From assembly GCF_946892675.1 (NCBI RefSeq), contig NZ_CAMPOV010000002.1:186001-250000 (forward strand): a DNA stretch of 64,000 nt, given 5' to 3'. Below the pieces are notes generated by a model. That model was not told the DNA's origin, made no database searches, and worked only from the letters and a program-made list of their open reading frames with translations. The translations under genes and the position numbers were made by a program. This document shows, piece after piece, positions 1 to 64,000 of this stretch. Source of the stretch: Arthrobacter sp. Marseille-P9274. Its GTDB lineage: Bacteria > Actinomycetota > Actinomycetes > Actinomycetales > Micrococcaceae. The first letter of the stretch is position 1. Each line of letters opens with the position of its first letter.

Positions 1-485
1 AGAACACGCCGGCCGCCACCATCATCGCCATCGACCTGCACGATTCGCGGCTGGAACTGGCCCGCGAATTCGGCGCAACGCACACCATCAACTCCGGGAA
101 GGCCAACGCCCTGGAGGAGATCCAGCGGATCTGCGGCGGTCCCGCCGACTACGTGCTGGAGTGCACCGGCAACATCAAGGTGCTGGAGGAGGCCGCCGAG
201 GCGGTCGGCATGCTGGGCACCCTGATCCTGATCGGCGGAGCCCCGGCCGAGGCGCGCTTCTCCGTGGACCACCTGCGCACACTGTGGGGCAAGCGGATCA
301 TCGGCACGCTCGGCGGCTCCACCACCTCCCAGCAGCTCATCCCCGGACTGATCGCGCTCTACAAGGCCGGGCGCTTCCCCTTCAACAAGCTGGTCAAGTA
401 CTACGGTTTCGACGAAATCGACCAGGCCGTCGCGGATTCCACCTCCGGCGGCACCATCAAGGCCGTGCTCAAAACCGCCGGCTAG
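1..485 (+). CDS. Zinc-type aryl-alcohol dehydrogenase, C-terminal part
   Basis: The gene enters from outside the window and its codons begin at base 3. About 160 residues of the C-terminal half of a medium-chain alcohol dehydrogenase are visible. They cover the second strand of the Rossmann fold, where an Asp (AIDLHDSR) suggests NAD preference, then a YVLECTGN segment and the C-terminal LVKYYGFDEIDQA stretch common in aryl-alcohol (benzyl alcohol) dehydrogenases. The zinc-binding N-terminal half is missing. The gene ends 40 bp before an aldehyde dehydrogenase that resembles benzaldehyde dehydrogenase, so the pair probably oxidises an aryl alcohol through the aldehyde to the acid. The family is secure; the substrate is inferred from the neighbour. 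Confidence 0.85.
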   Translation, partial: NTPAATIIAIDLHDSRLELAREFGATHTINSGKANALEEIQRICGGPADYVLECTGNIKVLEEAAEAVGMLGTLILIGGAPAEARFSVDHLRTLWGKRIIGTLGGSTTSQQLIPGLIALYKAGRFPFNKLVKYYGFDEIDQAVADSTSGGTIKAVLKTAG

Positions 486-525
486 CTCCAGACCCAACCA
501 GCAAAAACCACCCGAAAGGACGGAT

Positions 526-1983
526 ATGTCCCTGCTTGAAACCTCCCTCTGGGAGGGCAAGATCTACGTCAACGGCTGGCGCGAGGGCGGCAGCGGCGCC
601 GCGGACAGCATCGAACCGGCCACCGGAGACGTGCTGGGCCGCTACGGCGTGGCCTCGGTCGAGGACGTCAAGGAGGCGGCCGCCGCAGCCTCCGCCGCGC
701 AGAAGGAGTGGGCCGCCCGCAAGCCCGAGGAACGCGCCGCCGTACTGCGCCGCGCCGGCCAGCTCTGGGAAGAGCACGCCGAGGAAATCCAGTCCTGGCT
801 CGTCCGCGAATCCGGCGGCATCGGCCCCAAGGCAGGGCTGGAGACCCACATCGCCGCCAACGAATGCTACGAAGCCTCCGCACTGCCGTCGCTGCCGGCC
901 GGCGACGTGCTCACCACTAACGAGAACCGCTGGTCCTTTGCCCGCCGCCGCCCGGTCGGCGTCGTCTCCGTGATCGCGCCGTTCAACTTCCCGCTGATCC
1001 TCTCGATCCGCGCCGTCGCGCCGGCCCTCGCACTGGGCAACGCCGTGTTGCTCAAGCCGGACCCCCGGACCGCGGTCAGCGGCGGCGTCACCCTGATGCG
1101 CATCTTCGAGGAAGCCGGCCTGCCCGCCGGGCTGCTGGCCCTGCTGCCGGGCGGCGCGGACATCGGTGCCGCCGTCGTCGAAGCCCCCGAAGTACGCGTG
1201 ATCGCCTTCACCGGCTCCACCGCCGCCGGCCGCAAGATCGGCGAATCAGCGGCCCGCAACCTCAAGCGCGTGCACCTGGAACTCGGCGGCAACAATGCCA
1301 TGATCGTGCTGCCCGGCGCGGATCTGGCCAAGGCCGCCTCCGCCGCCGCCTTCGGCTCCTTCATGCACCAGGGCCAGGTCTGCATGACCACCGGCCGGCA
1401 CATCGTCCACGAAGACATCTACGAGGACTACGTCGCGGCGCTGGCCGAGAAGGCGAAGAACCTGCCCGTCGGCGACCCGAAGACCGGCACCGTCGCCATC
1501 GGCCCGATCATCGACGAGCACCAGCTCAAGCGCATCGACTCGATCGTCCAGGACGCCGTCTCCGCCGGCGCCCGGCTCGCTGCCGGCGGCACCAACAACG
1601 GCCCGTTCTACCAGCCCACCGTGCTGGCCGACCTCGACCGGTCCAACGCCGCCTGGAAGGACGAAATCTTCGGCCCCGTCGCCCCGGTGACCAAGTTCGC
1701 CACCATCGACGAAGCCGTGGAACTGGCCAACAACAACGAGTATGGCCTCTCCCTGTCCATCCTCGGCGACGTCGGCCTGGCCATGCAGATCGCCGACAGC
1801 GTCGACTCCGGCAAGGTCCACATCAACGAGCAGACCGTCTCCGACGAAGCCAACTCCCCCTTCGGCGGCACAAAGAACTCCGGCAACGGCTCGCGCATCG
1901 GCGGCCACCAGGCCAACATGGAGTCCTTCACCGAACTCCAGTGGCTCACCGTGCGCCCGGAAATCGCCGAGTACCCCTTCTAG
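526..1983 (+). CDS. NAD-dependent aldehyde dehydrogenase, benzaldehyde dehydrogenase-like
   Basis: This 485-residue protein has the full ALDH fold. Visible motifs are the APFNFPL substrate-pocket stretch, the FTGST coenzyme turn, the catalytic-base region ELGGNN, the nucleophile in MHQGQVCMTT and the EIFGPV signature. The MHQGQ-C-MTT form of the active site is typical of XylC/BALDH-type benzaldehyde dehydrogenases. The start is fixed by GAAAGGA shortly before the ATG. It follows an alcohol dehydrogenase with a 40 bp gap and ends just before a strong hairpin, so the two form the tail of an operon whose head lies outside the window. The exact aldehyde is unproven. Confidence 0.88.
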   Translation: MSLLETSLWEGKIYVNGWREGGSGAADSIEPATGDVLGRYGVASVEDVKEAAAAASAAQKEWAARKPEERAAVLRRAGQLWEEHAEEIQSWLVRESGGIGPKAGLETHIAANECYEASALPSLPAGDVLTTNENRWSFARRRPVGVVSVIAPFNFPLILSIRAVAPALALGNAVLLKPDPRTAVSGGVTLMRIFEEAGLPAGLLALLPGGADIGAAVVEAPEVRVIAFTGSTAAGRKIGESAARNLKRVHLELGGNNAMIVLPGADLAKAASAAAFGSFMHQGQVCMTTGRHIVHEDIYEDYVAALAEKAKNLPVGDPKTGTVAIGPIIDEHQLKRIDSIVQDAVSAGARLAAGGTNNGPFYQPTVLADLDRSNAAWKDEIFGPVAPVTKFATIDEAVELANNNEYGLSLSILGDVGLAMQIADSVDSGKVHINEQTVSDEANSPFGGTKNSGNGSRIGGHQANMESFTELQWLTVRPEIAEYPF

Positions 1984-2000
1984 CCACCACTGCAAATTCC

Positions 2001-2043
2001 GACGGCGGTGCGGTGCGGCTGGGAGCCGCACCGCACCGTCGTC
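2001..2043 (+). terminator. Strong stem-loop terminator
   Basis: Two 20-base arms (2001-2020 and 2024-2043) pair at 19 of 20 positions around a GGG loop, 17 bases after the aldehyde dehydrogenase stop codon. A short T-rich stretch (TTCTTG) follows. It probably ends the alcohol/aldehyde dehydrogenase operon. Confidence 0.85.
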
Positions 2044-2389
2044 GTTCTTGCCGCGCCACTACTCGCCGGGTCCTCATGGACGAGGACGCGAAGCACCACG
2101 GCAATTCCTTTCAAGCAATGACGACGGGGCAACAAAGACTGGGGTGCGCCAATTACCCGGTTCTTCACCAACCCGGCGAGAGCAGAAGAGACCATGGAAC
2201 TGGCGCTGGGGTCAAGCAGCCGGCTTCAGCGCTCACGCCGCGCTCTCTCAGGTTCTCCCAAGGTCCCGATGCTACGTTGACGGTCCCCTATCAGTGAGTG
2301 GTAGGACGACCGGCCGGTTGCCTCTTCGCGGACTGCAGCCGGCCGCGTCGTGCCGGTGACTACGCTTAGAACCGGTCCGGCGAACAGGG
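2044..2389. other. Intergenic stretch without a recognisable gene
   Basis: About 345 bases between the terminator and a VOC remnant. Open frames cross it on both strands, but none has a ribosome site, family motif or convincing codon pattern. Confidence 0.6.
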
Positions 2390-2545
2390 TCAGACGTGCT
2401 GATCCACAAGGACGGGGTTGCCGTCCGGATCCAGCACCATAAAGCTCGCCGGTCCCGTGGTGTCCTCGTCGGCCTCCGCCAGAAATGATCCCACTTTCGG
2501 GCGGCCGAACCGACGGAGCCCGTTTTCGGCAGCATCGGCTAGGTC
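2390..2545 (-). pseudogene. 5'-truncated VOC (glyoxalase-fold) remnant
   Basis: The last 51 residues of a reverse-strand frame read like the C-terminal end of a VOC/glyoxalase-family protein. They include a PASFM-LDPDGNPVLVDQHV ending, in which the DPDGN turn and the DQHV tail are typical. Nothing VOC-like precedes it. The frame upstream runs antisense through the yciI-like gene that starts at 2582. The piece is therefore probably the surviving 3' end of a lost gene. It could alternatively be a very short protein, but no start with a ribosome site is visible. Confidence 0.55.
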
Positions 2546-2581
2546 TCCTGCCCCTGCACCGGCGCCGGTAGGATCGCCCAC

Positions 2582-2860
2582 ATGGAATTCGTCGAGATGT
2601 ACAGCATCAGGGACGGCGTCGACCGCTCGCGCATCCTTGAGACGTTCCCCCGCCACAAGGCCTTCTACGAGGCATTCCAGGCCGACGGCGGCGGGCTCGT
2701 CGCGCTCGGTCCGTTCCAAACCACCGACCCTGCTGGTGCATCGATGGGTATCTTCACCACACACGAGGACGCCGAGCGATTCATCGCCGGTGACCCGTTC
2801 ATCACCGAGGGGCTGGCAGAACCGCGGATCCTTGAGTGGGACGCCGTGCGGTTCGAATAG
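2582..2860 (+). CDS. YciI-like protein
   Basis: This 92-residue protein belongs to the small dimeric alpha/beta-barrel YciI family, of unknown general function. The sequence shows the family's AERFIAGDPFITEGL segment, where the conserved Asp of GDPF sits in the presumed active site, and a FPRHKAFYEAF helix carrying the usual His. AGGATCG upstream can serve as ribosome site for the ATG. It is convergent with the DUF4232 gene, 24 bp away, and divergent from the VOC remnant. No pathway link is visible. Confidence 0.75.
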   Translation: MEFVEMYSIRDGVDRSRILETFPRHKAFYEAFQADGGGLVALGPFQTTDPAGASMGIFTTHEDAERFIAGDPFITEGLAEPRILEWDAVRFE

Positions 2861-2884
2861 GCGAATCCCGGTATTCCCCGAACC

Positions 2885-4039
2885 CTAGGCGCCGTCGGCA
2901 TGCCAAGCGGTCACCGCGACCGCGCCGCCGTTGACGATGTCGAGGACCAGCGACAGCTTTTCGCGCCCGGTTCCCGCATACGGCGCCACCAGCACGGCGC
3001 CGGCCCGGACGTCACCCGCGGCGGCCATTGCGTTCCAGCCGAGCAGGGCACGGGCCGAGCCTCCGGGCGGGAGCGTGAGCGGCTCCAGCCCGGGATCGTC
3101 CGTCATGAAGGTCCCGCCGCGGAACACCAGCACGCTCATCGCGGAGCCGCCCTCGTCGTCGAATGCGATGTCCGGGTAGCGGGCCAGCAGGCAGTCGGCG
3201 TCGCCCGTATTCGTGATCCGCAGTTCCTGGGCGCGGTGTCCCGTGGCGGCATCCCCGCCACCCAGTACGACGGCGGTGTCCCCGCCGGTGCACCACGGCT
3301 CACCAGAGGGATTGGGTGATTCCGGCGCGCCATCCTCCACCGCCATGGACACCTCCGGGGACCCGTAGACCACCGGTTCCGGGAGCGGCTCGGCCACCGG
3401 AGGCTCCGGGGCTTCCGCCCGGTTTGCCGCCTGCGCCAGCGGGAACGCCGCCACGAGCAGCACGCCGAAAAGCACGGCCGGCAGCGGACGCAGCCACCGG
3501 GCCCGCCCGCCTTCCGGGGCGGCCGCAGCGTTACCCCAGGCCTTGGCCGCCAGCACGGCCGGTATCCAGCCCCACAGCAGGCCCCAGTAGGTAGCGGTCG
3601 CGACGGCCGGAGCCACCGGAGTCACCAGGTCGAGCAGACGCAGCGGCGGCCAGTAGGCGGCTATACCGCCCAGCACCATCAGTCCCCCGGCCAGCGCCGC
3701 CGCGAGCAGCACCACGAACCACAGGGCCAACACCAGCAGGCCGCGGCGTTGCGGTCCGGCGGCCGACAGCACCAGCGGAGCCAGCGCGAACGCCAAGGCG
3801 CCGGCCGCCAGGGTCGAAACGACGACGCCCAGCACCGGCCAGGGACCTGCAGAGGACGCCAGCCAGCCCGGAATCGTCCCGGGGAAGACCAGCCCGACGG
3901 CGCCCATCGGCACGGGCAGCCCGAGACCGGCGACCAGGGCGTAGGCAGTCGTCGTCAACAGCCACACTGCGGCGGTTATCGCCCCGAAGACCAGCGCCGG
4001 ACGAAGGGCAGGAGGCGCCGCGCGCCGGGAGTCAGTCAC
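2885..4039 (-). CDS. Polytopic membrane protein with DUF4232-like exported domain
   Basis: 384 residues. The first half holds about six hydrophobic segments (for example residues 17-40, 72-95, 100-128 and 185-205). The second half, after a Pro/Glu-rich linker, is a soluble domain with a Trp-Cys pair near its start and a second Cys in GDADCLLARYPDI, the usual layout of DUF4232 domains, with a likely disulfide. The topology suggests an extracytoplasmic domain hung on a membrane anchor. No operon partner is evident and the function is unknown. Confidence 0.75.
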   Translation of the reverse strand: MTDSRRAAPPALRPALVFGAITAAVWLLTTTAYALVAGLGLPVPMGAVGLVFPGTIPGWLASSAGPWPVLGVVVSTLAAGALAFALAPLVLSAAGPQRRGLLVLALWFVVLLAAALAGGLMVLGGIAAYWPPLRLLDLVTPVAPAVATATYWGLLWGWIPAVLAAKAWGNAAAAPEGGRARWLRPLPAVLFGVLLVAAFPLAQAANRAEAPEPPVAEPLPEPVVYGSPEVSMAVEDGAPESPNPSGEPWCTGGDTAVVLGGGDAATGHRAQELRITNTGDADCLLARYPDIAFDDEGGSAMSVLVFRGGTFMTDDPGLEPLTLPPGGSARALLGWNAMAAAGDVRAGAVLVAPYAGTGREKLSLVLDIVNGGAVAVTAWHADGA

Positions 4040-4113
4040 GGGCCAAGCCTAGCCGCGCAGCGGAAGCTCGCTCGCCGAGATACCACCTGCTACAGCGGTC
4101 CGTGACCGGGAGG

Positions 4114-5082
4114 TCAGCGCCAGTCGTCGATCACGTACGCGTCGGGGTGGCTGTAGCCGGGCTCGTTGGGCCGGTGCATGGTCACGCCCTGCAACCCGGT
4201 CCGGAAACCACGGTTGACCAGGCGCTGATAGGCGTCGGGGCGACCCAGGCTCATCCCGGCGTCGAGCCGGCCCAGTCCGCGTTCGGCGGCCAGTTGATCG
4301 CAGGCGTCGAGAAGGCGCTCGAATCTGTCTCCCGCCTCCCGGCCGGGCCGCACGGCGCCGAACTTGATAAAGCATACGTCCGTGCCCGCTTCCGATCCGG
4401 GCCCGCAGTGACAGACAGCCAGCCCGTCCAGCCCAGAGCCCCCCGGCATCAGGACGGCGTCACCGATTCCCTGCGCCTGCGCGGCCACAATCTCGCGTTG
4501 CAGGTCCAGGCCCTCGTATACGTCGTCCGTCAGGGCGCGACACGCACTGAGGTACTCGGGCCGCTCCGCGTCGGACAACCCGGCATACGTCAACGGCGTC
4601 GGGACCGAGTCACTGGCCTCCACCTGCTTGCTCATGACCGCGGTCAGGAACCGGGGCCAGAAGCCGTACCGGCGATAGAGCTCGAGGTGTTTTGGACTGT
4701 GCGCGAAGGTGAACAGGCCGACGTGCCTGTTTCCCCAGGTCTCGAAGCAGCCCATGACGGGCTCCATCAGGCTCTTGCCGACGCCCTGGTCCCACAGGTC
4801 CGGACGCACGGTCAACGGCCCGAAGAAGCCGACGCTGCCCCAATTGGTGGCGAAGTTGGATCCGGCGAGCTCGCCGTCGACCGTCGCGGCGAAGGTTGCG
4901 TGCGGATCGGCGGCGAAGCGAGTACGGACATAGTCGGCCGTCCCGAACAGATCCGGGACCCCGAGGAACGTCCCGAACGCCGTCCTGAAGATCTCGTCGG
5001 CGCGGTCGAGGTCCGCCGCAGCCAGCGGGCCGACCGAGACCCGGCCCTCGAGACTCCTTCTTCGGGGTTCCTGCGCGGTCAT
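4114..5082 (-). CDS. GNAT family N-acetyltransferase
   Basis: I chose the ATG at 5082 (MTAQEP..., 322 residues) because GGAGGGAG sits directly upstream. An earlier in-frame ATG at 5121 lacks such a site. Residues about 15-150 form a GNAT domain with acetyl-CoA binding motif A visible as VRPDLWDQGVGKSL, followed by ELYRRYGFWP, the usual end of motif B. The C-terminal half has a weaker repeat of the fold (DAYQRLVNRGFRTGL), as in tandem GNAT proteins. It stands alone on the reverse strand. The acceptor substrate cannot be told from sequence. Confidence 0.82.
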   Translation of the reverse strand: MTAQEPRRRSLEGRVSVGPLAAADLDRADEIFRTAFGTFLGVPDLFGTADYVRTRFAADPHATFAATVDGELAGSNFATNWGSVGFFGPLTVRPDLWDQGVGKSLMEPVMGCFETWGNRHVGLFTFAHSPKHLELYRRYGFWPRFLTAVMSKQVEASDSVPTPLTYAGLSDAERPEYLSACRALTDDVYEGLDLQREIVAAQAQGIGDAVLMPGGSGLDGLAVCHCGPGSEAGTDVCFIKFGAVRPGREAGDRFERLLDACDQLAAERGLGRLDAGMSLGRPDAYQRLVNRGFRTGLQGVTMHRPNEPGYSHPDAYVIDDWR

Positions 5083-5287
5083 GAGTTTCTCCCTCCGCGA
5101 CTTCTTCTCGCACCCGGCCACCGATTGCAGCCGCGTCGCGATGCCACTCCGACGAACCCGGGAGTAGAGCCCCGTGAAGGGACATTCGTGATCGTGCCCG
5201 ATGCTTGTGGTCCCACGAATTATCCCGTCAGGCGGCTGGTTGCGTCCAGCACTCGCCCCGGCTTATCGAAGCTGCCTGCCGGCGGAA

Positions 5288-5335
5288 CGGCGGCGTCCAG
5301 GACCCCGTCTCCGCGGAGCCCTGGACCGCCGTCGT
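5288..5335 (-). terminator. Imperfect hairpin downstream of the phosphoesterase gene
   Basis: Arms around 5288-5301 and 5320-5333 share GTCCAGG/CCTGGAC and flanking CGGCGG/CCGCCG with one bulge. It lies immediately after the stop codon of the metallophosphoesterase and probably ends its transcript. Confidence 0.55.
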
Positions 5336-5342
5336 CATTGCC

Positions 5343-7034
5343 TTACTTGGCGAGCGGGTTGGGGATGGTGACAGAGCGGACGACGCTGTTGACGTCGTTG
5401 GTTCCCCCGGCGCCGGCGACGCCGAAGTCGCGCCCCTCGATCACCAGGCGATCCTTGTACACGTCCACGGTGAGGCCCCGGTTGATGTCCCGGGTGACGA
5501 TCTCGTTGATGCCGGCCGTGTCCTCGCCGCGGGCGTCCCATTCGACCTGGACGGCGCCGGTGTTGACCGCCCAGAAGCCGTCCGGGTGGCCGCCGTCGGT
5601 CCGGCGCTGGGCGGCCCAGTCGCCCAGCTCGAAGGGATAGTGCGTGTGCCCGTTGAGCATGACGGCGTTCGGATAGTCGCCGAGGATGCCGGTCAGCTGG
5701 TCGTTGTGCTCGTAGCTGTTGTGGTACCAGGGGATCCACGATGCGGACGCGGTATCGCCCAGCGGGAAGTGCGAGATGACCAGGACCTGCTTCCCCTCCT
5801 CGGTCCAGTGCGCCAGCCGTTCCTTGAGCCAGTCGATCTGCTCGGCGGACATCGCGACCTCCGGAGGACGCTGCTCCTCCTGGCCGAGGACCAGGACCGG
5901 GACCTCCCCGCCGGCGCCTTCGAGCACGTATTCGTCCCACACCCGGTCACGCTCGGCGAAGGCCAGGAAGCGGTCGCGCAGGACCTCCCACGGCTCGCCC
6001 GTGTAGCTCTCGTGGTTGCCAATTGCCGCCGCTACGGTGTCGGGGAGGATCGAGGCGCTGTCATCCATCACCTTGTTGATGTCGTCCCACTGGGCTTCGC
6101 TGCCCGAGGCCACGATGTCGCCGACCATCAGCAGGCCGGCGGCGTCGGGCCGGACGGCGTTAAGGTCGGTGAACGCGTGGGCCAGGTCCTGCGGCTGGCC
6201 TTGGATGTCGCTGACCACCCAGGCGCTGGTCGGGTCCTCGGCGGCCTCGGGCAGGGCCTGCCGGACGGAGACCGAGTCGATCGCCCAGTACCAGCTGTTG
6301 GCTTCAGCTTCGAAGTTCCAGCGGAAGACAGCCTTCTTGGCGCCCTCCGGCACATCAACGGCCACGGTCTCGTTCGCGTTGATGACCGAGCCGTCGTAGC
6401 CGTCCTTCACCGACGAGCTGTCGTAGCGGAGGATCTCCTGCTGCTTGCCGGAGCCGTCGAACTCGACGGTCACGGACGCGGACTGGCCCTTCCAGCCGCG
6501 GTAGTGCGAGTCGAAGCTCAGCTCGATGGCGGACTCGCCGGCAACCTTGATCTCTTCCGAGGACAGCGTGGTCTTGAAATTGTGAGGAGCGTTGTTGCGG
6601 TCGGCGAACTCATCCGAATCGGCCACGGCCATGACGTTGTCGGCGCGGGCGAAGCGGTTCCGCATCTGGTCCTCGGCGTCGATCCAGAAATCGCGCGTGG
6701 TGAAGGACCAGCCGCGCCACTCGTCGACACCGACGCCTGCCATCGAATCGTCGTTCTCCACGGCCCAGCCCTTCGGCGCGGTGTGCGTGAAGCCCACGGT
6801 TCCGTCCGTGATCTCGGGATCGTTGGACCGCGCCTGGAGGTTCTTGGCCAGGTCGTTGAAGCTCTGGCGGTAGAGGACGCCGTCGGTGGGACGGGTGTTG
6901 ACCGGGTCGGCCTTGTGGACGCCGGCATCCGGCGCTGCGGTCGCCACGGAGGTGGCGCCAATGGCCAGCGGCAGAACGACGGCGAGGGCGAGCGCGCTGC
7001 CGAGCGCGCGTCTGCGGGACTTGGGAGAAAGCAT
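5343..7034 (-). CDS. Secreted calcineurin-like metallophosphoesterase
   Basis: The start at 7034 gives 563 residues and an exported protein: an SKSRRR-like basic start, a hydrophobic core and an ATAAPDAG cleavage region. The frame stays open further upstream, but only this start makes a signal peptide, and GAAAGG lies before it. Residues about 60-300 look like a carbohydrate-binding or LamG-type jelly-roll. The C-terminal half carries the phosphoesterase metal ligands: VVSDIQG, MVGDIVASG, AIGNHES, ISHFPLG and NGHTHYP. The first motif is D-x-Q rather than the usual D-x-H. An extracellular phosphodiesterase or phosphatase is likely; the substrate is unknown. Confidence 0.85.
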   Translation of the reverse strand: MLSPKSRRRALGSALALAVVLPLAIGATSVATAAPDAGVHKADPVNTRPTDGVLYRQSFNDLAKNLQARSNDPEITDGTVGFTHTAPKGWAVENDDSMAGVGVDEWRGWSFTTRDFWIDAEDQMRNRFARADNVMAVADSDEFADRNNAPHNFKTTLSSEEIKVAGESAIELSFDSHYRGWKGQSASVTVEFDGSGKQQEILRYDSSSVKDGYDGSVINANETVAVDVPEGAKKAVFRWNFEAEANSWYWAIDSVSVRQALPEAAEDPTSAWVVSDIQGQPQDLAHAFTDLNAVRPDAAGLLMVGDIVASGSEAQWDDINKVMDDSASILPDTVAAAIGNHESYTGEPWEVLRDRFLAFAERDRVWDEYVLEGAGGEVPVLVLGQEEQRPPEVAMSAEQIDWLKERLAHWTEEGKQVLVISHFPLGDTASASWIPWYHNSYEHNDQLTGILGDYPNAVMLNGHTHYPFELGDWAAQRRTDGGHPDGFWAVNTGAVQVEWDARGEDTAGINEIVTRDINRGLTVDVYKDRLVIEGRDFGVAGAGGTNDVNSVVRSVTIPNPLAK

Positions 7035-7136
7035 TGGGGGGTGCCTTTCATGCGAGTGGAGTGACCTCTCGACGCTAGGCAGGGCTCCCGAACCGAAGGG
7101 CACGGCTTGGCGAAGTTCCGGTGAACTGGAAGAGTA

Positions 7137-7176
7137 CGACGGCGGCTGGCGGGCTGAGTGCCGCCAGCCGCCGTCG
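7137..7176 (-). terminator. Perfect 16-bp stem-loop
   Basis: Arms 7137-7152 and 7161-7176 are exact reverse complements around an 8-base loop. The hairpin lies 10 bases beyond the stop codon of the coiled-coil protein (7187) and upstream of the phosphoesterase start, so it should terminate the former. Confidence 0.8.
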
Positions 7177-7186
7177 CCGGTGTGCA

Positions 7187-8914
7187 TCAGATCGTTGTCA
7201 CATCGTGCGGCACGAGTTCGTGCAATTCGATGCCACCGCCCGGGAGGTCCCAATAGTGGAGTCGGCGGGCAGCCGGCGCGTTGACTTCGACGGACATCCG
7301 CCAGCATTTGGCATCGTCCGCAGAACGGATTACAGGCGCATCGTCGCCGCCATCGCCGGTCCGCAGTTGATGGAGCTGCCGCGCCTGCATCCTCGCGGCC
7401 CGTCCGACGAGCAGATCAACCAACGCCTTGAGTGCCTTCCTCTGGTGCTCTTCCGAATGCCCGTAGAAGGATGCCAAGAACTTGGGCCCGACTGCGAAGT
7501 CCTTTAGCCGGAGAGCGGATTTCTCCGCCCCGGACACCCGCTCCACCCACGCCAGGTACAGCTCATGCCGGAACAGCTCCTCCTGCGTGGCAAACTGCGC
7601 GGAACGATCCTGCAGCCGGCTCAATTTCCGTTCGGCGGCGCGCATCCGCTGCTGAGTGTCCATTAAGCGGTTGATCGTTCGCCTAGAATCGCCCCGCAAC
7701 TTCTCGACCTGGGCCGCCCGGTCCCGTAGCTCATGCTGCAGCTGACTCACTTCTGCCAGGAGTACAGCGATCTCCTGCTCGGCCGCGCCCTGTCGATCCG
7801 CGGCACCACGGAGAAGCCGGGCTTCCGCGCGCGCCGCCTCCAGCTGCTGCTGGACCTGCTTCAAAGCCGGGCGAGGGGCCGGCTGCGCACTTTCCGTGGC
7901 TAGTGGCACCTTCCCGATACCCTGCTGCGCCTCTGCGTCCTCGGCTTGCTCTGCCAACTCGTTCGAACTCGGCGGCAGCAGGTTCCTGCCGAGCTTCAAC
8001 CATGGCGTGCCGCCCTGCACCAGCACCGGAGCCTGGACCGGCATTTCGTCGTCGTCAATGTCAATGAGCGAAAGCTTGGGAACGCCTACTTCCTTCCTCA
8101 GGCGCGCAATGACGACATCGCCCGGAGTCAGCAGTTCATCGGCTTGGTCCAATGGATTGGAGCTGATGTCGCCCAGCGGAACGTTGATCGTGGTCCCGGG
8201 AAGGAGTGTCAGTCCGGCGCTGTCCGAAGTGGCCGACTCCACCAGTACCAGCACCAGCGAGCCGAAGTCATAAGCCTGAGTCAGCCGCGGAACCTCCGCG
8301 CCCGGGTCGATGACCAAAACTCGCGAGTCCGTGTCAAAGCGCCCGCGGATTTGCTGTCCGGCCGCAAGAACCCAGTCCAGCCTTACTCCGGGAAGCACGT
8401 CTTCCTGGCGAACCGTGCCGCGGGTGCCGTCCGCGAACTCGACCAGAGCGCGCTGCCCGCCACCGAGGAATCCTGCAACGGTGCCGGACCGGACGGTTGG
8501 CCCGAGCGGGCGTTCCGCCTCGACTTGCTTCCGGACCGACGGCGGAAGAGGAAGCCTCTCGACGATCTCGATGAGTGCATCGGCCGCACTTTTCAGCTCA
8601 GTCTTCCGGTTGGCCACGACGTAACGCGTAGGGTTCCCGCTGCCCAGCGACATTTCCGCCGGATAAGCACGCGCTGAATTGCCATAAACGCTCCAACCTT
8701 CAGGCAGCACGTCGGACAATTCCCAAGTCTTTCCCTCGCCACGAACCACCACGACGTCGGCGAGTCCGTCCAGCTCGGCGCCGACATACTCGGCGTCCAG
8801 GTGCAGCAGACCGGAATCCGTCCGCTGCGAGATGACGACGAGATGCTTGTCCCGCCGGGCGCGGATGCGCTCAGCCAGTTCCGCACCGCTTCGTTCCCAA
8901 ATGTCTACCACCAT
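7187..8914 (-). CDS. Large soluble protein with two S1/OB-like segments and a long coiled coil, function unknown
   Basis: 575 residues from the ATG at 8914, which has GGGGGA nine bases upstream; a TTG at 8929 is possible. There is no signal peptide or membrane segment. By eye the order is: an N-terminal alpha/beta region (1-140); a beta-rich OB/S1-like segment with SGTVAGFLGGGQRALVEF (about 145-200); a second beta-rich segment (about 220-300); an Ala/Gln/Glu/Arg-rich coiled coil (about 340-470); and a compact C-terminal domain whose end, ARRLHYWDLPGGGIEL, vaguely recalls RelE-type folds. I do not recognise a characterised family. It is a single gene between two terminator-bounded neighbours, with no antitoxin-like partner. 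Confidence 0.7.
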   Translation of the reverse strand: MVVDIWERSGAELAERIRARRDKHLVVISQRTDSGLLHLDAEYVGAELDGLADVVVVRGEGKTWELSDVLPEGWSVYGNSARAYPAEMSLGSGNPTRYVVANRKTELKSAADALIEIVERLPLPPSVRKQVEAERPLGPTVRSGTVAGFLGGGQRALVEFADGTRGTVRQEDVLPGVRLDWVLAAGQQIRGRFDTDSRVLVIDPGAEVPRLTQAYDFGSLVLVLVESATSDSAGLTLLPGTTINVPLGDISSNPLDQADELLTPGDVVIARLRKEVGVPKLSLIDIDDDEMPVQAPVLVQGGTPWLKLGRNLLPPSSNELAEQAEDAEAQQGIGKVPLATESAQPAPRPALKQVQQQLEAARAEARLLRGAADRQGAAEQEIAVLLAEVSQLQHELRDRAAQVEKLRGDSRRTINRLMDTQQRMRAAERKLSRLQDRSAQFATQEELFRHELYLAWVERVSGAEKSALRLKDFAVGPKFLASFYGHSEEHQRKALKALVDLLVGRAARMQARQLHQLRTGDGGDDAPVIRSADDAKCWRMSVEVNAPAARRLHYWDLPGGGIELHELVPHDVTTI

Positions 8915-9122
8915 GATCCGGTCCCCCAACCTGTTCCCTGGAACTGCCCGAAGAGACAGCCCGCCCAGCTTTCAAGGTACGTCCCGGGTCTGACAAAATT
9001 GCTGGGCAGCCTAAGCCGCCCCGCTTCCGAGCCCGCCGAGGACAACATTCGCGTTCCGCCCCTTTCCAGCAGAAAATTCCGCGTAGACGCCCGTAGGCAG
9101 ACACCGCCGTCGCACTGAAGGG

Positions 9123-9422
9123 GTGGACGGGAAGAAGGGGACGCGGCGCACGACCTTTCGGGCGGCGATGCCGCGCCGCTACCGCGTGAGCCTGGCCTTG
9201 TTCGCGGCGATTACGATGATGGCCGCCCGCCTGCAGTTGCGGGAAAACGGCGTTCGCATCTCGGTCGCCGGCCTGTTCTCCACGGAAGCTCGGTACCAGG
9301 ACATTTCGGACGTAGCTGTTGGTCCGGCTACCGGGCTGCTGCTAGTGTCCTGCGCCAGACCGGAGGAGTTCATCGAGTGCCTGGACCTCGCCCGTGCCGG
9401 CGGAGGGGGCACCAGAGACTAA
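9123..9422 (+). CDS. Small hypothetical protein, possibly PH-like
   Basis: A 99-residue frame from GTG 9123, with GAAGGG just upstream at very short spacing; an ATG at 9168 is the alternative start. It has one hydrophobic stretch (SLALFAAITMMAA), then a beta-rich part with ENGVRISVAGL and a PEEFIECLDLA end resembling the last strand and helix of bacterial PH-like domains. It sits between the coiled-coil gene and arsR. Real coding is likely but unproven. Confidence 0.45.
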   Translation: MDGKKGTRRTTFRAAMPRRYRVSLALFAAITMMAARLQLRENGVRISVAGLFSTEARYQDISDVAVGPATGLLLVSCARPEEFIECLDLARAGGGGTRD

Positions 9423-9469
9423 CGGCTACAGCCTCGGGCTACACAGGCTGAAGCGCAAAGATGCGCCTC

Positions 9470-9829
9470 TCATGCGCCGGCGCTGGAGATGAGTTTGCCG
9501 AGCGAGTCAAGCACCTCGGACTCAACCTTGTAGTAGACCCACACGCCGCGCTTGCTCCGCGCCAGCAGCCCGCTCCGGTGCAGCACCTTCAGGTGGTGGC
9601 TGATCGTCGGCTGGGATAGTTCGAAGGCTTCGGCCAAGTCGCACACGCAGGCTTCCCCGCCCTCGTGGGAAGCCACGCGGGCGAGCAGTTGGAGCCGGAC
9701 CGGGTCCGCCAGGGCCTTCAGCAGCGCCGAGACGCGCTCGGCTTGGGGTCCGCTCATCGGCTCCCGGGTCATGGGCGTGCAGCAGGCGACCGCTTCCGCG
9801 GGATTGAGCTCCAGGACAGATTTAGACAC
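9470..9829 (-). CDS. ArsR family metal/arsenic-sensing repressor
   Basis: The GTG at 9829 gives 119 residues. The frame is open further back but would run through the operator. The winged helix is clear: ALADPVRLQLLARV, then the recognition helix LSQPTISHHLKVL, then the wing RSKRGVWVYYKV. Cysteines that could bind As(III) or Cd(II) are the CC pair near the N terminus (AVACCTP) and EACVCDL at the start of the DNA-binding region. The gene is divergent from an ArsI/CadI-like gene and shares a 75-base spacer with paired ATAGAT-type inverted repeats. It should repress both genes until metal binds. Confidence 0.88.
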   Translation of the reverse strand: MSKSVLELNPAEAVACCTPMTREPMSGPQAERVSALLKALADPVRLQLLARVASHEGGEACVCDLAEAFELSQPTISHHLKVLHRSGLLARSKRGVWVYYKVESEVLDSLGKLISSAGA

Positions 9830-9831
9830 AC

Positions 9832-9890
9832 ATAGATATTGACATCCATCTATCTCCGGTGGCAACCTCATGACATAGACAACCATCTAT
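9832..9890. promoter_or_regulatory. Two ArsR-type operators in a divergent promoter
   Basis: Inverted repeats ATAGAT-N10-ATCTAT (9832-9853) and ATAGA-N6-TCTAT (9875-9890) lie between arsR and the arsI/cadI-like gene. AT-rich 12-2-12-like dyads of this sort are the usual sites of ArsR/CadC repressors. The second is immediately before the AGGAGCAGCC ribosome site of the forward gene. Confidence 0.75.
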
Positions 9891-9904
9891 CTATAGGAGC
9901 AGCC

Positions 9905-10345
9905 ATGTCCCGCCTGCAGCTCGCCCTCAACGTCGACAACCTCGAGGAATCCGTGGAGTTCTACTCGCGCCTGTTTGACACCGCGCCGGCCAAGCGCCGG
10001 CCAGGGTACGCCAACTTCGCCGTCGCCCAACCCCCGCTCAAGCTGGTGCTCATCGAGAACCCCGGCAAGGGCGGCTCCCTCAACCACCTCGGCGTCGAGG
10101 TCCAGGACACCGCAGCAGTCGATGACGAACTGACCCGGCTGGCAGGCCACGGCTTTGCTGCGGCCGAGGAGCGCGAGAGCACCTGCTGCTATGCCAAGCA
10201 GGACAAGTTCTGGGTGCAGAACACTCCCAACCATGAACAGTGGGAGATCTACACGGTCCTGGCCGACAGTCCTACATTTGACGCCCAGGGATGCTGCTCA
10301 ACCTCGAAACCCGGCACATCATCGGCCGCCGATGCATGCTGCTGA
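9905..10345 (+). CDS. ArsI/CadI family VOC protein
   Basis: A 146-residue vicinal-oxygen-chelate protein. It has the features of the ArsI organoarsenical C-As lyase: vicinal Cys94-Cys95 in TCCYAKQDKFWV, and possible metal ligands Gln5, His61 (NHLG) and Glu114 (QWEIY). These match the known Gln/His/Glu set. The tail is Cys-rich (CC near 127 and the final CC), as in many ArsI/CadI proteins. The role would be demethylation of methylarsenite or removal of aromatic arsenicals; the related CadI is a cadmium-induced protein of less clear role. Divergent arsR supports metal or metalloid control. ArsI versus CadI cannot be settled by eye. Confidence 0.82.
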   Translation: MSRLQLALNVDNLEESVEFYSRLFDTAPAKRRPGYANFAVAQPPLKLVLIENPGKGGSLNHLGVEVQDTAAVDDELTRLAGHGFAAAEERESTCCYAKQDKFWVQNTPNHEQWEIYTVLADSPTFDAQGCCSTSKPGTSSAADACC

Positions 10346-10569
10346 AGCGAGGAGCTTCCGAGGCTCAGCGCGGCGGTCCCGAGTGCCGCAACGGCGCAGT
10401 TCGCACGCCTAGCTCAAGATTTCCTCAAGATTGGCTCAAGAAACCGCTTCCTGGTCACACTCAACTCACTATTGGCATAGTGTCCATGCAAGTGCCACAG
10501 CATCCCCCTGCCGAGTGGCACATCCGACGCCGGTGACGTGCCTTGGCTTTCCGCCGGCATGAGGTCGGA

Positions 10570-10611
10570 GCGCTGTCCTGTCCGCGTCCCCCCGCGGGCA
10601 GGACAGCGCCC
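10570..10611. terminator. Bidirectional stem-loop between arsI-like gene and tspO
   Basis: GCGCTGTCCTG (10570-10580) pairs with CAGGACAGCGC (10600-10610), with further CCGCG/CGCGG pairing inside. It lies between convergent genes and can serve both. The 220 bases before it (from 10346) show nothing else. Confidence 0.7.
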
Positions 10612-10632
10612 TCAGGGGTCCCGTTCCGCTCG

Positions 10633-11115
10633 TCAGGCCCGCGGGTTCCGCCGGGCGATGGCGGTGGTGAGCACGGTGGCAAAGATGCACCACAGCGCGT
10701 AGGGTGCCAGCGCGGCGCCCGAGGCCCGGGAGACGCGCGCCGTCCGGCGCACGAGGTCGGCGCTGCTGGCGGCCAGCAGGGCGCACTCGGCGGCCGCGCT
10801 CCACGGATGGCGGGCCCGCCAGAAGAGCCAGCTCCAGCCCGCGTTCAGCACCAGGTTGGCGGTCAGCGCACGGAGGTACCGCCGCCGTTCTGCCTCCAGG
10901 CCGCGACCCTCCAGCCCGTCCAGGGCGGCGGCGGCGGAGAGGGCGAGGTCGGCGTAGAGTGCGGTCCAGACAATCGGGAACGCGGCCGACGGCGGCTGGA
11001 ACGGTGGCTTGCGCAGGCTGCGGTACCAGGCGCTGGACGGATCCGTGGCGACCGAGCCGGATACCGCCGTGGCGGCGACGGCGGCGGCGGTTTTGGCGAT
11101 GGTGGATGCACGCAT
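10633..11115 (-). CDS. tspO: TspO/MBR family protein
   Basis: 160 residues with five hydrophobic helices, the size and layout of the TspO/benzodiazepine-receptor family. Family landmarks are WYRSLRKPPFQPP near the N terminus, FPIVWTALY, NLVLNAGWSWLFW and PYALWCIFATVLT. These proteins bind porphyrins and sterol-like ligands in the membrane. The start is the ATG at 11115 with GGAG upstream. It lies 46 bp downstream of the EamA pseudogene, and no co-regulation is obvious. Confidence 0.9.
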   Translation of the reverse strand: MRASTIAKTAAAVAATAVSGSVATDPSSAWYRSLRKPPFQPPSAAFPIVWTALYADLALSAAAALDGLEGRGLEAERRRYLRALTANLVLNAGWSWLFWRARHPWSAAAECALLAASSADLVRRTARVSRASGAALAPYALWCIFATVLTTAIARRNPRA

Positions 11116-11161
11116 GGGCTGTCTCCTGGCGTTCGGCTTCGGGCTGTCCTTGCCTGACAGG

Positions 11162-12091
11162 CTAGGCCCGGACCGCCGGCGGCACCAGTGCCGCGCGGCC
11201 TTCCGCCTCGACGTTGGCCGGCGCGAAGGCCAGGACCACCAGCGCGGCGCCGATGACGGACAGCCCGGCCCAGCCGAGGACCGACAACCGCTCCCCGACG
11301 ACGAGGACCGCCAGCACCGCCGCGACGGCGGGTTCGGCCAGCGTGAGAGTGGTCGCGGTGCTCGGCCGCACCCGCGCGAGCCCGAAGCCGAAGAGGAAGT
11401 ACCCGGCAAACATGGGGATGAGCGCCATGTAGGCGGCCACCGCGAACGACGGCGGCGAGGCCACCAGGGGCGCGCCGGTCACCACGAGCACGGGGACCAG
11501 GAGCGTTCCGCCCGCCCGAAGACCGCCCCATGGAGGCGGCCCGCCCCACGCCTTGCTGCATCAGCCGGTGCACGATCCACGAATAGACGGCATAGGTGAT
11601 GCCTGCGACCAGGCCCAACGCGATGCTGGCGATGGTGCCCGGCGCCGAGGCCGACGCCTCCCTGCGCGCGACGCACAGAGCAGCGCGCTGCCGGCGATGC
11701 CCAGGAGCGCGGCGAGCATCCACCAGCGGCTGAGGGCCCTGCGCTCGAGCAGCCGCTCCAGCAGGCCGGACGCAAGCGGCGCCGAGGCCAGCGAAACGAC
11801 CGTGCCGATGGCAACGCCGCCCAGGTACATCGAGCTGTAGAAGGCCAGCGGGTAGATGGCCACAGCCAGGGCGCCGACCGCAATCAGTCCCGCATTCACC
11901 CGCAGTCGGCTTACGGATCGGCGAAGCGCGGGGACTGCAATGGCGGCCTGCAGCAGCCCGCCGATACCGAGCGCGGCCGCCCCGATGGCCAGCGGCCCGG
12001 CGTCTGGCGCGAACGTTGCCGCCGTCCCCGTGGTGCCCCACAGGAACGACGTGACCAGGATGGCGAAGGTGCCGGTCGCGGCGCGGTTCAT
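11162..12091 (-). pseudogene. EamA/DMT family exporter, three apparent frameshifts
   Basis: Read across three frames, the stretch encodes a normal-length (about 310 residues) ten-helix EamA exporter. It opens with MNRAATGTFAILVTSFLWG, continues with GTIASIALGLVAGITYAVYS in a second frame and ends with LVVTGAPLV...RPSTATTLTLAEPAVAA in another. Each break sits at a run of G on the coding strand (C runs at 11660-11662, 11526-11529 and 11515-11517), and one added G at each would restore the frame. This is either a decayed gene or undercalled homopolymers. It starts 9 bp after the tetR stop and is probably the TetR target. Confidence 0.75.
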
Positions 12092-12099
12092 CGTGCCGC

Positions 12100-12720
12100 T
12101 CACAGTGCGCCGAGCATTCCGGCGGCGAACTCCTTGGCGTCGACCAGCCGCCGGGGCCCGCCTTCCAGGCCGGCCCGGGCCATCGCCCCCTCCAGCAGGA
12201 AGCAGAAGTGTTCGGCCAACTGGTCGGCCCGGGGCCCGTCGGTCAGCCCGCGGAGATGCCCGGCCAGGATCTCCTCGACCTGCTCCTTGTGCCGGCGCAC
12301 CGCGGCGCGGGCGGGATCGTCGGCGGTGAGTTCCGCGGCGGCGTTCAACAGACCGCAGCCGCGGAAACCGTGCTCGTAGCCGGACTCGGCATGGTCGAGG
12401 TAGGCGTCGAACACGGCGAGGATCCGCTCCTGCGCCGTGGCCTTGTCGGCCACCCGCGCCTCGTAGAGCCCCAGCCATTCCTCGTGCCGGGCCTCGACGT
12501 AGGCCTCCACCAGTGCGGCCTTTGACGAAAAGTTGTTGTAGAGGCTCATCTTCGCCACGCCCGCGGCGGCCGTGATCGTGTCGATTCCCGTGGCGGCAAT
12601 GCCGTTGGCGTAGAACCGCTGCGCGGCCGCCTCGAGGATCCTGGCCCGCGCCGAGCTCTTCGGCGCGGAGCCGCCCTTCAACGCCGCAGCCTTCCCCGAG
12701 CCGCTCTTCACCGGCGCCAT
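12100..12720 (-). CDS. TetR family regulator
   Basis: 206 residues from the ATG at 12720, preceded by GGGAGGAG; an upstream ATG at 12741 is less well placed. The N-terminal helix-turn-helix is typical: ARILEAAAQRFYANGIAATGIDTI, then AGVAKMSLYNNFSSKAALVEAY. The C-terminal ligand domain has FRGCGLLNAAAEL, found in regulators of small efflux pumps. It is followed after 9 bp by an EamA exporter gene and preceded by a perfect dyad, so it most likely represses itself and the exporter. Confidence 0.88.
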   Translation of the reverse strand: MAPVKSGSGKAAALKGGSAPKSSARARILEAAAQRFYANGIAATGIDTITAAAGVAKMSLYNNFSSKAALVEAYVEARHEEWLGLYEARVADKATAQERILAVFDAYLDHAESGYEHGFRGCGLLNAAAELTADDPARAAVRRHKEQVEEILAGHLRGLTDGPRADQLAEHFCFLLEGAMARAGLEGGPRRLVDAKEFAAGMLGAL

Positions 12721-12748
12721 CCTGCGTCTCCTCCCGGGCATGCCTGCA

Positions 12749-12770
12749 TTAGGTAGGTCAGTCTACCTAA
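12749..12770. promoter_or_regulatory. TetR operator candidate
   Basis: TTAGGTAG-GTCAGT-CTACCTAA is a perfect 8+8 dyad. It lies 28 bases upstream of the chosen tetR start, a classical autoregulatory position. Confidence 0.8.
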
Positions 12771-12844
12771 TACTTCGTGGCGCACCAAGAGGAGACTCCG
12801 GCATCCTTACCGCGTGCATGGAGCAGGACCCTCCCCGAGTCAGG

Positions 12845-13531
12845 CTATTTCCGGCGCGGCATCCACTGCAGGCAGTAGCCGAGGTTGGCAGTGACGCTTG
12901 CCGCCGCCGCATCCTCGTCGCCGGCCGCAATCGCGTCCGCCAGGTCCTCGTGGCCTGCCCGCAGGCACCCGTCGAACCCGTCGCGCAGCCGCTGGGCCAT
13001 CTTGGTCCCGTGGAAGACGTCGCCGAAGCTCGAATACAGCTCATGCAGCAGCGAGTTTCCGGACGCCGCCGCCACGGCCTCGTGGAAGTCCCAGTCCGCG
13101 GCGATCCATTCGGCCAGGTCCTGCTGGTCCCAGGCCCGCCGCCGCCTGGCGAGCATTTCCCGCATCGCCGCCACGGCGCCGTCGTCCGCTGACTGCGCGG
13201 CGAGCCGGGCCGCCTGGGTGTCCAGGGCGAAGCGGACCTGGAGCACGTCCTCGTCGTCGTACTCGCGATAGGCGCGGCGGGCGGTGCCGCTGATCTCGCT
13301 CGTGGCACGCACATAGGTGCCGTCGCCGCGGCGGACCTCCAGCATGCCGGCATGGGCCAGCGCCTTGATGGCCTCGCGCAGCGTCCCGCGGGAGACGCCC
13401 AGGCGCTGCACCAGTTCCGGCTCGGACGGGATGCGCTGCTGCAGGGGCCACTCCCCCGAGGCGATGGCTTGCCGCAGCCGGGCGGTGACTTCGTCGGCCA
13501 GCGGCGGCCGGCCCAACTGGCCCGAGCTCAT
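12845..13531 (-). CDS. FadR-type GntR regulator
   Basis: 228 residues. The winged helix is at the N terminus (QQRIPSEPELVQRLGVSRGT, then GMLEVRRGDGTYV). It is followed by an all-helical FCD domain with DWDFHEAVAAASGN, whose Asp/His are typical metal ligands. The ATG overlaps the MFS stop by four bases, so the two are translationally coupled, and the dyad before the MFS gene is probably its site. It differs clearly from the two island GntR proteins. Confidence 0.87.
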   Translation of the reverse strand: MSSGQLGRPPLADEVTARLRQAIASGEWPLQQRIPSEPELVQRLGVSRGTLREAIKALAHAGMLEVRRGDGTYVRATSEISGTARRAYREYDDEDVLQVRFALDTQAARLAAQSADDGAVAAMREMLARRRRAWDQQDLAEWIAADWDFHEAVAAASGNSLLHELYSSFGDVFHGTKMAQRLRDGFDGCLRAGHEDLADAIAAGDEDAAAASVTANLGYCLQWMPRRK

Positions 13532-14781
13532 GACTGCGCCTTCCGCTCCGGCGCCGTGATCCAGAAGCACAGCAGCATCTGCAGGACCGACCCGGCCAGC
13601 ATCAGCACCAGGGACGGCGTCCAGGAACCGGCGGCGTCGTGCAGTATGCCGAGGCCGAACGGGCCGGCAGCGGCGAATAAATAGCCGACGGACTGGGCCA
13701 GCGTGGACAACGCCGTGGTCTCCGCCGCGCTGGAGCCGCTGCGGCTGATCACCAGCATCAGCAGCGGAAACACCCCGAAGCCGAGGCCGAGCAGCACTGC
13801 CGAAATGAGGCCGAGCTGCGCCGGCAACACCAGCAGCGCCACGTAGCCGGCCAGCGAACAGCTCGCCGTGAGCACGAACGCCGGGCGCAACAGGCGCGGC
13901 CGCGTGGCCATCGCGAGCAGCACGATCACCGCCGGAATCGAGAGCACCTGGACCACGGCAAGGATCAGCCCGCCGGACGCCGCGTCCAGTCCGCGCGAGA
14001 CCATGATGAACGGCAGCCAGCTCATCAGCGCGTAGACCAGCAGCGCCTGGATGGCGAACAGCGCGGTGGCCAGCAGGCCCTTCCGGGTCCTCAGCAGCGG
14101 CCACGGGGAAACGTGCCGCTTCCCGCCGGCCAGCGGGCGCGGGCGGGAGGTGACGCCCAGCGGCAGGAACGCGGCCAGCGCCACCGCGGCCAGGATGGCC
14201 CAGGCGGCGAGCCCTCCGGTCGGGGAATCCAGCTGGGCGGCCAGCGGTACGCTCGCCGCGGCGGCCATCGTCGCGCCGGTCGCCATCGTGATCGTGAAGG
14301 TCCCGGTCAGCGCCGACGTCCGGTGCGGGAAGTGCTCGCGGATGAAGGAGGGCATCGCGACGTTGCAGATGGCCAGTCCGGACATCGCCACCACGGTGCC
14401 GGCCAGCAGCAGCCCCACCGACTCGAATCCGCGCAGCGCCAGCCCGGCAACCAGCAGCCCGAGCGCCAGGGCGATGGAACGCTCCAGCCCGATCCGCCCG
14501 CTCAGCCAGGCGGTGGCCGCCCCCGCCACGGCGAAGCAGAGCACCGGGATCGTCGGCAGCAGCGACGCCACCAGCGGCCCGTAGCCCAGCAGCTGCTGCA
14601 GGCCGTGGAACAGCGCCGACGCACTGGTAATCCCGGCGCGCAGGTTCAGCCCAATAAGGACGACGGCGGCGACCGCCAGCCAGGCCGTCCACCGCCGGCG
14701 CGGGGCGGGGACGTGTTCATCAAGTTCGGGGGCAAGCGTCTCATCCAGCGCCTGGCCCAAGGTTTCGGAAGCCACCCCCAA
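13528..14781 (-). CDS. CynX/NimT-type MFS transporter
   Basis: 417 residues with about twelve hydrophobic helices. GLNLRAGITSASAL in the first helix and PSFIREHFPHRTSALTGTF after helix four match the CynX/NimT branch (cyanate and nitroimidazole transporters). The start used is TTG 14781; GTG 14773-14775 is an equally plausible start, and neither has a clear ribosome site, so initiation could be leaderless. The gene is followed by a coupled GntR regulator, which suggests substrate-induced uptake or efflux. The substrate is unknown. Confidence 0.82.
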   Translation of the reverse strand: MGVASETLGQALDETLAPELDEHVPAPRRRWTAWLAVAAVVLIGLNLRAGITSASALFHGLQQLLGYGPLVASLLPTIPVLCFAVAGAATAWLSGRIGLERSIALALGLLVAGLALRGFESVGLLLAGTVVAMSGLAICNVAMPSFIREHFPHRTSALTGTFTITMATGATMAAAASVPLAAQLDSPTGGLAAWAILAAVALAAFLPLGVTSRPRPLAGGKRHVSPWPLLRTRKGLLATALFAIQALLVYALMSWLPFIMVSRGLDAASGGLILAVVQVLSIPAVIVLLAMATRPRLLRPAFVLTASCSLAGYVALLVLPAQLGLISAVLLGLGFGVFPLLMLVISRSGSSAAETTALSTLAQSVGYLFAAAGPFGLGILHDAAGSWTPSLVLMLAGSVLQMLLCFWITAPERKAQS

Positions 14782-14800
14782 ACATTAGACGTCTGATGTT
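14781..14800. promoter_or_regulatory. GntR operator candidate upstream of the MFS gene
   Basis: AACATTAGACGTCTGATGTT is an almost perfect dyad (one mismatched pair) centred on ACGT. It abuts the start of the MFS-gntR operon, so repressor bound here would block transcription. Confidence 0.65.
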
Positions 14801-14902
14801 TCGAGCGCCAGTGCAAACTTGTATAGCCCAGCGACAGAGGGTCGAGATCCGAAACATAGGGGTGGCGGCAGCACGAGGTTGAGGCTACAGTGACCACAAA
14901 TA

Positions 14903-14912
14903 TGTAGCTACA
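14903..14912. promoter_or_regulatory. Short palindrome before the toxin-antitoxin genes
   Basis: TGTAGCTACA is a perfect 10-base palindrome, 12 bases before the antitoxin start. This is a typical position for Phd/VapB autorepression. Confidence 0.5.
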
Positions 14913-14924
14913 AATGGAGCAGGC

Positions 14925-15179
14925 ATGGGCGTCGGTATCCGGGACCTGAAAAACCATCTGAGTCGGCACCTTGCGGAGGTGCGCGCGGGAAGATCCATCA
15001 CCATCACGGATCATGGGCGGCCGGTCGCCCGTTTGGTGCCATTGGAAGGCGACAGCGTGTTCGAACAGCTCGTCGCGGAGGGCAGGATCACCCCGGCAGC
15101 CGGGCCGAAGAGGCCTTCGACCGCCCCGCTGGACATTGGAAGCGCAGTCAGCGATCTGTTGCCTGACCAACGCGGATGA
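14925..15179 (+). CDS. Phd/YefM-type antitoxin
   Basis: 84 residues. The N-terminal DNA-binding part, VGIRDLKNHLSRHLAEVRAG followed by ITITDHGRPVARLVPL, is the standard Phd/YefM fold. The Pro-rich C-terminal tail would wrap the toxin. The ATG has GGAGC upstream. Its TGA overlaps the toxin ATG by four bases, the usual arrangement of a vapBC operon. The antitoxin should neutralise VapC and repress the operon with it. Confidence 0.9.
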   Translation: MGVGIRDLKNHLSRHLAEVRAGRSITITDHGRPVARLVPLEGDSVFEQLVAEGRITPAAGPKRPSTAPLDIGSAVSDLLPDQRG

Positions 15180-15607
15180 TCACGTACTGGGACACGTCCG
15201 CCCTCGTCCCGCTCTTGGTCGAGGAGCCCGCCTCGGCGGGATGCCGCCGGCTATGGGACGCCACATCCACACCGGTTTCAACCCGCTTGCTCTACGTGGA
15301 GGCGGCCGCTGCCCTTCACCAGGGATATCGGATGGACCGGATGAACTCCTCACAGCTCCGGCACGTACTGCGGGAACTTGATGCCTATTGGACGAATTTC
15401 AGCGTCATAGAGATGGATGACCGGCTCACGCGTTCCGTCGCCGAAATGGCCGGCGAGCACGGGCTTCGGGGATACGACGCAGTACATTGCGCGGCCGGGC
15501 TCGTGGTAGCCGGGGATCCGCTTGCCGTCCTCGCGTCGGGCGACGGCAAGTTGCTGTCCGCATGGCGTGCGTCGGGAGCGGCGGTCTTTAGCGCCGGCCA
15601 GGATTGA
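15176..15607 (+). CDS. vapC: VapC family PIN-domain toxin
   Basis: 143 residues of a PIN-domain ribonuclease. The four acidic residues that bind Mg2+ are visible: Asp6 (YWDTSAL), Glu42 (YVEAAAAL), Asp101 (RGYDAVH) and Asp123 (ASGDGKL). The length is normal and nothing is broken, so the toxin is probably active and is held in check by the coupled antitoxin. Its RNA target cannot be predicted. Confidence 0.92.
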   Translation: MITYWDTSALVPLLVEEPASAGCRRLWDATSTPVSTRLLYVEAAAALHQGYRMDRMNSSQLRHVLRELDAYWTNFSVIEMDDRLTRSVAEMAGEHGLRGYDAVHCAAGLVVAGDPLAVLASGDGKLLSAWRASGAAVFSAGQD

Positions 15608-15611
15608 AGCT

Positions 15612-16481
15612 TCAGGACAGAACGTCCTTCGTGGCAAAACGGCTGCCGGCGAGCGCGCAGAAGACGGCGATATAGCCGCCCTGCAGCAGCGCGTTGGCGC
15701 CGAAAGAGTCCCAGGAGATGGGCTGGCGGAGCAGGTCGGCGAATCCGACCCAGTGGTTCGTGAAGAGCCAGGGATGCAGCCAGTCGAGCTGTGGCAGGGC
15801 GCCGAGGATCTGGGCGACGACGGCGAGGACGGCGGTGGCGGCCATGGCGCTGACGGGCACTTCGGTGAGAGTGGAGATGAACAGGCCGATGGCGGCGAGC
15901 CCGGCCAGCGACAGACTGACGTAGGCGGCGACCAGCAGCAGCCGCAGCACCGATTCGCCCACGCCGATGGTGTCGCCGGAGAGCAGCGTCACCGGCCCGA
16001 CGGGGAAAAGTGCGACGCCGACCAGCATGCCGGCGGCGACGATGGTGAGGGCGGCGGCGATACAGAAGGCGACGGCGGCCGCGTACTTGACCGCTAGCAG
16101 CCGGATCCTGCCCGCCGGGGCGGCGAGCAGGTAACGCAGCGTGCCGAGGTTGGCCTCGCCGGCGATGGTGTCCCCCGCGGCGACGCTGATGGTCAGCGGC
16201 AGGAACAGCGGGATGGAGACGACGGTGCCGGTCAGCGCGATGAACAGTCCGTTCTGGGTGACCCGGTCGAGGAAGGGCGGCCCGTCCCCGGGTTCGACGT
16301 CCTCCGCGGTGAGCCGGACGGCGAGCCCGATCAGGACGGGGACCGCGGCCAGCGCCGCCAGCATCGCCCACGTCCGCCAGCGACGGAACAGCACGCCGAG
16401 CTCGGAGCCCAGCAGCGCCCAGCCGGCCGACGAGCGCGGCCGGACGGGCGCTGGTGGGGCCGCCTGCTCACTGGACAACAT
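15612..16481 (-). CDS. ABC-2 type transporter permease
   Basis: 289 residues with six hydrophobic segments. A short cytoplasmic N terminus leads into GSELGVLFRRWRTWAML, the usual entry into helix one of ABC-2 permeases. An extracytoplasmic loop (DVEPGDGPPFLDRVTQ) follows, then five clustered helices. The start at 16481 overlaps the ATPase gene by 14 bases and has GGGGAGGGG before it. With the ATPase and the LolA-like lipoprotein gene upstream it forms a three-gene exporter operon. The cargo is unknown. Confidence 0.87.
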   Translation of the reverse strand: MLSSEQAAPPAPVRPRSSAGWALLGSELGVLFRRWRTWAMLAALAAVPVLIGLAVRLTAEDVEPGDGPPFLDRVTQNGLFIALTGTVVSIPLFLPLTISVAAGDTIAGEANLGTLRYLLAAPAGRIRLLAVKYAAAVAFCIAAALTIVAAGMLVGVALFPVGPVTLLSGDTIGVGESVLRLLLVAAYVSLSLAGLAAIGLFISTLTEVPVSAMAATAVLAVVAQILGALPQLDWLHPWLFTNHWVGFADLLRQPISWDSFGANALLQGGYIAVFCALAGSRFATKDVLS

Positions 16482-17424
16482 CGAACCCCTCCCCGGTCAG
16501 GGCGACAAACCGCTCCTCGAGCGTGCTGTTTTCCACGGCGAAACCGCGGACCCGGACGCCCTCGGCGACCAGCGCCGCCACGATCTGCTCGGGCAGCAGG
16601 CCGTCGGCCAATGGCGCGGTCAGCTGCTCCCCGCTCCCTTCCAGACTCACCCCCAGCTCCAGCCCCAATCCCCGCAGCACCCGCGCCGCGTCGGCGAGGT
16701 CCGGCGTCGTTAGCTTCACCCGCGCGCGGCCGGAACGCCGCAGGCTCTCCAAGGTCCCCTGCGCCACGAGGCGGCCGGCGCTCATGATGGCCGCGTGCGT
16801 GCAGATCTGCTCGACCTCGGCCAGCAGGTGGCTGGAGACGAAGACCGTGGTTCCCTCGGCGGCCAGTGAGCGCACGAGGTGGCGCACCTCGCGGGTGCCT
16901 TGCGGGTCCAGGCCGTTGGTCGGCTCGTCCAGCACCAGCAGGTCGCGCGGCATCAGCAGGGCGTTGGCGATGCCTAGCCGCTGCTTCATGCCGAGCGAGT
17001 AGGCGCGCACCTTCTTGCCGGCAGCGTGCGAGAGCCCGACCCGCTCCAGCGCGCCGGCGACCCGGGCGCGGCGGGTCCGGGTCGGGGCGTGCCGGTCGGC
17101 GGTGTCGAAGCGGCGCAGATTGTCGGCGCCGGAGAGGAACGGGTAGAACGCCGGTCCCTCGACCAGGGCGCCCACCCGCGGCAGCACCTCGCGCAGCCCG
17201 GCCGGCATCTGAAGCCCCAGCACGCGCACGCTCCCGCCGGTGGCGCCGGCCAGCCCGAGCATCACGCGGATGGTGGTGGTCTTGCCGGAGCCGTTGGGCC
17301 CGAGGAAGCCGAACACGGCACCGCGCGGGACGGCCAGATCAATATTGTCGACGGCGGCCTGCCGGCCAAAGCGCTTGGTCAGGCCGCGAATTTCGATCGC
17401 GGGTTCATCGGAGGCGCCGCTCAC
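16468..17424 (-). CDS. ABC-2 type transporter ATP-binding protein
   Basis: 318 residues from the GTG at 17424, with GGAGGG just upstream. Walker A is GPNGSGKTTT, the Q loop lies in GALVEGP, the signature is YSLGMKQRL, Walker B is LLVLDEPTNGLDP and the switch is SSHLL. The C-terminal 100 residues are the usual extension of the CcmA/NatA-like ATPases of ABC-2 exporters. GTG overlaps the upstream TGA by four bases, and the gene overlaps the permease gene by 14. Confidence 0.92.
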   Translation of the reverse strand: MSGASDEPAIEIRGLTKRFGRQAAVDNIDLAVPRGAVFGFLGPNGSGKTTTIRVMLGLAGATGGSVRVLGLQMPAGLREVLPRVGALVEGPAFYPFLSGADNLRRFDTADRHAPTRTRRARVAGALERVGLSHAAGKKVRAYSLGMKQRLGIANALLMPRDLLVLDEPTNGLDPQGTREVRHLVRSLAAEGTTVFVSSHLLAEVEQICTHAAIMSAGRLVAQGTLESLRRSGRARVKLTTPDLADAARVLRGLGLELGVSLEGSGEQLTAPLADGLLPEQIVAALVAEGVRVRGFAVENSTLEERFVALTGEGFDVVQ

Positions 17425-18518
17425 CGGCCCTCCGCCGCCGCCTGCAGCCGCTCCGGGGTGACGGATCCGGCGAACACACGGCCGTCGTCGGTCAGCAGGA
17501 CGTTCACCAGCGCGGTGGACAGCAGCCGCCCGCCGTCGACTTTCCGCAGGGCTTGGGCCATGGCGGGCGAATCCGCCCATCCCTCCGGCAAGCTCGTTGC
17601 AGAAAGTTCGACGACGGTGTCCCAGCCGTCTCCGGTCTTCGTCGCCTTGCCATCCGGGTGCTGCGCGTCCGCGCGGTAGTCCCGGGAGTTCCGGTCGCCG
17701 TGCCTCGCGGCTTGGTCCGGCACGACGTGTTCGGTGACGCTGGCGCCGGCCGGCGGCGTGAAGTCGAAGATCCCCTCGTCCGGGGCGCCGAGGCTCAGCT
17801 TCGTGTAGGCCAGCGCGAACGCCGGCTCCTGCTGCCCGCGCGCCTGCACGTCCACGCTGAGCGGCAGGCCGGTTTCGGAGTCCACGGCGATCGCGACGGA
17901 ATCGACCAGCGTGTCGGCGCTCTCGGGATCCAGCAGCAGCTGGTAGGCGTCCCGCCCGGCGACGCGGACATCCTCGCCCACGGTCACCAAGGTGCTCGGC
18001 TCAACCGCTTCGAGGAAACGGCTGGCCAGCCTCTCCGGCGTGTACCCGGCGTCGTCCTTGGACTTGTCCGGCGCGGATTCCTTGGCCGCGCGGTCCGGCA
18101 GCAGCGCGTGGACCGCCTCATTCTGCCGGGAGCTGTAGAACCAGACGTCCCGGCCGTTGCGGACCACGTCCCGCTCGGCCAGCCGGTCCAGCACCTGCAT
18201 GCGGGCCTTGTCATGTCCGTCGAGGTAGACGCGGGCGCTGTGCGAGCCGGTCAGCAGGTCCAGCGTGGCGGCCGCGGAGGGCCCGGAATCCGTTCCCTGG
18301 GTCTCGGGCAGCTGCGGCAGGCCCAGCTGCGAGGTCTGCTCCACCGTGCCGGACAGCTGGCGGACGTCGGTACCGGCGGCCAGGGCCAGCACCTCTTGGG
18401 GTGTCTTGTCCGGCAGGTCGGTCGCAGCCCCCGCCTGGACGGTGCCGACGACGACACCGCCTGCGATCACGGCGGGAACCACCGCAGCGGGCAGCCAGCG
18501 CTTTGATGAACGTGCCAT
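17421..18518 (-). CDS. LolA-like secreted protein
   Basis: 365 residues with a single N-terminal hydrophobic segment (WLPAAVVPAVIAGGVVVG) that acts as signal anchor or signal peptide; there is no lipobox Cys. The rest is a LolA/LppX-like half-barrel of the kind found in actinobacterial DUF2092 or sigma-E regulator-like proteins: DVWFYSSRQNEAVH, GRDAYQLLLDPES and FDFTPPAGASVTEH, the last typical of its end. It heads the operon with the ABC-2 ATPase and permease and probably works outside the membrane with that exporter, possibly on lipids. This role is inferred from context. Confidence 0.75.
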   Translation of the reverse strand: MARSSKRWLPAAVVPAVIAGGVVVGTVQAGAATDLPDKTPQEVLALAAGTDVRQLSGTVEQTSQLGLPQLPETQGTDSGPSAAATLDLLTGSHSARVYLDGHDKARMQVLDRLAERDVVRNGRDVWFYSSRQNEAVHALLPDRAAKESAPDKSKDDAGYTPERLASRFLEAVEPSTLVTVGEDVRVAGRDAYQLLLDPESADTLVDSVAIAVDSETGLPLSVDVQARGQQEPAFALAYTKLSLGAPDEGIFDFTPPAGASVTEHVVPDQAARHGDRNSRDYRADAQHPDGKATKTGDGWDTVVELSATSLPEGWADSPAMAQALRKVDGGRLLSTALVNVLLTDDGRVFAGSVTPERLQAAAEGR

Positions 18519-18604
18519 GGCGATCGACCTTTCGACCTTACAAGCCTTCTTCCAGCCTACGCCGGATCGGCCGCGGGCTCACCTATTGATTCGATGGCCG
18601 GCGT

Positions 18605-18686
18605 ACCTGTTGTCAGGCCGGTTGCCCACCTCCGGTCATGCCTCATGCTTGCCTGTTTTCACAGCCGCAGGTGCACCTGTTGTCAG
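18605..18686. repeat. Direct repeat upstream of the acyl-CoA dehydrogenase
   Basis: The 12-mer ACCTGTTGTCAG occurs at 18605-18616 and again at 18675-18686, 70 bases apart in the same orientation, in the 258 bp spacer between two divergent genes. It could be a paired regulator site. No other structure is visible there. Confidence 0.5.
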
Positions 18687-18777
18687 TGCTGCGGGGGCGT
18701 GCTGTAGTGGTGTGAAGCAGACATTTCCGGTTTCCGCGGCCGCTCGGCCGCCGGCCGGGTCATGCAAGGGGGCGTAG

Positions 18778-19920
18778 ATGGGCGCAACACGGCTGCTGCC
18801 GTCGGAGGAGGCGCAGGACCTCGTGGAACTGGCCCGCGAGCTTTCCGGGAAGGAACTGGCGCCCCGGGCGGCCGCGGCCGAACGGGCCGGTGAATTCCCG
18901 CGGGAGGTCTACCGGACGCTGGGCCGGGCGGGCCTGCTGAGCCTTCCGTACGCAGAGGAATACGGAGGCGGCGGGCAGCCGGCCGAGGTCTACCTGCAGG
19001 TGTTCGAGGAGATCGCCGCGGCCTGGGCGAGCGTCGGCGTGGGCGCGAGCGTGCACGCGCTGTGCTGCTTCCCGCTCGCGACCTTCGGCACCGAAGTGCA
19101 GCGCAAGACGTGGCTGGCCGACATGCTGTCCGGCGAGACGCTGGGCGCCTACTGTCTGTCCGAGGCGCACGCCGGCTCCGATCCCTCGGCGCTTCGCACC
19201 CGGGCGGTGCGGCGCGGCGACGGCTACGTCATCAGCGGGGCGAAGGCATGGACGACGCACGGCGGCGCCGCGGACTTCTACGTCGTTTTCGCCCGCACGT
19301 CCGACGATCCGCGCCATGGTATCTCCTGTTTCCTGGTGCCCGGCGGCGCGGAGGGCCTGAGCGCGGCGCCGCCGGAGCACAAGATGGGCCTCACCGGATC
19401 CGTCACGGCCACCATGAATTTCGACGGCGTTTACGTGCCGTCCGAGCGACTCATCGGGCGGGAGGGGCAGGGCCTGGCGATCGCCTTCGCCGCTCTGGAC
19501 TCCGGCCGGCTCGGCATCGCGGCCGTGGCCACCGGCTTGGCCCAGGCCGCCCTGGACCTGGCCGTCTCCTACGCGAAGGAGCGCGAGGTGTTCGGCAAGC
19601 CGCTGATCGACCATGAGGGCCTGGCCTTCCTGTTGGCGGACATGGCCGTCGGGGTGGAGACGGCGCGGGCCATGTACCTGTCGGCGGCCCGCCTGAGGGA
19701 CGCCGGCCGCAGGTACAGCCGGGAGGCGTCGATCGCCAAACTCGTGGCCACGGACAACGCCATGGCGGTCACCACCAACGCCGTGCAGGTCCTCGGCGGC
19801 GCCGGCTATACCCAGGATTTCCCAGCCGAGCGGTACATGCGCGAGGCCAAGGTCATGCAGATCTTCGAGGGCACTAACCAGATCCAGCGCCTGGTGATCT
19901 CGCGGCAGCTCGGCCGCTGA
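18778..19920 (+). CDS. Acyl-CoA dehydrogenase
   Basis: 380 residues, the normal length of a short/medium-chain acyl-CoA dehydrogenase. YCLSEAHAGSDPSA and the FAD-binding SGAKAWTTHGG are in the middle domain. QVLGGAGYTQDFPAERYMREAK and IFEGTNQIQR are at the end; the Glu of EGTNQ is in the position of the catalytic base. AAGGGGG before the ATG serves as ribosome site. It is monocistronic, away from other beta-oxidation genes in this part of the window, and would pass electrons to ETF. Confidence 0.92.
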   Translation: MGATRLLPSEEAQDLVELARELSGKELAPRAAAAERAGEFPREVYRTLGRAGLLSLPYAEEYGGGGQPAEVYLQVFEEIAAAWASVGVGASVHALCCFPLATFGTEVQRKTWLADMLSGETLGAYCLSEAHAGSDPSALRTRAVRRGDGYVISGAKAWTTHGGAADFYVVFARTSDDPRHGISCFLVPGGAEGLSAAPPEHKMGLTGSVTATMNFDGVYVPSERLIGREGQGLAIAFAALDSGRLGIAAVATGLAQAALDLAVSYAKEREVFGKPLIDHEGLAFLLADMAVGVETARAMYLSAARLRDAGRRYSREASIAKLVATDNAMAVTTNAVQVLGGAGYTQDFPAERYMREAKVMQIFEGTNQIQRLVISRQLGR

Positions 19921-20010
19921 TTCGCCCCGTCATATCGGTCGCCGATGACCTTCCGTGCCAAAACAGCATAGGCTGGGAGAAAGAACGTCCGCTCTGATCC
20001 AGGGGGTTTG

Positions 20011-20649
20011 ATGGCACGGCGTATGGCTGAAGAACAATACCGGGCACAGCAATGGGAACGGCGGTTCGATTCCAATATCAAGGCCGTCAACCTCCTCTGC
20101 GACGAGCTGAGCCAGGAAGCCGGGGAGCGGCCCGTCCCGTATGTGGACCCGATGCACGACCTGGACGAGTGCCGCATCGTCAGCCTGTCGTCGACCCCGG
20201 GAGCGGGCGTCGAATCGGGCTTCATCTCCTGCGAGAACGACGATGACAGCGCCGCCCGCCTCGCGGCCGTGTACGAAGAGGTCGGCCTCGAACCCCGCTT
20301 CGTGATGCCGTGGAACGTCTACCCCTGGTATGTCGCCGACAAGCAGGACGCCAAGCTCACGAAGGCGCAGATCACCGAGGGCCTACAGCCCTTCCGGCGG
20401 TTCCTGAAGACGGTCGAACGTGCTTCCGCCGTCGTGGCGCACGGCGCCGAAGCCCATAAGCTCGCCGGCATGCTGGACCGGACGGCGGACCGGCATCTCT
20501 TCGCCCGCGGGTTCAAGATCTACCGCGTCAGGTCCGCCGGGGGCCGTGCGTTCATCGGCAGCCCTGAGCAGCAGCAGGCGTGGCTGCTGGAGATGCGGGA
20601 CGCTTACTGGGATGCCATGGGCCGGGCGGGAATTCGTCCCGCCCGCTAA
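20011..20649 (+). CDS. Uracil-DNA glycosylase-fold protein
   Basis: 212 residues from the ATG at 20011 with AGGGGG seven bases before; a TTG just upstream is less likely. The order of motifs recalls the UDG superfamily: LSSTPGAGVESGFIS where family enzymes have the water-activating loop, then PWNVYPWYV, then AVVAHGAEAHKLAG in place of the minor-groove loop. Many such actinobacterial proteins have not been shown to be glycosylases. The key Asp/Asn of canonical enzymes is not obvious, so activity is uncertain. Confidence 0.6.
   Translation: MARRMAEEQYRAQQWERRFDSNIKAVNLLCDELSQEAGERPVPYVDPMHDLDECRIVSLSSTPGAGVESGFISCENDDDSAARLAAVYEEVGLEPRFVMPWNVYPWYVADKQDAKLTKAQITEGLQPFRRFLKTVERASAVVAHGAEAHKLAGMLDRTADRHLFARGFKIYRVRSAGGRAFIGSPEQQQAWLLEMRDAYWDAMGRAGIRPAR
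20624..20644 (+). terminator. Hairpin overlapping the 3' end of the UDG-like gene
   Basis: GGGCGGGA (20624-20631) pairs perfectly with TCCCGCCC (20637-20644) around a 5-base loop. The stem lies in the last codons before the stop. Confidence 0.5.
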
Positions 20650-20696
20650 CGGAAGCGCAGGCCCGCCAAGGGCAGCCCAAGCCAGCTAACCGGCGC

Positions 20697-20969
20697 TCAG
20701 GCAGCGCCCTTCAGGGCGCTCGGCGCCTCGTCGAGGGCCAGCAGCCGCCGGGCCTCGTTCAGGGCGGGCTGCGAGTCCTTCTTGCCGAGCTGGGCAAGGG
20801 TCAGCAGATTGGCGATGCGCTGTTCGCGCCGCATTCCCGAGACTTCGTCGGCGAATTCGATCATGGCGATGACACGTGCGTGGGCACGGCGCCCGCGGGC
20901 CTCCGTGCTGGCATCGTCGGCGTCGATATCCCCCAAGATAGCGATCGCCTCATGCAGGCGTGCATTCAT
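20697..20969 (-). CDS. Small helical hypothetical protein
   Basis: 90 residues from the ATG at 20969, which has GGAGG ten bases upstream; the frame opens earlier without such a site. The sequence is helical and charged (MNARLHEAIAILGDID, RVIAMIEFADEV, LNEARRLLALDE) with no known motif. It is convergent with the UDG-like gene. Confidence 0.6.
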   Translation of the reverse strand: MNARLHEAIAILGDIDADDASTEARGRRAHARVIAMIEFADEVSGMRREQRIANLLTLAQLGKKDSQPALNEARRLLALDEAPSALKGAA

Positions 20970-21216
20970 TGTTGTGTTCCTCCAACACCCCATCGGTGGA
21001 AGCATTTGTTCAGACAACTGCTTTTATTGCTCCACCGAACCATATGCGACTTCCGTCACGTTGGGAACAGGTCGGCGGAAATCAACCGGAAAACTACCGG
21101 TTCTTTCCTTCTGTTGCGCCCGGTTGCCCCGCATGACGGCACCGCCGCGGCCTCCCGGCGAGCGGGCGGCCCCGGGTCCGCGCGCAGTCTTGGCCTGCGG
21201 CGGCAACTGTGCAACC

Positions 21217-21236
21217 TTGGAAGATGAACGTTCCAA
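21217..21236. promoter_or_regulatory. Inverted repeat before chaB-like gene
   Basis: TTGGAA-N8-TTCCAA lies 28 bases upstream of the chaB-like start, in a 295 bp spacer, and may be an operator. The regulator is unknown. Confidence 0.4.
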
Positions 21237-21264
21237 CCGCACAGTGTGAAAGGACGTGGTCCGG

Positions 21265-21681
21265 ATGCCGAAGACGGACAAGAGCGGCAAGCCGAAGAAA
21301 AGCGAACTGCCGAGCACGCTGAAGAAGTCCGGCAAGAAGGCCCAGGAGACGTTTGCCAAGGCCCACGATTCCGCCGCCAAGACCTACGGCGACGAGGAGC
21401 GCGCCCACCGGGTCGGCTACAGCGCGCTGAAGCACACACATGAGAAGGTCGGCGACCATTGGGAGCCCAAGGACCACCCCGGCCCCTCGGACCAGCAGGC
21501 CAAAGGCGGCAAGGACACCGCGCGTCCCACCAAGGGCGGCGTCGACGCGAACGCCTCCAAGGAGCACCTCTACGACCTGGCCAAGAAGCTGGACGTGCCC
21601 GGCCGGTCCAAGATGAACAAGACGGAACTGGTGGACGCCGTCAAGAAGGCGAACGACCGGGAAACCCGCAAGTCGCGCTGA
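21265..21681 (+). CDS. ChaB domain protein with C-terminal Rho N-like domain
   Basis: 138 residues from the ATG at 21265; AAAGGA is ten bases upstream. The N-terminal part (ELPSTLKKSGKKAQETFAKAHDSA, then GDEERAHRVGYSALKH) is a ChaB domain. The last 40 residues (SKEHLYDLAKKLDVPGRSKMN, KTELVDAVKKAN) match the short Rho_N/SAP-like nucleic-acid-binding fold. The middle is Lys/Gly/Pro-rich and probably disordered. In actinobacteria such proteins are stress-associated and may bind DNA or RNA. It stands alone, 125 bp before the protease gene. Confidence 0.85.
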   Translation: MPKTDKSGKPKKSELPSTLKKSGKKAQETFAKAHDSAAKTYGDEERAHRVGYSALKHTHEKVGDHWEPKDHPGPSDQQAKGGKDTARPTKGGVDANASKEHLYDLAKKLDVPGRSKMNKTELVDAVKKANDRETRKSR

Positions 21682-21805
21682 CCCGACGGCCGCCGTCGTC
21701 CGGTGCCGCAGGGCGGCCGGAAGTTCACTGAAGGCGTAGCGCCGGCGGGGATCAAACCCGCAGACTCTGCTGTTCCATTGAGAACAAGCAGTGCCGGAGG
21801 TGCCC

Positions 21806-22789
21806 GTGAACGCGATCCCAGAACCACGGATTGAGCCGTCCCGCGATGCCGTCGATCCGCTGGATTCGTACTCCGAATCGGTGGTCCGGATCGCGGAGAC
21901 CGTGACGCCGCACGTCGCGGCCGTGCAGATGGAAGCACGACGCCGGGACAAGACTTTCCCGACCGGCGCGGGCTCTGCTGTGGTCTTCACGGAGGACGGT
22001 TATCTGCTCACCAACGCGCATGTGGTGGTGAACGCCGACGGCGGGCACGCGGCCTTCGCCGACGGAACCCGGACCGAGGTCGACGTGATCGGCGCGGATC
22101 CGCTGTCCGATCTGGCCGTGCTGCGCGGGCGGCTCACCGTGCCGCAGCCGGTCGAGCTGGGCGACGCCGGGCGGCTGCGGGTCGGACAGCTGGTGGTCGC
22201 GGTGGGCAATCCGCTGGGCCTGGCCGGCTCCGTGACCGCGGGCGTGGTCAGCGCGCTTGGCCGCTCCATTCCGGTGGCCGCCGGCCGGAACCGGCGCGTG
22301 ATCGAGGACGTGATCCAGACGGACGCCGCGCTGAATCCGGGCAGCTCGGGCGGCGCGCTGGCCGACACGGCCGGGCGGGTGGTCGGCATCAACACCGCCG
22401 TCGCCGGAATCGGGCTGGGCCTGGCCGTGCCGATCAACAGCACCACCCGGCGCATCATCTCCGCCCTGCTGGTCGACGGGCGCGTGCGCCGCGCCTACCT
22501 TGGCCTGGTCAGCATGCCCGTTCCGCTGTCCGCGCGGGATGGCCTCAGGACCGGCGAGCGGCAGGGGCTCCGCGTGGTCGAAGTGCTGCCGGGCTCTCCC
22601 GCCGAACGTGCCGGGCTGCGCGCCGGCGACCTGGTGGTCCGGGCGGGCGGCCAGCCGCTGGCGAATGCGCAGAGCCTGCAGCGCCTGCTCTTCGCCGACG
22701 CGATCGGCGCCGAGTTCCCGCTGGACGTGCTGCGCGACGGCGGCCTTCGCGAGCTCATCGCCGTGCCGCAGGAGATGTCCGCGGGCTAG
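21806..22789 (+). CDS. HtrA/DegP-like serine protease with PDZ domain, no membrane anchor
   Basis: 327 residues from the GTG at 21806, five bases after GGAGG; GTG 21791 is possible. The trypsin-like triad is complete: His in LLTNAHVVVN, Asp in DPLSDLAVL and Ser in NPGSSGGAL. A PDZ domain fills the last 90 residues (VLPGSPAERAGLRAGDLVV). Unlike typical actinobacterial HtrA proteins it shows no signal peptide or transmembrane helix, so it may act in the cytoplasm. It is convergent with the DUF2637 gene, only six bases away. Confidence 0.88.
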   Translation: MNAIPEPRIEPSRDAVDPLDSYSESVVRIAETVTPHVAAVQMEARRRDKTFPTGAGSAVVFTEDGYLLTNAHVVVNADGGHAAFADGTRTEVDVIGADPLSDLAVLRGRLTVPQPVELGDAGRLRVGQLVVAVGNPLGLAGSVTAGVVSALGRSIPVAAGRNRRVIEDVIQTDAALNPGSSGGALADTAGRVVGINTAVAGIGLGLAVPINSTTRRIISALLVDGRVRRAYLGLVSMPVPLSARDGLRTGERQGLRVVEVLPGSPAERAGLRAGDLVVRAGGQPLANAQSLQRLLFADAIGAEFPLDVLRDGGLRELIAVPQEMSAG

Positions 22790-22795
22790 GCGCCA

Positions 22796-23566
22796 TTAGG
22801 CCCGCGCATCCTCCCGCGCCGATTCCTGCTCCAGCCCGGCCGGAGCCAGCGCCTGGACCGTCTCGTCGTAGAGCGGCGCCGCGCCGTCCGACGGCAGGGG
22901 CCGCCCGGCATCCTCGCCCGTCCCGGCGGCAGGCCGGGCCTGAGGCTTGCGGGCCGGCGCGGGCGGCATGGCCGGCTCCAGGTCCGGCGCCGCCCCGTAT
23001 GCTGCGTCCGCCAGGCGCGCCTCGTCCACCTCGGCAAGCTGCCAGTCCTCTTCATACTCGTGCGCGTAGTAGCCGCTCGCAGCCAGCTCTGCCTCCGCGA
23101 GCGCCTGCTCCTCCGCACGCAGCTGGGCCACCTCGGCCTGTTTCTGGTACATGTGCACGGTCAGGTGGGTGATGGCAAGCAGCACCACGGGAGGCATTGC
23201 CGCCACCAGCGCGGACACCAGCGGCGGAATGTCCGTGGCCAGCCTGTCGACCGTCAGGATCGCATGCACCGAGTTCGCCGCCGTCGAGACGATCGCCCCG
23301 AAGAACAGCAACGCCCACGGATAGATCATCGCCCGGCGGTCGTGGCCGTTGAGCGCGACGATGGCCACGGTCGCCGCCACGATCATGCCGTCCACGATGA
23401 TCGGCCAGATCCACGCCAGGTGCGCCTCGATGCCCGACCGCTGCGCCAGATCCGTCAGCGCCGCGAAGGACAGCACGAAAGCGCCGATGGCGATGACCAC
23501 CGTGGCGCCGACGGCGGTCCACAGCACCGCCTTGTGAGGTTCGTTCGGAATCTTTCCGCTGCTCAT
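22796..23566 (-). CDS. DUF2637 membrane protein
   Basis: 256 residues. Four hydrophobic helices lie in the first 140 residues (VLWTAVGATVVIAIGAFVLS, LAWIWPIIVDGMIVAATVAI, WALLFFGAIVSTAANSVHA and PPVVLLAITHLTVHM). A charged coiled stretch and a Pro/Ala-rich tail follow. WIWPIIVDG and SVHA are hallmarks of DUF2637, a family often linked to actinobacterial plasmid or conjugative functions (SpdA-like). Nothing conjugative is nearby. Confidence 0.8.
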   Translation of the reverse strand: MSSGKIPNEPHKAVLWTAVGATVVIAIGAFVLSFAALTDLAQRSGIEAHLAWIWPIIVDGMIVAATVAIVALNGHDRRAMIYPWALLFFGAIVSTAANSVHAILTVDRLATDIPPLVSALVAAMPPVVLLAITHLTVHMYQKQAEVAQLRAEEQALAEAELAASGYYAHEYEEDWQLAEVDEARLADAAYGAAPDLEPAMPPAPARKPQARPAAGTGEDAGRPLPSDGAAPLYDETVQALAPAGLEQESAREDARA

Positions 23567-23779
23567 CGAAGTCCATGCCTAGCTGTTTGTCCGGCGGCGC
23601 TCCGGCCGCAGGCGGTGATTACGCCCCCAAGAAGAATACCGAGCCATGCATCCTTTCATCCGCCGGTCATGTCGATGAGCCCGATTCCTGGCGGAGCACC
23701 AGAGCCTGGATACGCCGTCATCCCGGGCAGCCGCGGCCGCTGGCCCTGCCCCGCCGTCATTTCTTCCACGTTTCATCTT

Positions 23780-23813
23780 CATATGCTAATAATGATCATA
23801 GATAGTTGTTGTG
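23780..23813 (+). promoter_or_regulatory. AT-rich promoter/operator patch upstream of cofD
   Basis: An AT-rich island (CATATGCTAATAATGATCAT, continuing AGATAG) sits 30-65 bases before the cofD start in otherwise GC-rich DNA. It contains an ATGAT core like the patches before the catabolic genes (34031-50418). The remaining 210 bases of this spacer hold nothing recognisable. Confidence 0.5.
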
Positions 23814-23844
23814 ATTCAGAGCACAAGAAGGAGGGGGCTCGGCG

Positions 23845-24912
23845 GTGGAAAAAATAACCGTCTTGTCCGGCGGAGTCGGAGGCGCGCGTTTCGTGCAAGG
23901 ACTACTGGCGCATTTGGCAGGAGCATATCCTTCCGACGCCGGTCAGGAATCCGCGGTGGACGTAACTGTTATCGCCAACACCGGTGACGACATGTGGCTA
24001 AACGGACTCCGGGTGTGTCCGGACCTTGACACCCTTATGTACACTCTGGGCGGCGGAATCGACGAGAGCCAGGGCTGGGGCCGGACGGATGACAGCCGGC
24101 GGACGGCTCGCGAGATTGCCGCCTACGGGCGGGGCTGGGACTGGTTTACGCTTGGCGACCTTGACCTCGGAACCCATATTGTCCGCTCCGAACTCCTGCG
24201 GGAGGGCGCGACGTTGAGCGAAGCGACCGAATTCTTGTGTCGGCGCTGGCAGCCCGGCGTGAACCTTCTGCCCATGAGCGACGAGCCGGTGGAGACCCAC
24301 GTTCGGCTGGCCGAGACGGTGGACGGGCATCTGGAAGGAGACCTTATCCATTTCGAGGAATGGTGGGTCAGGTACCGGGCAGGCGTCCCCGCGGCCGGAT
24401 TCGTCCAAGTGGGGCTGGAGTCGGCCACCGCGGCACCGGACGTTGTCGACGCGATCCTGGACGCCGACGTCGTGCTGGTCCCGCCATCCAACCCGGTGGT
24501 ATCCGTGGGCACCATACTGGCCGTGCCTGGCATCCGCGAAGCCATATGCAATACAAGCGCTCCGGTTGTGGGCGTCTCCCCCATCATCGGCGGCTCCGCG
24601 GTACGCGGCATGGCGGACCAGTGTCTGGCAGTCATCGGGGTGACGTCCAGCGCGGCCGCTGTCGGACTGCATTACGGCGCCAGAAGCGCCGGCGGACTGC
24701 TGGACGGCTGGCTAGTGGATACGGCAGACGAAGCTGCCCTTGCACCGCTCAGGGATGCCGGGATCCACTCGGTCGCTACGCCGCTCTGGATGACCGATAC
24801 TCCGCTGACGGCCGCCATCGTCTCTGAAGCCCTCGCTCTGGCCGAGCAATCGGGCGCGCAGCATAAAAGTCCCGCCCACCGGCCTCGCCTTGCCAGCCCC
24901 GCAATTATCTGA
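23845..24912 (+). CDS. cofD: 2-phospho-L-lactate (or phosphoenolpyruvate) transferase, CofD/FbiA
   Basis: 355 residues from a GTG start with AAGGAGG upstream. It transfers the phospho-lactyl or phospho-enolpyruvyl group from its GDP/GPP-activated form to Fo, giving F420-0 or dehydro-F420-0. The N-terminal GGVGGARF loop (residues 9-16), [16 protein letters not shown], the YTLGGGID motif and [12 protein letters not shown] are all diagnostic. It opens the F420 operon; fbiC follows after 25 bp. Which three-carbon donor is used cannot be told from this gene alone. Confidence 0.95.
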
Positions 24913-24937
24913 AAACCAGACCGCAGGAGTCGCGACA

Positions 24938-27652
24938 ATGAACGAGAATAAGCCTTTTGTTCCCTCTGAAAGCGCCATTCGGCGTTCGCTGCGGCGCGCC
25001 GAGGACGGCGTGACGCTGAACGCGATCGAGGCGGAGACGTTGCTGCATGCCCGGGGTGAAAATCTGGAACGGCTGCTCACAGCGGCGTCGCGGGTGCGTG
25101 ATGCGGGACTTGAAAAGGCTAAACGGCCCGGGGTAATCACCTACTCGAAAAAGGTCTTTATCCCGGTAACGCATCTTTGCCGGGACCGTTGTCATTACTG
25201 CACGTTTGCCCAGACGCCCGGGCAGCTGGCCAAGGCGGGCAAGTCCCTGTTCCTGTCCCCGGATGAGATTCTGGACGTCGCGCGCCAGGGCGCCGCCTTG
25301 GGGTGCAAGGAGGCACTGTTCACTCTCGGGGACCGTCCGGAAGATCGTTGGCCGGCTGCGCGGGAGTGGTTGGACGCCCACGGTTACGACTCCACTCTGG
25401 ACTACGTTCGGGCCATGGCGATCCGTGTTTTAGAGGAGACGGGGCTGCTGCCGCACCTGAACCCCGGCGTGATGTCGTGGGAAGAGATCCAGCGGCTCAA
25501 GCCTGTCTCACCGTCAATGGGAATGATGCTTGAAACCACGGCTACAAGGCTCTGGTCGGAGAAGGGCGGGGCGCACTACGGCTCCCCCGACAAGGACCCG
25601 GCCCTGCGTCTGCGCGTACTGGAGGATGCAGGGCGTTCGAACGTGCCGTTCACCACTGGGGTGTTGCTGGGCATCGGTGAAACCTATGCAGAGCGGGTGG
25701 AGGCCGTCTTCGCCATTCGTGCCGCCGGCCGACGGCACGGCCATATCCAGGAAGTGATAGTGCAGAACTTCCGGGCCAAGGACGCCACCGCCATGATGGG
25801 TGCTGCGGACCTGGGGTTGGAGGAGTACGCGGCCGCCGTAGCCGTGACTCGGCTGGTGCTAGGACCCAAAGCACGGGTACAGGCACCGCCGAACCTCACG
25901 GACGCGGACGAGCTGTCCTTACTGGTCCGGGCAGGAATAGACGACTGGGGCGGCGTCAGCCCGCTGACCCCGGACCATGTGAACCCGGAGCGGCCCTGGC
26001 CGCATTTGGACGACTTGGCGAGACTGACCGCGGGCGCCGGATTCACTTTGCGAGAGCGGCTCACCGTTCACCCGTACTTCGTGCATTCCGGTGAACCATG
26101 GATCGATCCCCGTGTGCTGCCCCATGTGAAGGCGTTGGCCGCCCCGGACGGACTCGCGAACGAGGATGCGAGTCCGGTGGGCCGGCCGTGGCAGGAGCCG
26201 GACCCGGACTGGGCGGACGTTGGTACCGGGCGGGTGAACCTGCACACTGAAATCGACACCGAGGGGCGTACCGGCGACCGGCGCGGGGACTTCGACGCCG
26301 TGTACGGAGACTGGAATGCGTTGCGTGAGGAAGCAGTTGCCGCCCGGCGGCGTGCGCCCGGCAGCGGCGGCCACCAGGTACGGGCCGCACTCGCCCGCGC
26401 AGAGAACAATCCGGCTGGCCTGTCGGACGCCGACTATCTGGCGCTGCTCTCCGCCGAGGGCCCCGAGCTGGAGGCCCTCGCTGCCTTGGCCGACCAAGTC
26501 CGGGCCCAGACTGTGGGCAACGACGTGGGCTATGTAGTCAACCGCAACATCAACTTCACCAACGTCTGCTATACCGGCTGCCGGTTCTGCGCCTTTGCCC
26601 AGCGCCGCACCGACGCCGACGCCTTCACCCTGTCCATGCAGCAGGTCGGCGACCGCGTCGATGAAGCGTGGGCGATCGGCGCGACCGAGATCTGCATGCA
26701 GGGCGGCATCCACCCCGACCTGCCGGGTACCGCCTACTTTGACCTCGCCCGTGAGGTCAAGAAGCGCCAGCCGGACATCCACCTGCACGCATTCAGCCCC
26801 ATGGAAATCGTGAACGGGGCCGCCCGAACCGGGCTGTCTTACGAAGACTTTCTCACCGAGGCCAAGGCGGCAGGGCTGGACACAATTCCGGGCACCGCGG
26901 CGGAGATCCTCGACGACGATGTGCGCTGGATTCTTACCAAGGGCAAGCTGCCGGCGGCCGCTTGGATAGAAATTGTCTCCACCGCCCACCGGTTGGGCAT
27001 TCGGAGCAGTGCCACGATGATGTACGGGCACGTCGATAACCCGACCCACTGGGTGGATCATCTGCGCACGCTGTCCCGGATTCAGGACGAGACCGGCGGC
27101 TTCACCGAATTCGTGCTGCTGCCTTTCATCCACACCAACGCGCCGGTGTACTTGGCCGGTATTGCCCGGCCCGGGCCGACCCTGCAGGAGAACCGTGCCA
27201 TCCACGCCGTCGCCCGCCTGATGCTGCACGGGCGGATTGACCATATCCAGACCTCCTGGGTCAAGCTCGGCAATCGTGGCACCTCGCTGATGCTCCAGGG
27301 CGGCGCAGATGACCTCGGCGGCACCCTCATGGAGGAAACCATCAGCCGGATGGCAGGAGCCGACAACGGCTCTGAAAAGACAGTTACCGAACTTGAGCAG
27401 CTGATCCGGAGCATCGGCCGCACTTCCTGGCAGCGCACCACAGAATACGGCACACCGACGGCGGAACGTCTCGCGACGGCCCGCAAACACGCCGATACGG
27501 GCTTCGCCGCAACCGGCAAATCGCTGAAAGTCCTGCCGGAGGCCGCCGATGCAGGCCGCATGCCTGTCGGCACCGTCCCGGTCTCCCTCGGCATGCCCGG
27601 GCTTGGACAGCCGGAACAGGATCGTCTGGAAGGAGTGCTCTCATGCCGCTGA
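24938..27652 (+). CDS. fbiC: Fo synthase, fused CofG-CofH (FbiC)
   Basis: 904 residues from the ATG at 24938 with a GGAG site. It makes the deazaflavin chromophore Fo from tyrosine and the ribitylamino-pyrimidine of flavin synthesis. Two radical-SAM halves are fused: CofG-like first, with C-x3-C-x2-C at Cys81/85/88 (CRDRCHYC), and CofH-like second, at Cys544/548/551 (CYTGCRFC). Motifs such as [20 protein letters not shown] and MMYGHVDNP are intact. The fused form is typical of actinobacteria. Its last 10 bases overlap cofC. Confidence 0.96.
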
Positions 27653-28410
27653 CACGCACGTCGAGGGCGCCGGTCGGGCCGTGGACCCTCGTGGTGCCCT
27701 TTAAAGGAGGCCCCGAAGCCAAAAGCAGGCTCGGGCACGCCTCGCAGGCCAGCCCCGGATTACGTCCCGACGTGCGCAGCCGCCTCGCCCTCGCCTTCCT
27801 GTCCGACACGGTCGCTGCCGCTCGGGCCGTCCCCGAAGTGGCGGACATCGTGATCGTCTCCTCCGACGCGGCCCTGCTCACCGCCATCCCGGACATCATT
27901 CTGGTCGCCGACCCCGGACAAGGACTCAACGCCGCCGTGACGGCGGGCATCGAATGGGCCAGCGCACAGGTACCGAACCGCCCGATGGCCGCACTGACCG
28001 GGGATCTGCCCTGCCTTCTTCCCCATGATCTGGCCGCGGGCCTCGCCGCGGCCAGGGAACACCCGCGTTCCCTGGTGGCGGACCGCCACGGTACTGGCAC
28101 GACTCTGCTCACCGCCCTGCCGGGCCAGAAGCTCATCCCCCGGTTCGGCACCGGCTCGTGCCACGCCCACACCCGCGCCGGTCATGCTCTGCTCCCCATC
28201 CCGGGCGCCTCCACGCTTCGCCTGGACGTCGATAGCGTCGAGGACCTCAACACGGCGCTTCGCCGCGGCACGGGCCACCACACCCGCTCCACCATGCTGC
28301 GCCCTCCACCCCGCGCTTACGGCGCCCGCCTGTCCGACAATCACCCACCCCTCATTGCGGCAGCCGTCAGATCCGCTCGGCTGGCTGCTTCTGTCCTTCC
28401 GGTTCCGTAA
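27643..28410 (+). CDS. cofC: Phospholactate/PEP guanylyltransferase, CofC/FbiD
   Basis: 255 residues. The ATG lies inside the fbiC end and has GGAAGGAG before it. The nucleotidyltransferase fold is visible: [17 protein letters not shown] at the start, then [38 protein letters not shown] and [16 protein letters not shown] near the end. It activates 2-phospholactate or phosphoenolpyruvate with GTP for CofD. A poorly conserved tail of about 35 residues follows the catalytic fold. Co-transcription with fbiC and cofE is clear from overlap and spacing. Confidence 0.93.
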
Positions 28411-28434
28411 CTCCCACCCTGCAGAGGTACCCAC

Positions 28435-29280
28435 ATGTCCGGCCTTTCCATCACCGCACTTGACGGCATCCCAGAAATCGGCCCTGGCGACGACCTGGCG
28501 GCCCTCATCGGAGATGCCTTCGCCGCCTCAACCGAAGGCCTCCGAGGCGGTGACATCCTCGTGGTCACCAGCAAGATCGTCTCCAAGGCCGAGGGCCGCC
28601 AGGTGCCCGCCGTCGACCGGGAAGCGGCGATCACCGCCGAATCCGTGCGCCTGGTCGCCAGCCGCGCGCATCCCGGGGGCATGACCCGCATCGTCGAAAA
28701 CCGGCAGGGGCTGGTACTGGCCGCCGCCGGGGTCGACAACAGCAACACCCCGGACGGCACCATCCTGCTGCTGCCCAAGGACCCGGACGCTTCGGCCCGC
28801 AGACTCTGCCTGGCCCTGCGCCAACGATTCGGCGTGGCCCTGGGCGTGATCCTCAGCGACACATTGGGCCGCCCGTGGCGTGAAGGCCAGACGGACGCCG
28901 CAATAGGTGCCGCAGGTATCCGCGTCCTCGAAGACTACCGGGGAACACGCGATGCCCACGGCAACCTTCTCGCCGTCTCCGCCGCCGCCGTCGCCGATGA
29001 AATCGCAGGCGCAGCAGACCTCGTCAAGGGCAAAGCCGCCGGCCGGCCCGTCGCCCTCGTCCGCGGACTGGACCACCTCGTGCTCCCCGAGCCCGACAGT
29101 GCCGGCCCGACCGGCACTGCGCGCGGGTTGGTCCGAGCAGCCGAAAACGACATGTTCCGGCTCGGCAGCGATGAAGCGTACGCCCTTGGATTTGCCGACG
29201 GACAAGCAGCAGCGGCAGCCCTACAACCAGTGACCAGCGCCGTTCCCGAAGAGGCGGCATCCGGACGGATCAGCAAATGA
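28435..29280 (+). CDS. cofE: F420-0:gamma-glutamyl ligase, single-domain CofE
   Basis: 281 residues that cover only the ligase. [50 protein letters not shown] and [11 protein letters not shown] are the GTP/Mn2+-binding signatures. It adds glutamates to F420-0. Mycobacterial FbiB carries an extra C-terminal nitroreductase domain of about 200 residues that reduces dehydro-F420; here the protein ends about 30 residues after the ligase fold. If this organism uses the phosphoenolpyruvate route, a separate reductase must exist elsewhere. Its TGA overlaps the transporter ATG. Confidence 0.93.
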
Positions 29281-30599
29281 CAGCCGAGGTATCCGCTTCC
29301 GAGACATCCCGGGGCCGTGCGGGTTCCGCTTCCAAAAGGGATATCCGCCGCATTGTCGCCGGTGGGGTGGCCGGCCAAGTTGTCGAGTTCTACGACTACG
29401 CGCTCTACGGGCTGCTCGCGGCATCGATCGCACGGGTCTTCTTCCCTTCCGGCGATCCGGCCCTCGGCATCCTCTCGGCCTTCGCCGTCTTCGGCGTCGC
29501 CAACTTCATGCGGCCGCTCGGCGGGCTCGTCCTGGGACCGCTGGGCGACCGTGTGGGCAGGCGGACGGTTCTTGTCATCTCGGTCACCACCATCTCCATC
29601 AGCACCTTCCTCGTCGGGGTCTTACCCACCGAAGCCGCCATCGGCGTGGCGGCGCCCATCCTGCTGGTACTGCTGCGGCTGGCTCAGGGATTCTCCGCCG
29701 GCGGTGAGGTCATCTCCGTGGTCACATACATCTCGGAGCACGCGCCGGCGAAGCGCCGCGGCTTCTACACTTCCTTCCTCCAAAGTGGTGCGACGTTCTC
29801 CTTCCTCATGGCCTCCGCTGTCGTCCTGCTGGTCACGGCGTGGGCACCCGGCGATGCGTTCGATGTTTGGGGCTGGCGCGTGCCATTCCTGCTCGCGCTT
29901 CCCCTGGGCGGGGTGGCCATCTACCTCCGGTTGAAGCTCGAGGAAAGCCCCGTCTTCATCCAGCTCCGGAGCGAAGGCGAGCTGTCCAAGCGGCCCTTGC
30001 GCGAGGCCCTTTTCGAGACGCCGTGGCTGATCGTCCAGGGTATCGCCGTCGTGGCGCTGACCTTTTCAGCGAACTTCATCTTCCTGTCCTACTTCCCCAC
30101 GTACCTCAAGGGGCAGGGGTTCACCAGCCAGGATGCCTTCCTGGCCACCACCATCGGCCTCGTCGCCAGCGTGGCACTGCACCCGGTGGTCGGGTTGCTG
30201 TCCGACCGCTTCGGCCGGAAGCAGGTCGCCGTCGCCTCGGCAGTCTTCTTCTTGCTGCTCAGCTGGCCGCTCTTCGTCATGCTCTCCTCCGGCTCCCTGG
30301 GCCTGGTCATCCTGGCCCTCGGTGGCATGGCGTTGGGCCTGGGCGGCGCCGTGGCGGTCCTGATCTGCTTCTTCACGGAGTTCACGTCGTCGAGGACCCG
30401 GATGGCCACCTTTGCGATCGGATACAACATCGGCGGCGCGGTGTTCGGCGGGACGGCATTGTTCCTCGTCCAGCTTCTCGTGATACAGACCGGAGATGCC
30501 CGTTCGCCGTCCTACTTCCTCATGTGTGCGGCAGCGATCACGCTGGCCGCGCTCCTGACTATCCGCAGCTACGCTAAACCCGGCGAGGCGCTGCGCTAG
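29277..30599 (+). CDS. MHS-type MFS transporter (metabolite:H+ symporter)
   Basis: 440 residues, about twelve helices. [16 protein letters not shown] in helix one, [10 protein letters not shown] in loop 2-3 and [11 protein letters not shown] in helix four identify the MHS branch (ProP, ShiA, KgtP and uptake systems for organic and aromatic acids). The ATG overlaps the cofE stop by four bases, so it is translated with the F420 genes. This is unusual and suggests that F420 is made when a particular acid is imported. The substrate is unknown. Confidence 0.88.
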
Positions 30600-30655
30600 C
30601 AACCCAACTGCAACGCGAGTTCGACGGCGGGGCCAGCCTCATGCCGGCCCCGGCA

Positions 30656-30715
30656 TGTGCCGGCCCGCCATGTGCCGGGCCGCCTTATGACGGCCCGCCT
30701 TACGCCGGGCCCTGC
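30656..30715 (+). repeat. Four degenerate 15-bp tandem units
   Basis: Units TGTGCCGGCCCGCCA, TGTGCCGGGCCGCCT, TATGACGGCCCGCCT and TACGCCGGGCCCTGC follow head to tail. Read in one frame they give C-A-G-P-P-like pentapeptides. Whether they are translated is doubtful. Confidence 0.65.
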
Positions 30716-31060
30716 CATGCTCCCGCAGCTTGCCTCCGAACCTGCCTAGGGGATCCTCCTTGCGCCCGGCTTCGTTGCCTTCCTCCCTGGGCTGTCCCCC
30801 ACCGCCCATGGACCCGCCGACCCGGTTATCGATCCTCCCGACTCCCGGCTCCTGCCGGGGTCAGGTTCTCCGCTGTTCAACCTCTTGCAAACAACGCCGC
30901 ACTTTCAATACCTTTCGCAGCGTCGAAGGGAGCCGAGTCACGCCCCACCGGACGTTGTCCGCCATTACGGACGGGCGCAGAGTTCGCACGTTCAATTCCC
31001 GGCGAAAGCGAGGCCATGGCGCAGACAGTCTTCCAAGTGGCGCGAGTGAAAGGGCATGCG

Positions 31061-31090
31061 CATGGCCAGGCGCGTTTGCGCCTGGCCATG
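31061..31090. terminator. Perfect 13-bp stem with 4-base loop
   Basis: CATGGCCAGGCGC (31061-31073) and its exact complement (31078-31090) enclose GTTT. It lies between the convergent F420/MFS operon and the cytochrome b gene and can terminate both. There is no clear T run. Confidence 0.7.
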
Positions 31091-31150
31091 GGTTGAGCTT
31101 GTTCCGGTTTGAGTCCGGCCCAGTGGATTGTAGGGCCTAACCCTTCCTTC

Positions 31151-32083
31151 TTAGCGAGTCACGGATCCGGTAAGCGACGCGATCGGCCGCAGGAGGATGG
31201 GCCGAACGGCCACCCACGCCAAGATCATCACGACCAGGGAGGCCGCGAAGAGCCAGAAACCCAGCCACCCGCCGTCGTCCCTTGCTGCATACATGTGGTT
31301 GAGGTTGCGCAGGGCACCGGTGGTGAGCACCAGCGTGACGTGCACGATGATGAAGGCGACGAAGTAGAACATGACCGGCAGGTGCACGGCACGGGCCAGC
31401 TCGATCGGGTAGGCCTTGTTGATCCCGGCCTGCTTGGGCCACGCCGAGGACATCCGCAGCCCGGTGATGATGGCCAGCGGCGCCGCGACGAAGATCGTGA
31501 TGAAGTAGGTCAGCAACTGTAGGGCGTTGTAGTTGACCCAGCCGTTCTCCAGCGGCCAGTCAAGCGACGCGTATTGCAGGGCGGCGGAGACGGCGTTGGG
31601 GAAGACATCCCAGCTCGTGGGGACTACCCGGGTCCACTGGCCGGTGGCGAAGAGCAGGACGTAGAAGATGAGCCCGTTGAGTACCCAGAGCACGTCCAGG
31701 CTGAGATGGAACCAGAGGTGCAGGCTCATCTTGGTCGGCGGATTCTTGGTCTTGATCAAGCCGCGGTTGTTGCGCGTCCAATACCCCGGCGGCCGCGTGG
31801 TGGTCCGGACCAGCCAGCCGCTACGGATAATCAAGAGCATAAAGAACGCGTTCAGGAAGTGCTGCCAGGCCAGCCAGGCAGGAAACCCGACGGGCGCTCC
31901 ATGGGGCAGCTCCGATTCACCGGGGTAGTCCGCAAGAAAGGACTGGACGGCCGGGAGCTCGCGGAGGCCTTTGGCAACGAGGACGACGGCAAGAAGTGCA
32001 ACGAGGGCGGCGGGCAGGATCCAGACCAGCTTGAACCACTTGTTCTTGGGAGGCGCGGGTCTTGTCGAAGTCGATGCAGACAT
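31151..32083 (-). CDS. Membrane cytochrome b (b561/formate dehydrogenase gamma-like)
   Basis: 310 residues with about six hydrophobic helices. Histidines in membrane segments suit a di-heme b-type cytochrome: His75 (LAWQHFLNAFF), His122 and His126 (LHLWFHLSLDV), His234 (RAVHLPVMFYF) and His248 (FIIVHVTLV). This set recalls the cytochrome b561/FdnI-type quinone-reactive subunits. It lies downstream of etfB-etfA on the same strand, after a hairpin. No soluble dehydrogenase partner is adjacent, so it may serve as the membrane outlet for the ETF or another flavoprotein of the island. That role is inference. Confidence 0.78.
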   Translation of the reverse strand: MSASTSTRPAPPKNKWFKLVWILPAALVALLAVVLVAKGLRELPAVQSFLADYPGESELPHGAPVGFPAWLAWQHFLNAFFMLLIIRSGWLVRTTTRPPGYWTRNNRGLIKTKNPPTKMSLHLWFHLSLDVLWVLNGLIFYVLLFATGQWTRVVPTSWDVFPNAVSAALQYASLDWPLENGWVNYNALQLLTYFITIFVAAPLAIITGLRMSSAWPKQAGINKAYPIELARAVHLPVMFYFVAFIIVHVTLVLTTGALRNLNHMYAARDDGGWLGFWLFAASLVVMILAWVAVRPILLRPIASLTGSVTR

Positions 32084-32146
32084 GAGGCTTCGTGTCTCTC
32101 TGGGATGGACGTTGCCGTCCGGGGTGGATTGGAACAGTCGCGCTGC

Positions 32147-32181
32147 GGCGGCCCCGGCCGGACGACGTGTCCGGGGCCGCC
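32147..32181 (-). terminator. Hairpin between etfA and the cytochrome b gene
   Basis: GGCGGCCCCGG (32147-32157) pairs exactly with CCGGGGCCGCC (32171-32181). It is 15 bases past the etfA stop and could end or attenuate the etfBA transcript. Confidence 0.65.
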
Positions 32182-32196
32182 TGCCAGCGGGTGCGG

Positions 32197-33168
32197 CTAG
32201 CTGGCGCGGGCCTCGATGACCTTGATCAGCTGGGGCACGACGGCGAAGACGTCGCCAACCACACCGAAGTCGGCGATGTCGAAGATCGGCGATTCCGGAT
32301 CCTTGTTGATCGCGACGATGGTTTTGGACGTCTGCATCCCGGCCCGGTGCTGGATGGCACCCGAGATGCCGAGCGCAATGTAGAGCTGCGGGGACACCGA
32401 GGTGCCGGTCTGGCCGACCTGGTACGACTGAGGCACGTAGCCGGCGTCGACCGCCGCCCGTGAGGCGCCGACGGCGGCACCGAGCGCGTCGGCCAACTGC
32501 TCGACCAGGACGAAGTTGTCCTTCGACCCCAGTCCACGGCCACCGGAGACTACCTTGTCGGCGCCCCGCAGGTCAGGGCGGCTCGAGGTGACGACCGCAT
32601 CCTTGACCCTGTCGATGATCGCCGAGCCGGCAGCATCCGCAACCACGGCGGCAGTGGTGACGGCGGCCGAAGTCGGGATGGCTCGGTCTTCGATCGCTCC
32701 CTGGCGGATGGTGATCACCGCAGGCCCGCCCTCGACGGTGGATTCAACGTTGAAGGCGCCGCCGAAGACGGAGTGGGCGGCGATGATCCGGTCACCCTCG
32801 AGGCGCAGGTCGACGGCGTCCGTCACCAGTCCGGCCCGGAGCCGCACTGCGATCCGGCCCGCGACGTCGCGGCCTTCGACCGAATTGACGGCCACGATCG
32901 CGGAGGGCTCCAGCTCGGCTGCGGCGGCCGCAAGGGCTTCGACCTGCGGGGTAACCAGCAGCCGGCCGGCCTGCTCCGTTTCGGCGACGTACACCTGTGC
33001 CGCGCCGAGCGACCCGAGCTGTTCGCCGAGTCCATCGGAGGATCCGGGCGCCAGGGCCACAACGGCAACGGGAGTGCCGAGCCTGGCTGCCGCGGCGATA
33101 ACCGAGGCGGCAGTGCCGCGTACCTCTCCATCCGGCGAGGTTTCGATGAGCGCGAGTACGTTGGACAT
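32197..33168 (-). CDS. etfA: Electron transfer flavoprotein alpha subunit
   Basis: 323 residues. The C-terminal FAD domain is clear: [20 protein letters not shown], the [14 protein letters not shown] motif, the [18 protein letters not shown] signature and [21 protein letters not shown]. With EtfB it takes electrons from the several acyl-CoA dehydrogenases encoded around it and hands them to the quinone pool. The start at 33168 has CGGAGGA upstream and lies 14 bases past the etfB stop. It is complete and normal in length. Confidence 0.96.
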
Positions 33169-33182
33169 GTTCGGTTCCTCCG

Positions 33183-33962
33183 TTAGATCAGGCGGTTGGC
33201 GGCCAGAAAGTCGGCGAGCTGCTCGCCCGCGTTCCCCTCGTCGACGATCTTGGTTCCAGCGGCGCGGGCGGGGCGTTCGCTGGTGGCCAGGACGACAGAG
33301 CATGCCCCCGCCGATACCGAGGCCGGCTCCAGTCCAAGTTCGGCCAGCGAAACGACGCTCATAGGCTTGCGCTTCGCGGTGATGATGCCCTTGAAGTTCG
33401 GGAAGCGGGCCTCCGCCGCACGTTCAGTGATCGAAACGACCGCTGGAAGCGCCGCACGTACGTCCTGAGTGCCGTATTCCGTGGCGCGTTCCCCCGCAAC
33501 CTCCCCGGCGGAGAGAGCGACCGAGTCGAGGAAACTCAAATGCGGGAGACCCAGGTGCTCGGCAACCATTGCGGGGATGGCGCCGCCACGGCCGTCCGTG
33601 GATTCGTTGCCCGCGATGACGAGGTTGTATTCATTGCGGGCCAGTGCGGCCGCAATGACCGAGGCGGTGGCGCCCATGTCGGCGCCCTCCAACACGTCGT
33701 CCTGCACATGGATGGCGGCGTCCGCGCCCATGGACAGCCCCTTGCGCAGAGCCGCGGTGACCGACGTCGGGCCCATCGAGAGCACCGTAACATGCGTTCC
33801 CTTGTTGGCATCCTTATACCGGAGCGCGACCTCGAGGGCGCGCTCGCTGATCTCATCGACGATTGCTTCACCGGCTTCCCGGTCCACCCGACCGGTCCTA
33901 GTGTCCAAACGGCGCTCTCCATAGGTGTCCGGCACCTGCTTCATGAGGACGATGATTCTCAT
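33183..33962 (-). CDS. etfB: Electron transfer flavoprotein beta subunit
   Basis: 259 residues with the beta-subunit landmarks MRIIVLMKQVPDT at the start, DEISERALEVALRYKD, GADAAIHV, NLVIAGNESTDGRGGAIPAMVAEHLG and the AKRKP stretch that binds AMP. AAGGAGTG lies before the ATG. It is the first gene of etfB-etfA. Upstream is an AT-rich patch shared with other island promoters, which suggests that this ETF is dedicated to the catabolic island rather than housekeeping. Confidence 0.96.
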   Translation of the reverse strand: MRIIVLMKQVPDTYGERRLDTRTGRVDREAGEAIVDEISERALEVALRYKDANKGTHVTVLSMGPTSVTAALRKGLSMGADAAIHVQDDVLEGADMGATASVIAAALARNEYNLVIAGNESTDGRGGAIPAMVAEHLGLPHLSFLDSVALSAGEVAGERATEYGTQDVRAALPAVVSITERAAEARFPNFKGIITAKRKPMSVVSLAELGLEPASVSAGACSVVLATSERPARAAGTKIVDEGNAGEQLADFLAANRLI

Positions 33963-34030
33963 TGCTTCACTCCTTATTGCGTCCATTCCAGCGAGTAACT
34001 CCGGTCGCGTTGTAAGCACCGTACCAGAAA

Positions 34031-34060
34031 CATGCATATCATGACCATAGATTATCCGAA
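34031..34060 (-). promoter_or_regulatory. AT-rich ATGAT-type patch upstream of etfB
   Basis: CATATCATGACCATAGATTA stands out in GC-rich DNA, about 70-100 bases before etfB. Its complement contains TCATGATAT, the core also seen before several island genes. It may be a -10 region, an operator or both. Confidence 0.45.
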
Positions 34061-34183
34061 ACGTGTTCCGTCCGCCCGAGCAAGGCGTCCGTGCCGCGGG
34101 ACGACGCGTCGCCGCGCCCCTCATGCACGGCGGGAAACCCAGCCGGGCGCCAGGCCCACCCCTACCTCGCGGCAGCCGGCACC

Positions 34184-34948
34184 CTAGGGCTGCCCGCCGT
34201 CGACGGCAATGACCGCCCCGGTGGTGTAACTTGACGCGTCGCTGGCAAGATATAGCGCCGTCCCGACAATCTCCTCCGGCCGGCCTCCACGCCGCAGGGC
34301 AAATGCCTGTGCACGCCGCGCAAACGCTTCCTCGTCCCATGCCTTGCTCACGTCGGTCAGGAACGTGCCAGCCATAATTGCATTGCAGCGCACGGTGGGG
34401 CCGAAGGTATGGGCTAGTCCTATCGTGAGCGCATTCAGGCCGGCCTTGGCCGCCGCATACGGCAAGACGTGGGGCTTGGGATGTACAGCCGCCGCGCTCG
34501 AGATGTTGATGATGGACCCGCCGCCGCCCGCCGCCATCCTCGTCCCGATGAGCGACGAAAGACGGAACGGCCCCTTGAGGTTCACATCAATGACCTTGTC
34601 GAAGAGCTCCTCGCTTATTGAGTCCACGGAGTCGTAGAGCGGGGACATGCCTGCATTATTGACCAAGACATCGACCCTGCCGAACCGCCCGTAGGACGCA
34701 TCGACGAGAGACTCCAGGTCATCCCAACGGCCGACGTGCACGCCAAAACCCATTGCCTGCCGCCCGGTTTCGGCCTCTATTTCCCGGGCAAACTCCTCGC
34801 AGGCTTCACCCTTGCGGCTGGCCACGATGATGTCGGCGCCCGCCCGGGCCAGGCCGAGGGCCATGGCCCGGCCCAACCCCCGGCTCCCACCTGTCACGAG
34901 AGCGACGCGGCCCTTGAGATCAAAGGCATTCGGGATTTCAGTACTCAT
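34184..34948 (-). CDS. Short-chain dehydrogenase/reductase
   Basis: 254 residues, a classical SDR. The nucleotide-binding motif is TGGSRGLG, followed by NNAG, then catalytic Ser in INISSAAAV and the YAAAK pair (Tyr/Lys). VASRKGE after the second strand, with basic residues, suggests NADP preference. It oxidises or reduces an alcohol/ketone in the island pathway; the substrate is unknown. The gene is single and divergent from the CoA-transferase gene, and the two share a spacer with two AT-rich patches. Confidence 0.88.
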   Translation of the reverse strand: MSTEIPNAFDLKGRVALVTGGSRGLGRAMALGLARAGADIIVASRKGEACEEFAREIEAETGRQAMGFGVHVGRWDDLESLVDASYGRFGRVDVLVNNAGMSPLYDSVDSISEELFDKVIDVNLKGPFRLSSLIGTRMAAGGGGSIINISSAAAVHPKPHVLPYAAAKAGLNALTIGLAHTFGPTVRCNAIMAGTFLTDVSKAWDEEAFARRAQAFALRRGGRPEEIVGTALYLASDASSYTTGAVIAVDGGQP

Positions 34949-35036
34949 GCTTTCCCCTTGGTTAAGTGTGACCTAAGCTTCGGCGGCACCCTTCTCGCCA
35001 CGATCCAGGCTGGGTATCCCGCCTCGTCAACGAATT

Positions 35037-35061
35037 ACAATACTATGATAATCATTGATGC
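35037..35061. promoter_or_regulatory. AT-rich ATGAT patch, SDR side of divergent promoter
   Basis: ACAATACTATGATAATCATT contains the near-palindrome ATGATAATCAT. It lies about 90 bases before the SDR gene and 145 before the CoA-transferase gene. Confidence 0.5.
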
Positions 35062-35147
35062 AGTTCAGCCGGGGTAATGGCGAGGCAATGAGGTCCGCGC
35101 AATCCGGCACCTCGGCTATGGAGCATTGCCATCCGACTATTCTTAAT

Positions 35148-35170
35148 CCATTATCATAATTACTATTTTC
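35148..35170 (+). promoter_or_regulatory. AT-rich patch before CoA-transferase
   Basis: CCATTATCATAATTACTATT carries TATGAT on its complement. It ends about 36 bases before the CoA-transferase start, a usual -10/operator distance. Confidence 0.5.
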
Positions 35171-35205
35171 TGGTCTCGGACTGAAAGAAAGAGGGTGAGG
35201 CTGCC

Positions 35206-36423
35206 ATGGACCAGCCCAAGATGGAAACCCCCCGCCTCCTTGAGGGCGTGCGGGTCGTGGAACTGGGATCGATGTATGCCGCTCCCACCGCGGGCCGCAT
35301 GCTGCGCGATTTCGGCGCCGAGGTTATCAAGGTCGAGGACCCGGTCAGCGGGGACATGGCCAGGCAGTGGCAACCGCAAAAGGACGGACTGGCCCTCGGA
35401 TTCGCACGCCTCAATTCCGGGAAGCGTTCCGTGGGGATCGACCTGCGCCAAGCTGCGGGGCGGGAAGTCGCGCTGGACCTGATCCGCGGTGCCGATGTGG
35501 TTATCGAGTCCTTCCGTCCGGGACGCCTTGAAGCCTGGGGCATGGGCTACGATGTCCTGTCCAAGATCAATCCCGGCCTGGTGCTGACCCGGGTCAGCGG
35601 CTTTGGCCAGAACGGCCCCTACAGCGGCAGACCGGGATTCGGCACCGTCGCCGAGACGGCCAGCGGCTACGCCTTCCTCAACGGGTGGCCGGACACGCCG
35701 CCCACGGCTCCCCCATTCGGTTTCGCCGATTCGATCGCCGGCATCTCCGCCGCATTCGGCACTGCCATGGCGTTGTTCCGCCGCGAAGTGAGCGGGCTCG
35801 GATCGGAAGTCGATGTGGCCTTGTACGAACCCTTGATGTTTATCCTCGGCGACGCCCTCCTGAACTACACGTCCACCGGCACCATCATGACCCGGGTGGG
35901 CAACACTTCCGGTTCCGCGTCCCCCCGCGGAATCTACAAGGCCGGGGATGGCGGTTGGCTCTCCATTGCGGCATCCGCCCAGACCATTGCCATGCGGCTC
36001 TTTGATGCGATGGGCCGGCCGGAACTGAAGGCCGACGAGCGTTATGCCACGAATGCGGCCCGGATGGAGAACAACTCCACGCTGCAGGAGATCGTCAAGG
36101 CCTGGGTGGAGTCGATGCCGCGGAACAAGGTGCTGGACACCCTGGAGGACTACGAAGTAGTCGCCGCGCCCGTGAACGACTCCAGCGACATCGTGCAGGA
36201 TCCGCACTTTCTGGAACGCACCCTCGTCAACCTTTCCGGCACCATCCTCGGCAACGCCATGATGACGGGGCCGATCCTGCACGTCGCCGGTTCCGCCGAG
36301 CCGTCCTACCACGGCGTGCCGGAGGTCGGGGAACATACGGAGGCGGTCCTCGGGGACCTCGGAATCGACGCCGGCGCCCTACGGCAGCTCCGCGCCGACG
36401 GCGTGGTGACCGCGGCTTCATGA
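35206..36423 (+). CDS. CaiB/BaiF family III CoA-transferase
   Basis: 405 residues. It swaps CoA between acids and thioesters, so it probably activates the carboxylic acid made earlier in the pathway. Family features are RVVELGSMYAAPTAGRMLRDFGAEVIKVE at the start (split here for reading), SFRPGRLEAWG, SGFGQNGPY and Asp175 in FGFADSIAG at the position of the catalytic Asp of formyl-CoA transferase. It heads an operon with a GntR regulator whose ATG overlaps its TGA. An AT-rich patch precedes it. Confidence 0.9.
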   Translation: MDQPKMETPRLLEGVRVVELGSMYAAPTAGRMLRDFGAEVIKVEDPVSGDMARQWQPQKDGLALGFARLNSGKRSVGIDLRQAAGREVALDLIRGADVVIESFRPGRLEAWGMGYDVLSKINPGLVLTRVSGFGQNGPYSGRPGFGTVAETASGYAFLNGWPDTPPTAPPFGFADSIAGISAAFGTAMALFRREVSGLGSEVDVALYEPLMFILGDALLNYTSTGTIMTRVGNTSGSASPRGIYKAGDGGWLSIAASAQTIAMRLFDAMGRPELKADERYATNAARMENNSTLQEIVKAWVESMPRNKVLDTLEDYEVVAAPVNDSSDIVQDPHFLERTLVNLSGTILGNAMMTGPILHVAGSAEPSYHGVPEVGEHTEAVLGDLGIDAGALRQLRADGVVTAAS

Positions 36424-37169
36424 CCATGACCACGACTCAGACCTCGATGCGCCCCCAGAAGACGGCGGTGCTGGTCGCCCAACGCATCGTCGCGGACATC
36501 CAGCGTCGCGGCAAAAACGTCGGCGACAGGCTGCCCCCGGAACGCGCCATGCTCGAGGAGTACCAGATCGGACGGGGAACGCTGCGCGAGTCCCTGCGCT
36601 TCCTGGAGCTCCAGGGGGTCATCGCCCTCAAACCCGGGCCGGGTGGCGGGCCAGTTGTCCAGCAACCGGACGGAAGCGGACTCGCCACCGCACTGACTTT
36701 GCTGCTTCAGTTCGAGAACGCCCCGTTCCGCACGATCGCGGAGTCCCGGGCGGGTCTGGAACCCATGATGGCCCAGCTCGCGGCCTCCCGGATGAGCAAG
36801 GAGCAACTCGCGGAGCTCAAGTTCAGCGTGGAACACATGGGAGAGCGCATCGGCGACGAGAATGAGTTCCTGGAGATGAACAAACTCTTCCATGACACCA
36901 TTGCTCACGGCTCCGGCAACGTCATGTTCGGCTACCTGGTGGAATCCCTGCTTGGCATGCTCGACGGTAGCGCCATGGGGATCGACTACCCCGAACACCG
37001 GCGGACGGCTGTCTACGAAGCACACTTGAGTATTTACGAGGCCATAGCCGCACGTGATCCGGCGGCTTCCGCCGCCGCGATGCACGACCACATCTCGGCT
37101 TACGCACGGTATGCCGAGCGGAAGTTCCCGGACCTCCTGGACACACCGATTTCCTGGACATCCCACTAG
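36420..37169 (+). CDS. FadR-type GntR regulator, copy 1
   Basis: 249 residues. The winged helix is N-terminal (GDRLPPERAMLEEYQIGRGT, then GVIALKPGPGGGPVVQQP), followed by an FCD ligand domain (FLEMNKLFHDTIAHGSGN, then MHDHI with metal-type His). It is strikingly similar to the GntR at 45893-46624: by eye about three quarters of positions match over the whole length. It is coupled to the CoA-transferase gene by an ATGA overlap. FCD regulators usually bind acids or acyl-CoAs, so a pathway intermediate is the likely inducer. Confidence 0.9.
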   Translation: MTMTTTQTSMRPQKTAVLVAQRIVADIQRRGKNVGDRLPPERAMLEEYQIGRGTLRESLRFLELQGVIALKPGPGGGPVVQQPDGSGLATALTLLLQFENAPFRTIAESRAGLEPMMAQLAASRMSKEQLAELKFSVEHMGERIGDENEFLEMNKLFHDTIAHGSGNVMFGYLVESLLGMLDGSAMGIDYPEHRRTAVYEAHLSIYEAIAARDPAASAAAMHDHISAYARYAERKFPDLLDTPISWTSH

Positions 37170-37212
37170 CAAGGTGTTCCCGGGGCCTACCGACAGGAAA
37201 GGCAGGAGGGAA

Positions 37213-38139
37213 ATGAAACCGCACAGGGACATCAGCCGCGCGGATAAACGGCATCCGGCCGTCGAGGCCTTCGAGGCCTTCGAGGCCTTCGACGAAGTGT
37301 GCGCGCTGCTGCGGCCCCGCCCGCTTGGCGACGGCCGGTATTCCGGCGGCACGCCCGCTGTCCAGTGGGGCGCACCCTACGGGGGCCTGATCGGCAGGGG
37401 CTCGCCGCCGCTGCCGCGAAGGTCCCAGAAGGCTTCTGGGTGCGCAGCCTGCACGCCTATTTTGTCGAAGCGGGCGCGGCGGACCGGGGCGTGGAGATCG
37501 ACGTCGTTCCGATCCGCGACGGCCGTTCCACCTGCTGGCGCAGCGTCCGCGTGCGACAGGGAGAACGTTTGCTGCTCACCGCAGACACTACGTTCGCCAG
37601 GGATTCCCCCAGTCCTTCCCACAAGGCTGCGATGCCGGCCGTCCGGCCGCCGGAGGATCTGCCCAACGTCGGCCGCACCCTTGCGGCTTTTGACGACGTC
37701 CATGCCTACTGGAACGAGGACTCGGCGTTTGACCTGCGCTACGTTGACGCCCCGCCACGGCTCTCCGCCTGTGAAGCAGGAAGCGACCAGCAGCGGTCTT
37801 CGGTCTGGGTCAGGGCCATGGGATCGGCGCCTGCAGACCGCACCCTCGCCGCGGCGCTCCTGGCGTACGCCAGCGATATGTGCATGCTAGACCCGTTGCT
37901 GAAACCCCAAGGACTGTGGTGGGGCAGCGGCAGCGCCAAAGGATTCTCGGTGGATCATTCAGTGTGGTTCCACGCACCGTCGCGGGACGGATGAATGGAT
38001 CCTGGTCGACCAGCGTTCTCCAGCCCTGCGCGACGGCCGCGGGTTGGCACTGGCGGACATGTACGCCCGCAGCGGCGAACTGCTGTGCACAGTGGCCCAG
38101 CAGGGGTCGATGCAGGTAATTCCCCCGGCATCGAACTGA
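37213..38139 (+). pseudogene. TesB-like acyl-CoA thioesterase with two compensating frameshifts
   Basis: The start (ATG 37213 with AGGAGG) opens a hotdog-type thioesterase: TPAVQWGAPYGGLIG, then in another frame AAAAKVPEGFWVRSLHAYFVEAG and SVDHSVWFHAPSRD, then back in the first frame DEWILVDQRSPALRDGRGLA and a normal end at 38139. One base seems lost near 37400 and one gained near 37985. The joined product would have normal length, about 308 residues. It is either a decayed gene or has sequencing errors. It would hydrolyse an acyl-CoA of the pathway. Confidence 0.72.
37264..37290 (+). repeat. Triple 9-bp repeat in the thioesterase gene
   Basis: GAGGCCTTC is repeated three times in a row and encodes Glu-Ala-Phe three times near the N terminus. 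This is probably a slippage expansion. Confidence 0.7.
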
Positions 38140-38252
38140 ACGCGGACGGCCGCGGACGGACTTAGCATGTGCTTGCGTCGACAGGCGGCCTGTGGCGGCC
38201 GCTTGAACAACCGCCGCCACGGGCCCGCTCGCGCTGATCGTCCGCGGACTGC

Positions 38253-38816
38253 TTAGAGGTAGGCCTTGAGCCAGTCGCTGCCGCTTTCCGAGTAGAGGGC
38301 TTCCGGCCAATCGGCTGGGCGGTGGTCCCCGTAGGCCCGAACGCTGTTGGGGTCCCCCAGCCCCTCGGCGAGCTCGGCGACGGGAAGGTAGTACATGTAG
38401 GACATCAGCCGATCCGCGAACTGCCACTTGCCATCCACGCGGCGGTAGGTGTCCTTGTACCTGAGCGCCACCTGCATGGCGACGCCATTGCGCGACACCT
38501 CCGCATGGGAGGCCAGCAGGCCGGTAGCGACGTTTGGATCGGCGTCATCGAACCGCACGACGTGTCCGTGGCTGTAGTGGTTCGTCGGGCCGAGGGCGGC
38601 GAAGCGCCCCAGGTACGTCTGGACGATCTCCTCGATTCCCGAGGCGGAGAAGACGCCGTCCTGCGACCGCAGCGTCGCGTCCGCCGCAAAGATCTGGCGA
38701 ATTCCGGCCTCGTCGCGTTCGTCCATAACGAACCCGTAGAGGATTCCGAGTTCCTGGATCGCCGCGCGGTCCTCAAGCCGCCGGATGCGCTCTTCCATCA
38801 ACGTTGATGCTGTCAT
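38253..38816 (-). CDS. NTF2/SnoaL-like protein, longer form
   Basis: 187 residues with an NTF2-like cone fold. It starts with the helical RLEDRAAIQELGILYGFVMDE, then ADATLRSQDGVF, TNHYSHGHVVRF and YKDTYRRVDGKWQFADR. Family members include SnoaL cyclases, scytalone dehydratase-like hydratases and the alpha subunit-like proteins of ring hydroxylases. The His pair in NHYSHGHV may be catalytic. AGGAG precedes the ATG. It is divergent from the thiolase operon across a spacer with AT-rich patches. The reaction is unknown; isomerisation, dehydration or hydration fits. Confidence 0.75.
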   Translation of the reverse strand: MTASTLMEERIRRLEDRAAIQELGILYGFVMDERDEAGIRQIFAADATLRSQDGVFSASGIEEIVQTYLGRFAALGPTNHYSHGHVVRFDDADPNVATGLLASHAEVSRNGVAMQVALRYKDTYRRVDGKWQFADRLMSYMYYLPVAELAEGLGDPNSVRAYGDHRPADWPEALYSESGSDWLKAYL

Positions 38817-38867
38817 CTGCTACTCCTAGGTTGTGATTGCCGGGCGAATTGGCCTCACCGCCCATCC

Positions 38868-38970
38868 AGTATAACCGTATACATGAATTGAGGATAGGGC
38901 CGGAGCCGGAGCCTCGTCATGCGGCAAATTCTTCATTGCCTCCTTCATGACAATCATGATAAGCAATATG
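38868..38970. promoter_or_regulatory. Divergent promoter with two AT-rich patches
   Basis: AGTATAACCGTATACATGAA (from 38868) faces the NTF2-like gene. TCATGACAATCATGATAAGC (from 38945) lies 15 bases before the thiolase ribosome site and carries the CATGAT core. The second is likely an operator overlapping the promoter of the thiolase operon. Confidence 0.5.
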
Positions 38971-38984
38971 CAGGAGGTTGACCC

Positions 38985-40163
38985 ATGACTATTGATGCCT
39001 TGATTGTCGACGCACTACGCACTTCCACCGGGCGCGGCCGCACCGGCGGAGCGCTCGCCGAGATCCATCCCGTGGATCTGCTCGCGCAGGCACTGACCGC
39101 ACTGGTAGAGCGCAGCGGGATCGACCCCGGGGAAGTCGACGACGTTCTGATTGGATGCGTCTCGCAGACCGGCGAGCAATCCGCGACCCCGGGTCGAATG
39201 GCCTGGTTGGCCGCCGGGTATCCGGTCCACGTGCCGGCAACCACAATCGATCGCAAGTGCGGCTCCTCGCAACAGGCCGTTCATTTCGCGGCGCAGGGCA
39301 TCCTCTCCGGCGCCTACGACATGGTCATCGCCGGCGGCATCGAATCGATGAGCCGGGTCCCCATGGGCTCCGCCAGGGCAGGAGCCGATCCCTTCGGCCC
39401 AACTGTCACAGCACGCTATTCCCCCGGCCTCGTGTCCCAGGGCGTGGCCGCGGAATTGGTGGCCGCCAAGTTCGGCGCCAGCCGCGAGGCTCAGGACGAA
39501 TACGCCGCCCGGTCGCACCGCCTCGCCGCGGCCGCTTCCGCTGCCTTCGAGCGCGAAATCGTCCCGGTGACGACCCCGGACGGCACCATGGTGGAGCGCG
39601 ACGAGACCCCGCGGCCGGACACCACCACCGATCGCCTGGCCGGGCTCAAGCCGGTCTTCGAGACGCCGGAACTCGCCGCACGGTTCCCCCAGGTGAACTG
39701 GTCGGTCACGGCAGGGAACTCATCGCAGATCTCCGACGCCGCGAGCCTCGTCCTGATGGTGAGCGACCGCAAGGCGCGCGAGCTGGGGCTCGAACCCCGC
39801 GCCCGGGTACACGCCATGGCCGCGGTCGGGGACGACCCGCTGCTGATGCTCACTGCGCCCATCCCGGCCACGGAAAAGATCCTTGCCCGCTCGGGCATGC
39901 AGCTGGACCAGCTGGACCATTTCGAGGTCAACGAGGCGTTTGCCCCGGTTCCGCTGGCGTGGCAGGGCCACTTCAACCTGGACATCGAGCGGGTCAATCC
40001 CCGGGGCGGGGCCATCGCCCTCGGCCACCCCTTGGGCGCCTCCGGCACCCGGCTGCTGACCACCATGCTGCACGCGCTGGAGGACAACCGGCAGCGCTAC
40101 GGACTTCAGGTCATGTGCGAGGCCGGCGGCATGGCCAACGCGACCATCATCGAACGTCTCTAA
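38985..40163 (+). CDS. Acetyl-CoA acetyltransferase (thiolase)
   Basis: 392 residues. The nucleophile is Cys92 in DRKCGSSQQA. The other catalytic parts are NEAFAP, the His in GGAIALGHPLGASG and the second Cys in CEAGGMANA. AGGAGG stands before the ATG. It cleaves a 3-ketoacyl-CoA at the end of a beta-oxidation turn. It is the first gene of an operon with an HSD10-like dehydrogenase, NpdG and a crotonase, which together make three of the four steps of beta-oxidation. Confidence 0.94.
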   Translation: MTIDALIVDALRTSTGRGRTGGALAEIHPVDLLAQALTALVERSGIDPGEVDDVLIGCVSQTGEQSATPGRMAWLAAGYPVHVPATTIDRKCGSSQQAVHFAAQGILSGAYDMVIAGGIESMSRVPMGSARAGADPFGPTVTARYSPGLVSQGVAAELVAAKFGASREAQDEYAARSHRLAAAASAAFEREIVPVTTPDGTMVERDETPRPDTTTDRLAGLKPVFETPELAARFPQVNWSVTAGNSSQISDAASLVLMVSDRKARELGLEPRARVHAMAAVGDDPLLMLTAPIPATEKILARSGMQLDQLDHFEVNEAFAPVPLAWQGHFNLDIERVNPRGGAIALGHPLGASGTRLLTTMLHALEDNRQRYGLQVMCEAGGMANATIIERL

Positions 40164-40182
40164 CCACCCGAGGAGAACAGCC

Positions 40183-40941
40183 ATGAACATTAACGGAGCA
40201 TCCGTCGTCGTCACGGGAGGGGCATCCGGCCTCGGGGCCGCGACGGTCCGCCGGCTCACGGAAGAGGGCGCGAAGGTCGTCATCCTAGATCTGCCCTCGT
40301 CCCCCGGCGAGCAGGTGGCCGCCGATCTCGGCGCCGTCTTTGCGGCCGCCGACGTCACCGATACAGACAGTGTCAATGTCGCGCTCGACACGGCCGAGGG
40401 ACTTGCCCCGCTGCGCGCGCTGGTGCACTGCGCCGGCCGGGGAGGCGCCGTGCGCCTGGTCGACCGCGACGGCAACCCCGGTTCCCTCGAGGCCTACGAG
40501 GGCGTTGTCCGGACAAACCTCATCGGCACGTTCAATGTCCTGCGGCTCGCCGCCGCCCGCATGGCCAAGAACGAAGAACTGGACGGCGAACGCGGCGTAT
40601 GCGTCCTCACCGCTTCGGTGGCAGCCTACGAGGGACAGATCGGCCAGATCCCCTACGCGTCGGCCAAGGCCGGCATTGTCGGCATGACACTTGTGGCCGC
40701 ACGGGACCTGGCCAGCAAGCGCATTCGGGTCATGACCATTGCCCCCGGGCTCTTCGACACGCCGATCCTGGCCCGCCTGCCGGAAAACGTGCGCGACTCA
40801 CTGGCGCAGAGCATCCCCCACCCCAGCCGGCTGGGGGTTCCGGAAGAATACGCATCCCTGGCCCAGCACATCATCGCCAACCCCATGCTTAACGGAGAAA
40901 CCATCCGGCTCGATGGAGCCATCCGGATGGCTCCGCGCTAG
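40183..40941 (+). CDS. SDR, type II 3-hydroxyacyl-CoA dehydrogenase (HSD10-like)
   Basis: 252 residues. TGGASGLG binds the cofactor, Asp in VVILDLPSS points to NAD, Ser is in VLTASVAAYEG and Tyr/Lys are in YASAK. The long insertion around GGAVRLVDRDGN and the NGETIRLDGAIRMAPR end are typical of HSD17B10-type dehydrogenases, which oxidise 2-methyl-3-hydroxyacyl-CoAs and hydroxysteroids. This hints at a branched or cyclic substrate. It is 19 bp after the thiolase and 31 bp before npdG. Confidence 0.9.
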   Translation: MNINGASVVVTGGASGLGAATVRRLTEEGAKVVILDLPSSPGEQVAADLGAVFAAADVTDTDSVNVALDTAEGLAPLRALVHCAGRGGAVRLVDRDGNPGSLEAYEGVVRTNLIGTFNVLRLAAARMAKNEELDGERGVCVLTASVAAYEGQIGQIPYASAKAGIVGMTLVAARDLASKRIRVMTIAPGLFDTPILARLPENVRDSLAQSIPHPSRLGVPEEYASLAQHIIANPMLNGETIRLDGAIRMAPR

Positions 40942-40972
40942 ATCCACGCCGCACGAAGGAACGGAAGAGAAC

Positions 40973-41641
40973 ATGACGCACAAGATCGCAGTCGTTGGCG
41001 GCACCGGACCGCAGGGACGGGGCCTGGCCTACCGTCTGGCAATGGCGGGCCACGCCGTAACCATCGGTTCACGGGACGCCTCGCGGGCTGCCGAAAAGGC
41101 CGAGGAGATCGCGGCTAAGATCGACGGCCCGGCGACCATCGTCGGGGCTGAGAACGCCAACGCCGCTGCCAGTTCCGAGATCGTACTGCTGGCCGTCCCT
41201 TGGGACGGCCATGCCGAACTCGTCTCCTCGCTGGCGTCCGAGCTCCGCGGAAAGACAGTCATCAGTTGCGTCAACCCGCTCGGCTTTGACCAGAACGGGC
41301 CCTACGGTCTGACGCTGGAGGAGAGCGCCGCCGAAGAAGCCCAGCGGCTCGTCCCGGCGGCCGCCGTCGTCGGCTCCTTCCACCACGTGGCCGCGCTGTC
41401 GCTGTGGAAGAATGAGGGCCCCCTCGACCATGAGGACATCCTGGTTTGCGGCGACGACAGCGAGGCGAAGGACGTGGTCATGGACCTTGCCGCGGCCGTA
41501 ACCGGAAAGCGTGGCATCGATGCCGGCGCCCTGCGGTTGGCGAGGCAGCTGGAACCCCTAACCGCGGTGCTGATCAACGTCAACAAGAACTACAAGACCC
41601 GCTCGGGCCTGGCCGTTACCGGCATCAAGGAGCACGCATGA
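40973..41641 (+). CDS. npdG: F420-dependent NADP oxidoreductase (NpdG/Fno)
   Basis: 222 residues from the ATG at 40973. It moves hydride between NADPH and F420. Diagnostic are KIAVVGGTGPQGRGLAYRLA with the NADP loop IGSRDASRA, LAVPWDGHAEL, SCVNPLGFD, VGSFHHVAA and GIDAGALRLARQLEP. It lies inside a beta-oxidation operon, ten kilobases from the F420 biosynthesis genes, so F420H2 is probably consumed in this pathway. No luciferase-like or FDOR-type F420 enzyme is seen in the window. The stop overlaps the next ATG. Confidence 0.92.
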   Translation: MTHKIAVVGGTGPQGRGLAYRLAMAGHAVTIGSRDASRAAEKAEEIAAKIDGPATIVGAENANAAASSEIVLLAVPWDGHAELVSSLASELRGKTVISCVNPLGFDQNGPYGLTLEESAAEEAQRLVPAAAVVGSFHHVAALSLWKNEGPLDHEDILVCGDDSEAKDVVMDLAAAVTGKRGIDAGALRLARQLEPLTAVLINVNKNYKTRSGLAVTGIKEHA

Positions 41642-42411
41642 GCCGCGAAGAAAAGCCGCTGATCGTCGAAGAGCGCGGCCGGGTGCTGGTCCTGACCCTG
41701 AACCGCCCGCACGCGAAGAACGCCATGTCATTGCAGCTCTCGGAGGAACTGGCAGAGGCTTTCGAGCTCCTCGACACGCGGAAGGACCTCAGCCTGGGAG
41801 TCATCACCGGGGCCGGAGGCACCTTCTGCGCCGGGATGGACCTGAAGGGGTTCGCGCGCGGCGAAATCCCGATCGTTCCCGACCGCGGCTTCGCGGGGTT
41901 GGTCCAGCGCCCCCCGCGCAAACCTCTGATAGCTGCCGTGGAGGGCTACGCTCTGGGCGGCGGATTCGAGATCGCTCTGGCCTGCGACCTCATCGTCGCT
42001 GCGGAGAACGCGACCTTTGGACTGCCCGAGGTGAAACGCGGGTTGACCGCCAACGCCGGTGGGTTGCTGCGGTTGCCCGACCGGCTTCCGTACCATTACG
42101 CCATGGAGTTGGTCCTCACCGGGCGCATGCTGCCGGCTCCGGAGGCCGGCGAGCTGCACCTGGTCAACCGGGTGACGGAGCCCGGAGCGGCCCTGGACGC
42201 AGCGCTGGAGTTGGCCGAGGAGATCGCCAGGAACGCGCCGCTCGCCCTGGCCACTTCCAAGCAGGTCATGGTGGAGTCGGTCGACTGGCCGGTGGAGGAG
42301 AAGTTCGCCCGCCAGCACGCCTTCGTCGACCCGATCCGCAAGTCCAACGACGCCGCCGAGGGGGCGCGGGCTTTCGTCGAAAAGCGCGTTCCCGTCTGGA
42401 CCGGGAGCTAG
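41638..42411 (+). CDS. Enoyl-CoA hydratase/isomerase (crotonase)
   Basis: 257 residues. The oxyanion hole is made by CAGMDLKGF and AAVEGYALGGGFEIALACD. The region where hydratases have two catalytic Glu reads LPEVKRGLTANAGG, which keeps the second Glu, while the first position (FGLPE versus the EIALACDL side) is less clear. It should hydrate an enoyl-CoA or shift its double bond. The ATG overlaps npdG by four bases. It is the last gene of the thiolase operon, 169 bp before the MFS start. Confidence 0.92.
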   Translation: MSREEKPLIVEERGRVLVLTLNRPHAKNAMSLQLSEELAEAFELLDTRKDLSLGVITGAGGTFCAGMDLKGFARGEIPIVPDRGFAGLVQRPPRKPLIAAVEGYALGGGFEIALACDLIVAAENATFGLPEVKRGLTANAGGLLRLPDRLPYHYAMELVLTGRMLPAPEAGELHLVNRVTEPGAALDAALELAEEIARNAPLALATSKQVMVESVDWPVEEKFARQHAFVDPIRKSNDAAEGARAFVEKRVPVWTGS

Positions 42412-42580
42412 CCAGAAACCTCGGGTTCCCCGTTGCTGCCCGCACCGCACCACACAGCAAGGACGGCATCCGTCCAAATGGATGCGGTGGGGACCGCAGC
42501 GCTCAGGCGCCTCATACCTCGCAGGGTCCGCCGTCCTGGATCCGTGCGGCAATACTTCGGCACGAGCACAGGAGGCAGCT

Positions 42581-43846
42581 TTGAGCGGTGGAACGGCGCC
42601 TCCGAGCAGTGCCCTAGGATCGCGCCCCCTCTGGGCAGGAAGGGCCCTGGCACTTACGGGCATCGTGCTGGTGGCGCTCAACCTGCGCTCGGCTGTCACC
42701 GCCATGTCGCCGATCGTCGGCCGGATCGACGCAGACATTCCGTTGAGCGATGTTGCACTGGGGTTCATCGGCATGCTTCCCCCGCTGATGCTGGCGTCCG
42801 GCGGCCTGCTGGGTCCGATCCTCTCCCGTTGGATCAGGCTGGAAACCAATCTGGTGCTGGCGTGCGCCGGAATGGCCGTCGGACATCTGGTTCGCTCCCT
42901 GGCTGGCGACTTCACGCAACTGCTGGCGGGCAGCATTGTGGCGATGCTTGCGATGGGCGTGGGAAACGTCCTGCTACCGGCGCTGGTCAAGAAGTACTTT
43001 CCGGACCGGATTGCCCTAATAACCAGCATCTACGCCATGCTGTTCTCCGTCAGCACCGCCATCCCCGGCACCGTCTCACCCATGGTCGCCGATGCGGCGG
43101 GATGGCGAAATTCCCTGCTGATGTGGGGCATCGCGGCCGCCATTGCGGCGCCTCCATGGATTGCGCTGGCTCTCAGGGGCAGGTCGAAGGCGCGCCAGGA
43201 GCCGGATGGTTCGGCGATCGTCTCCGCCGACCGCACCGCGGGCGCCAGGCTCTGGCGTTCGCGCGTGGCATGGGGGCTGATGCTGATGCATGGACTCTCC
43301 GCGCTCAACGGATATGCGATGCTGGCCTGGCTGCCTGAGATTCTGGCGGATATCGCGGACACTTCGGGCGTCGAGGCCGGCATTCTCCTGTCCCTCTACG
43401 CCGTGACGGCTGGCCCGCTGGCCCTCATCGTTCCAGCGATCGCCCTGAGAATGCGCAACCCCGGAGTGCTCGCCTACCTCGGCGCAGCCATGTTCGTAGC
43501 AGGCTATGCGGGTCTGATGATCTCCCCCAACTTCCTAACGCCGCTCTGGGTCCTCGTCTCGGCGTCGGGCACCGGACTGTTCCCCGTGATGCTCACATTG
43601 ATCAATGCCAGGACCCGGACCCCCGAAATGACCGCCGCGCTGAGCGGTTTCGTACAGGGAAACGGAGCACTCATTTCCGTTGCCGGCCCCCTGGTCGTCG
43701 GCCTCCTCCACGACTGGACCGGTGGATGGACGATTCCGTTCTGTTTCCTCATCGCAGCCGCGGTGGGCATCGTACTCGGCGGGATGCAGCTGCGGAGCCC
43801 GCTCTCCGTCGACGAGGAGCTCCTGGAGTACGCCGACCGTCGCTGA
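42581..43846 (+). CDS. CynX/NimT-type MFS transporter
   Basis: 421 residues from a TTG at 42581, which has GGAGG six bases before it; the frame extends further up without support. About twelve helices are visible. ALNLRSAVTAMSPIVGRID in helix one and LLPALVKKYFPDRIALITSI after helix four mark the CynX/NimT branch. It shares its family with the transporter at 13528-14781 but is not a close copy. It follows the thiolase operon and probably imports the growth substrate or exports a toxic product. Confidence 0.83.
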   Translation: MSGGTAPPSSALGSRPLWAGRALALTGIVLVALNLRSAVTAMSPIVGRIDADIPLSDVALGFIGMLPPLMLASGGLLGPILSRWIRLETNLVLACAGMAVGHLVRSLAGDFTQLLAGSIVAMLAMGVGNVLLPALVKKYFPDRIALITSIYAMLFSVSTAIPGTVSPMVADAAGWRNSLLMWGIAAAIAAPPWIALALRGRSKARQEPDGSAIVSADRTAGARLWRSRVAWGLMLMHGLSALNGYAMLAWLPEILADIADTSGVEAGILLSLYAVTAGPLALIVPAIALRMRNPGVLAYLGAAMFVAGYAGLMISPNFLTPLWVLVSASGTGLFPVMLTLINARTRTPEMTAALSGFVQGNGALISVAGPLVVGLLHDWTGGWTIPFCFLIAAAVGIVLGGMQLRSPLSVDEELLEYADRR

Positions 43847-43927
43847 GGGCACGCGTCAACACGCTGCCCTCCCGCGCCGGGGGCCCTATACCGCAGGGCA
43901 GGACCATAGACCGGGGACAGGAAGACA

Positions 43928-43964
43928 CCAAAGGTCCGGCACCGTTCACGGTGCGGACCTTTGG
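43928..43964. terminator. Bidirectional terminator hairpin
   Basis: CCAAAGGTCCG-CACCG (one bulged G) pairs with CGGTGCGGACCTTTGG around TTCA, with T-rich flanks on both sides. It lies between the convergent MFS and KstD-like genes. Confidence 0.85.
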
Positions 43965-43978
43965 CGTGTTGTGTGGGC

Positions 43979-45646
43979 TTAGGCGCAAACGGCCGCGGCG
44001 GACTCCTCCTGCACGTCCGCCGTCGTCCTGCCCGCCGCGGTGCGCCCCGCCAGGTAACCGAACACGAGGCCCGGCCCGAGGGTTCCGCCGGCGCCGCCGT
44101 AGACCATGCCGGTGGGGCCTGCCATGACATTACCCGCTGCAAACAGGCCCGGGATGACCTCGCCGTCGACGGAGAGGACCTCCGATCTGGGCGTTGTGCG
44201 CGGGCCGCCCTTGGTCCCCAGCGTGCTGCTGTGCAGTTCCACGGCGTAGAACGGGCCCCGCTCCAATGGTCCGAACGTCGACCCCGCTCCGGGATAGGCA
44301 TCCCTGTTGCCGACGAAGCCGTCGAAAGCGCTCTCGCCGCGCCGGAAATCGGGGTCCGAACCCACCCGGGCGTGGCCGTTCCAGCGCTCGACCGTCTCCA
44401 CCAGCGCGTGGGCCGGCACTCCGATCTTACCCGCCAGGCCGGCAAGATCGTCGGCGCGGGTGACCCATTCGGGCACCGCGGAGCCCGGCGCGGCGCCGAA
44501 GCCGCCGAAACGCTCCACCATCTGTGCGTCGAATACCACCCAGCAAGGGAGGTTCCGGTAGTCGAACGAGGTGGGATCGAGTTCGTGGAAGGCCCCGCCC
44601 ATCGCGTTGTAGTTCGCGGCCTCGTTGGCGAATCGCTTGCCCTCGCGGTTGATCATGATCGAATGCGGCACCGTGCGCTCGCGCTGCACCAGGTACACCG
44701 CCTGGGAACCGTAGGCGTTCTCCCCCGGCAGCGTGCAAACCGGGACCCACCAGGCCTCACGCATGTTGCCGAGGCTGGCTCCGACACGCATTGCCATCCG
44801 CAACCCGTCGCCCGTGTTGGTGGGAACGCTCGCCGGATGGCTGATCGGCCCGCGCAGGAAATCCCGGGCAAGATCCTTGTCCCACTCGAATCCACCCGTC
44901 GCCAACACGACGCCTTGGCGCGCCAGCACCTCATGCCGGCCCAGCGGCCCCTCAAGGCAAACGCCGCCAACGGCTCCGTTCTCAAGAAGAAGTTCGACGG
45001 CCCGCTCCCCGAGATGCACGTCGACGCCCTTATCCAGGCATCCCTGCAGCAGTGCGGCGACCATCGCGCGGCCCAGCCCCTCGACCTGCCGCTCCTCGCG
45101 CTCGCGTGCCACCTCCGGCGCCAGGAATCCGGACCCACCGCCTATGGGCGTCTCTCCCACGAGCATGCGGCGCGGAGTGCCACCGAGTCTTGCCGCCCAT
45201 TCGCCCAGGCGCTGTAGCGAAAACAGTTGCGGCTCGAGCGAGCGTCCCCCGCCTGGTTTTCCGCCCTGCTGCTCGGGGTGGTAGTCCGGGTAACCCGGAA
45301 CCAGCGACATCTTCAGCGGCGTGGTGTCGAGCCAGTCCAGCAGTTCCGGGATCGTGTCGACGAAGGCCTCCACCATCTCCGGGAGGATCATGCCGTTGGA
45401 CAGGGACTGCAGATAATCGAGCGCATCGGTGCGCGAGTCCCGGACCCCCTGTTCGCGCGCATACTTGTTGTCCGGCATCCACGCGACGGCGCTGGATAGG
45501 CACGTGGTGCCGCCAACGACCTGCGCCTTCTCGAAGACCGCCACCTTCGCGCCATCGTCCGCCGCCGCCAGTGCGGCACAGAGGCCCGAGGCGCCACTAC
45601 CCAAGACAACGACGTCGTATGCGGTACTACCTGCAATAGTGCTCAC
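43979..45646 (-). CDS. FAD-dependent dehydrogenase, 3-ketosteroid-delta1-dehydrogenase-like
   Basis: 555 residues from the GTG at 45646, with GGGGAG upstream. The FAD fold begins YDVVVLGSGASGLCAAL and has VFEKAQVVGGTTCLSSAVAW. The end, GLFAAGNVMAGPTGMVYGGA with GGTLGPGLVFGYLAGR, is shared by KstD, fumarate-reductase-type and related FAD_binding_2 enzymes. It most likely introduces a double bond next to a ketone, or does the reverse. It is a single gene on the reverse strand, with an AT-rich patch in front. Steroid or other cyclic ketone substrates are possible. Confidence 0.85.
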   Translation of the reverse strand: MSTIAGSTAYDVVVLGSGASGLCAALAAADDGAKVAVFEKAQVVGGTTCLSSAVAWMPDNKYAREQGVRDSRTDALDYLQSLSNGMILPEMVEAFVDTIPELLDWLDTTPLKMSLVPGYPDYHPEQQGGKPGGGRSLEPQLFSLQRLGEWAARLGGTPRRMLVGETPIGGGSGFLAPEVAREREERQVEGLGRAMVAALLQGCLDKGVDVHLGERAVELLLENGAVGGVCLEGPLGRHEVLARQGVVLATGGFEWDKDLARDFLRGPISHPASVPTNTGDGLRMAMRVGASLGNMREAWWVPVCTLPGENAYGSQAVYLVQRERTVPHSIMINREGKRFANEAANYNAMGGAFHELDPTSFDYRNLPCWVVFDAQMVERFGGFGAAPGSAVPEWVTRADDLAGLAGKIGVPAHALVETVERWNGHARVGSDPDFRRGESAFDGFVGNRDAYPGAGSTFGPLERGPFYAVELHSSTLGTKGGPRTTPRSEVLSVDGEVIPGLFAAGNVMAGPTGMVYGGAGGTLGPGLVFGYLAGRTAAGRTTADVQEESAAAVCA

Positions 45647-45831
45647 TTGCTCACTCCCCGTTCTCGTCATCGATGTGGGGCTGCAGACGCGGCCCGTCGT
45701 CAGATGTACGGCGGGATTCGCCGCGGCATGGCTGGGTCGCATCGTGCACGGCTCCCGCGGATCGGAGCCCGCACGCGGGACCCGACGCCCCAAAGACCTA
45801 CGTCACAAGGAGAAGCTAACACTAAACGGCG

Positions 45832-45857
45832 ATCATCACAATCGTTATACTAGATTC
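45832..45857 (-). promoter_or_regulatory. AT-rich patch before the KstD-like gene
   Basis: GATCATCACAATCGTTATAC, then TAGATTC, about 190 bases upstream of the chosen start. The complement has TGATGAT and TATAAC. The 245 bp spacer between the KstD-like gene and gntR holds nothing else. Confidence 0.4.
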
Positions 45858-45892
45858 TGGAAAGCTTCCTTCAACACCACGAAGCGGCCTGG

Positions 45893-46624
45893 CTAGAGCG
45901 TCCAGGAGATCGGAGTGTTGAGGACCTCGGGGAACTTGCGTTCAACATAGTTCGCGTACTCGATGATGTGGTCGTGCATGGCGCTCGCAGCAGCGGTCGG
46001 ATCCTTGGCTGCGAGGGCCTCATAGATGGCCGCGTGCGCTTTGTGGACAGCGACCCTGCGGTGTTCCGGATAGTCGACGCCGATGGCCGTGCCGTCCAGC
46101 ATTCCCAGGAGGGTATCGATGAGGTGTCCGAACAGGGCGTTGCCGGAGTTGTGCGCGATGATGTCGTGGAACCGCTTGTTCATCTCCAGAAAGACCGATT
46201 CGTCCCCGACCTTGTCGAGCATGTGGTCCACGCTGTACTTCAGCTCCGCCAGCTGCTCCTCACCCATGCGCAGCGCCGCGAGCTGGGCCATCATCGGCTC
46301 CAGGGCCGTCCGGGCTTCGGTAATGGTGCGGAACGGGGCGTTCTCGAACTGCAGCAGCAGGGTCAGGGCGGTCGCGAGGCCGCTGCCGTCTGGCTGCTGG
46401 ACGACCGGACCTCCGCCAGGCCCGGGCTTCAGCACGATGATGCCCTGCAACTCCAGGAAGCGCAGCGATTCCCGCAAAGTCCCGCGCCCGATGTTGTACT
46501 CCTCCAGCATCACGCGCTCGGGAGGCAGCCGATCCCCCGGCTTGTTCCCCCTCTGCTGGATGTCGGCGACGATTCGCTTGGCCACCAGCACGGCCGTCTT
46601 CTGCGGCCGTAACGAGGTCTGCAT
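45893..46624 (-). CDS. FadR-type GntR regulator, copy 2
   Basis: 243 residues, the close paralogue of the regulator at 36420-37169. Identical long stretches include LKPGPGGGPVVQQPDGSGLA and the start of the FCD domain. The recognition helix (YNIGRGTLRESLRF versus YQIGRGTLRESLRF) differs at one residue, so both should bind the same DNA sites. Ligand-domain differences (DKVGDESV versus ERIGDENE) may allow different inducers. It lies upstream of the KstD-like gene and downstream of the ferredoxin reductase gene. Confidence 0.9.
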   Translation of the reverse strand: MQTSLRPQKTAVLVAKRIVADIQQRGNKPGDRLPPERVMLEEYNIGRGTLRESLRFLELQGIIVLKPGPGGGPVVQQPDGSGLATALTLLLQFENAPFRTITEARTALEPMMAQLAALRMGEEQLAELKYSVDHMLDKVGDESVFLEMNKRFHDIIAHNSGNALFGHLIDTLLGMLDGTAIGVDYPEHRRVAVHKAHAAIYEALAAKDPTAAASAMHDHIIEYANYVERKFPEVLNTPISWTL

Positions 46625-46666
46625 GGATCTCCTTCACAAACGGGGTTTTGGCGGCGCGGACGCCGT

Positions 46667-46693
46667 AATAATCGAATCATAAGTATAGTCCGA
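46667..46693 (-). promoter_or_regulatory. AT-rich patch before gntR copy 2
   Basis: TAATAATCGAATCATAAGTA, then TAGTC, 45-70 bases before the regulator start. The complement contains TTATGATTCG with the ATGAT core. Autoregulation is plausible. Confidence 0.5.
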
Positions 46694-46721
46694 CTATTAG
46701 ACTTCTCCGCGCCGCGGCCCG

Positions 46722-47990
46722 TCAGAAGATTGGTTCCAATTCCACCATCAATTTCTTGAGCGGCGTCCCCGCGTCCCCGGCCCTGTCGACCGGCACGTTG
46801 AGACCCTTGGCCAAGAGGGTCTTGACGGCCATGAAGTCGACGGGGTTATTGATGCAATCCACCGCAATGACTTGCCCGGCGCGGTAATAGACCACCGAGA
46901 ACTTCTCATCGGACATCGTGCCTCGCACCACCACCTGGTCGTGACCCGCCGAGAGTCCGGCCATCTGCAGTTTCAGATCGCCTTGGTCAGACCAGAACCA
47001 CGGCACCATGCGGTAGGCGACCTTGGAGCCCATGATCGTGGCGGCGGCGTTCCGCGCCTGTTCGACGGCGTTGTTGACGCTCTCGAGCCGCAAGCGCTCC
47101 GGCGCACCGTCGCGCGGCAGCGGATTCGGCATGTCTGCGCAGTCGCCAGCGGCCACGGTGGTGCCGTCAGAAGCCAGCGAATGCTCATCCACAACTATCC
47201 CGTTGCCGCAGGTCAACCCAAGGGATTCGGCGATCTCCGTCCGCGGAACAACCCCAATGCCGACCAGGACGACGTCGGCCGGCACGATTTGACCACCTTC
47301 GAGTTCGACGCCGGCGACCCGGCCGTTGCCGTCGCCGGCGAAGCGGACGATCCGCGCGTCCAACGTGACGTCCAGGCCTCGCGACCGGTGCGCTTCGAGG
47401 AAGAAGTCCGAAGTGGCCTCCCCCACCGCCCTGCCGATGAGCCTGGGGGCCGCTTCAAGGACAGATACCGTCTTGCCCAGCTTCCGGGCACTCGCCGCAG
47501 CCTCCAGCCCCACGAATCCGCCGCCTACCACTACGACGTTTTTCGCGCGTTCCAACCGCGCCTTCAAGTCGTCCGCATCGTCGGCGTCGCGCAGATAGAG
47601 CACTCCATCCAACTCCGCGCCATCGACGTGCAGCTGCCGCGGCCGGGCACCTGTCGTCAGCGCCAAGCGGCTGAAGGCGAACTGGCTGCCGGAAGCAGAC
47701 GTCGCCACGCCGGCGCCGTCGAGCCCCTTGTCGATCGAGACGATGCGCTCGCCCAGGACCAGTTGAATGTTGTTCTTCCCGTAGAAGTCCTGGGTCCGGT
47801 ACGCCAGCGTCTCCGGCGTGACGAGCCCCTGCAGGTAAGCCTTGGATAGGGGCGGACGCTGGTATGGGGGGTGCCGCTCCGCCCCGACGATGATGATGGG
47901 CGCCGCGTAGCCCAGCTCGCGGAGGGAGCTGGCAAGTTGCACACCAGCCTGTGAGGCCCCGACAATGAGGATCCCGCTGTTCTCGGACAT
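46722..47990 (-). CDS. Ferredoxin reductase, rubredoxin/putidaredoxin reductase type
   Basis: 422 residues. FAD binding is by GILIVGASQAGVQLASSLRE, NAD binding by NVVVVGGGFVGLEAAASAR, and the third flavin motif is TVAAGDCADMPN. ERHPPYQRPPLSKAYL is typical of reductases that serve P450 and ring-hydroxylase ferredoxins. It follows the 2Fe-2S ferredoxin gene by five bases. It would pass NADH electrons through the ferredoxin to the P450 encoded 1 kb upstream. Confidence 0.93.
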   Translation of the reverse strand: MSENSGILIVGASQAGVQLASSLRELGYAAPIIIVGAERHPPYQRPPLSKAYLQGLVTPETLAYRTQDFYGKNNIQLVLGERIVSIDKGLDGAGVATSASGSQFAFSRLALTTGARPRQLHVDGAELDGVLYLRDADDADDLKARLERAKNVVVVGGGFVGLEAAASARKLGKTVSVLEAAPRLIGRAVGEATSDFFLEAHRSRGLDVTLDARIVRFAGDGNGRVAGVELEGGQIVPADVVLVGIGVVPRTEIAESLGLTCGNGIVVDEHSLASDGTTVAAGDCADMPNPLPRDGAPERLRLESVNNAVEQARNAAATIMGSKVAYRMVPWFWSDQGDLKLQMAGLSAGHDQVVVRGTMSDEKFSVVYYRAGQVIAVDCINNPVDFMAVKTLLAKGLNVPVDRAGDAGTPLKKLMVELEPIF

Positions 47991-47995
47991 GGTGA

Positions 47996-48316
47996 TCAGA
48001 CCTGGCTTTCCGGCGTTTCGACGTAAACGTGGTCGCCCTCTTCGAGCTTCAGCTGGCACGATAGCCGCGAGTTGCTGCGACGCTCCTCGGTGGTGCCGTC
48101 GAGCATCTCATCCTCGAGTTCGCTCATGGCTGTCAGCCCTTCCAGATCCTCCTCACGGACGAAGACGTGGCAGGTGGAGCAAGCCAAGGATCCGCCACAA
48201 TCGGCCACGATTCCGGGGAGCCCGTTTCGTACCGCGATCTCCATTACGGAGTCCCCGGCATTGCCACCGAGAACATTGACATCGCCCGCAGCCGATGCAT
48301 AGGTCACCTTTGGCAT
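47996..48316 (-). CDS. 2Fe-2S ferredoxin, putidaredoxin/adrenodoxin type
   Basis: 106 residues. Ligands are visible in ADCGGSLACSTCHVFV (C-x5-C-x2-C) and the late Cys in SRLSCQLKLEEG. Both motifs are specific for ferredoxins of bacterial P450 systems. The start at 48316 is normal, and the gene is coupled to the reductase gene. An AT-rich patch lies upstream. Together with a 3Fe-4S ferredoxin at 50528, the P450 has two candidate electron donors. Confidence 0.94.
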   Translation of the reverse strand: MPKVTYASAAGDVNVLGGNAGDSVMEIAVRNGLPGIVADCGGSLACSTCHVFVREEDLEGLTAMSELEDEMLDGTTEERRSNSRLSCQLKLEEGDHVYVETPESQV

Positions 48317-48349
48317 AGTCTTTCCCTTTCCATCCGGAAGATTGCCCAA

Positions 48350-48378
48350 TTCATGATCATGATTGTAACTATAATTGG
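48350..48378 (-). promoter_or_regulatory. AT-rich patch before the ferredoxin-reductase operon
   Basis: TTCATGATCATGATTGTAAC, then TATAATTGG. It holds two overlapping CATGAT cores, and TCATGATCATGA is a near-palindrome. It lies 34-62 bases before the ferredoxin start, so it is a likely operator or promoter. Confidence 0.55.
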
Positions 48379-48427
48379 CGGAATGCAAAAGGGGTGCCGC
48401 GAAGTTTCGCCCAAGGAGCCGCGACGC

Positions 48428-48958
48428 CTATGCTGCAGAGAATCTGACCGGTTCCAGAAGTTCGCCGATTGCATAGACGCCGTTGAAGACCTCAACGCCG
48501 GCCGGCAACAGCTGCGCCTCCCACTGCTCCCAACCTTCCGGGAGGCGGTCCGCACCCGGCCCGACCGGGACCAGCGTTGCCAACTCGATGCGGTGCTCCC
48601 TGTCGGGCCAGTGTTCGGCGTCGATCACCGTCAGCACCGCCCCTGCCTCTCGGAACTCGATCCAGGGGTCGACGATCATCACGAAGAGCATGCCCCCGTG
48701 CCCCTTGTACCGGAGGTCACCCCGGTACTTGACGAGCCCTTTGCGGCGTGCCGGATCGTAGCCCGAGGCGTCGTCCAGCTCGAAGAAGTAGACCCCGTGT
48801 CCGGTGTCCGTGGCGCCATAGCCCGCGCCCCTCCGGCCGTCCGGCATGGAGTCGATGTAACGCGTGAAGCTGCCCTTGACCCCCCAGGAAAGTCCCGCGC
48901 GGTTCACTGGCTCGTCCATGCTCGGCACCTGTGGGGCATTCATACTAATATCCGTCAT
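48428..48958 (-). CDS. HtaA-domain protein, not exported
   Basis: About 176 residues from the ATG at 48958; the ATG at 48943 is an equal option and no ribosome site decides. LSWGVKGSFTRYIDSMPDG, GATDTGHGVYFFELDD, LVKYRGDLRYKGHGGMLFV and DPWIEFREAGAVLTV form one HtaA domain. HtaA domains bind haem on the surface of corynebacteria. This one has no signal peptide, stands alone and lies between the P450 and its ferredoxin genes. It may bind haem, or a hydrophobic substrate, inside the cell. Function is unproven. Confidence 0.75.
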   Translation of the reverse strand: MTDISMNAPQVPSMDEPVNRAGLSWGVKGSFTRYIDSMPDGRRGAGYGATDTGHGVYFFELDDASGYDPARRKGLVKYRGDLRYKGHGGMLFVMIVDPWIEFREAGAVLTVIDAEHWPDREHRIELATLVPVGPGADRLPEGWEQWEAQLLPAGVEVFNGVYAIGELLEPVRFSAA

Positions 48959-49049
48959 CCTCTTCGATGTCTTTAAGCGCGGCCGGACCGCCGCCCGGAA
49001 AGGGCAGCAGTCCGGATCGCCCGCCCGCCCCGCGTGCCGGAGCAGATTG

Positions 49050-50315
49050 CTAGAGCCGCTCTTCCAGCAGGCGCTTGCCCGGGGTGAACGTCGCCGGCAG
49101 CTTGTCAAACCCCGTGTTGACTCCCTGCCGCGGGTAACGGACCACATTGGCATGGTCCACCTTGTAGTCCGGCATGCGTTCCAGGACCTGCGTCAGTATG
49201 GTCTTAGCCATGAGGCGGCCCAGATGGGAACCGGCACACCGGTGGCTGCCCACCCCGAAGGACATGTGGCGGTTCGGCATGCGCTCGATGTCCACCTCGT
49301 CCGGGTTATCGAAACCACCGGCGGCGTCGCGGTTGCCCGAGGACCAGGCGAGCAGCGCCCGGTCCCCCTTCTTGATCTTGACGCCATGGAAGTCCGCGTC
49401 CTTGCCGACAGTCCGGGCCAGGGCTTGAGTCGGCGAGAAGAAGCGCAGGAACTCTTCAACGGCGTTCTGCATCAGGTCGGGATTGTCGATCAGCCGCTGC
49501 CGCACATCCGGGTTCGCGGACAGCCACTCGAGCGTCTGGCCGCTGAGGGAGGCCACGGTGCCAACGCCGCCGGAGATGATCAAGTCGACCATGTTCAGCA
49601 CTTCTTCCTCGGTGATCGGCCTGCCGCCGATCTCGTGGCTGAGGATGAAGCTGATCGGATCGTCTCCGGGGTTGCGCTTGCGCTCCGCGATGACCGCCTT
49701 CACCCTCTCGGTAAGCGCGGGGATCTCCTCCTGCGTGACCTTGATGTATTCGGGGCTGCCCAGAGGAGCCGAGAGGACCTTGCGGTGGGCGAAGGAGTAT
49801 CGGCGCCAGTCCTCGACCGGCAGGGACAGCCAGTCGATCGTGATGATGGAGGGGATGCCAGTCAGCGTCGCGAAGTCAGCCTCTCCGTTTTCAATGATTT
49901 CGTCGATGAACAGGGTGGTGTACTTCTCCACCATCGGCCGCATGGCCTCGACCCGCGAGGGCGTGAGCAGCTGGTTCATGATCCGGCGGTACGGCATGGA
50001 CGCCGGCGGGTCGAGGTCGATGGGGAAATGCTCGGTGATCGGGCGCTTGGGGATCAGGATGGCCTGGCCTTCGCCGCCGTGGGGACTGCGAGCCGAGGAG
50101 AACATCTCGTCGTCGCGGGCGGCATCGAAGATCGCCTCGTACCCGCTCAGCACCCAGTAGCCGCCCCACGCCTCAGTCCAGGTGATCGGACCTTTGGACC
50201 GCATCCTGCGATAGCTCGCCACCGGATCCTTGCCGTGCTCGTCCGCGTTGTGATCGAAGTCGACGACCGGGCGATCGGTCCGTGCCGCTGCCTCAACGAC
50301 CGTTTGCTCTGTCAT
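49050..50315 (-). CDS. Cytochrome P450
   Basis: 421 residues, complete. The haem ligand is Cys360 in FGVGSHRCAG, the E-x-x-R pair is Glu288/Arg291 and MPYRRIMNQLLTP marks the C-helix. In the oxygen-binding I-helix the usual A/G-G-x-D/E-T reads G249-G-V-G252-T253: the acidic residue is replaced by Gly. The size, ferredoxins and reductase nearby fit a soluble class I bacterial enzyme. It probably hydroxylates the cyclic substrate. An AT-rich patch lies upstream, and a 3Fe-4S ferredoxin gene is divergent. Confidence 0.95.
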   Translation of the reverse strand: MTEQTVVEAAARTDRPVVDFDHNADEHGKDPVASYRRMRSKGPITWTEAWGGYWVLSGYEAIFDAARDDEMFSSARSPHGGEGQAILIPKRPITEHFPIDLDPPASMPYRRIMNQLLTPSRVEAMRPMVEKYTTLFIDEIIENGEADFATLTGIPSIITIDWLSLPVEDWRRYSFAHRKVLSAPLGSPEYIKVTQEEIPALTERVKAVIAERKRNPGDDPISFILSHEIGGRPITEEEVLNMVDLIISGGVGTVASLSGQTLEWLSANPDVRQRLIDNPDLMQNAVEEFLRFFSPTQALARTVGKDADFHGVKIKKGDRALLAWSSGNRDAAGGFDNPDEVDIERMPNRHMSFGVGSHRCAGSHLGRLMAKTILTQVLERMPDYKVDHANVVRYPRQGVNTGFDKLPATFTPGKRLLEERL

Positions 50316-50390
50316 GGAACTCCCCTTTACTTCCGGCTTCGCGATTCGCGCGACCCAGAGGACCCGGCGTCCGCAGCGAAACTCGTCCTT

Positions 50391-50418
50391 GTATCTACTA
50401 ATTATTATAATAGAATCG
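50391..50418. promoter_or_regulatory. AT-rich divergent promoter of P450 and ferredoxin
   Basis: GTATCTACTAATTATTATAA, then TAGAATCG. It is the most AT-rich patch in the window and contains TATTATAATA, but not the ATGAT core. It lies 76 bases before the P450 and 110 before the 3Fe-4S ferredoxin. Confidence 0.5.
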
Positions 50419-50527
50419 AGATTAAGCCCAGTCTAGGGGTCCGCCATCAGATTTCGCGAACGTTTTTCGGTGCGGACCGCGAGACCGGCCCACCACCGTT
50501 CGGGTAGGACAACCAGAAGGAGTACCG

Positions 50528-50725
50528 ATGCGCATTGAACTTGACCGCAACGTCTGCCAGGGACACGGCGTTTGCCAGATGACCGCCGCGAACCTGTTCA
50601 CGCTCTCCGACGACGACGGCCTGGCAATCCAACCCCCGAACCCGATCGACCCGCAGTTCCAGGATGAGGGACGCCTGGCCACCGCCAGCTGCCCGGAACG
50701 CGCCCTCAGCGTCATCGAAGACTAG
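50528..50725 (+). CDS. 3Fe-4S ferredoxin of P450 type
   Basis: 65 residues with the ligand pattern CQGHGVC, where the second of four usual cysteines is replaced (C-x2-H-G-x-C), and a distant Cys-Pro in ASCPERAL. This is the standard small actinobacterial P450 ferredoxin. AGAAGGAG precedes the ATG. It is divergent from the P450 gene, which it most likely serves. Confidence 0.94.
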   Translation: MRIELDRNVCQGHGVCQMTAANLFTLSDDDGLAIQPPNPIDPQFQDEGRLATASCPERALSVIED

Positions 50726-50730
50726 CGGGA

Positions 50731-50760
50731 CGGCGGCGGGTCGGATACGGTCCGCCGCCG
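50731..50760 (+). terminator. Hairpin after the 3Fe-4S ferredoxin gene
   Basis: CGGCGGCGG (50731-50739) pairs with CCGCCGCCG (50752-50760), directly after the stop codon. Confidence 0.65.
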
Positions 50761-51453
50761 CATCCGGGACACCTCGCACGCTAGCCTCAGTGGTCTTGGC
50801 TACAGCCGAGGACCGTGGCCGTTGCCGGGCCATGCCGCACTGGCAATGCCGAACCAATCAAGACGCCGGCTCGGGGCTCCTCATCGCTGGTCAGGCCTCG
50901 CATTGGCGAGCTGATCCCGTCGAGCCTAATAGGCCGGAAATTGAGCGAATCGAGTTCCAGGTTGCCCGCCAGACGGACGTTTCGCTGCCCGCGGGACGTC
51001 GACCCCTTACCCAGACGAACACATCGGAGTGCCCTGGACCTACCGCTCCGCAGGGACATCAGGTGGCTCGTTCCGGTGGCATTTACCGCGAAACGCAGGT
51101 CTGGTCGAGGCTCGGCCCGCCCCGGCACGACGAAACCCTGCCCTAAGGGCCCGCGCCAGGCGAACAATCTCGAGGGCAGGATCGGCGCCTCCACCCGGTT
51201 CCCCGAACGCGGCCAGGGGCCGTTGCCTTCCGTATCGAAAACGTCGGTTGCTCCCGTATCGCGCCAGCCAGGCACCCGGAGGACTACCGGTCGACGGCGG
51301 CGGTCCGGCCGCACCGATCACGCGGGGCGCCCATCACCGCTTGATCGATCACGACCGCACTTGGTGAGCGCATCATTGATAGATCGTGGAATGCCGGGAA
51401 ACGTCGGGCCTCGCCATACATGGCTCAACCGGACCAGGAAGGGCGCCTCGGAT
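50761..51453. other. Intergenic stretch before the insertion sequence
   Basis: About 690 bases without a supported gene. Long frames on both strands are Arg/Pro/Gly-rich, lack ribosome sites and match no family I know. It may be decayed sequence next to the insertion. Confidence 0.6.
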
Positions 51454-51492
51454 TGAACTGGTCCCCTGAAGCTGGACTGGGTAATTAAGAGC

Positions 51493-52155
51493 CTAAACCT
51501 TGAGGGCCTGAGCACGGTATTGCACCGGGCTCAGGCCCTCGAGCTTTGTGGAGATCCTTTCGGTGTTGTACCAGCGGATGTATTCGTGGATGGCTGATGT
51601 GAGTGCGCCGGTGCTGAGGAATCGGACATGGTGGAAGAGCTCTTCCTTGAGGTGTCCGAAGAAGTTTTCCATCACTGCGTTGTCGTAGCAGTTGCCCTTG
51701 CGGGACATCGATTGGATGGCGTTGGCGCCCTGCAGGAGTCTCCGCCATGAGGCGTGCTGGTATTGGAATCCCTGGTCTGAGTGCACGATCGGTTTCTGCC
51801 CATACTCGAGCGTTGCCAGCGCCATACGCAGTGAGGTGTTGGTGAGCGCCAGGTTCGGGGACAGGCCGACGGTGTAGGAGAGGATCTGCCGGTCGAAAAG
51901 GTCCATGACGGGTGAGAGGTAGAGTTTTCGACCGTCGACTCTGAACTCGGTCACATCCGTTACCCACTTCTGCCCGTATCTGCCGTGGTTCTTTGTGAAG
52001 ATGGTCGTGGCAGCGCTCTTGACTGCTTCCTTCGGGTCGGGAGCCCTGAGTCGGGCCTGGTGGTAGAAGAACGTCGAACGGGCCAAGCCGGCGACCTGCA
52101 GCAGAACCGGCAGCGAAAAGTCGGCCTTGAGGGCGATGATGGCCTGAACCTTCAC
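51493..52155 (-). CDS. IS3-family transposase OrfB, internally deleted
   Basis: 220 residues instead of the usual 280-290. The DDE residues are present: Asp in KWVTDVTEF, Asp in VHSDQGFQY and Glu in NAVMENFFGHLKEE, with SMSRKGNCYDN between. However, HGRYG, which normally opens a 60-70 residue stretch (YRRI, then the KY-Y-G and PN regions), is joined directly to QKWVTDV near base 51973. The frame is kept. The protein is therefore probably inactive or impaired. GTG start overlaps the OrfA stop. Confidence 0.88.
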   Translation of the reverse strand: MKVQAIIALKADFSLPVLLQVAGLARSTFFYHQARLRAPDPKEAVKSAATTIFTKNHGRYGQKWVTDVTEFRVDGRKLYLSPVMDLFDRQILSYTVGLSPNLALTNTSLRMALATLEYGQKPIVHSDQGFQYQHASWRRLLQGANAIQSMSRKGNCYDNAVMENFFGHLKEELFHHVRFLSTGALTSAIHEYIRWYNTERISTKLEGLSPVQYRAQALKV

Positions 52156-52640
52156 CGTTGTTTTGGTGCCCTCAAGGCCCGCAATTTTCCCAGGTAGGCC
52201 ACTTCCGCCCGCAGCCGTTCATTCTCCCGGCGCAGCCGCTCCAGTTCAGATGGCTCCGCCGGCGGTGGAGCGCCGGGCTTCCTCGGTCTGCCTTTAGGCT
52301 TCGGACGCAGGGCGTCCGCGCCCTGGCGGTGATATACCCGTACCCATGTCTCGAGCAGACGAGGTGAGGACAGGTCCGCCTCAGCCGCGAGGTCCGAAGC
52401 GCTCTCACCGGCCAGGAACTTCTCTACCAAGGCGAGCTTAAACTCGAACGAGTACGCCTTTTTTGTCGGTTTGCCCACGAGCGCTCCTCGACCATGGATC
52501 CTCCACCGCCGATAAAGGTGCCTAACCGGCCAGCGGGCCACGCCCAGTATGGTTGCGGTCGCCGTATCTGCGATGCCCTTCTCGAACCACGCTACAGCGG
52601 CCTCCCGCTGCACAACCGACAACGAACTACGTGCATACAT
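52152..52640 (-). CDS. IS3-family transposase OrfA (IS150 type)
   Basis: 162 residues with two helix-turn-helix segments (FEKGIADTATATILGVARW and FLAGESASDLAAEADLSSPR) and a C-terminal leucine-zipper helix (SELERLRRENERLRAEVAYL), as usual for IS150-group OrfA. It appears intact and could still bind the element's ends. Confidence 0.88.
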   Translation of the reverse strand: MYARSSLSVVQREAAVAWFEKGIADTATATILGVARWPVRHLYRRWRIHGRGALVGKPTKKAYSFEFKLALVEKFLAGESASDLAAEADLSSPRLLETWVRVYHRQGADALRPKPKGRPRKPGAPPPAEPSELERLRRENERLRAEVAYLGKLRALRAPKQR

Positions 52641-52736
52641 AAAAGTGCTCCCCGGATGTCGGAACTGAATTTCTCAGTCCAACTTCCGGGGAGCACTTCA
52701 GATCTCCCGACGGCGCCCTTCCCGTAGCTGCCGCGC

Positions 52737-54212
52737 CTACGGAAGCTGGATGAGTTTAGTTTCGTGGAACTCGTCAAATCCTTCGATGCCGCCTTCGCGG
52801 CCGAGGCCGGACTGCTTGTAGCCGCCGAAGGGCTGCAGCACGTTCATGCCCCAGGAGTTGACGGAGATCTGTCCGGTGCGCACCTGTCGGGCGATCGCTT
52901 CGGCGGTGGCACCGTCACCGGCGAACACTGCGCCGGAGAGCCCGTACTCGGTGCCGTTGGCGATCTGTACGGCCTCCTCGATGGTGTCGAACGGGATGAC
53001 CGAGAGCACGGGGCCGAAGATCTCCTCCTGTGCGATCCGCATGTCCGGGGTGACGTCGGCAAACAGAGTCGGCTCGACGTACCACCCGGTTTCCAGATGC
53101 TTCGGCCGGCCGCCGCCGGTGACCAGGCGCGCGCCCTCGGCCTTGCCGATTTCGATGTAGTTCTCCACGCGCTCGCGCTGGCGCTCGGCCGCCAGCGGGC
53201 CCAGCACGGTGTCCGACTCGCGCGGGTCGCCGATCTTCAGGCTCTCCATCACGGCCTTGATTCGCTCGACCACCTCGTCCTGGCGCGAGCGCGGGACCAG
53301 GATCCGGGTCAGGGCGGCACAGACCTGGCCGGAATGCCCGACACCGTAGAACACCAGTTCCGGGAACACCGTGTCCAGGTCGACATCATCGGTCAGGATG
53401 GCCGCGGACTTCCCGCCCAGTTCCAACGTAACGCGGGCGATCCGTTCGGCCGCGATGCCCATGATCTTCCGGCCCGCGGCGGTGCTGCCGGTGAAAGTAA
53501 TCATGTCGACGTCCTTGTGCCGGACCAAGTACTCCCCGACCTCGCGGCCTGCGGGCAGAAGGCTGATCACGCCCTCGGGAAGTCCGGCTGCCTCCAGCGC
53601 CTCGGCAAAGATCATCATGCTCACCGGCCCTTCCGGCGCCGGCTTGACAACCACCGTGCACCCGGCGGCCAGGGCCGGGGCGAACTTCAGCGATGCCGTA
53701 GCCACGGGGCCGTTCCAAGGCAGGACCGTAGCGACAACGCCGATGGGCTCGCGGACTAGGCGCCCCTGGCCACCCGGCCAGGAACGCTCTTCCTCGAAGC
53801 TGAACCGCTCGTGCAGGGTGACCACGTCCTCCCACACCTTGACCGCGTTGTCATGGAAGGCCGTGCTGGCCGCTGCCGGAGCACCGATCTCGGCAGTAAA
53901 TGCCGCAGACATTTCCGGGATGCGCTTCTTGACCTCTTCCCCGACGCGGGCCAGCACTGCGGCACGTTCTGCCGGGCTCATGCGCGGCCAAGGGCCCGCA
54001 TCGAAGGCCTTGCGCGCTGCCGCTACGGCCGCATCCATGTCCGCTTCCTGTGCATCCGGGACCGTTGCGATCACCTGGCCGGTCATCGGCGACACGACCT
54101 CGATCACGCTGTCGCTGGACGGTTTGACCCACTGGCCCCCGATGAAGAGCCGGTCAAAACTACGCAGCCTTTGGGATGCCTCTGCCGATACCGCCGAAGT
54201 TGCTGTTGTCAT
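52737..54212 (-). CDS. NAD(P)-dependent aldehyde dehydrogenase
   Basis: 491 residues from the ATG at 54212 with AGGAG upstream. ATVLPWNGP, FTGSTAAGRKI, Glu in LELGGKSA, nucleophile Cys in GHSGQVCAAL and EEIFGPVLSV are intact. It oxidises an aldehyde of the pathway to the acid that the CoA-transferase could activate. It is divergent from the GMC oxidoreductase operon, and the two share a 389 bp spacer with several candidate sites. Its stop is 37 bp from the IS end. Confidence 0.92.
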   Translation of the reverse strand: MTTATSAVSAEASQRLRSFDRLFIGGQWVKPSSDSVIEVVSPMTGQVIATVPDAQEADMDAAVAAARKAFDAGPWPRMSPAERAAVLARVGEEVKKRIPEMSAAFTAEIGAPAAASTAFHDNAVKVWEDVVTLHERFSFEEERSWPGGQGRLVREPIGVVATVLPWNGPVATASLKFAPALAAGCTVVVKPAPEGPVSMMIFAEALEAAGLPEGVISLLPAGREVGEYLVRHKDVDMITFTGSTAAGRKIMGIAAERIARVTLELGGKSAAILTDDVDLDTVFPELVFYGVGHSGQVCAALTRILVPRSRQDEVVERIKAVMESLKIGDPRESDTVLGPLAAERQRERVENYIEIGKAEGARLVTGGGRPKHLETGWYVEPTLFADVTPDMRIAQEEIFGPVLSVIPFDTIEEAVQIANGTEYGLSGAVFAGDGATAEAIARQVRTGQISVNSWGMNVLQPFGGYKQSGLGREGGIEGFDEFHETKLIQLP

Positions 54213-54320
54213 TTCTGCTCCTAACCTCCAAAACGCTTCCCTGACTCGCGAGGCGCCAAATCCGCGCCCCCGCGACCTCACTTGGCCGTGAGGACGGGTG
54301 ATCCCCGGCGGCAACGCGCA

Positions 54321-54356
54321 TGAGCATGCGGATGCTCAAACCTATGAATGATATGC
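54321..54356 (-). promoter_or_regulatory. Dyad plus ATGAT patch before the aldehyde dehydrogenase
   Basis: TGAGCAT-GCGG-ATGCTCA is a perfect 7+7 dyad (54321-54338). Next to it is AACCTATGAATGATATGC with the ATGAT core. Both are about 110-145 bases before the aldehyde dehydrogenase start. Confidence 0.5.
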
Positions 54357-54459
54357 AGCATTTGTCAATGGTGCGAACGGAGTTTCGAAGCCGGAGAACC
54401 GGGCGGCATGGCAAGAGGGAACGAAAGGCGAATCGAGCGCCGAGGCTTAAATGTAACCG

Positions 54460-54488
54460 TTGACACATTCCGTCCCCATCCATACGGT
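54460..54488 (+). promoter_or_regulatory. Sigma-70-like promoter for the GMC oxidoreductase array
   Basis: TTGACA (54460-54465) and TACGGT (54483-54488) are separated by 17 bases, a good -35/-10 pair, about 115 bases before the GMC gene. Confidence 0.5.
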
Positions 54489-54513
54489 GTGAATCATGCG
54501 CCTGGATTGACTA

Positions 54514-54525
54514 CACGTATACGTG
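54514..54525 (+). promoter_or_regulatory. Perfect 12-bp palindrome in the GMC leader
   Basis: CACGTATACGTG lies just downstream of the promoter-like pair, where a bound repressor would block transcription. The regulator is not evident. Confidence 0.5.
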
Positions 54526-54601
54526 CTGCGTCTGGGGCCAGGAGCATCAGAGTGCGCACTATTCCAAGAGAAATTCCACTACTCGGCTGGGAGATACACC
54601 C

Positions 54602-56185
54602 ATGGCTAAAACGACAGTGATCATTGGGGCAGGAAGCGGCGGCGGTGCGTTAGCAGCGCGTCTGACCGAGGACAAGGACCAGAATGTCATTCTGGTAGAA
54701 GCAGGTCCGGACTATGCGGAACTGGCGCTGGTGCCGGACGACGTCCGCGACGCCGGCGAGATGAGCGTGGAGAAGCATGACTGGGGCCTGAAGGCCTACT
54801 TCCTTGAGCCGCAGGACGCACGCGAGGCAATGCCTTACCCCCGCGGACGAATCGTCGGCGGATCCTCGGCGGTGAACGCCGCGATCGCTGAACGGGCCAC
54901 GCGGGAGGATCTGGACACCTGGGTTGCCGCGGGCAACCCGGAATGGTCCTACGAAAAGACGCTGCCGTACTTCATGCGCTTGGAGAATGACCTGGACTTC
55001 CCGGACGCCCCGGGACACGGCTCGTCGGGTCCTATCCCGATCAAGCGGCACTTTGACGACAACTGGCCCGCCGCCACCCATGCCTTCGCCCAGGCATGCG
55101 CGGACCGGGGCTTCTCCCGTTCGGACGACGCCAACGCCGATTCCGCTACCGGCTTCGGCCCGACCCCCCGGAACCTGATCGGCGAGGAGGAGCTGCGTGC
55201 CAGTTCACTGCTGACGTATCTAGCCGAGGCCCGTAAGCGCCCCAATCTGACCATCCGGCCCGACACCCTGGCCCGGCGGGTTGTCTTCGAGGGGACCACG
55301 GCCGTCGGCGTCGAGGTTGAGCATGACGGCAGGATAGAGGTGATCTCCGCGGACCGCGTGGTCCTCGCCGGCGGTGCCATGCACAGCCCGCATCTGATGA
55401 TGCTCTCCGGCATTGGCCCCCGCGATATCCTGGAGCGCCACGGCATTGAACCGGTCATCGTCAACGAGGCGGTCGGCCGGAACTTCCAGGACCATCCCTT
55501 CGCCCCGATGGTCGCGCTGCTGAAGGAGAAGACGGACCGGAACGGTGTCCGTGCGCGCCTGAAGTACAGCACCGGCACGGACGATCTGGTGGACGACATG
55601 ATGATTTTCGCTGCCGTCCTGGATCCGTCGACCATGAACATCCCTGCCGACACCAAGGGCCGCAAGGCCCTGATGATGAACAACCTGCTGGCCAAGCCCC
55701 GCTCGGTCGGCTGGATCACCCTGTCATCGCCGGATCCGAAGGTGCAGCCCGAGCTGCACGTGAACTTCCTCTCCCACCCCAGCGACATCGAGCGGCTGAA
55801 AGGGTCGCTGCGCCTGTCCTGGGACATGATCACTTCGTCGCCGCTGGCGGACGAAATCCAGGAGATCTGTTTCCTGGACGCTGAGACGGTCGCCGACGAT
55901 GCCAAGCTCGAGGCCTATATCCGCGCGTTCGCCTCCACCTCACTGCACGCCGCGGGCACCTGCCGGATGGGACCGGCAGGCGATCCCACCGCCGTCGTCG
56001 ATCAGCATCTGGCCGTGCACGGCGCGCAGAACCTCTGGATTGCCGATGCGTCGGTCATGGTCAACGTGACCACCGGCCTGACCAACCTCACCGCCTACAT
56101 GATCGGCGAACGGCTGGCCGAATGGCTCAAGAACGGCACGGACGCCCCCTCGGACGAGACCGAACTCGTCTCGGTGGCTCCTTAA
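54602..56185 (+). CDS. GMC family FAD-dependent alcohol oxidoreductase
   Basis: 527 residues. FAD binding begins TTVIIGAGSGGGALAARLTE; YPRGRIVGGSSAVNAAI and VVLAGGAMHSPHLMMLSGIG are the two GMC signatures. The active site has His in TSLHAAGTCRMG and Asn in TGLTNLTAYMIGERLA. It oxidises an alcohol to an aldehyde or ketone, as choline and terpenoid alcohol dehydrogenases of this family do. It is the first gene of an array that ends in a Baeyer-Villiger monooxygenase, so its product may be the ketone used there. Confidence 0.92.
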   Translation: MAKTTVIIGAGSGGGALAARLTEDKDQNVILVEAGPDYAELALVPDDVRDAGEMSVEKHDWGLKAYFLEPQDAREAMPYPRGRIVGGSSAVNAAIAERATREDLDTWVAAGNPEWSYEKTLPYFMRLENDLDFPDAPGHGSSGPIPIKRHFDDNWPAATHAFAQACADRGFSRSDDANADSATGFGPTPRNLIGEEELRASSLLTYLAEARKRPNLTIRPDTLARRVVFEGTTAVGVEVEHDGRIEVISADRVVLAGGAMHSPHLMMLSGIGPRDILERHGIEPVIVNEAVGRNFQDHPFAPMVALLKEKTDRNGVRARLKYSTGTDDLVDDMMIFAAVLDPSTMNIPADTKGRKALMMNNLLAKPRSVGWITLSSPDPKVQPELHVNFLSHPSDIERLKGSLRLSWDMITSSPLADEIQEICFLDAETVADDAKLEAYIRAFASTSLHAAGTCRMGPAGDPTAVVDQHLAVHGAQNLWIADASVMVNVTTGLTNLTAYMIGERLAEWLKNGTDAPSDETELVSVAP

Positions 56186-56203
56186 TCAGGAAGCGGGGAA
56201 ACC

Positions 56204-56650
56204 ATGACAGCAGCAGAAACAACGACGGCGGCGCGGAGCGTGGAGACGCACGTGGAAGCGATCCGCCGCCTGACCCACGAATACTCGTGGGCCGTGGACA
56301 ATTCCAGGCTCGACGACATTGTGGCCCTCTTTACCGAGGACGCGGAGTGGGATGTCACGGCTTTCGGCATGGATACAGTGCGGGGGGCGGATGCGATCCG
56401 CGCTTTCTACGCCGGCCTGATCGAAAACACCACGCACCGCTGCCACCTGGCGCTGAACCATCTAATCGACGTCGACGGCGATACCGCCGTCGCCCGGGTC
56501 TATATTCATGCGTTCGTCACCATGCCCGACGGCAGGCGGGACGAATCCCTGGGCTACTACTCGGACAACTACATCCGGACCGGACAGGGCTGGAAGTTCC
56601 AGCGGCGCGCAGCCTATCCGCTGCTGCCCGCGCCGCCGGCACCGGTGTAG
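56204..56650 (+). CDS. NTF2/SnoaL-like protein, copy A
   Basis: 148 residues. IRRLTHEYSWAVDNSRLDDI, LFTEDAEWDV, CHLALNHLIDVDGDTAVARV and GWKFQRRAAY show the NTF2 cone fold. It is a paralogue of the protein at 56784: the NHL-DVDGDTA and GWKFQRR segments are shared. It starts 18 bp after the GMC stop. Such small proteins act as isomerases, hydratases or accessory proteins on ring compounds. Which applies here is unknown. Confidence 0.8.
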   Translation: MTAAETTTAARSVETHVEAIRRLTHEYSWAVDNSRLDDIVALFTEDAEWDVTAFGMDTVRGADAIRAFYAGLIENTTHRCHLALNHLIDVDGDTAVARVYIHAFVTMPDGRRDESLGYYSDNYIRTGQGWKFQRRAAYPLLPAPPAPV

Positions 56651-56680
56651 CCAAGGCCCGGACACAACCGGGCCGGACAT

Positions 56681-56716
56681 GCCGCGGGGTTTCCCCCGGG
56701 CGGGAAACCCCGCGGC
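56681..56716 (+). terminator. Perfect 15-bp hairpin inside the array
   Basis: GCCGCGGGGTTTCCC (56681-56695) and its exact complement (56702-56716) flank CCGGGC, between the two NTF2-like genes. No T run follows, so it may attenuate or protect RNA ends rather than stop transcription. Confidence 0.7.
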
Positions 56717-56783
56717 ACCAGCAATAAACCGATGGGCCTGGACAGCGAACGCTGCGCCGGACCCGAAAGATAAGGGAGCAGAC

Positions 56784-57221
56784 ATGTCCGCAGTACAGAC
56801 ACCCGAAACGACCGTCGACGTAGACGTCGAGCAAATCCGCCGCCTGGTCCACGAATACTGCCGGGCGATCGACACCTTCCAGCTCTCCGGCGTGGTCGGA
56901 ACCTTCACCGACGACGCGATCTGGGACATGAGCGCACTGGGGGCCCCGAAGGCCAGCGGCATCGACCAGGTAAGGGCTTCATTCGGTGCCCTGATCGATA
57001 ACCTCACGGCCTGCTGCCACTTCACGACGAACCATCTGGTCGACGTCGACGGCGATACCGCCACGGGAACGGTCTACTGCCATGCCTTCGCCGACGGCAT
57101 CGACGGCAGCCGGGTGGAAAACCTGATCCTGTATACGGACGGCTACACCCGGACGGCGGACGGCTGGAAGTTCCAGCGCCGCACCGTCACTCCGCTGATG
57201 CCCGCGGCCGCCGCCGGATAA
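56784..57221 (+). CDS. NTF2/SnoaL-like protein, copy B
   Basis: 145 residues from the ATG at 56784 with AGGGAG upstream. It is parallel to copy A throughout: IRRLVHEYCRAIDTFQLSGV, TFTDDAIWDMSALG, CCHFTTNHLVDVDGDTATGT and DGWKFQRRTV. Differences are concentrated in the pocket-lining strands (FTTNH versus LALNH, FADGIDGS versus FVTMPDGR). Two neighbouring paralogues may form a heteromer or act on successive intermediates. It lies after a strong hairpin and 54 bp before the hydrolase. Confidence 0.8.
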   Translation: MSAVQTPETTVDVDVEQIRRLVHEYCRAIDTFQLSGVVGTFTDDAIWDMSALGAPKASGIDQVRASFGALIDNLTACCHFTTNHLVDVDGDTATGTVYCHAFADGIDGSRVENLILYTDGYTRTADGWKFQRRTVTPLMPAAAAG

Positions 57222-57275
57222 CCCGTCTCCGCACCAGCCTTACCTGCCATACAACTCAATGAAGAGGAACTAACC

Positions 57276-58229
57276 ATGGCACTTGACAACGCAACTCTGG
57301 CCTTCCTGGCCGCCGCGGCCGAAGCCGCGGGCCCGGACGCGAAACCGATGTGGCACCTCGAACCTGCCGACGCGCGCGCGGTTTCAGCAGGCATGACACC
57401 GATGTTCGGCACCGGCCCCGACATGAATTCCACCCAGGAGCACCTGCTCACCGGCATAGACGGCGGACAGTTCGCCGTCCGCGTCCACATCCCGGTCGAG
57501 AACCCGGCAGGCGTGTTCGTCTATCTCCACGGCGGTGGGTGGGTCCTCAGCGACATCGACGCCTTCGATACCCTGGGCCGGCAACTGGCCGCCAAGTCCG
57601 GCTGCGCGGTGGTCCTGGTCAACTACCGCAAGGCCCCCGAATCCCGTTTTCCCATCGCCGTCGAGGATTCCTGGACCGCGCTGCAGTGGGCCGCCAGCCA
57701 CCTCGAGGAGATCGCCGGTGCGCAGGTGCCGCTCTTCGTCGGCGGCGACAGCGCCGGCGGCAACCTGTCCGCCGTCATGGCCCTGCGGGCGCGCGACAAC
57801 AACGGCCCGCAGTTGGCCAAGCAGATCCTCGTCTACCCGGTCGCGGATGCGGACTTCAGCCGCGGCTCCTACCTGGAGGATGAGAACCAGACGCTGCTGA
57901 CCACGGAATTCATGCAGTGGTTCTGGGACCACTACGTGCCCAATCCCGAGGACCGAGGGCACCATGAGGCCTCGCCGCTGCGCGCCGAAAGCCTCGAAGG
58001 CGTGGCCCCGGCGCTAGTGATCACCAGTGCGCACGATGTGCTGCGCGACGAAGGCGAGGCCTACGCCCAGCGCCTGCGGGAAGCCGGCGTCCCCACCGAG
58101 CACCGGCGCTGGGAGGGCCAGATGCACGGCTTCTTCTCCATGGTCAACGTCCTGCCCGCGGCGGCCGCAGCGATGGACTTTGTCGCGGCCAGAGTCCGCG
58201 CCGACCTGAAGCAGGAGGCAACCCGGTGA
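57276..58229 (+). CDS. Alpha/beta hydrolase, hormone-sensitive-lipase family
   Basis: 317 residues. The oxyanion motif is HGGG at 85-88, the nucleophile Ser159 is in GGDSAGG, the acid is Asp254 in SAHDVL and the base is His284 in GQMHGF. GAAGAGG precedes the ATG. It should open the ester or lactone produced by the Baeyer-Villiger enzyme, whose GTG overlaps this TGA by four bases. Such coupling of hydrolase and BVMO is known from cyclic-ketone pathways. Confidence 0.92.
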   Translation: MALDNATLAFLAAAAEAAGPDAKPMWHLEPADARAVSAGMTPMFGTGPDMNSTQEHLLTGIDGGQFAVRVHIPVENPAGVFVYLHGGGWVLSDIDAFDTLGRQLAAKSGCAVVLVNYRKAPESRFPIAVEDSWTALQWAASHLEEIAGAQVPLFVGGDSAGGNLSAVMALRARDNNGPQLAKQILVYPVADADFSRGSYLEDENQTLLTTEFMQWFWDHYVPNPEDRGHHEASPLRAESLEGVAPALVITSAHDVLRDEGEAYAQRLREAGVPTEHRRWEGQMHGFFSMVNVLPAAAAAMDFVAARVRADLKQEATR

Positions 58230-59824
58230 GCACCACCCGTGAATTCGACGTTGCCATCGTCGGCGCAGGCTTTTCCGGCCTGTACATGCTGCACAAGCTC
58301 CGCGGCCAGGGGCTTTCCGCCGTGGTCTTCGAAAAGGGCGACGGCGTCGGCGGCACCTGGTACTGGAACCGCTACCCGGGCGCGCGCTGCGATGTGGAGA
58401 GCCCTCACTATTCCTACGCATTCTCCCCCGAGCTGGAGCAGGAATGGGAGTGGACCGAGCGTTATCCCTCCCAGCCGGAAATCATGTCCTACCTCAATCA
58501 TGTCGCGGACCGCTTCGGCCTGCGCGACGGCATTGAGCTGGAAACCGAGGTCACCGCGGCGGCTTTCGACGACGATACCAACCGGTGGAGCGTCAGCACG
58601 GACCGGGGCGAAACGGTGAGCGCGAAATATGTGGTGATGGCGACGGGGTGCCTTTCCGCCGGGCGCATTCCGGAATTCGACGGGCTGGAATCGTTCGCAG
58701 GGGAGATCTACCACACCGGCTCCTGGCCGCACGATGGCGTCGACTTCACCGGCAAGCGCGTGGGCGTGATCGGCACCGGTTCCTCCGGCATCCAGGCCAT
58801 TCCAGAGATCGCGAGGCAGGCGAAGCAGCTGACTGTCTTCCAGCGCACCGCCAGCTTCAGCGTCCCTGCAAGGAACGCGCCGCTTGACCAGAAGGAATGG
58901 AAGGAGATCAAGGCGAACTACCGCCACCTGCGGGAACTTGCCCGGCATTCGGCAACCGGCCTGCCCTTCACCGGCGGAACGACGTCGGCCCTGGAGGCCA
59001 CGCCTGAGGAGCGCAAGGCCAACTACGAGGCCCACTGGGGGCTCGGCGGCTTTAGGATTGGTGCGGCCTACAGCGACCTGATCCTGAACAAGGAAGCCAA
59101 CGACACGCTGGCGGAGTTCATCCACTCCAAGATCGACGAGCAGGTGAAGGATCCGGAAACCGCGGAACTGCTCAAGGCCCGCGATTACCCGGTGTCCACC
59201 AAGAGGATCTGCGTGGACACCGACTATTACGCGACCTTCAACCGCGACAACGTCTCGCTGGTGGACGTACGCAGCGCGCCCATTGTGGGCCTGAGCGAAC
59301 ACGGCCTGAAAACCGAAGACGGCGAATATGAATTCGACGTGATCGTCTTCGCCACCGGTTTCGATGCTATGACCGGATCCATGCTGAGGGTCGACATCAC
59401 AGGTTCGGGCGGCCTCTCGCTGCGGGACAAGTGGGCCGCGGGTCCCCGCACCTACCTGGGCCTGTCCATCGCGGGGTTCCCCAATCTGTTCTCCGTGGCC
59501 GGGGCCGGCTCACCGTCCGTGCTGACCAACATGGTCACGGCCATCGAACAGCACGTGGAATGGATCAGCGACCACATCGCCTACCTCGAGGAGCGCGGTC
59601 TCAGCCGGTCCGAGGCCTCTCCGGAGGCGGAGGACCGATGGGTGGACCACGTGAACGAGGTCGCAGGGATGACGCTCTTCAACCAGGCCAACTCTTGGTA
59701 CCTCGGCGCCAATGTGCCCGCCAAGACGCGAGTGTTCATGCCCTACGCCGGCGGCCTCGGAGCCTACCGTGCCAGATGCGATGAGGTTGCCTCGTCGGAT
59801 TATGAAGGCTTCACGCTGAGCTAG
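58226..59824 (+). CDS. Type I Baeyer-Villiger monooxygenase
   Basis: 532 residues. Two Rossmann motifs, GAGFSG (13-18) and GTGSSG (183-188), flank the BVMO fingerprint F157-x-G-x3-H163-x3-W167-P168, which separates BVMOs from other flavin monooxygenases. GGTWYWNRYPGARCDVES is typical of the cyclohexanone/phenylacetone monooxygenase branch. It inserts oxygen next to a ketone with NADPH and O2. It is the last gene of the GMC/NTF2/hydrolase array. The ketone is probably cyclic and derived from the alcohol oxidised by the GMC enzyme. Confidence 0.94.
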   Translation: MSTTREFDVAIVGAGFSGLYMLHKLRGQGLSAVVFEKGDGVGGTWYWNRYPGARCDVESPHYSYAFSPELEQEWEWTERYPSQPEIMSYLNHVADRFGLRDGIELETEVTAAAFDDDTNRWSVSTDRGETVSAKYVVMATGCLSAGRIPEFDGLESFAGEIYHTGSWPHDGVDFTGKRVGVIGTGSSGIQAIPEIARQAKQLTVFQRTASFSVPARNAPLDQKEWKEIKANYRHLRELARHSATGLPFTGGTTSALEATPEERKANYEAHWGLGGFRIGAAYSDLILNKEANDTLAEFIHSKIDEQVKDPETAELLKARDYPVSTKRICVDTDYYATFNRDNVSLVDVRSAPIVGLSEHGLKTEDGEYEFDVIVFATGFDAMTGSMLRVDITGSGGLSLRDKWAAGPRTYLGLSIAGFPNLFSVAGAGSPSVLTNMVTAIEQHVEWISDHIAYLEERGLSRSEASPEAEDRWVDHVNEVAGMTLFNQANSWYLGANVPAKTRVFMPYAGGLGAYRARCDEVASSDYEGFTLS

Positions 59825-59851
59825 ACGTCAGCCCGGCTCTGCGAGAGCCGC

Positions 59852-59980
59852 GGAACTGCTCCTCGGAAGTTGGACTGGACAATTCAGTTCCGGCAAACGG
59901 GGAGCAGTTTCGTGTGCTCAACTCGTCCGCGCTACGAGGCCCAGCGGGCTGCGTGGAGCGCTGGCGGCCCGGCGCCGTTA
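59852..59980 (+). mobile_element. Solo end of an IS150-like element
   Basis: GGAACTGCTCCTCGGAAGTT, then GGACTGGACAATTCAGTTCC and CGGGGAGCAGTTT, closely follow the OrfA-side end of the IS at 51454-52700 (GAAGTGCTCCCCGGAAGTTG, then GGACTG and AATTCAGTTCC). The bases after it can be read as a start similar to OrfA (EAQRAAW versus VQREAAVAW) and then lose similarity. This is a remnant of a related, not identical, element between the BVMO and aldehyde dehydrogenase genes. The exact right edge is uncertain. Confidence 0.7.
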
Positions 59981-60002
59981 CGCTCCCCTACAGCAGCAAG
60001 AA

Positions 60003-60032
60003 AGTCCGGCGGCCGATAACGGCCGCCGGACT
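60003..60032. terminator. Perfect 13-bp stem with ATAA loop
   Basis: AGTCCGGCGGCCG (60003-60015) and its exact complement (60020-60032) lie between the BVMO array and the convergent aldehyde dehydrogenase operon, 20 bases from the stop of the latter. Confidence 0.8.
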
Positions 60033-60051
60033 CCTTACTCTGTGGCGCTGC

Positions 60052-61539
60052 CTATACGCGCCACTGGATGTGCTTGGTTTCCAGGTATTCCCGGATACCC
60101 CATTCGCCTAGTTCGCGGCCGACGCCCGAGCGGCCGTAGCCGCCGAACGGGGCATCGGGACGCATGGCGCCGCCGCCGTTGATCCACACAGTGCCAGCGC
60201 GGATCTGCTCTGCCACCCGGCGGCCCTCGGCCAGGTCCTCGCCGCACCACACGTTCGCCGCCAGCCCGTAGGGGGTGTCGTTGGCCAGCCTGACCGCTTC
60301 TTCGGTGTCTTTGAACGGCACGATTACTGCGACCGGGCCGAAGATTTCCTCCTGCACGGCGCGCGCGCTGTGCGGCAGTCCGCCGAGCAGCACTGGATTG
60401 ACGAACCAGCCCTTCTCCGGCAGCGGCTTCTTGACCTCGAGGAGCTTTCGGCCGCCTTCGGCCACCGATCCATCGATAAACCCCCGGACCCGGGCCTGGT
60501 GGTCAGGGCGGATCATCGGGCCGACGTTCGTGGCCCGGTCCCAAGGATCGCCCACGACCATCTGGTCGAACGCAGAGGCACCTGCCTCGAGGAATTCGTC
60601 GTGCAGCGCCTCGTGCACCAGAATGCGAGCCAGCGCCGCGCAGCCCTGGCCGCCGTTGCGCGCCCAGCGCAGGTGCATTTCGACGGCGATCTGCTGCACG
60701 TCGACGCCGGGGAGGACTAGCGTGGGAGACTTTCCGCCCAGTTCCAGCGTGACGTCGGTGAGGTTGACGGCGGCCTGGGCCATGATCTTGGCACCGACCC
60801 CGTCGGATCCGGTGAAGGAGACCTTGTCCACCCCCGGATGCGAGGACAGCTGCTGGCCGACGTCGACTCCGCCGATGATGACGTTCATGACACCGTCCGG
60901 CAGGCCCGCCTCGCGGATCAGGTCGCCCATGAACAGGGTGGTGAGAGGAGTGCGCGGCGATGGCAGCAGCACCACTGTGCAGCCGGCAGCCAATGCGGCA
61001 CCGAACTTGAAGACGGCCAGGTTAAGGGGGTAGTTGTAGCCGGTAATGGCTGCCACCACGCCGACCGGCTGGTGGACAACGTCGCTCATCGTCGGGTGCG
61101 GCTTGTCATAGCTGCCCAGGTGCTGGATGCGCTCCTGCTTCGCGGCCTCGGCGGCCCAGCGCAGATGCTCGTCGACGGCCATCTTGACCTGCAGGTATTC
61201 AGCCAGCGCAATGGGGGTGCCGACCTCGTTGATGATGGAGGGCAGCAGGCGGTCCGCCGCGGCTTCGAGCACGTCTGCCAGCCGGTGGATGTGGCGGGAA
61301 CGCTCCTCGCCGCTGAGGGCGGCCCAGGCCGGGAAGGCGGCGCGGGCCGCGGCGACGGCGTCGTCGACCTGCCGGCTGGAGGCGCCGGCGACAGTGCCGA
61401 TGACCGCTTCGGTGGCCGGGTTGAAGACGTCCCAGCTCTCGCCCTCGGGCTGTACCTCGGCGCCGCCGACCAGGAAGGTGCGGGTTTCGGGCACCCAGTC
61501 CTTGAGCGGATGCTGCTCGGTTTCGATGCTCAGCGTCAT
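60052..61539 (-). CDS. Aldehyde dehydrogenase family protein
   Basis: 495 residues from the ATG at 61539; AGGAG precedes it. AAITGYNYPLNLAVFK, FTGSDGVGAKI, Glu in LELGGKSP, Cys in NGGQGCAALAR and EEIFGPVAVI are present. It differs from the ALDH at 52737 and is the third in the window. It ends an operon of acyl-CoA dehydrogenase, CitE-like lyase and MaoC hydratase genes; its ATG overlaps the MaoC stop. Because this operon makes CoA esters, the enzyme could handle an aldehyde released by the lyase. Confidence 0.92.
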   Translation of the reverse strand: MTLSIETEQHPLKDWVPETRTFLVGGAEVQPEGESWDVFNPATEAVIGTVAGASSRQVDDAVAAARAAFPAWAALSGEERSRHIHRLADVLEAAADRLLPSIINEVGTPIALAEYLQVKMAVDEHLRWAAEAAKQERIQHLGSYDKPHPTMSDVVHQPVGVVAAITGYNYPLNLAVFKFGAALAAGCTVVLLPSPRTPLTTLFMGDLIREAGLPDGVMNVIIGGVDVGQQLSSHPGVDKVSFTGSDGVGAKIMAQAAVNLTDVTLELGGKSPTLVLPGVDVQQIAVEMHLRWARNGGQGCAALARILVHEALHDEFLEAGASAFDQMVVGDPWDRATNVGPMIRPDHQARVRGFIDGSVAEGGRKLLEVKKPLPEKGWFVNPVLLGGLPHSARAVQEEIFGPVAVIVPFKDTEEAVRLANDTPYGLAANVWCGEDLAEGRRVAEQIRAGTVWINGGGAMRPDAPFGGYGRSGVGRELGEWGIREYLETKHIQWRV

Positions 61540-62009
61540 GCTACTACTCCTTCCTTGGGCCGCCTGGCCATAAGACCGACGCGAACCATGTCGCAGACGA
61601 CCTGGTCGCGCTGGTTCAGGCCGAGATGCTTGAACCAGACGATGCCCGAATCGTCGCGGGACTTCGACTCGCGCTTCTTGAGAATTGTGGTCTCCGCCCG
61701 GAGGGTGTCCCCGTGGAACACCGGGTTCGGGAACTTGACGGAGTCGTACCCGAGGTTCCCCAGGGTGGTGCCCATCGTCAGCTCCGGCACGTGGAAGGCG
61801 CCGATCAGGGCGACCGTGAAGAGGCTGTTGAGCACCCGCTGTCCGTGAATCGTCGTCTTGGCGTATTCCTCGTCCAGGTGCAGCGGTGCCACGTTCATCG
61901 TCAAGGAAGTGAACATGACATTGTCCATCTCCGTGATGGTCCGGGTCAGGGCGTGCTTGTAGTGCGCGCCTTCCTCGAATTCCTCGAACCACAGTCCGCG
62001 CATCGTCAT
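61536..62009 (-). CDS. MaoC-like dehydratase
   Basis: 157 residues from the ATG at 62009 with GGAGGAAA upstream. The hotdog-fold MaoC motif is visible as VAPLHLDEEYAKTTIHGQRV, with Asp and His in the places of the catalytic pair. DSVKFPNPVFHGDTL and CDMVRVGLMARR follow. The family includes mesaconyl- and enoyl-CoA hydratases. MaoC next to a CitE-like lyase resembles the mesaconyl-CoA hydratase/beta-methylmalyl-CoA lyase pair, which fits hydration of a branched enoyl-CoA and then C-C cleavage. Confidence 0.87.
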   Translation of the reverse strand: MTMRGLWFEEFEEGAHYKHALTRTITEMDNVMFTSLTMNVAPLHLDEEYAKTTIHGQRVLNSLFTVALIGAFHVPELTMGTTLGNLGYDSVKFPNPVFHGDTLRAETTILKKRESKSRDDSGIVWFKHLGLNQRDQVVCDMVRVGLMARRPKEGVVA

Positions 62010-62896
62010 TTGTTTCCTCCACTGGTGATCTGTGCCGCGCGGTCGAGCCACTCCACGGCTTTGTCGTAATGTGCTTTGTCGATGTGCAGCCCCCGGTACC
62101 GCAGGGCCCCGGCGCCGTCGGCCGCCGCGGACTCGTAGGCTTTGACCATGCCCTCGTAGAAGGCGATGTCGTCAGCCGACGGGGAGAACACGGAGTTGAC
62201 CGTGGCGACGTGCTTCGGGTGGATCGCGATCATGCCGCGGAAGCCGAGCTGCCGGCCGCGGACGGCGAACTCGCGCAGTCCGTCGAGGTTCTCGAGGTCC
62301 TCCCAGAGACCCGTCAGGGCATGGATGCCGGCCTCGCGGCAGGCGAGGAGGACCCGGCTGCGCAGGTACAGGGTCTCAAGGCCTTCCGGGGTCCACTCGT
62401 ATCCGACGGCGCGCGCGATGTCGGCGTGCTCGGCGCTCGGGCCGATCATCGCTCCGACGCGGGGCGAGGCGAGGGCCACTTCGCGGCAGTTCTGGATCGC
62501 CTGGACGGTTTCGACCGGGACGATGTACTCCAGTCCGGCGACTCCGTTGCGTTCCTCGAAGTGGTCTAGCAGGGCGTCGTACTGCAGGACGTCCGCGGCC
62601 TGCTCGATCTTCGGGGCGAAGATGCCCGTTAGGCCAGGCACCACGACCGCCTCGAGGTCGCCGCCCGTCAGCCGGGTGGCCAGCGGATTAACCCGGACAA
62701 AGAGTCCGACGTCGGGGTTGGTCTCCCGGACCCGGCGGATGGATTCGGCCACGAGGGCCCGTGCCCCGGCCTTTTCGGCTGCCGGCACGGAGTCCTCGAG
62801 GTCCAGTACCACGCAGTCCGCGCCGGCGCCGACCGCCTTCTCCACCCAGTTGGGGCGATGGCCCGGAACGAAGAGGATGGAGCGGTAGGCGCGCAT
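62006..62896 (-). CDS. HpcH/HpaI aldolase, CitE-like acyl-CoA lyase
   Basis: 296 residues. RSILFVPGHRPNWVEKAV, DCVVLDLEDSVP with metal-binding acids, VRVNPLATRLTGGD, IGPSAEHADIA and FRGMIAIHPKHVATVNSVFSP (given in two parts of the CitE signature) identify the malyl-CoA/citramalyl-CoA lyase-like branch. It would split a 3-hydroxyacyl-CoA into acetyl-, propionyl- or glyoxylate-type fragments. Start and stop overlap both neighbours (TGATG and ATGA), so the operon is tightly coupled. Confidence 0.88.
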   Translation of the reverse strand: MRAYRSILFVPGHRPNWVEKAVGAGADCVVLDLEDSVPAAEKAGARALVAESIRRVRETNPDVGLFVRVNPLATRLTGGDLEAVVVPGLTGIFAPKIEQAADVLQYDALLDHFEERNGVAGLEYIVPVETVQAIQNCREVALASPRVGAMIGPSAEHADIARAVGYEWTPEGLETLYLRSRVLLACREAGIHALTGLWEDLENLDGLREFAVRGRQLGFRGMIAIHPKHVATVNSVFSPSADDIAFYEGMVKAYESAAADGAGALRYRGLHIDKAHYDKAVEWLDRAAQITSGGNK

Positions 62897-64000
62897 CAGT
62901 AGCTCCTCGGCAGCTCGAGCACATGCTCGGAGAAATAGTTCAGCACCATCTCCTGGCTGATTGGCGCGATTCGCATCAACCGGGCCTCGCGGAAGTACCG
63001 TTCCACATGGAACTCCTTGCCGTACCCGAAGCCGCCGTGCACCTGGAGCGCGACATCGGCAGCGAAGAAGCCGGCCTCCGCGCACAGGTACTTGGCTGCA
63101 TTGGCCTCGCGGCCGCAGGGAATGCCGTTGTCCACCATCCAGGCCGCCTTCTGCACCACTGCCTCGGCGGCGTCCAGCTTGATCTGGGCCTCGGCCAGCT
63201 GGAAGGCGATTCCCTGGTTCTTGCCGATGGGACGGCCGAAGACCTCGCGCTCGTTGGCGTAGCGGACGCCGCGGCGCAGGGCCGCCTTGCCGATGCCCAG
63301 GGCTGCGTTCGCAGAGATGACGCGCTCGGCGTTCAGTCCCCCCAGGATCGCCCGGAAGCCGTGGCCTACCTCGCCGACGACGTCCTCGTCGGCGACGAAG
63401 AGCTCATCGATGAACAGTTCGTTGGTGTCGACCGCGTTGCGTCCCATCTTCGGAATCGGGCGGATGGAGACGTGCTTCGGGTCCATTTCGGCGAAGAACA
63501 GCGTCATGCCTGCGGTGCGCTTGCCATTGGGGTCCCGGGGGCTGGTGCGGGCGAGGATGAGCATCCGCTCGGCCTCCTGCGCCTTGGTGATCCAGACCTT
63601 CTGGCCCGAGATCAGATACCCGCCGTCCACCTTCTTGGCGAAGGTGGAGATGTTGGTGGTGTCAGTTCCCGCGTCCGGCTCGGTGACGGCGAATGAGGTG
63701 TGCAGTTCGCCGGTCACCACGCGCTTGAGGAATCGGTCCTTCAGGTCCTTGCTGCCGTGGTGGATGATCGGCTCGAAGCCGAAGATGCCGATGTGGACGG
63801 CGCTGCAGCCACCCATGCCGGCTCCCGAGGCGGCGATTTCCTGCTCCACGATGGCCGCCTCGGTGACGCCGAGCCCGCCTCCGCCGTATTCCTCCGGAAT
63901 CGTCAGTCCCAGCCAGCCACCGTCGGCCACCGCGTTGTAGAACTCCCAAGGGAATTCCTTGGATTCGTCGTGCTCCATCCAGTATTCGTCCGGGAAGCTC
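62896..64000 (-). CDS. Acyl-CoA dehydrogenase, N terminus outside the window
   Basis: About 368 residues are visible; the gene continues past 64000 (first codons SFPDEYW). SFAVTEPDAGTDTTNI, SGQKVWITKAQEAER, ANEREVFGRPIGKNQGIAFQ and QVHGGFGYGKEFHVERYFRE are family motifs. At the place of the usual catalytic Glu (EGT) the end reads RIAPISQEMVLNYF. The base must therefore lie elsewhere, as in isovaleryl-type members, or the enzyme is atypical. It is the first visible gene of the operon, and its stop overlaps the lyase ATG. Confidence 0.9.
   Translation of the reverse strand, partial: SFPDEYWMEHDESKEFPWEFYNAVADGGWLGLTIPEEYGGGGLGVTEAAIVEQEIAASGAGMGGCSAVHIGIFGFEPIIHHGSKDLKDRFLKRVVTGELHTSFAVTEPDAGTDTTNISTFAKKVDGGYLISGQKVWITKAQEAERMLILARTSPRDPNGKRTAGMTLFFAEMDPKHVSIRPIPKMGRNAVDTNELFIDELFVADEDVVGEVGHGFRAILGGLNAERVISANAALGIGKAALRRGVRYANEREVFGRPIGKNQGIAFQLAEAQIKLDAAEAVVQKAAWMVDNGIPCGREANAAKYLCAEAGFFAADVALQVHGGFGYGKEFHVERYFREARLMRIAPISQEMVLNYFSEHVLELPRSY

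Follow-up and report, generated by a model that had tools for sequence, protein, structure and literature searches.

Which enzyme consumes F420H2 in the locus of Arthrobacter sp. Marseille-P9274 in which genes for F420 biosynthesis and F420 reduction stand close to genes of CoA-ester metabolism? The window analyzed is a stretch of 64,000 nucleotides, positions 186,001 to 250,000 of contig NZ_CAMPOV010000002.1 (here C2), and the initial annotation had found in it no F420H2 user of a known family. That holds within the window only, whose edge cuts a catabolic island: its remainder contains two genes of the PF00296 LLHT fold, the likely users LLHT1 and LLHT2, situated 2.1 and 25.8 kb beyond the edge and both amid CoA-ester genes (Table 1). 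LLHT1 is followed by genes for an SDR, a crotonase, a CoA ligase, an ABC transporter, and others.

The annotated F420 biosynthesis set of CofD, FbiC (CofG plus CofH), CofC, and CofE is complete, and every member, like NpdG, scores above its curated cut-off. It is not fused to an MHS transporter, as had been proposed; the cofE and MHS open reading frames merely overlap by 4 bases. The CofE is a stand-alone protein that lacks the C-terminal reductase domain of FbiB (the PRK13294 match ends at position 264 of 449), and a second stand-alone CofE is encoded on another contig, C1. A DH-F420 reductase of the FbiB C-terminal type is absent from both CofE proteins, and a nitroreductase (PF00881) from a related FbiC-carrying genome, G005, used as the query had no relatives in the C2 and C1 stretches examined. 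A second CofD candidate on C1 (PF01933, 231 bits) was rejected as probably YvcK-like, because this family also occurs in control genomes such as those of E. coli and Lactococcus. Since only one FbiC over the cut-off is present in the genome, FO synthesis depends on the island copy. Of the 395 family genomes, 6 have such an FbiC (11 at an E value of 1e-60), as do 2 of the 10 genomes of the genus.

The reductase gene npdG forms a separate locus nearby, as annotated, and starts 11.7 kb beyond the end of cofE rather than 10 kb away. It does lie in the described gene run, downstream of a thiolase gene and between SDR and crotonase genes. NpdG matches the solved FNO of Thermobifida (5N2I) over its full length (202 bits, residues 4 to 218). 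In four of the six FbiC genomes, NpdG relatives with at least 45% identity are encoded on the FbiC contig, 3.5 to 13.5 kb apart, and a fifth, G005, has NpdG-cofD-fbiC at the end of a contig. A separate survey of 80 NpdG loci counted only the 69 in which an NpdG was called, omitting 11. All 26 LLMs of the genome score below the FGD cut-off (TIGR03554, 420 bits; best score, 194.8 for L021), and NpdG is therefore the sole F420 reductase identified.

Table 1. Features of the window and of the adjoining island. Positions are those of the window, or of contig C2 where so marked (window 23845 = C2:209845).
Feature	Position	Strand	Remarks
Motif site	23784-23805	-	39 bases before cofD; 31.0 bits, 30.5 without cofD sites in matrix
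cofD, 2-phospho-L-lactate transferase family	23845-24912	+	TIGR01819 342.5 bits, cut-off 257.5
fbiC (CofG-CofH fusion)	24938-27652	+	PRK09234 1473 bits, cut-off 1018; start inferred, longest ORF begins 24890
cofC	27643-28410	+	TIGR03552 144.6 bits, cut-off 105
cofE, stand-alone	28435-29280	+	TIGR01916 227 bits, cut-off 180.7
MFS/MHS-type transporter	29277-30599	+	present in G088, missing in G038
Cytochrome b561-like protein	31151-32083	-	present in G038, missing in G088 block
Electron transfer flavoprotein alpha	32197-33168	-	start inferred
Electron transfer flavoprotein beta (etfB)	33183-33986	-	start inferred
Motif site before etfB	34033-34054	-	25.7 bits
SDR	34184-34948	-	
Motif site between SDR and CaiB	35039-35060	.	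20.7 bits
Motif site before CaiB	35144-35165	+	33.2 bits
Class III CoA-transferase (CaiB)	35206-36423	+	PF02515 367.8 bits
GntR/FCD regulator 1	36420-37169	+	candidate motif binder; 78% identical to regulator 2
SnoaL-like protein	38253-38816	-	
Motif site before thiolase-SDR-npdG-crotonase	38948-38969	-	26.5 bits; 23.7 without own sites
Thiolase	38985-40163	+	
SDR	40183-40941	+	called HSD10-like in the initial annotation
npdG, NADPH-dependent F420 reductase	40973-41641	+	TIGR01915 206.7 bits, cut-off 149.8
Crotonase	41638-42411	+	start inferred
MFS transporter	42665-43846	+	start inferred
KstD-like FAD dehydrogenase	43979-45670	-	7p18 270 bits; start inferred
Motif site before KstD-like gene	45836-45857	-	26.9 bits
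GntR/FCD regulator 2	45893-46624	-	
Ferredoxin reductase	46722-47990	-	start inferred
2Fe-2S ferredoxin-like protein	47996-48349	-	PF00111; start inferred
Motif site, start of ferredoxin/reductase pair	48347-48368	+	32.0 bits
HtaA-domain protein	48428-48958	-	
Cytochrome P450	49050-50315	-	nearest solved P450cin (182 bits), then CYP142, CYP130, P450cam
Motif site between P450 and ferredoxin	50396-50417	-	31.7 bits
Fer4_15-type small ferredoxin	50528-50725	+	
Aldehyde dehydrogenase	52737-54212	-	start inferred
Motif site, ALDH/GMC intergenic	54343-54364	-	18.3 bits
Motif site, ALDH/GMC intergenic	54488-54509	.	19.1 bits
GMC oxidoreductase	54602-56185	+	
BVMO	58226-59824		
Run of ALDH, MaoC hydratase, HpcH/HpaI lyase, acyl-CoA dehydrogenase	60052-64000 (window end)	-	
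CoA ligase	C2:250096-251751		off-window; follows the genes at window end
LLHT1	C2:252085-253131		PF00296 179.6 bits, gathering cut-off 27.9
LLHT2	C2:275786-276799		PF00296 170.6 bits, gathering cut-off 27.9

The island spans C2:209845-281033, about 71 kb with 64 called genes, of which the left 40 kb lie inside the window and 31 kb beyond it. Related blocks in genomes of two other genera, G038 and G088, match 59 and 56 of the 64 genes, respectively, at 50% identity or more; 55 are matched in both, and gene order is kept over most of the block, whose left edge is cofD. The LLHTs are among the shared genes (93 and 89% identity for LLHT1 and 90 and 85% for LLHT2 in G038 and G088, respectively). 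The ETF and cytochrome b561 genes are absent from the G088 block and the MHS gene from that of G038. Ten genes compared between the blocks differ at 33 to 62% of fourfold sites and by 7 to 31% in protein sequence, with no internal stops. The P450, ferredoxin, ferredoxin reductase, and KstD-like genes of the initial annotation were all recovered. The annotated BVMO gene is likewise present with its hydrolase gene; it does not belong to the conserved block, and we rejected the pair as part of the island core because it is absent from both related blocks. G088 carries a homologue (70%) of another BVMO of the Arthrobacter genome just outside cofD.

A 22-bp motif, derived from k-mer and Gibbs searches, lies within 400 bases upstream of 17 of the 25 same-strand gene runs of the island, including those of cofD, thiolase-npdG, and SDR-LLHT1; no such site precedes the cofC-cofE-MHS run or seven further runs. 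With a matrix built from G038 and G088 sites alone, 17 matches of at least 14 bits fell inside the island, whereas the 173 kb scanned beyond it had none; at 10 bits, there were 18 inside and 9 outside. When their own sites were withheld, all 11 operons tested, among them cofD, thiolase-npdG, SDR-LLHT1, and OYE-LLHT2, the last with a site that overlaps the called start codon, outscored all of the 173,379 positions scanned beyond the island. The island/outside matrix took 33 of 43 Gibbs sites, and the scans of other loci and of the genome's own LLMs took 32; the sites omitted were mostly weak, including that before cofD in G038. From the Arthrobacter island alone the motif was rediscovered in one of five seeds with a score of 149.9; the controls, run with two seeds each, reached at most 99.8 (12 outside sets) and 79.5 (8 shuffles).

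The motif also occurs at two loci that did not contribute to the matrix and in which the cof and npdG genes are arranged differently from the island. In Gulosibacter, three sites lie outside called genes, and one of these precedes npdG-LLHT-cofE-cofC; Aeromicrobium has one before SDR-SDR-cofD-cofE-npdG-fbiC-cofC. No site of 16 bits or more was found in the examined stretches of G005, G142, G244, G295, G371, and G320 or at the cofE locus of C1, and none of 10 bits at the genome's 26 LLM loci with short flanks. Two paralogous GntR/FCD regulators encoded in the window are candidate binders, although the motif is unlike the usual TKGT/ACMA boxes of the FadR subfamily, to which the available portions of the literature record exceptions. 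A GntR-box scan gave a single match in one genome. That the block is conserved in three genera, that FbiC is rare in the family, and that an upstream motif is shared all bear out the annotated link between the F420 genes and the catabolic genes. We consider it likely that the island is a transferable catabolic module equipped with its own F420 supply, its own F420 reductase, and LLHTs that use the cofactor, all under common regulation. A search of 386 genomes of the order with LLHT1 at an E value of 1e-60 matched its own genome alone, a phage search at 1e-20 had no matches, and searches of the F420 literature, mostly outside subscription journals, turned up no account of such an island.

We infer that one or both island LLHTs depend on F420H2. 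The principal alternative is that they are FMN-dependent monooxygenases and that the F420 of the island serves another, unassigned enzyme or LLHTs elsewhere, such as L013 and L021 on C1. In its favor, neither reaches a curated F420-class cut-off, LLHT1 missing that of TIGR03619 (166.9 bits) narrowly (164.0 bits) and LLHT2 by more (127.4 bits). A genome-wide search for the LLHT family returned 26 LLMs, two of them in the island, and among all 26 only L013 and L021, both on C1, score as F420 classes alone: L013 as TIGR03842 (591 bits; cut-off, 295) and L021, beside the second CofE, as F420_G6P-family (274 bits; cut-off, 210). L033 also exceeds the latter cut-off yet scores higher as an FMN type. 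Other F420 users may thus exist in the cell. In a tree with 22 of the 26 LLMs (L024, L026, L034, and L036, with long or cut open reading frames, were omitted), the island LLHTs form a group (97/92) with two from the NpdG cluster of A. hankyongi; they fall on the side that contains FMN-type families, with weak support at depth. Ddn-type FDORs (PF04075) had no match in this genome or in the control genomes.

Several observations speak against an FMN-dependent function, which we regard as unlikely. No flavin reductase family was detected among the Pfam-scanned island proteins, a set that leaves out the second KstD-like protein. Neither L013 nor L021 has an orthologue in the 28 LLM loci of G038 and G088, whereas both island LLHTs have one. 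Relatives of LLHT1 (E value of 1e-45 or better) occur in 4 of the 395 family genomes, all four among the six FbiC carriers. At 1e-30, LLHT1 matched 14 and LLHT2 8 plasmid records, all from haloarchaea, Streptomyces, or Embleya, presumed F420 makers. Two other LLMs of the Arthrobacter genome, used as controls, matched 397 and 306 plasmid records, of which at least 356 and at least 154 are from Proteobacteria. On the other side, a third control matched only 5 records, of mixed lineages; Sinorhizobium and Leisingera, among the control-matched genera, themselves have cofD on plasmids; and one haloarchaeal relative is encoded close to a gene annotated as flavin reductase family.

It is also conceivable, if distinctly improbable, that NpdG runs in reverse: an LLHT would use F420 to oxidize an alcohol intermediate, and NpdG would hand the hydride to NADP+ to feed the P450 and biosynthesis. 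The pathway is mostly oxidative, and dehydrogenases of the LLHT fold, Fgd and Adf among them, are known (available text of PMC8498797); the same text has bacterial Fno running dominantly toward F420 reduction, and no second F420 reductase was identified. That the F420 genes merely ride in the island and serve general needs is very improbable: any F420 enzyme of the cell would depend on the single FbiC of the island, cofD marks the very edge of the block, and its motif site is weak in G038, but that site is strong in both the Arthrobacter genome and G088, the motif recurs at the two differently arranged cof/npdG loci, and npdG sits within a catabolic gene run.

Among known systems, picrate and dinitrophenol degradation by Rhodococcus and Nocardioides employs an F420 reductase together with LLHT hydride transferases, reductases that draw on F420H2 for catabolism, as proposed here (available parts of PMC8498797). 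Whereas the npd system acts on nitroaromatics, the island surroundings are CoA-ester, P450, and FAD-dehydrogenase genes. The F420 biosynthesis genes lie inside the island under the common motif. The Chc pathway of Sinomonas comprises a P450-ferredoxin-reductase system and 4-oxocyclohexanecarboxylate desaturases. The island resembles it in its P450/ferredoxin/reductase set and in the KstD-like enzyme, whose best NCBIfam model is 4-oxocyclohexanecarboxylate 2-dehydrogenase, and differs in the additional F420 genes and LLHTs; we rejected that enzyme identity, as the score (439.5 bits) is far below the cut-off of 1000. Plasmid NZ_CP121683 of Streptomyces cathayae carries npdG with four LLM genes, acyl-CoA dehydrogenases, adenylate-forming enzymes, an enoyl-CoA hydratase, and IS3 elements; its gene order differs, cof genes are absent from the 24.6-kb stretch examined, and its best LLM is 32% identical to LLHT1 and 36% to LLHT2. 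Nocardioides sp. Root240 has relatives of the window genes in a single run of thiolase (59%), SDR (57%), ACAD-like, LLHT, and NpdG (53%), with an LLHT of a different clade from those of the island.

A more far-reaching reading, to which we give a confidence just short of even, is an aerobic, non-nitro CoA-ester pathway that needs hydride transfer from F420H2 and travels with its cofactor supply under a substrate-responsive operator. In the transferable module considered likely above, CofD, FbiC, CofC, and CofE would make F420, which NpdG would reduce with NADPH, and one or both LLHT-fold enzymes would transfer the hydride to a C=C or C=O bond of a CoA-ester intermediate, the product passing to thiolases, crotonases, and acyl-CoA dehydrogenases. 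The P450 with its ferredoxin and reductase, the GMC oxidoreductase, and the aldehyde dehydrogenases probably initiate the breakdown of the substrate, an alicyclic compound and perhaps a terpenoid. Through the operator-like common site, possibly bound by the two GntR/FCD regulators, the substrate would induce F420 synthesis and reduction together with catabolism.

Beyond nitroaromatics, little is known of F420 physiology in Rhodococcus, Nocardia, and Nocardioides, according to the available text of PMC8498797. The present locus is a self-contained case, with a rare single FbiC, two LLHTs, and a predicted operator that ties synthesis to catabolism. If the more far-reaching reading is correct, F420 would here be an inducible cofactor, made only in the presence of food, and the pathway would bring along everything needed to make the cofactor, since F420 is missing from most relatives of its hosts. 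The LLHTs would then be new hydride transferases for biocatalysis, and a cofactor pathway that moves and is induced with a catabolic island would help account for the scattered distribution of F420 among bacteria.

The complete F420 biosynthesis set reported in the initial annotation is borne out by the searches: all four genes in the window (C2:186001-250000) score above their NCBIfam equivalog cutoffs, as does npdG, which lies with a thiolase and an SDR before it and a crotonase after it. The Thermobifida FNO (5N2I) matches NpdG at 202 bits, with residues 4 to 218 aligned. In the 4.78-Mb genome (16 contigs), a TIGR03551 search found FbiC above the cutoff in a single copy, that of the window. 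A second CofE is encoded on contig C1 (L047:14618-15649), adjoining an LLHT above the F420_G6P-family cutoff, and the FbiB C-terminal reductase domain is absent from both this CofE and that of the window (28435-29280). Dehydro-F420 may thus be reduced in some other way, or a different form of the cofactor may be produced.

The statement that no F420H2 user of a known family is visible was correct inside the window, but among the 26 PF00296 loci of the genome one candidate belonging to the same island, LLHT1, lies just beyond its edge, with LLHT2 further on (see table). The minus-strand genes around LLHT1 start inside the window with ALDH, MaoC, HpcH/HpaI, and acyl-CoA dehydrogenase genes, and its surroundings include two CoA ligases, an SDR, a crotonase, and a branched-chain-type ABC transporter. 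LLHT2 and its SDR are followed by acyl-CoA dehydrogenase, thiolase, and 3-hydroxyacyl-CoA dehydrogenase genes. The alignment of this SDR (C2:276832-277600) to its G038 relative is split between two reading frames, which join near residue 63, reflecting either a frameshift or a sequencing error; intact relatives are present in both G038 and G088, genomes of two other genera of the same family.

Luciferase-like island genes considered as candidate F420H2 users
Gene	Coordinates	Position	Family
LLHT1	C2:252085-253131	2.1 kb past window end, among minus-strand genes	PF00296
LLHT2	C2:275786-276799	Between CoA-ligase-like fusion and SDR	PF00296

The island (C2:209845-281033) has a block-like counterpart in G038 (C3:6566-69252) and another in G088 (C59, about 48300-112809), the latter interrupted by a few gaps and with one segment relocated. 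Counterparts with at least 50% identity were found for 59 of its 64 called genes in G038, 56 in G088, and 55 in both, with median identities of 87% and 82%, respectively. The block is bounded by cofD at one edge and by a thiolase/3-hydroxyacyl-CoA dehydrogenase pair at the other, the last gene being absent from G088. The G038 block is bracketed by two 220-base direct repeats (95% alike; C3:6218-6437 and C3:69428-69646), each corresponding to the 3' terminus of a GntR gene. This arrangement suggests that the block was inserted and that the repeats are a likely insertion scar; a search of ten stretches for tRNA genes yielded none. Across ten island genes compared, fourfold sites differ by 33 to 62% and proteins by 7 to 31%, without internal stops, so that the block must be old and under selection. 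IS3-like transposase ORFs between the ferredoxin and ALDH genes (window 51493-52640) lack a counterpart there in G038 and G088; a C1 ORF (L047:4968-5822) has the same first residues but is longer.

FbiC is rare in the family: 6 of 395 genomes have it above the cutoff (11 of 395 if the threshold is E 1e-60), as do 2 of the 10 genus genomes. In four of the six carriers, FbiC shares its contig with an NpdG relative (45 to 100% identity), the two being 3.5 to 13.5 kb apart. Arthrobacter hankyongi (G005) has three NpdG copies, one of which neighbors cofD and the beginning of fbiC where a contig ends, and the carrier G371 has no NpdG relative at E 1e-15. Three genomes for which no FbiC was listed (G142, G244, and G320) likewise have NpdG relatives of at least 40% identity.

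It is probable, judging from sequence comparisons, that at least one of LLHT1 and LLHT2 depends on F420. In support, LLHT1 relatives at E 1e-45 are confined to 4 of the 395 family genomes, each an FbiC carrier, although this amounts to only two independent cases, because three of the four carry the same island. Both LLHTs have orthologues in G038 and G088, where L013 and L021, which score as F420 classes in a scan of all 26 luciferase-like proteins of the genome, have none. L033 scores as both F420 type and FMN type, and most of the remainder fall in FMN or general classes. Plasmid records matched LLHT1 14 times and LLHT2 8 times, all in haloarchaea, Streptomyces, or Embleya; two control proteins matched 397 and 306 records (by genera listed, at least 356 and at least 154 from Proteobacteria), and a third matched 5 of mixed taxa. 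This comparison is not clean, because some of the matched Proteobacteria carry cofD themselves. Counting against F420 dependence, the LLHTs miss the TIGR03619 cutoff, and in the tree, where the deep forks are weak, they join two LLHTs from the NpdG cluster of A. hankyongi (97/92) but fall nearer the FMN types. LLHT1-like genes on plasmids of Halalkalicoccus jeotgali (plasmid 2; L232) and Haladaptatus halobius (L233) neighbor CoA ester lyase, thioesterase, SDR, and keto-acid cleavage genes.

NpdG and LLHTs are neighbors in general. The 80 NpdG loci compared, all from named genomes, are the top-ranking ones out of at least 561 and are skewed to Nocardioides, and for both reasons they are not independent. 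NpdG was called in 69; 40 of these contain an LLHT, adjoining NpdG in 31, and 22 contain fbiC. The loci include 47 LLHTs in 1.34 Mb, against 7.3 expected at the density found in the Marseille-P9274 genome. Nocardioides sp. Root240 resembles the window in its thiolase-SDR-NpdG order but has an ACAD-like gene and an LLHT in between. In eight Nocardioides/Pimelobacter loci (L133, L141, L145, L147, L160, L167, L180, and L183), an LLHT divergent from npdG has fbiC within one or two called genes, the intervening gene in L133 being acyl-CoA dehydrogenase-like; the combination of LLHT and ACAD may thus represent a general F420 module. In A. hankyongi, a CoA-ester cluster spanning about 70 kb (G005:C5:60001-131317; L105 to L108) contains several LLHTs, NpdG in two copies, a nitroreductase, and cofC and terminates in NpdG-cofD-fbiC at the contig end. 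It is a second F420 catabolic cluster, different from the island and lacking the 22-bp motif described below. On C1 (L047:8202-11531), a TIGR03842 LLHT (591 bits) accompanies genes that look hydantoinase-like and carbamoylase-like by sequence. Similar-looking runs stand beside NpdG in Leucobacter (L151), G244:C54 (L110), and G005:C31 (L109), with cof genes in the first two, hinting at a possible F420-linked reductive pyrimidine or hydantoin breakdown. The LLHTs of these runs, with that of C1, fall in two clades.

The island operons share a predicted operator. Of 83 intergenic stretches in the islands of the three genomes, 11 contain ATTATTA and 11 contain ATGATTA, and neither word occurs in 91 stretches outside. 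The 22-bp motif obtained by Gibbs sampling is approximately TAATCTATNATCATNATTANTA. When the matrix was derived exclusively from sites of G038 and G088, it found 17 sites (15 intergenic) of at least 14 bits in the Marseille-P9274 island and none in 173 kb outside; island and outside counts were 17 and 1 at 12 bits and 18 and 9 at 10 bits. Since orthologous sites are not independent, each operon's own sites were then left out, and all 11 operons tested still outscored every one of 173,379 outside positions (cofD, 30.5 bits; SDR-LLHT1, 32.5; thiolase-npdG, 23.7; OYE-LLHT2, 18.3). A site lies within 400 bases upstream of 17 of 25 same-strand runs; the eight lacking one over that distance include cofC-cofE-MHS, possibly transcribed by readthrough from cofD-fbiC. 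A search restricted to Marseille-P9274 regained the motif in one of five seeds (score, 149.9), whereas the highest control scores were 99.8 (12 sets from outside) and 79.5 (8 shuffled sets). With a matrix that includes their own sites, G038 has 16 island matches and none elsewhere in 94 kb, and G088 has 12 and 1 elsewhere in 100 kb. The 80 NpdG loci (1.37 Mb, none in training) gave eight matches of at least 16 bits: three in Gulosibacter chungangensis, including one that separates a thiolase from npdG-LLHT-cofE-cofC; one in Aeromicrobium sp. PE09-221, before SDR-SDR-cofD-cofE-npdG-fbiC-cofC; two inside genes; and two near other genes. Weak points are the weak G038 cofD site and the overlap of the OYE site with a called start. 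Two GntR/FCD regulators, 78% alike, among the island proteins scanned are the obvious candidates for binding the motif, although it lacks the usual FadR-type boxes (PMC4494728).

In the proposed pathway, NpdG would reduce F420 with NADPH, a direction adopted because reduction is reported as dominant in bacteria in a review (PMC8498797); LLHT1, LLHT2, or both would transfer hydride from F420H2 to a pathway intermediate, and the other island enzymes would carry out CoA-ester breakdown. The nearest solved relatives of the P450 are P450cin, CYP142, CYP130, and P450cam, and the best model for the KstD-like enzyme, far below its cutoff, is 4-oxocyclohexanecarboxylate dehydrogenase; from these we would guess, with low confidence, an alicyclic or terpenoid substrate.

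F420H2-dependent LLHT catabolism is already known for nitroaromatics, according to the same review (PMC8498797). We found no published account of such an island in a literature search that was thin on subscription papers. Three features are new: a block-like island that carries cofD-fbiC-cofC-cofE in full, the fact that its hosts belong to a family in which FbiC is rare, and the predicted operator common to its operons. In the bold form of this reading, the cofactor would be inducible, with F420 supply made only when the island substrate is present.
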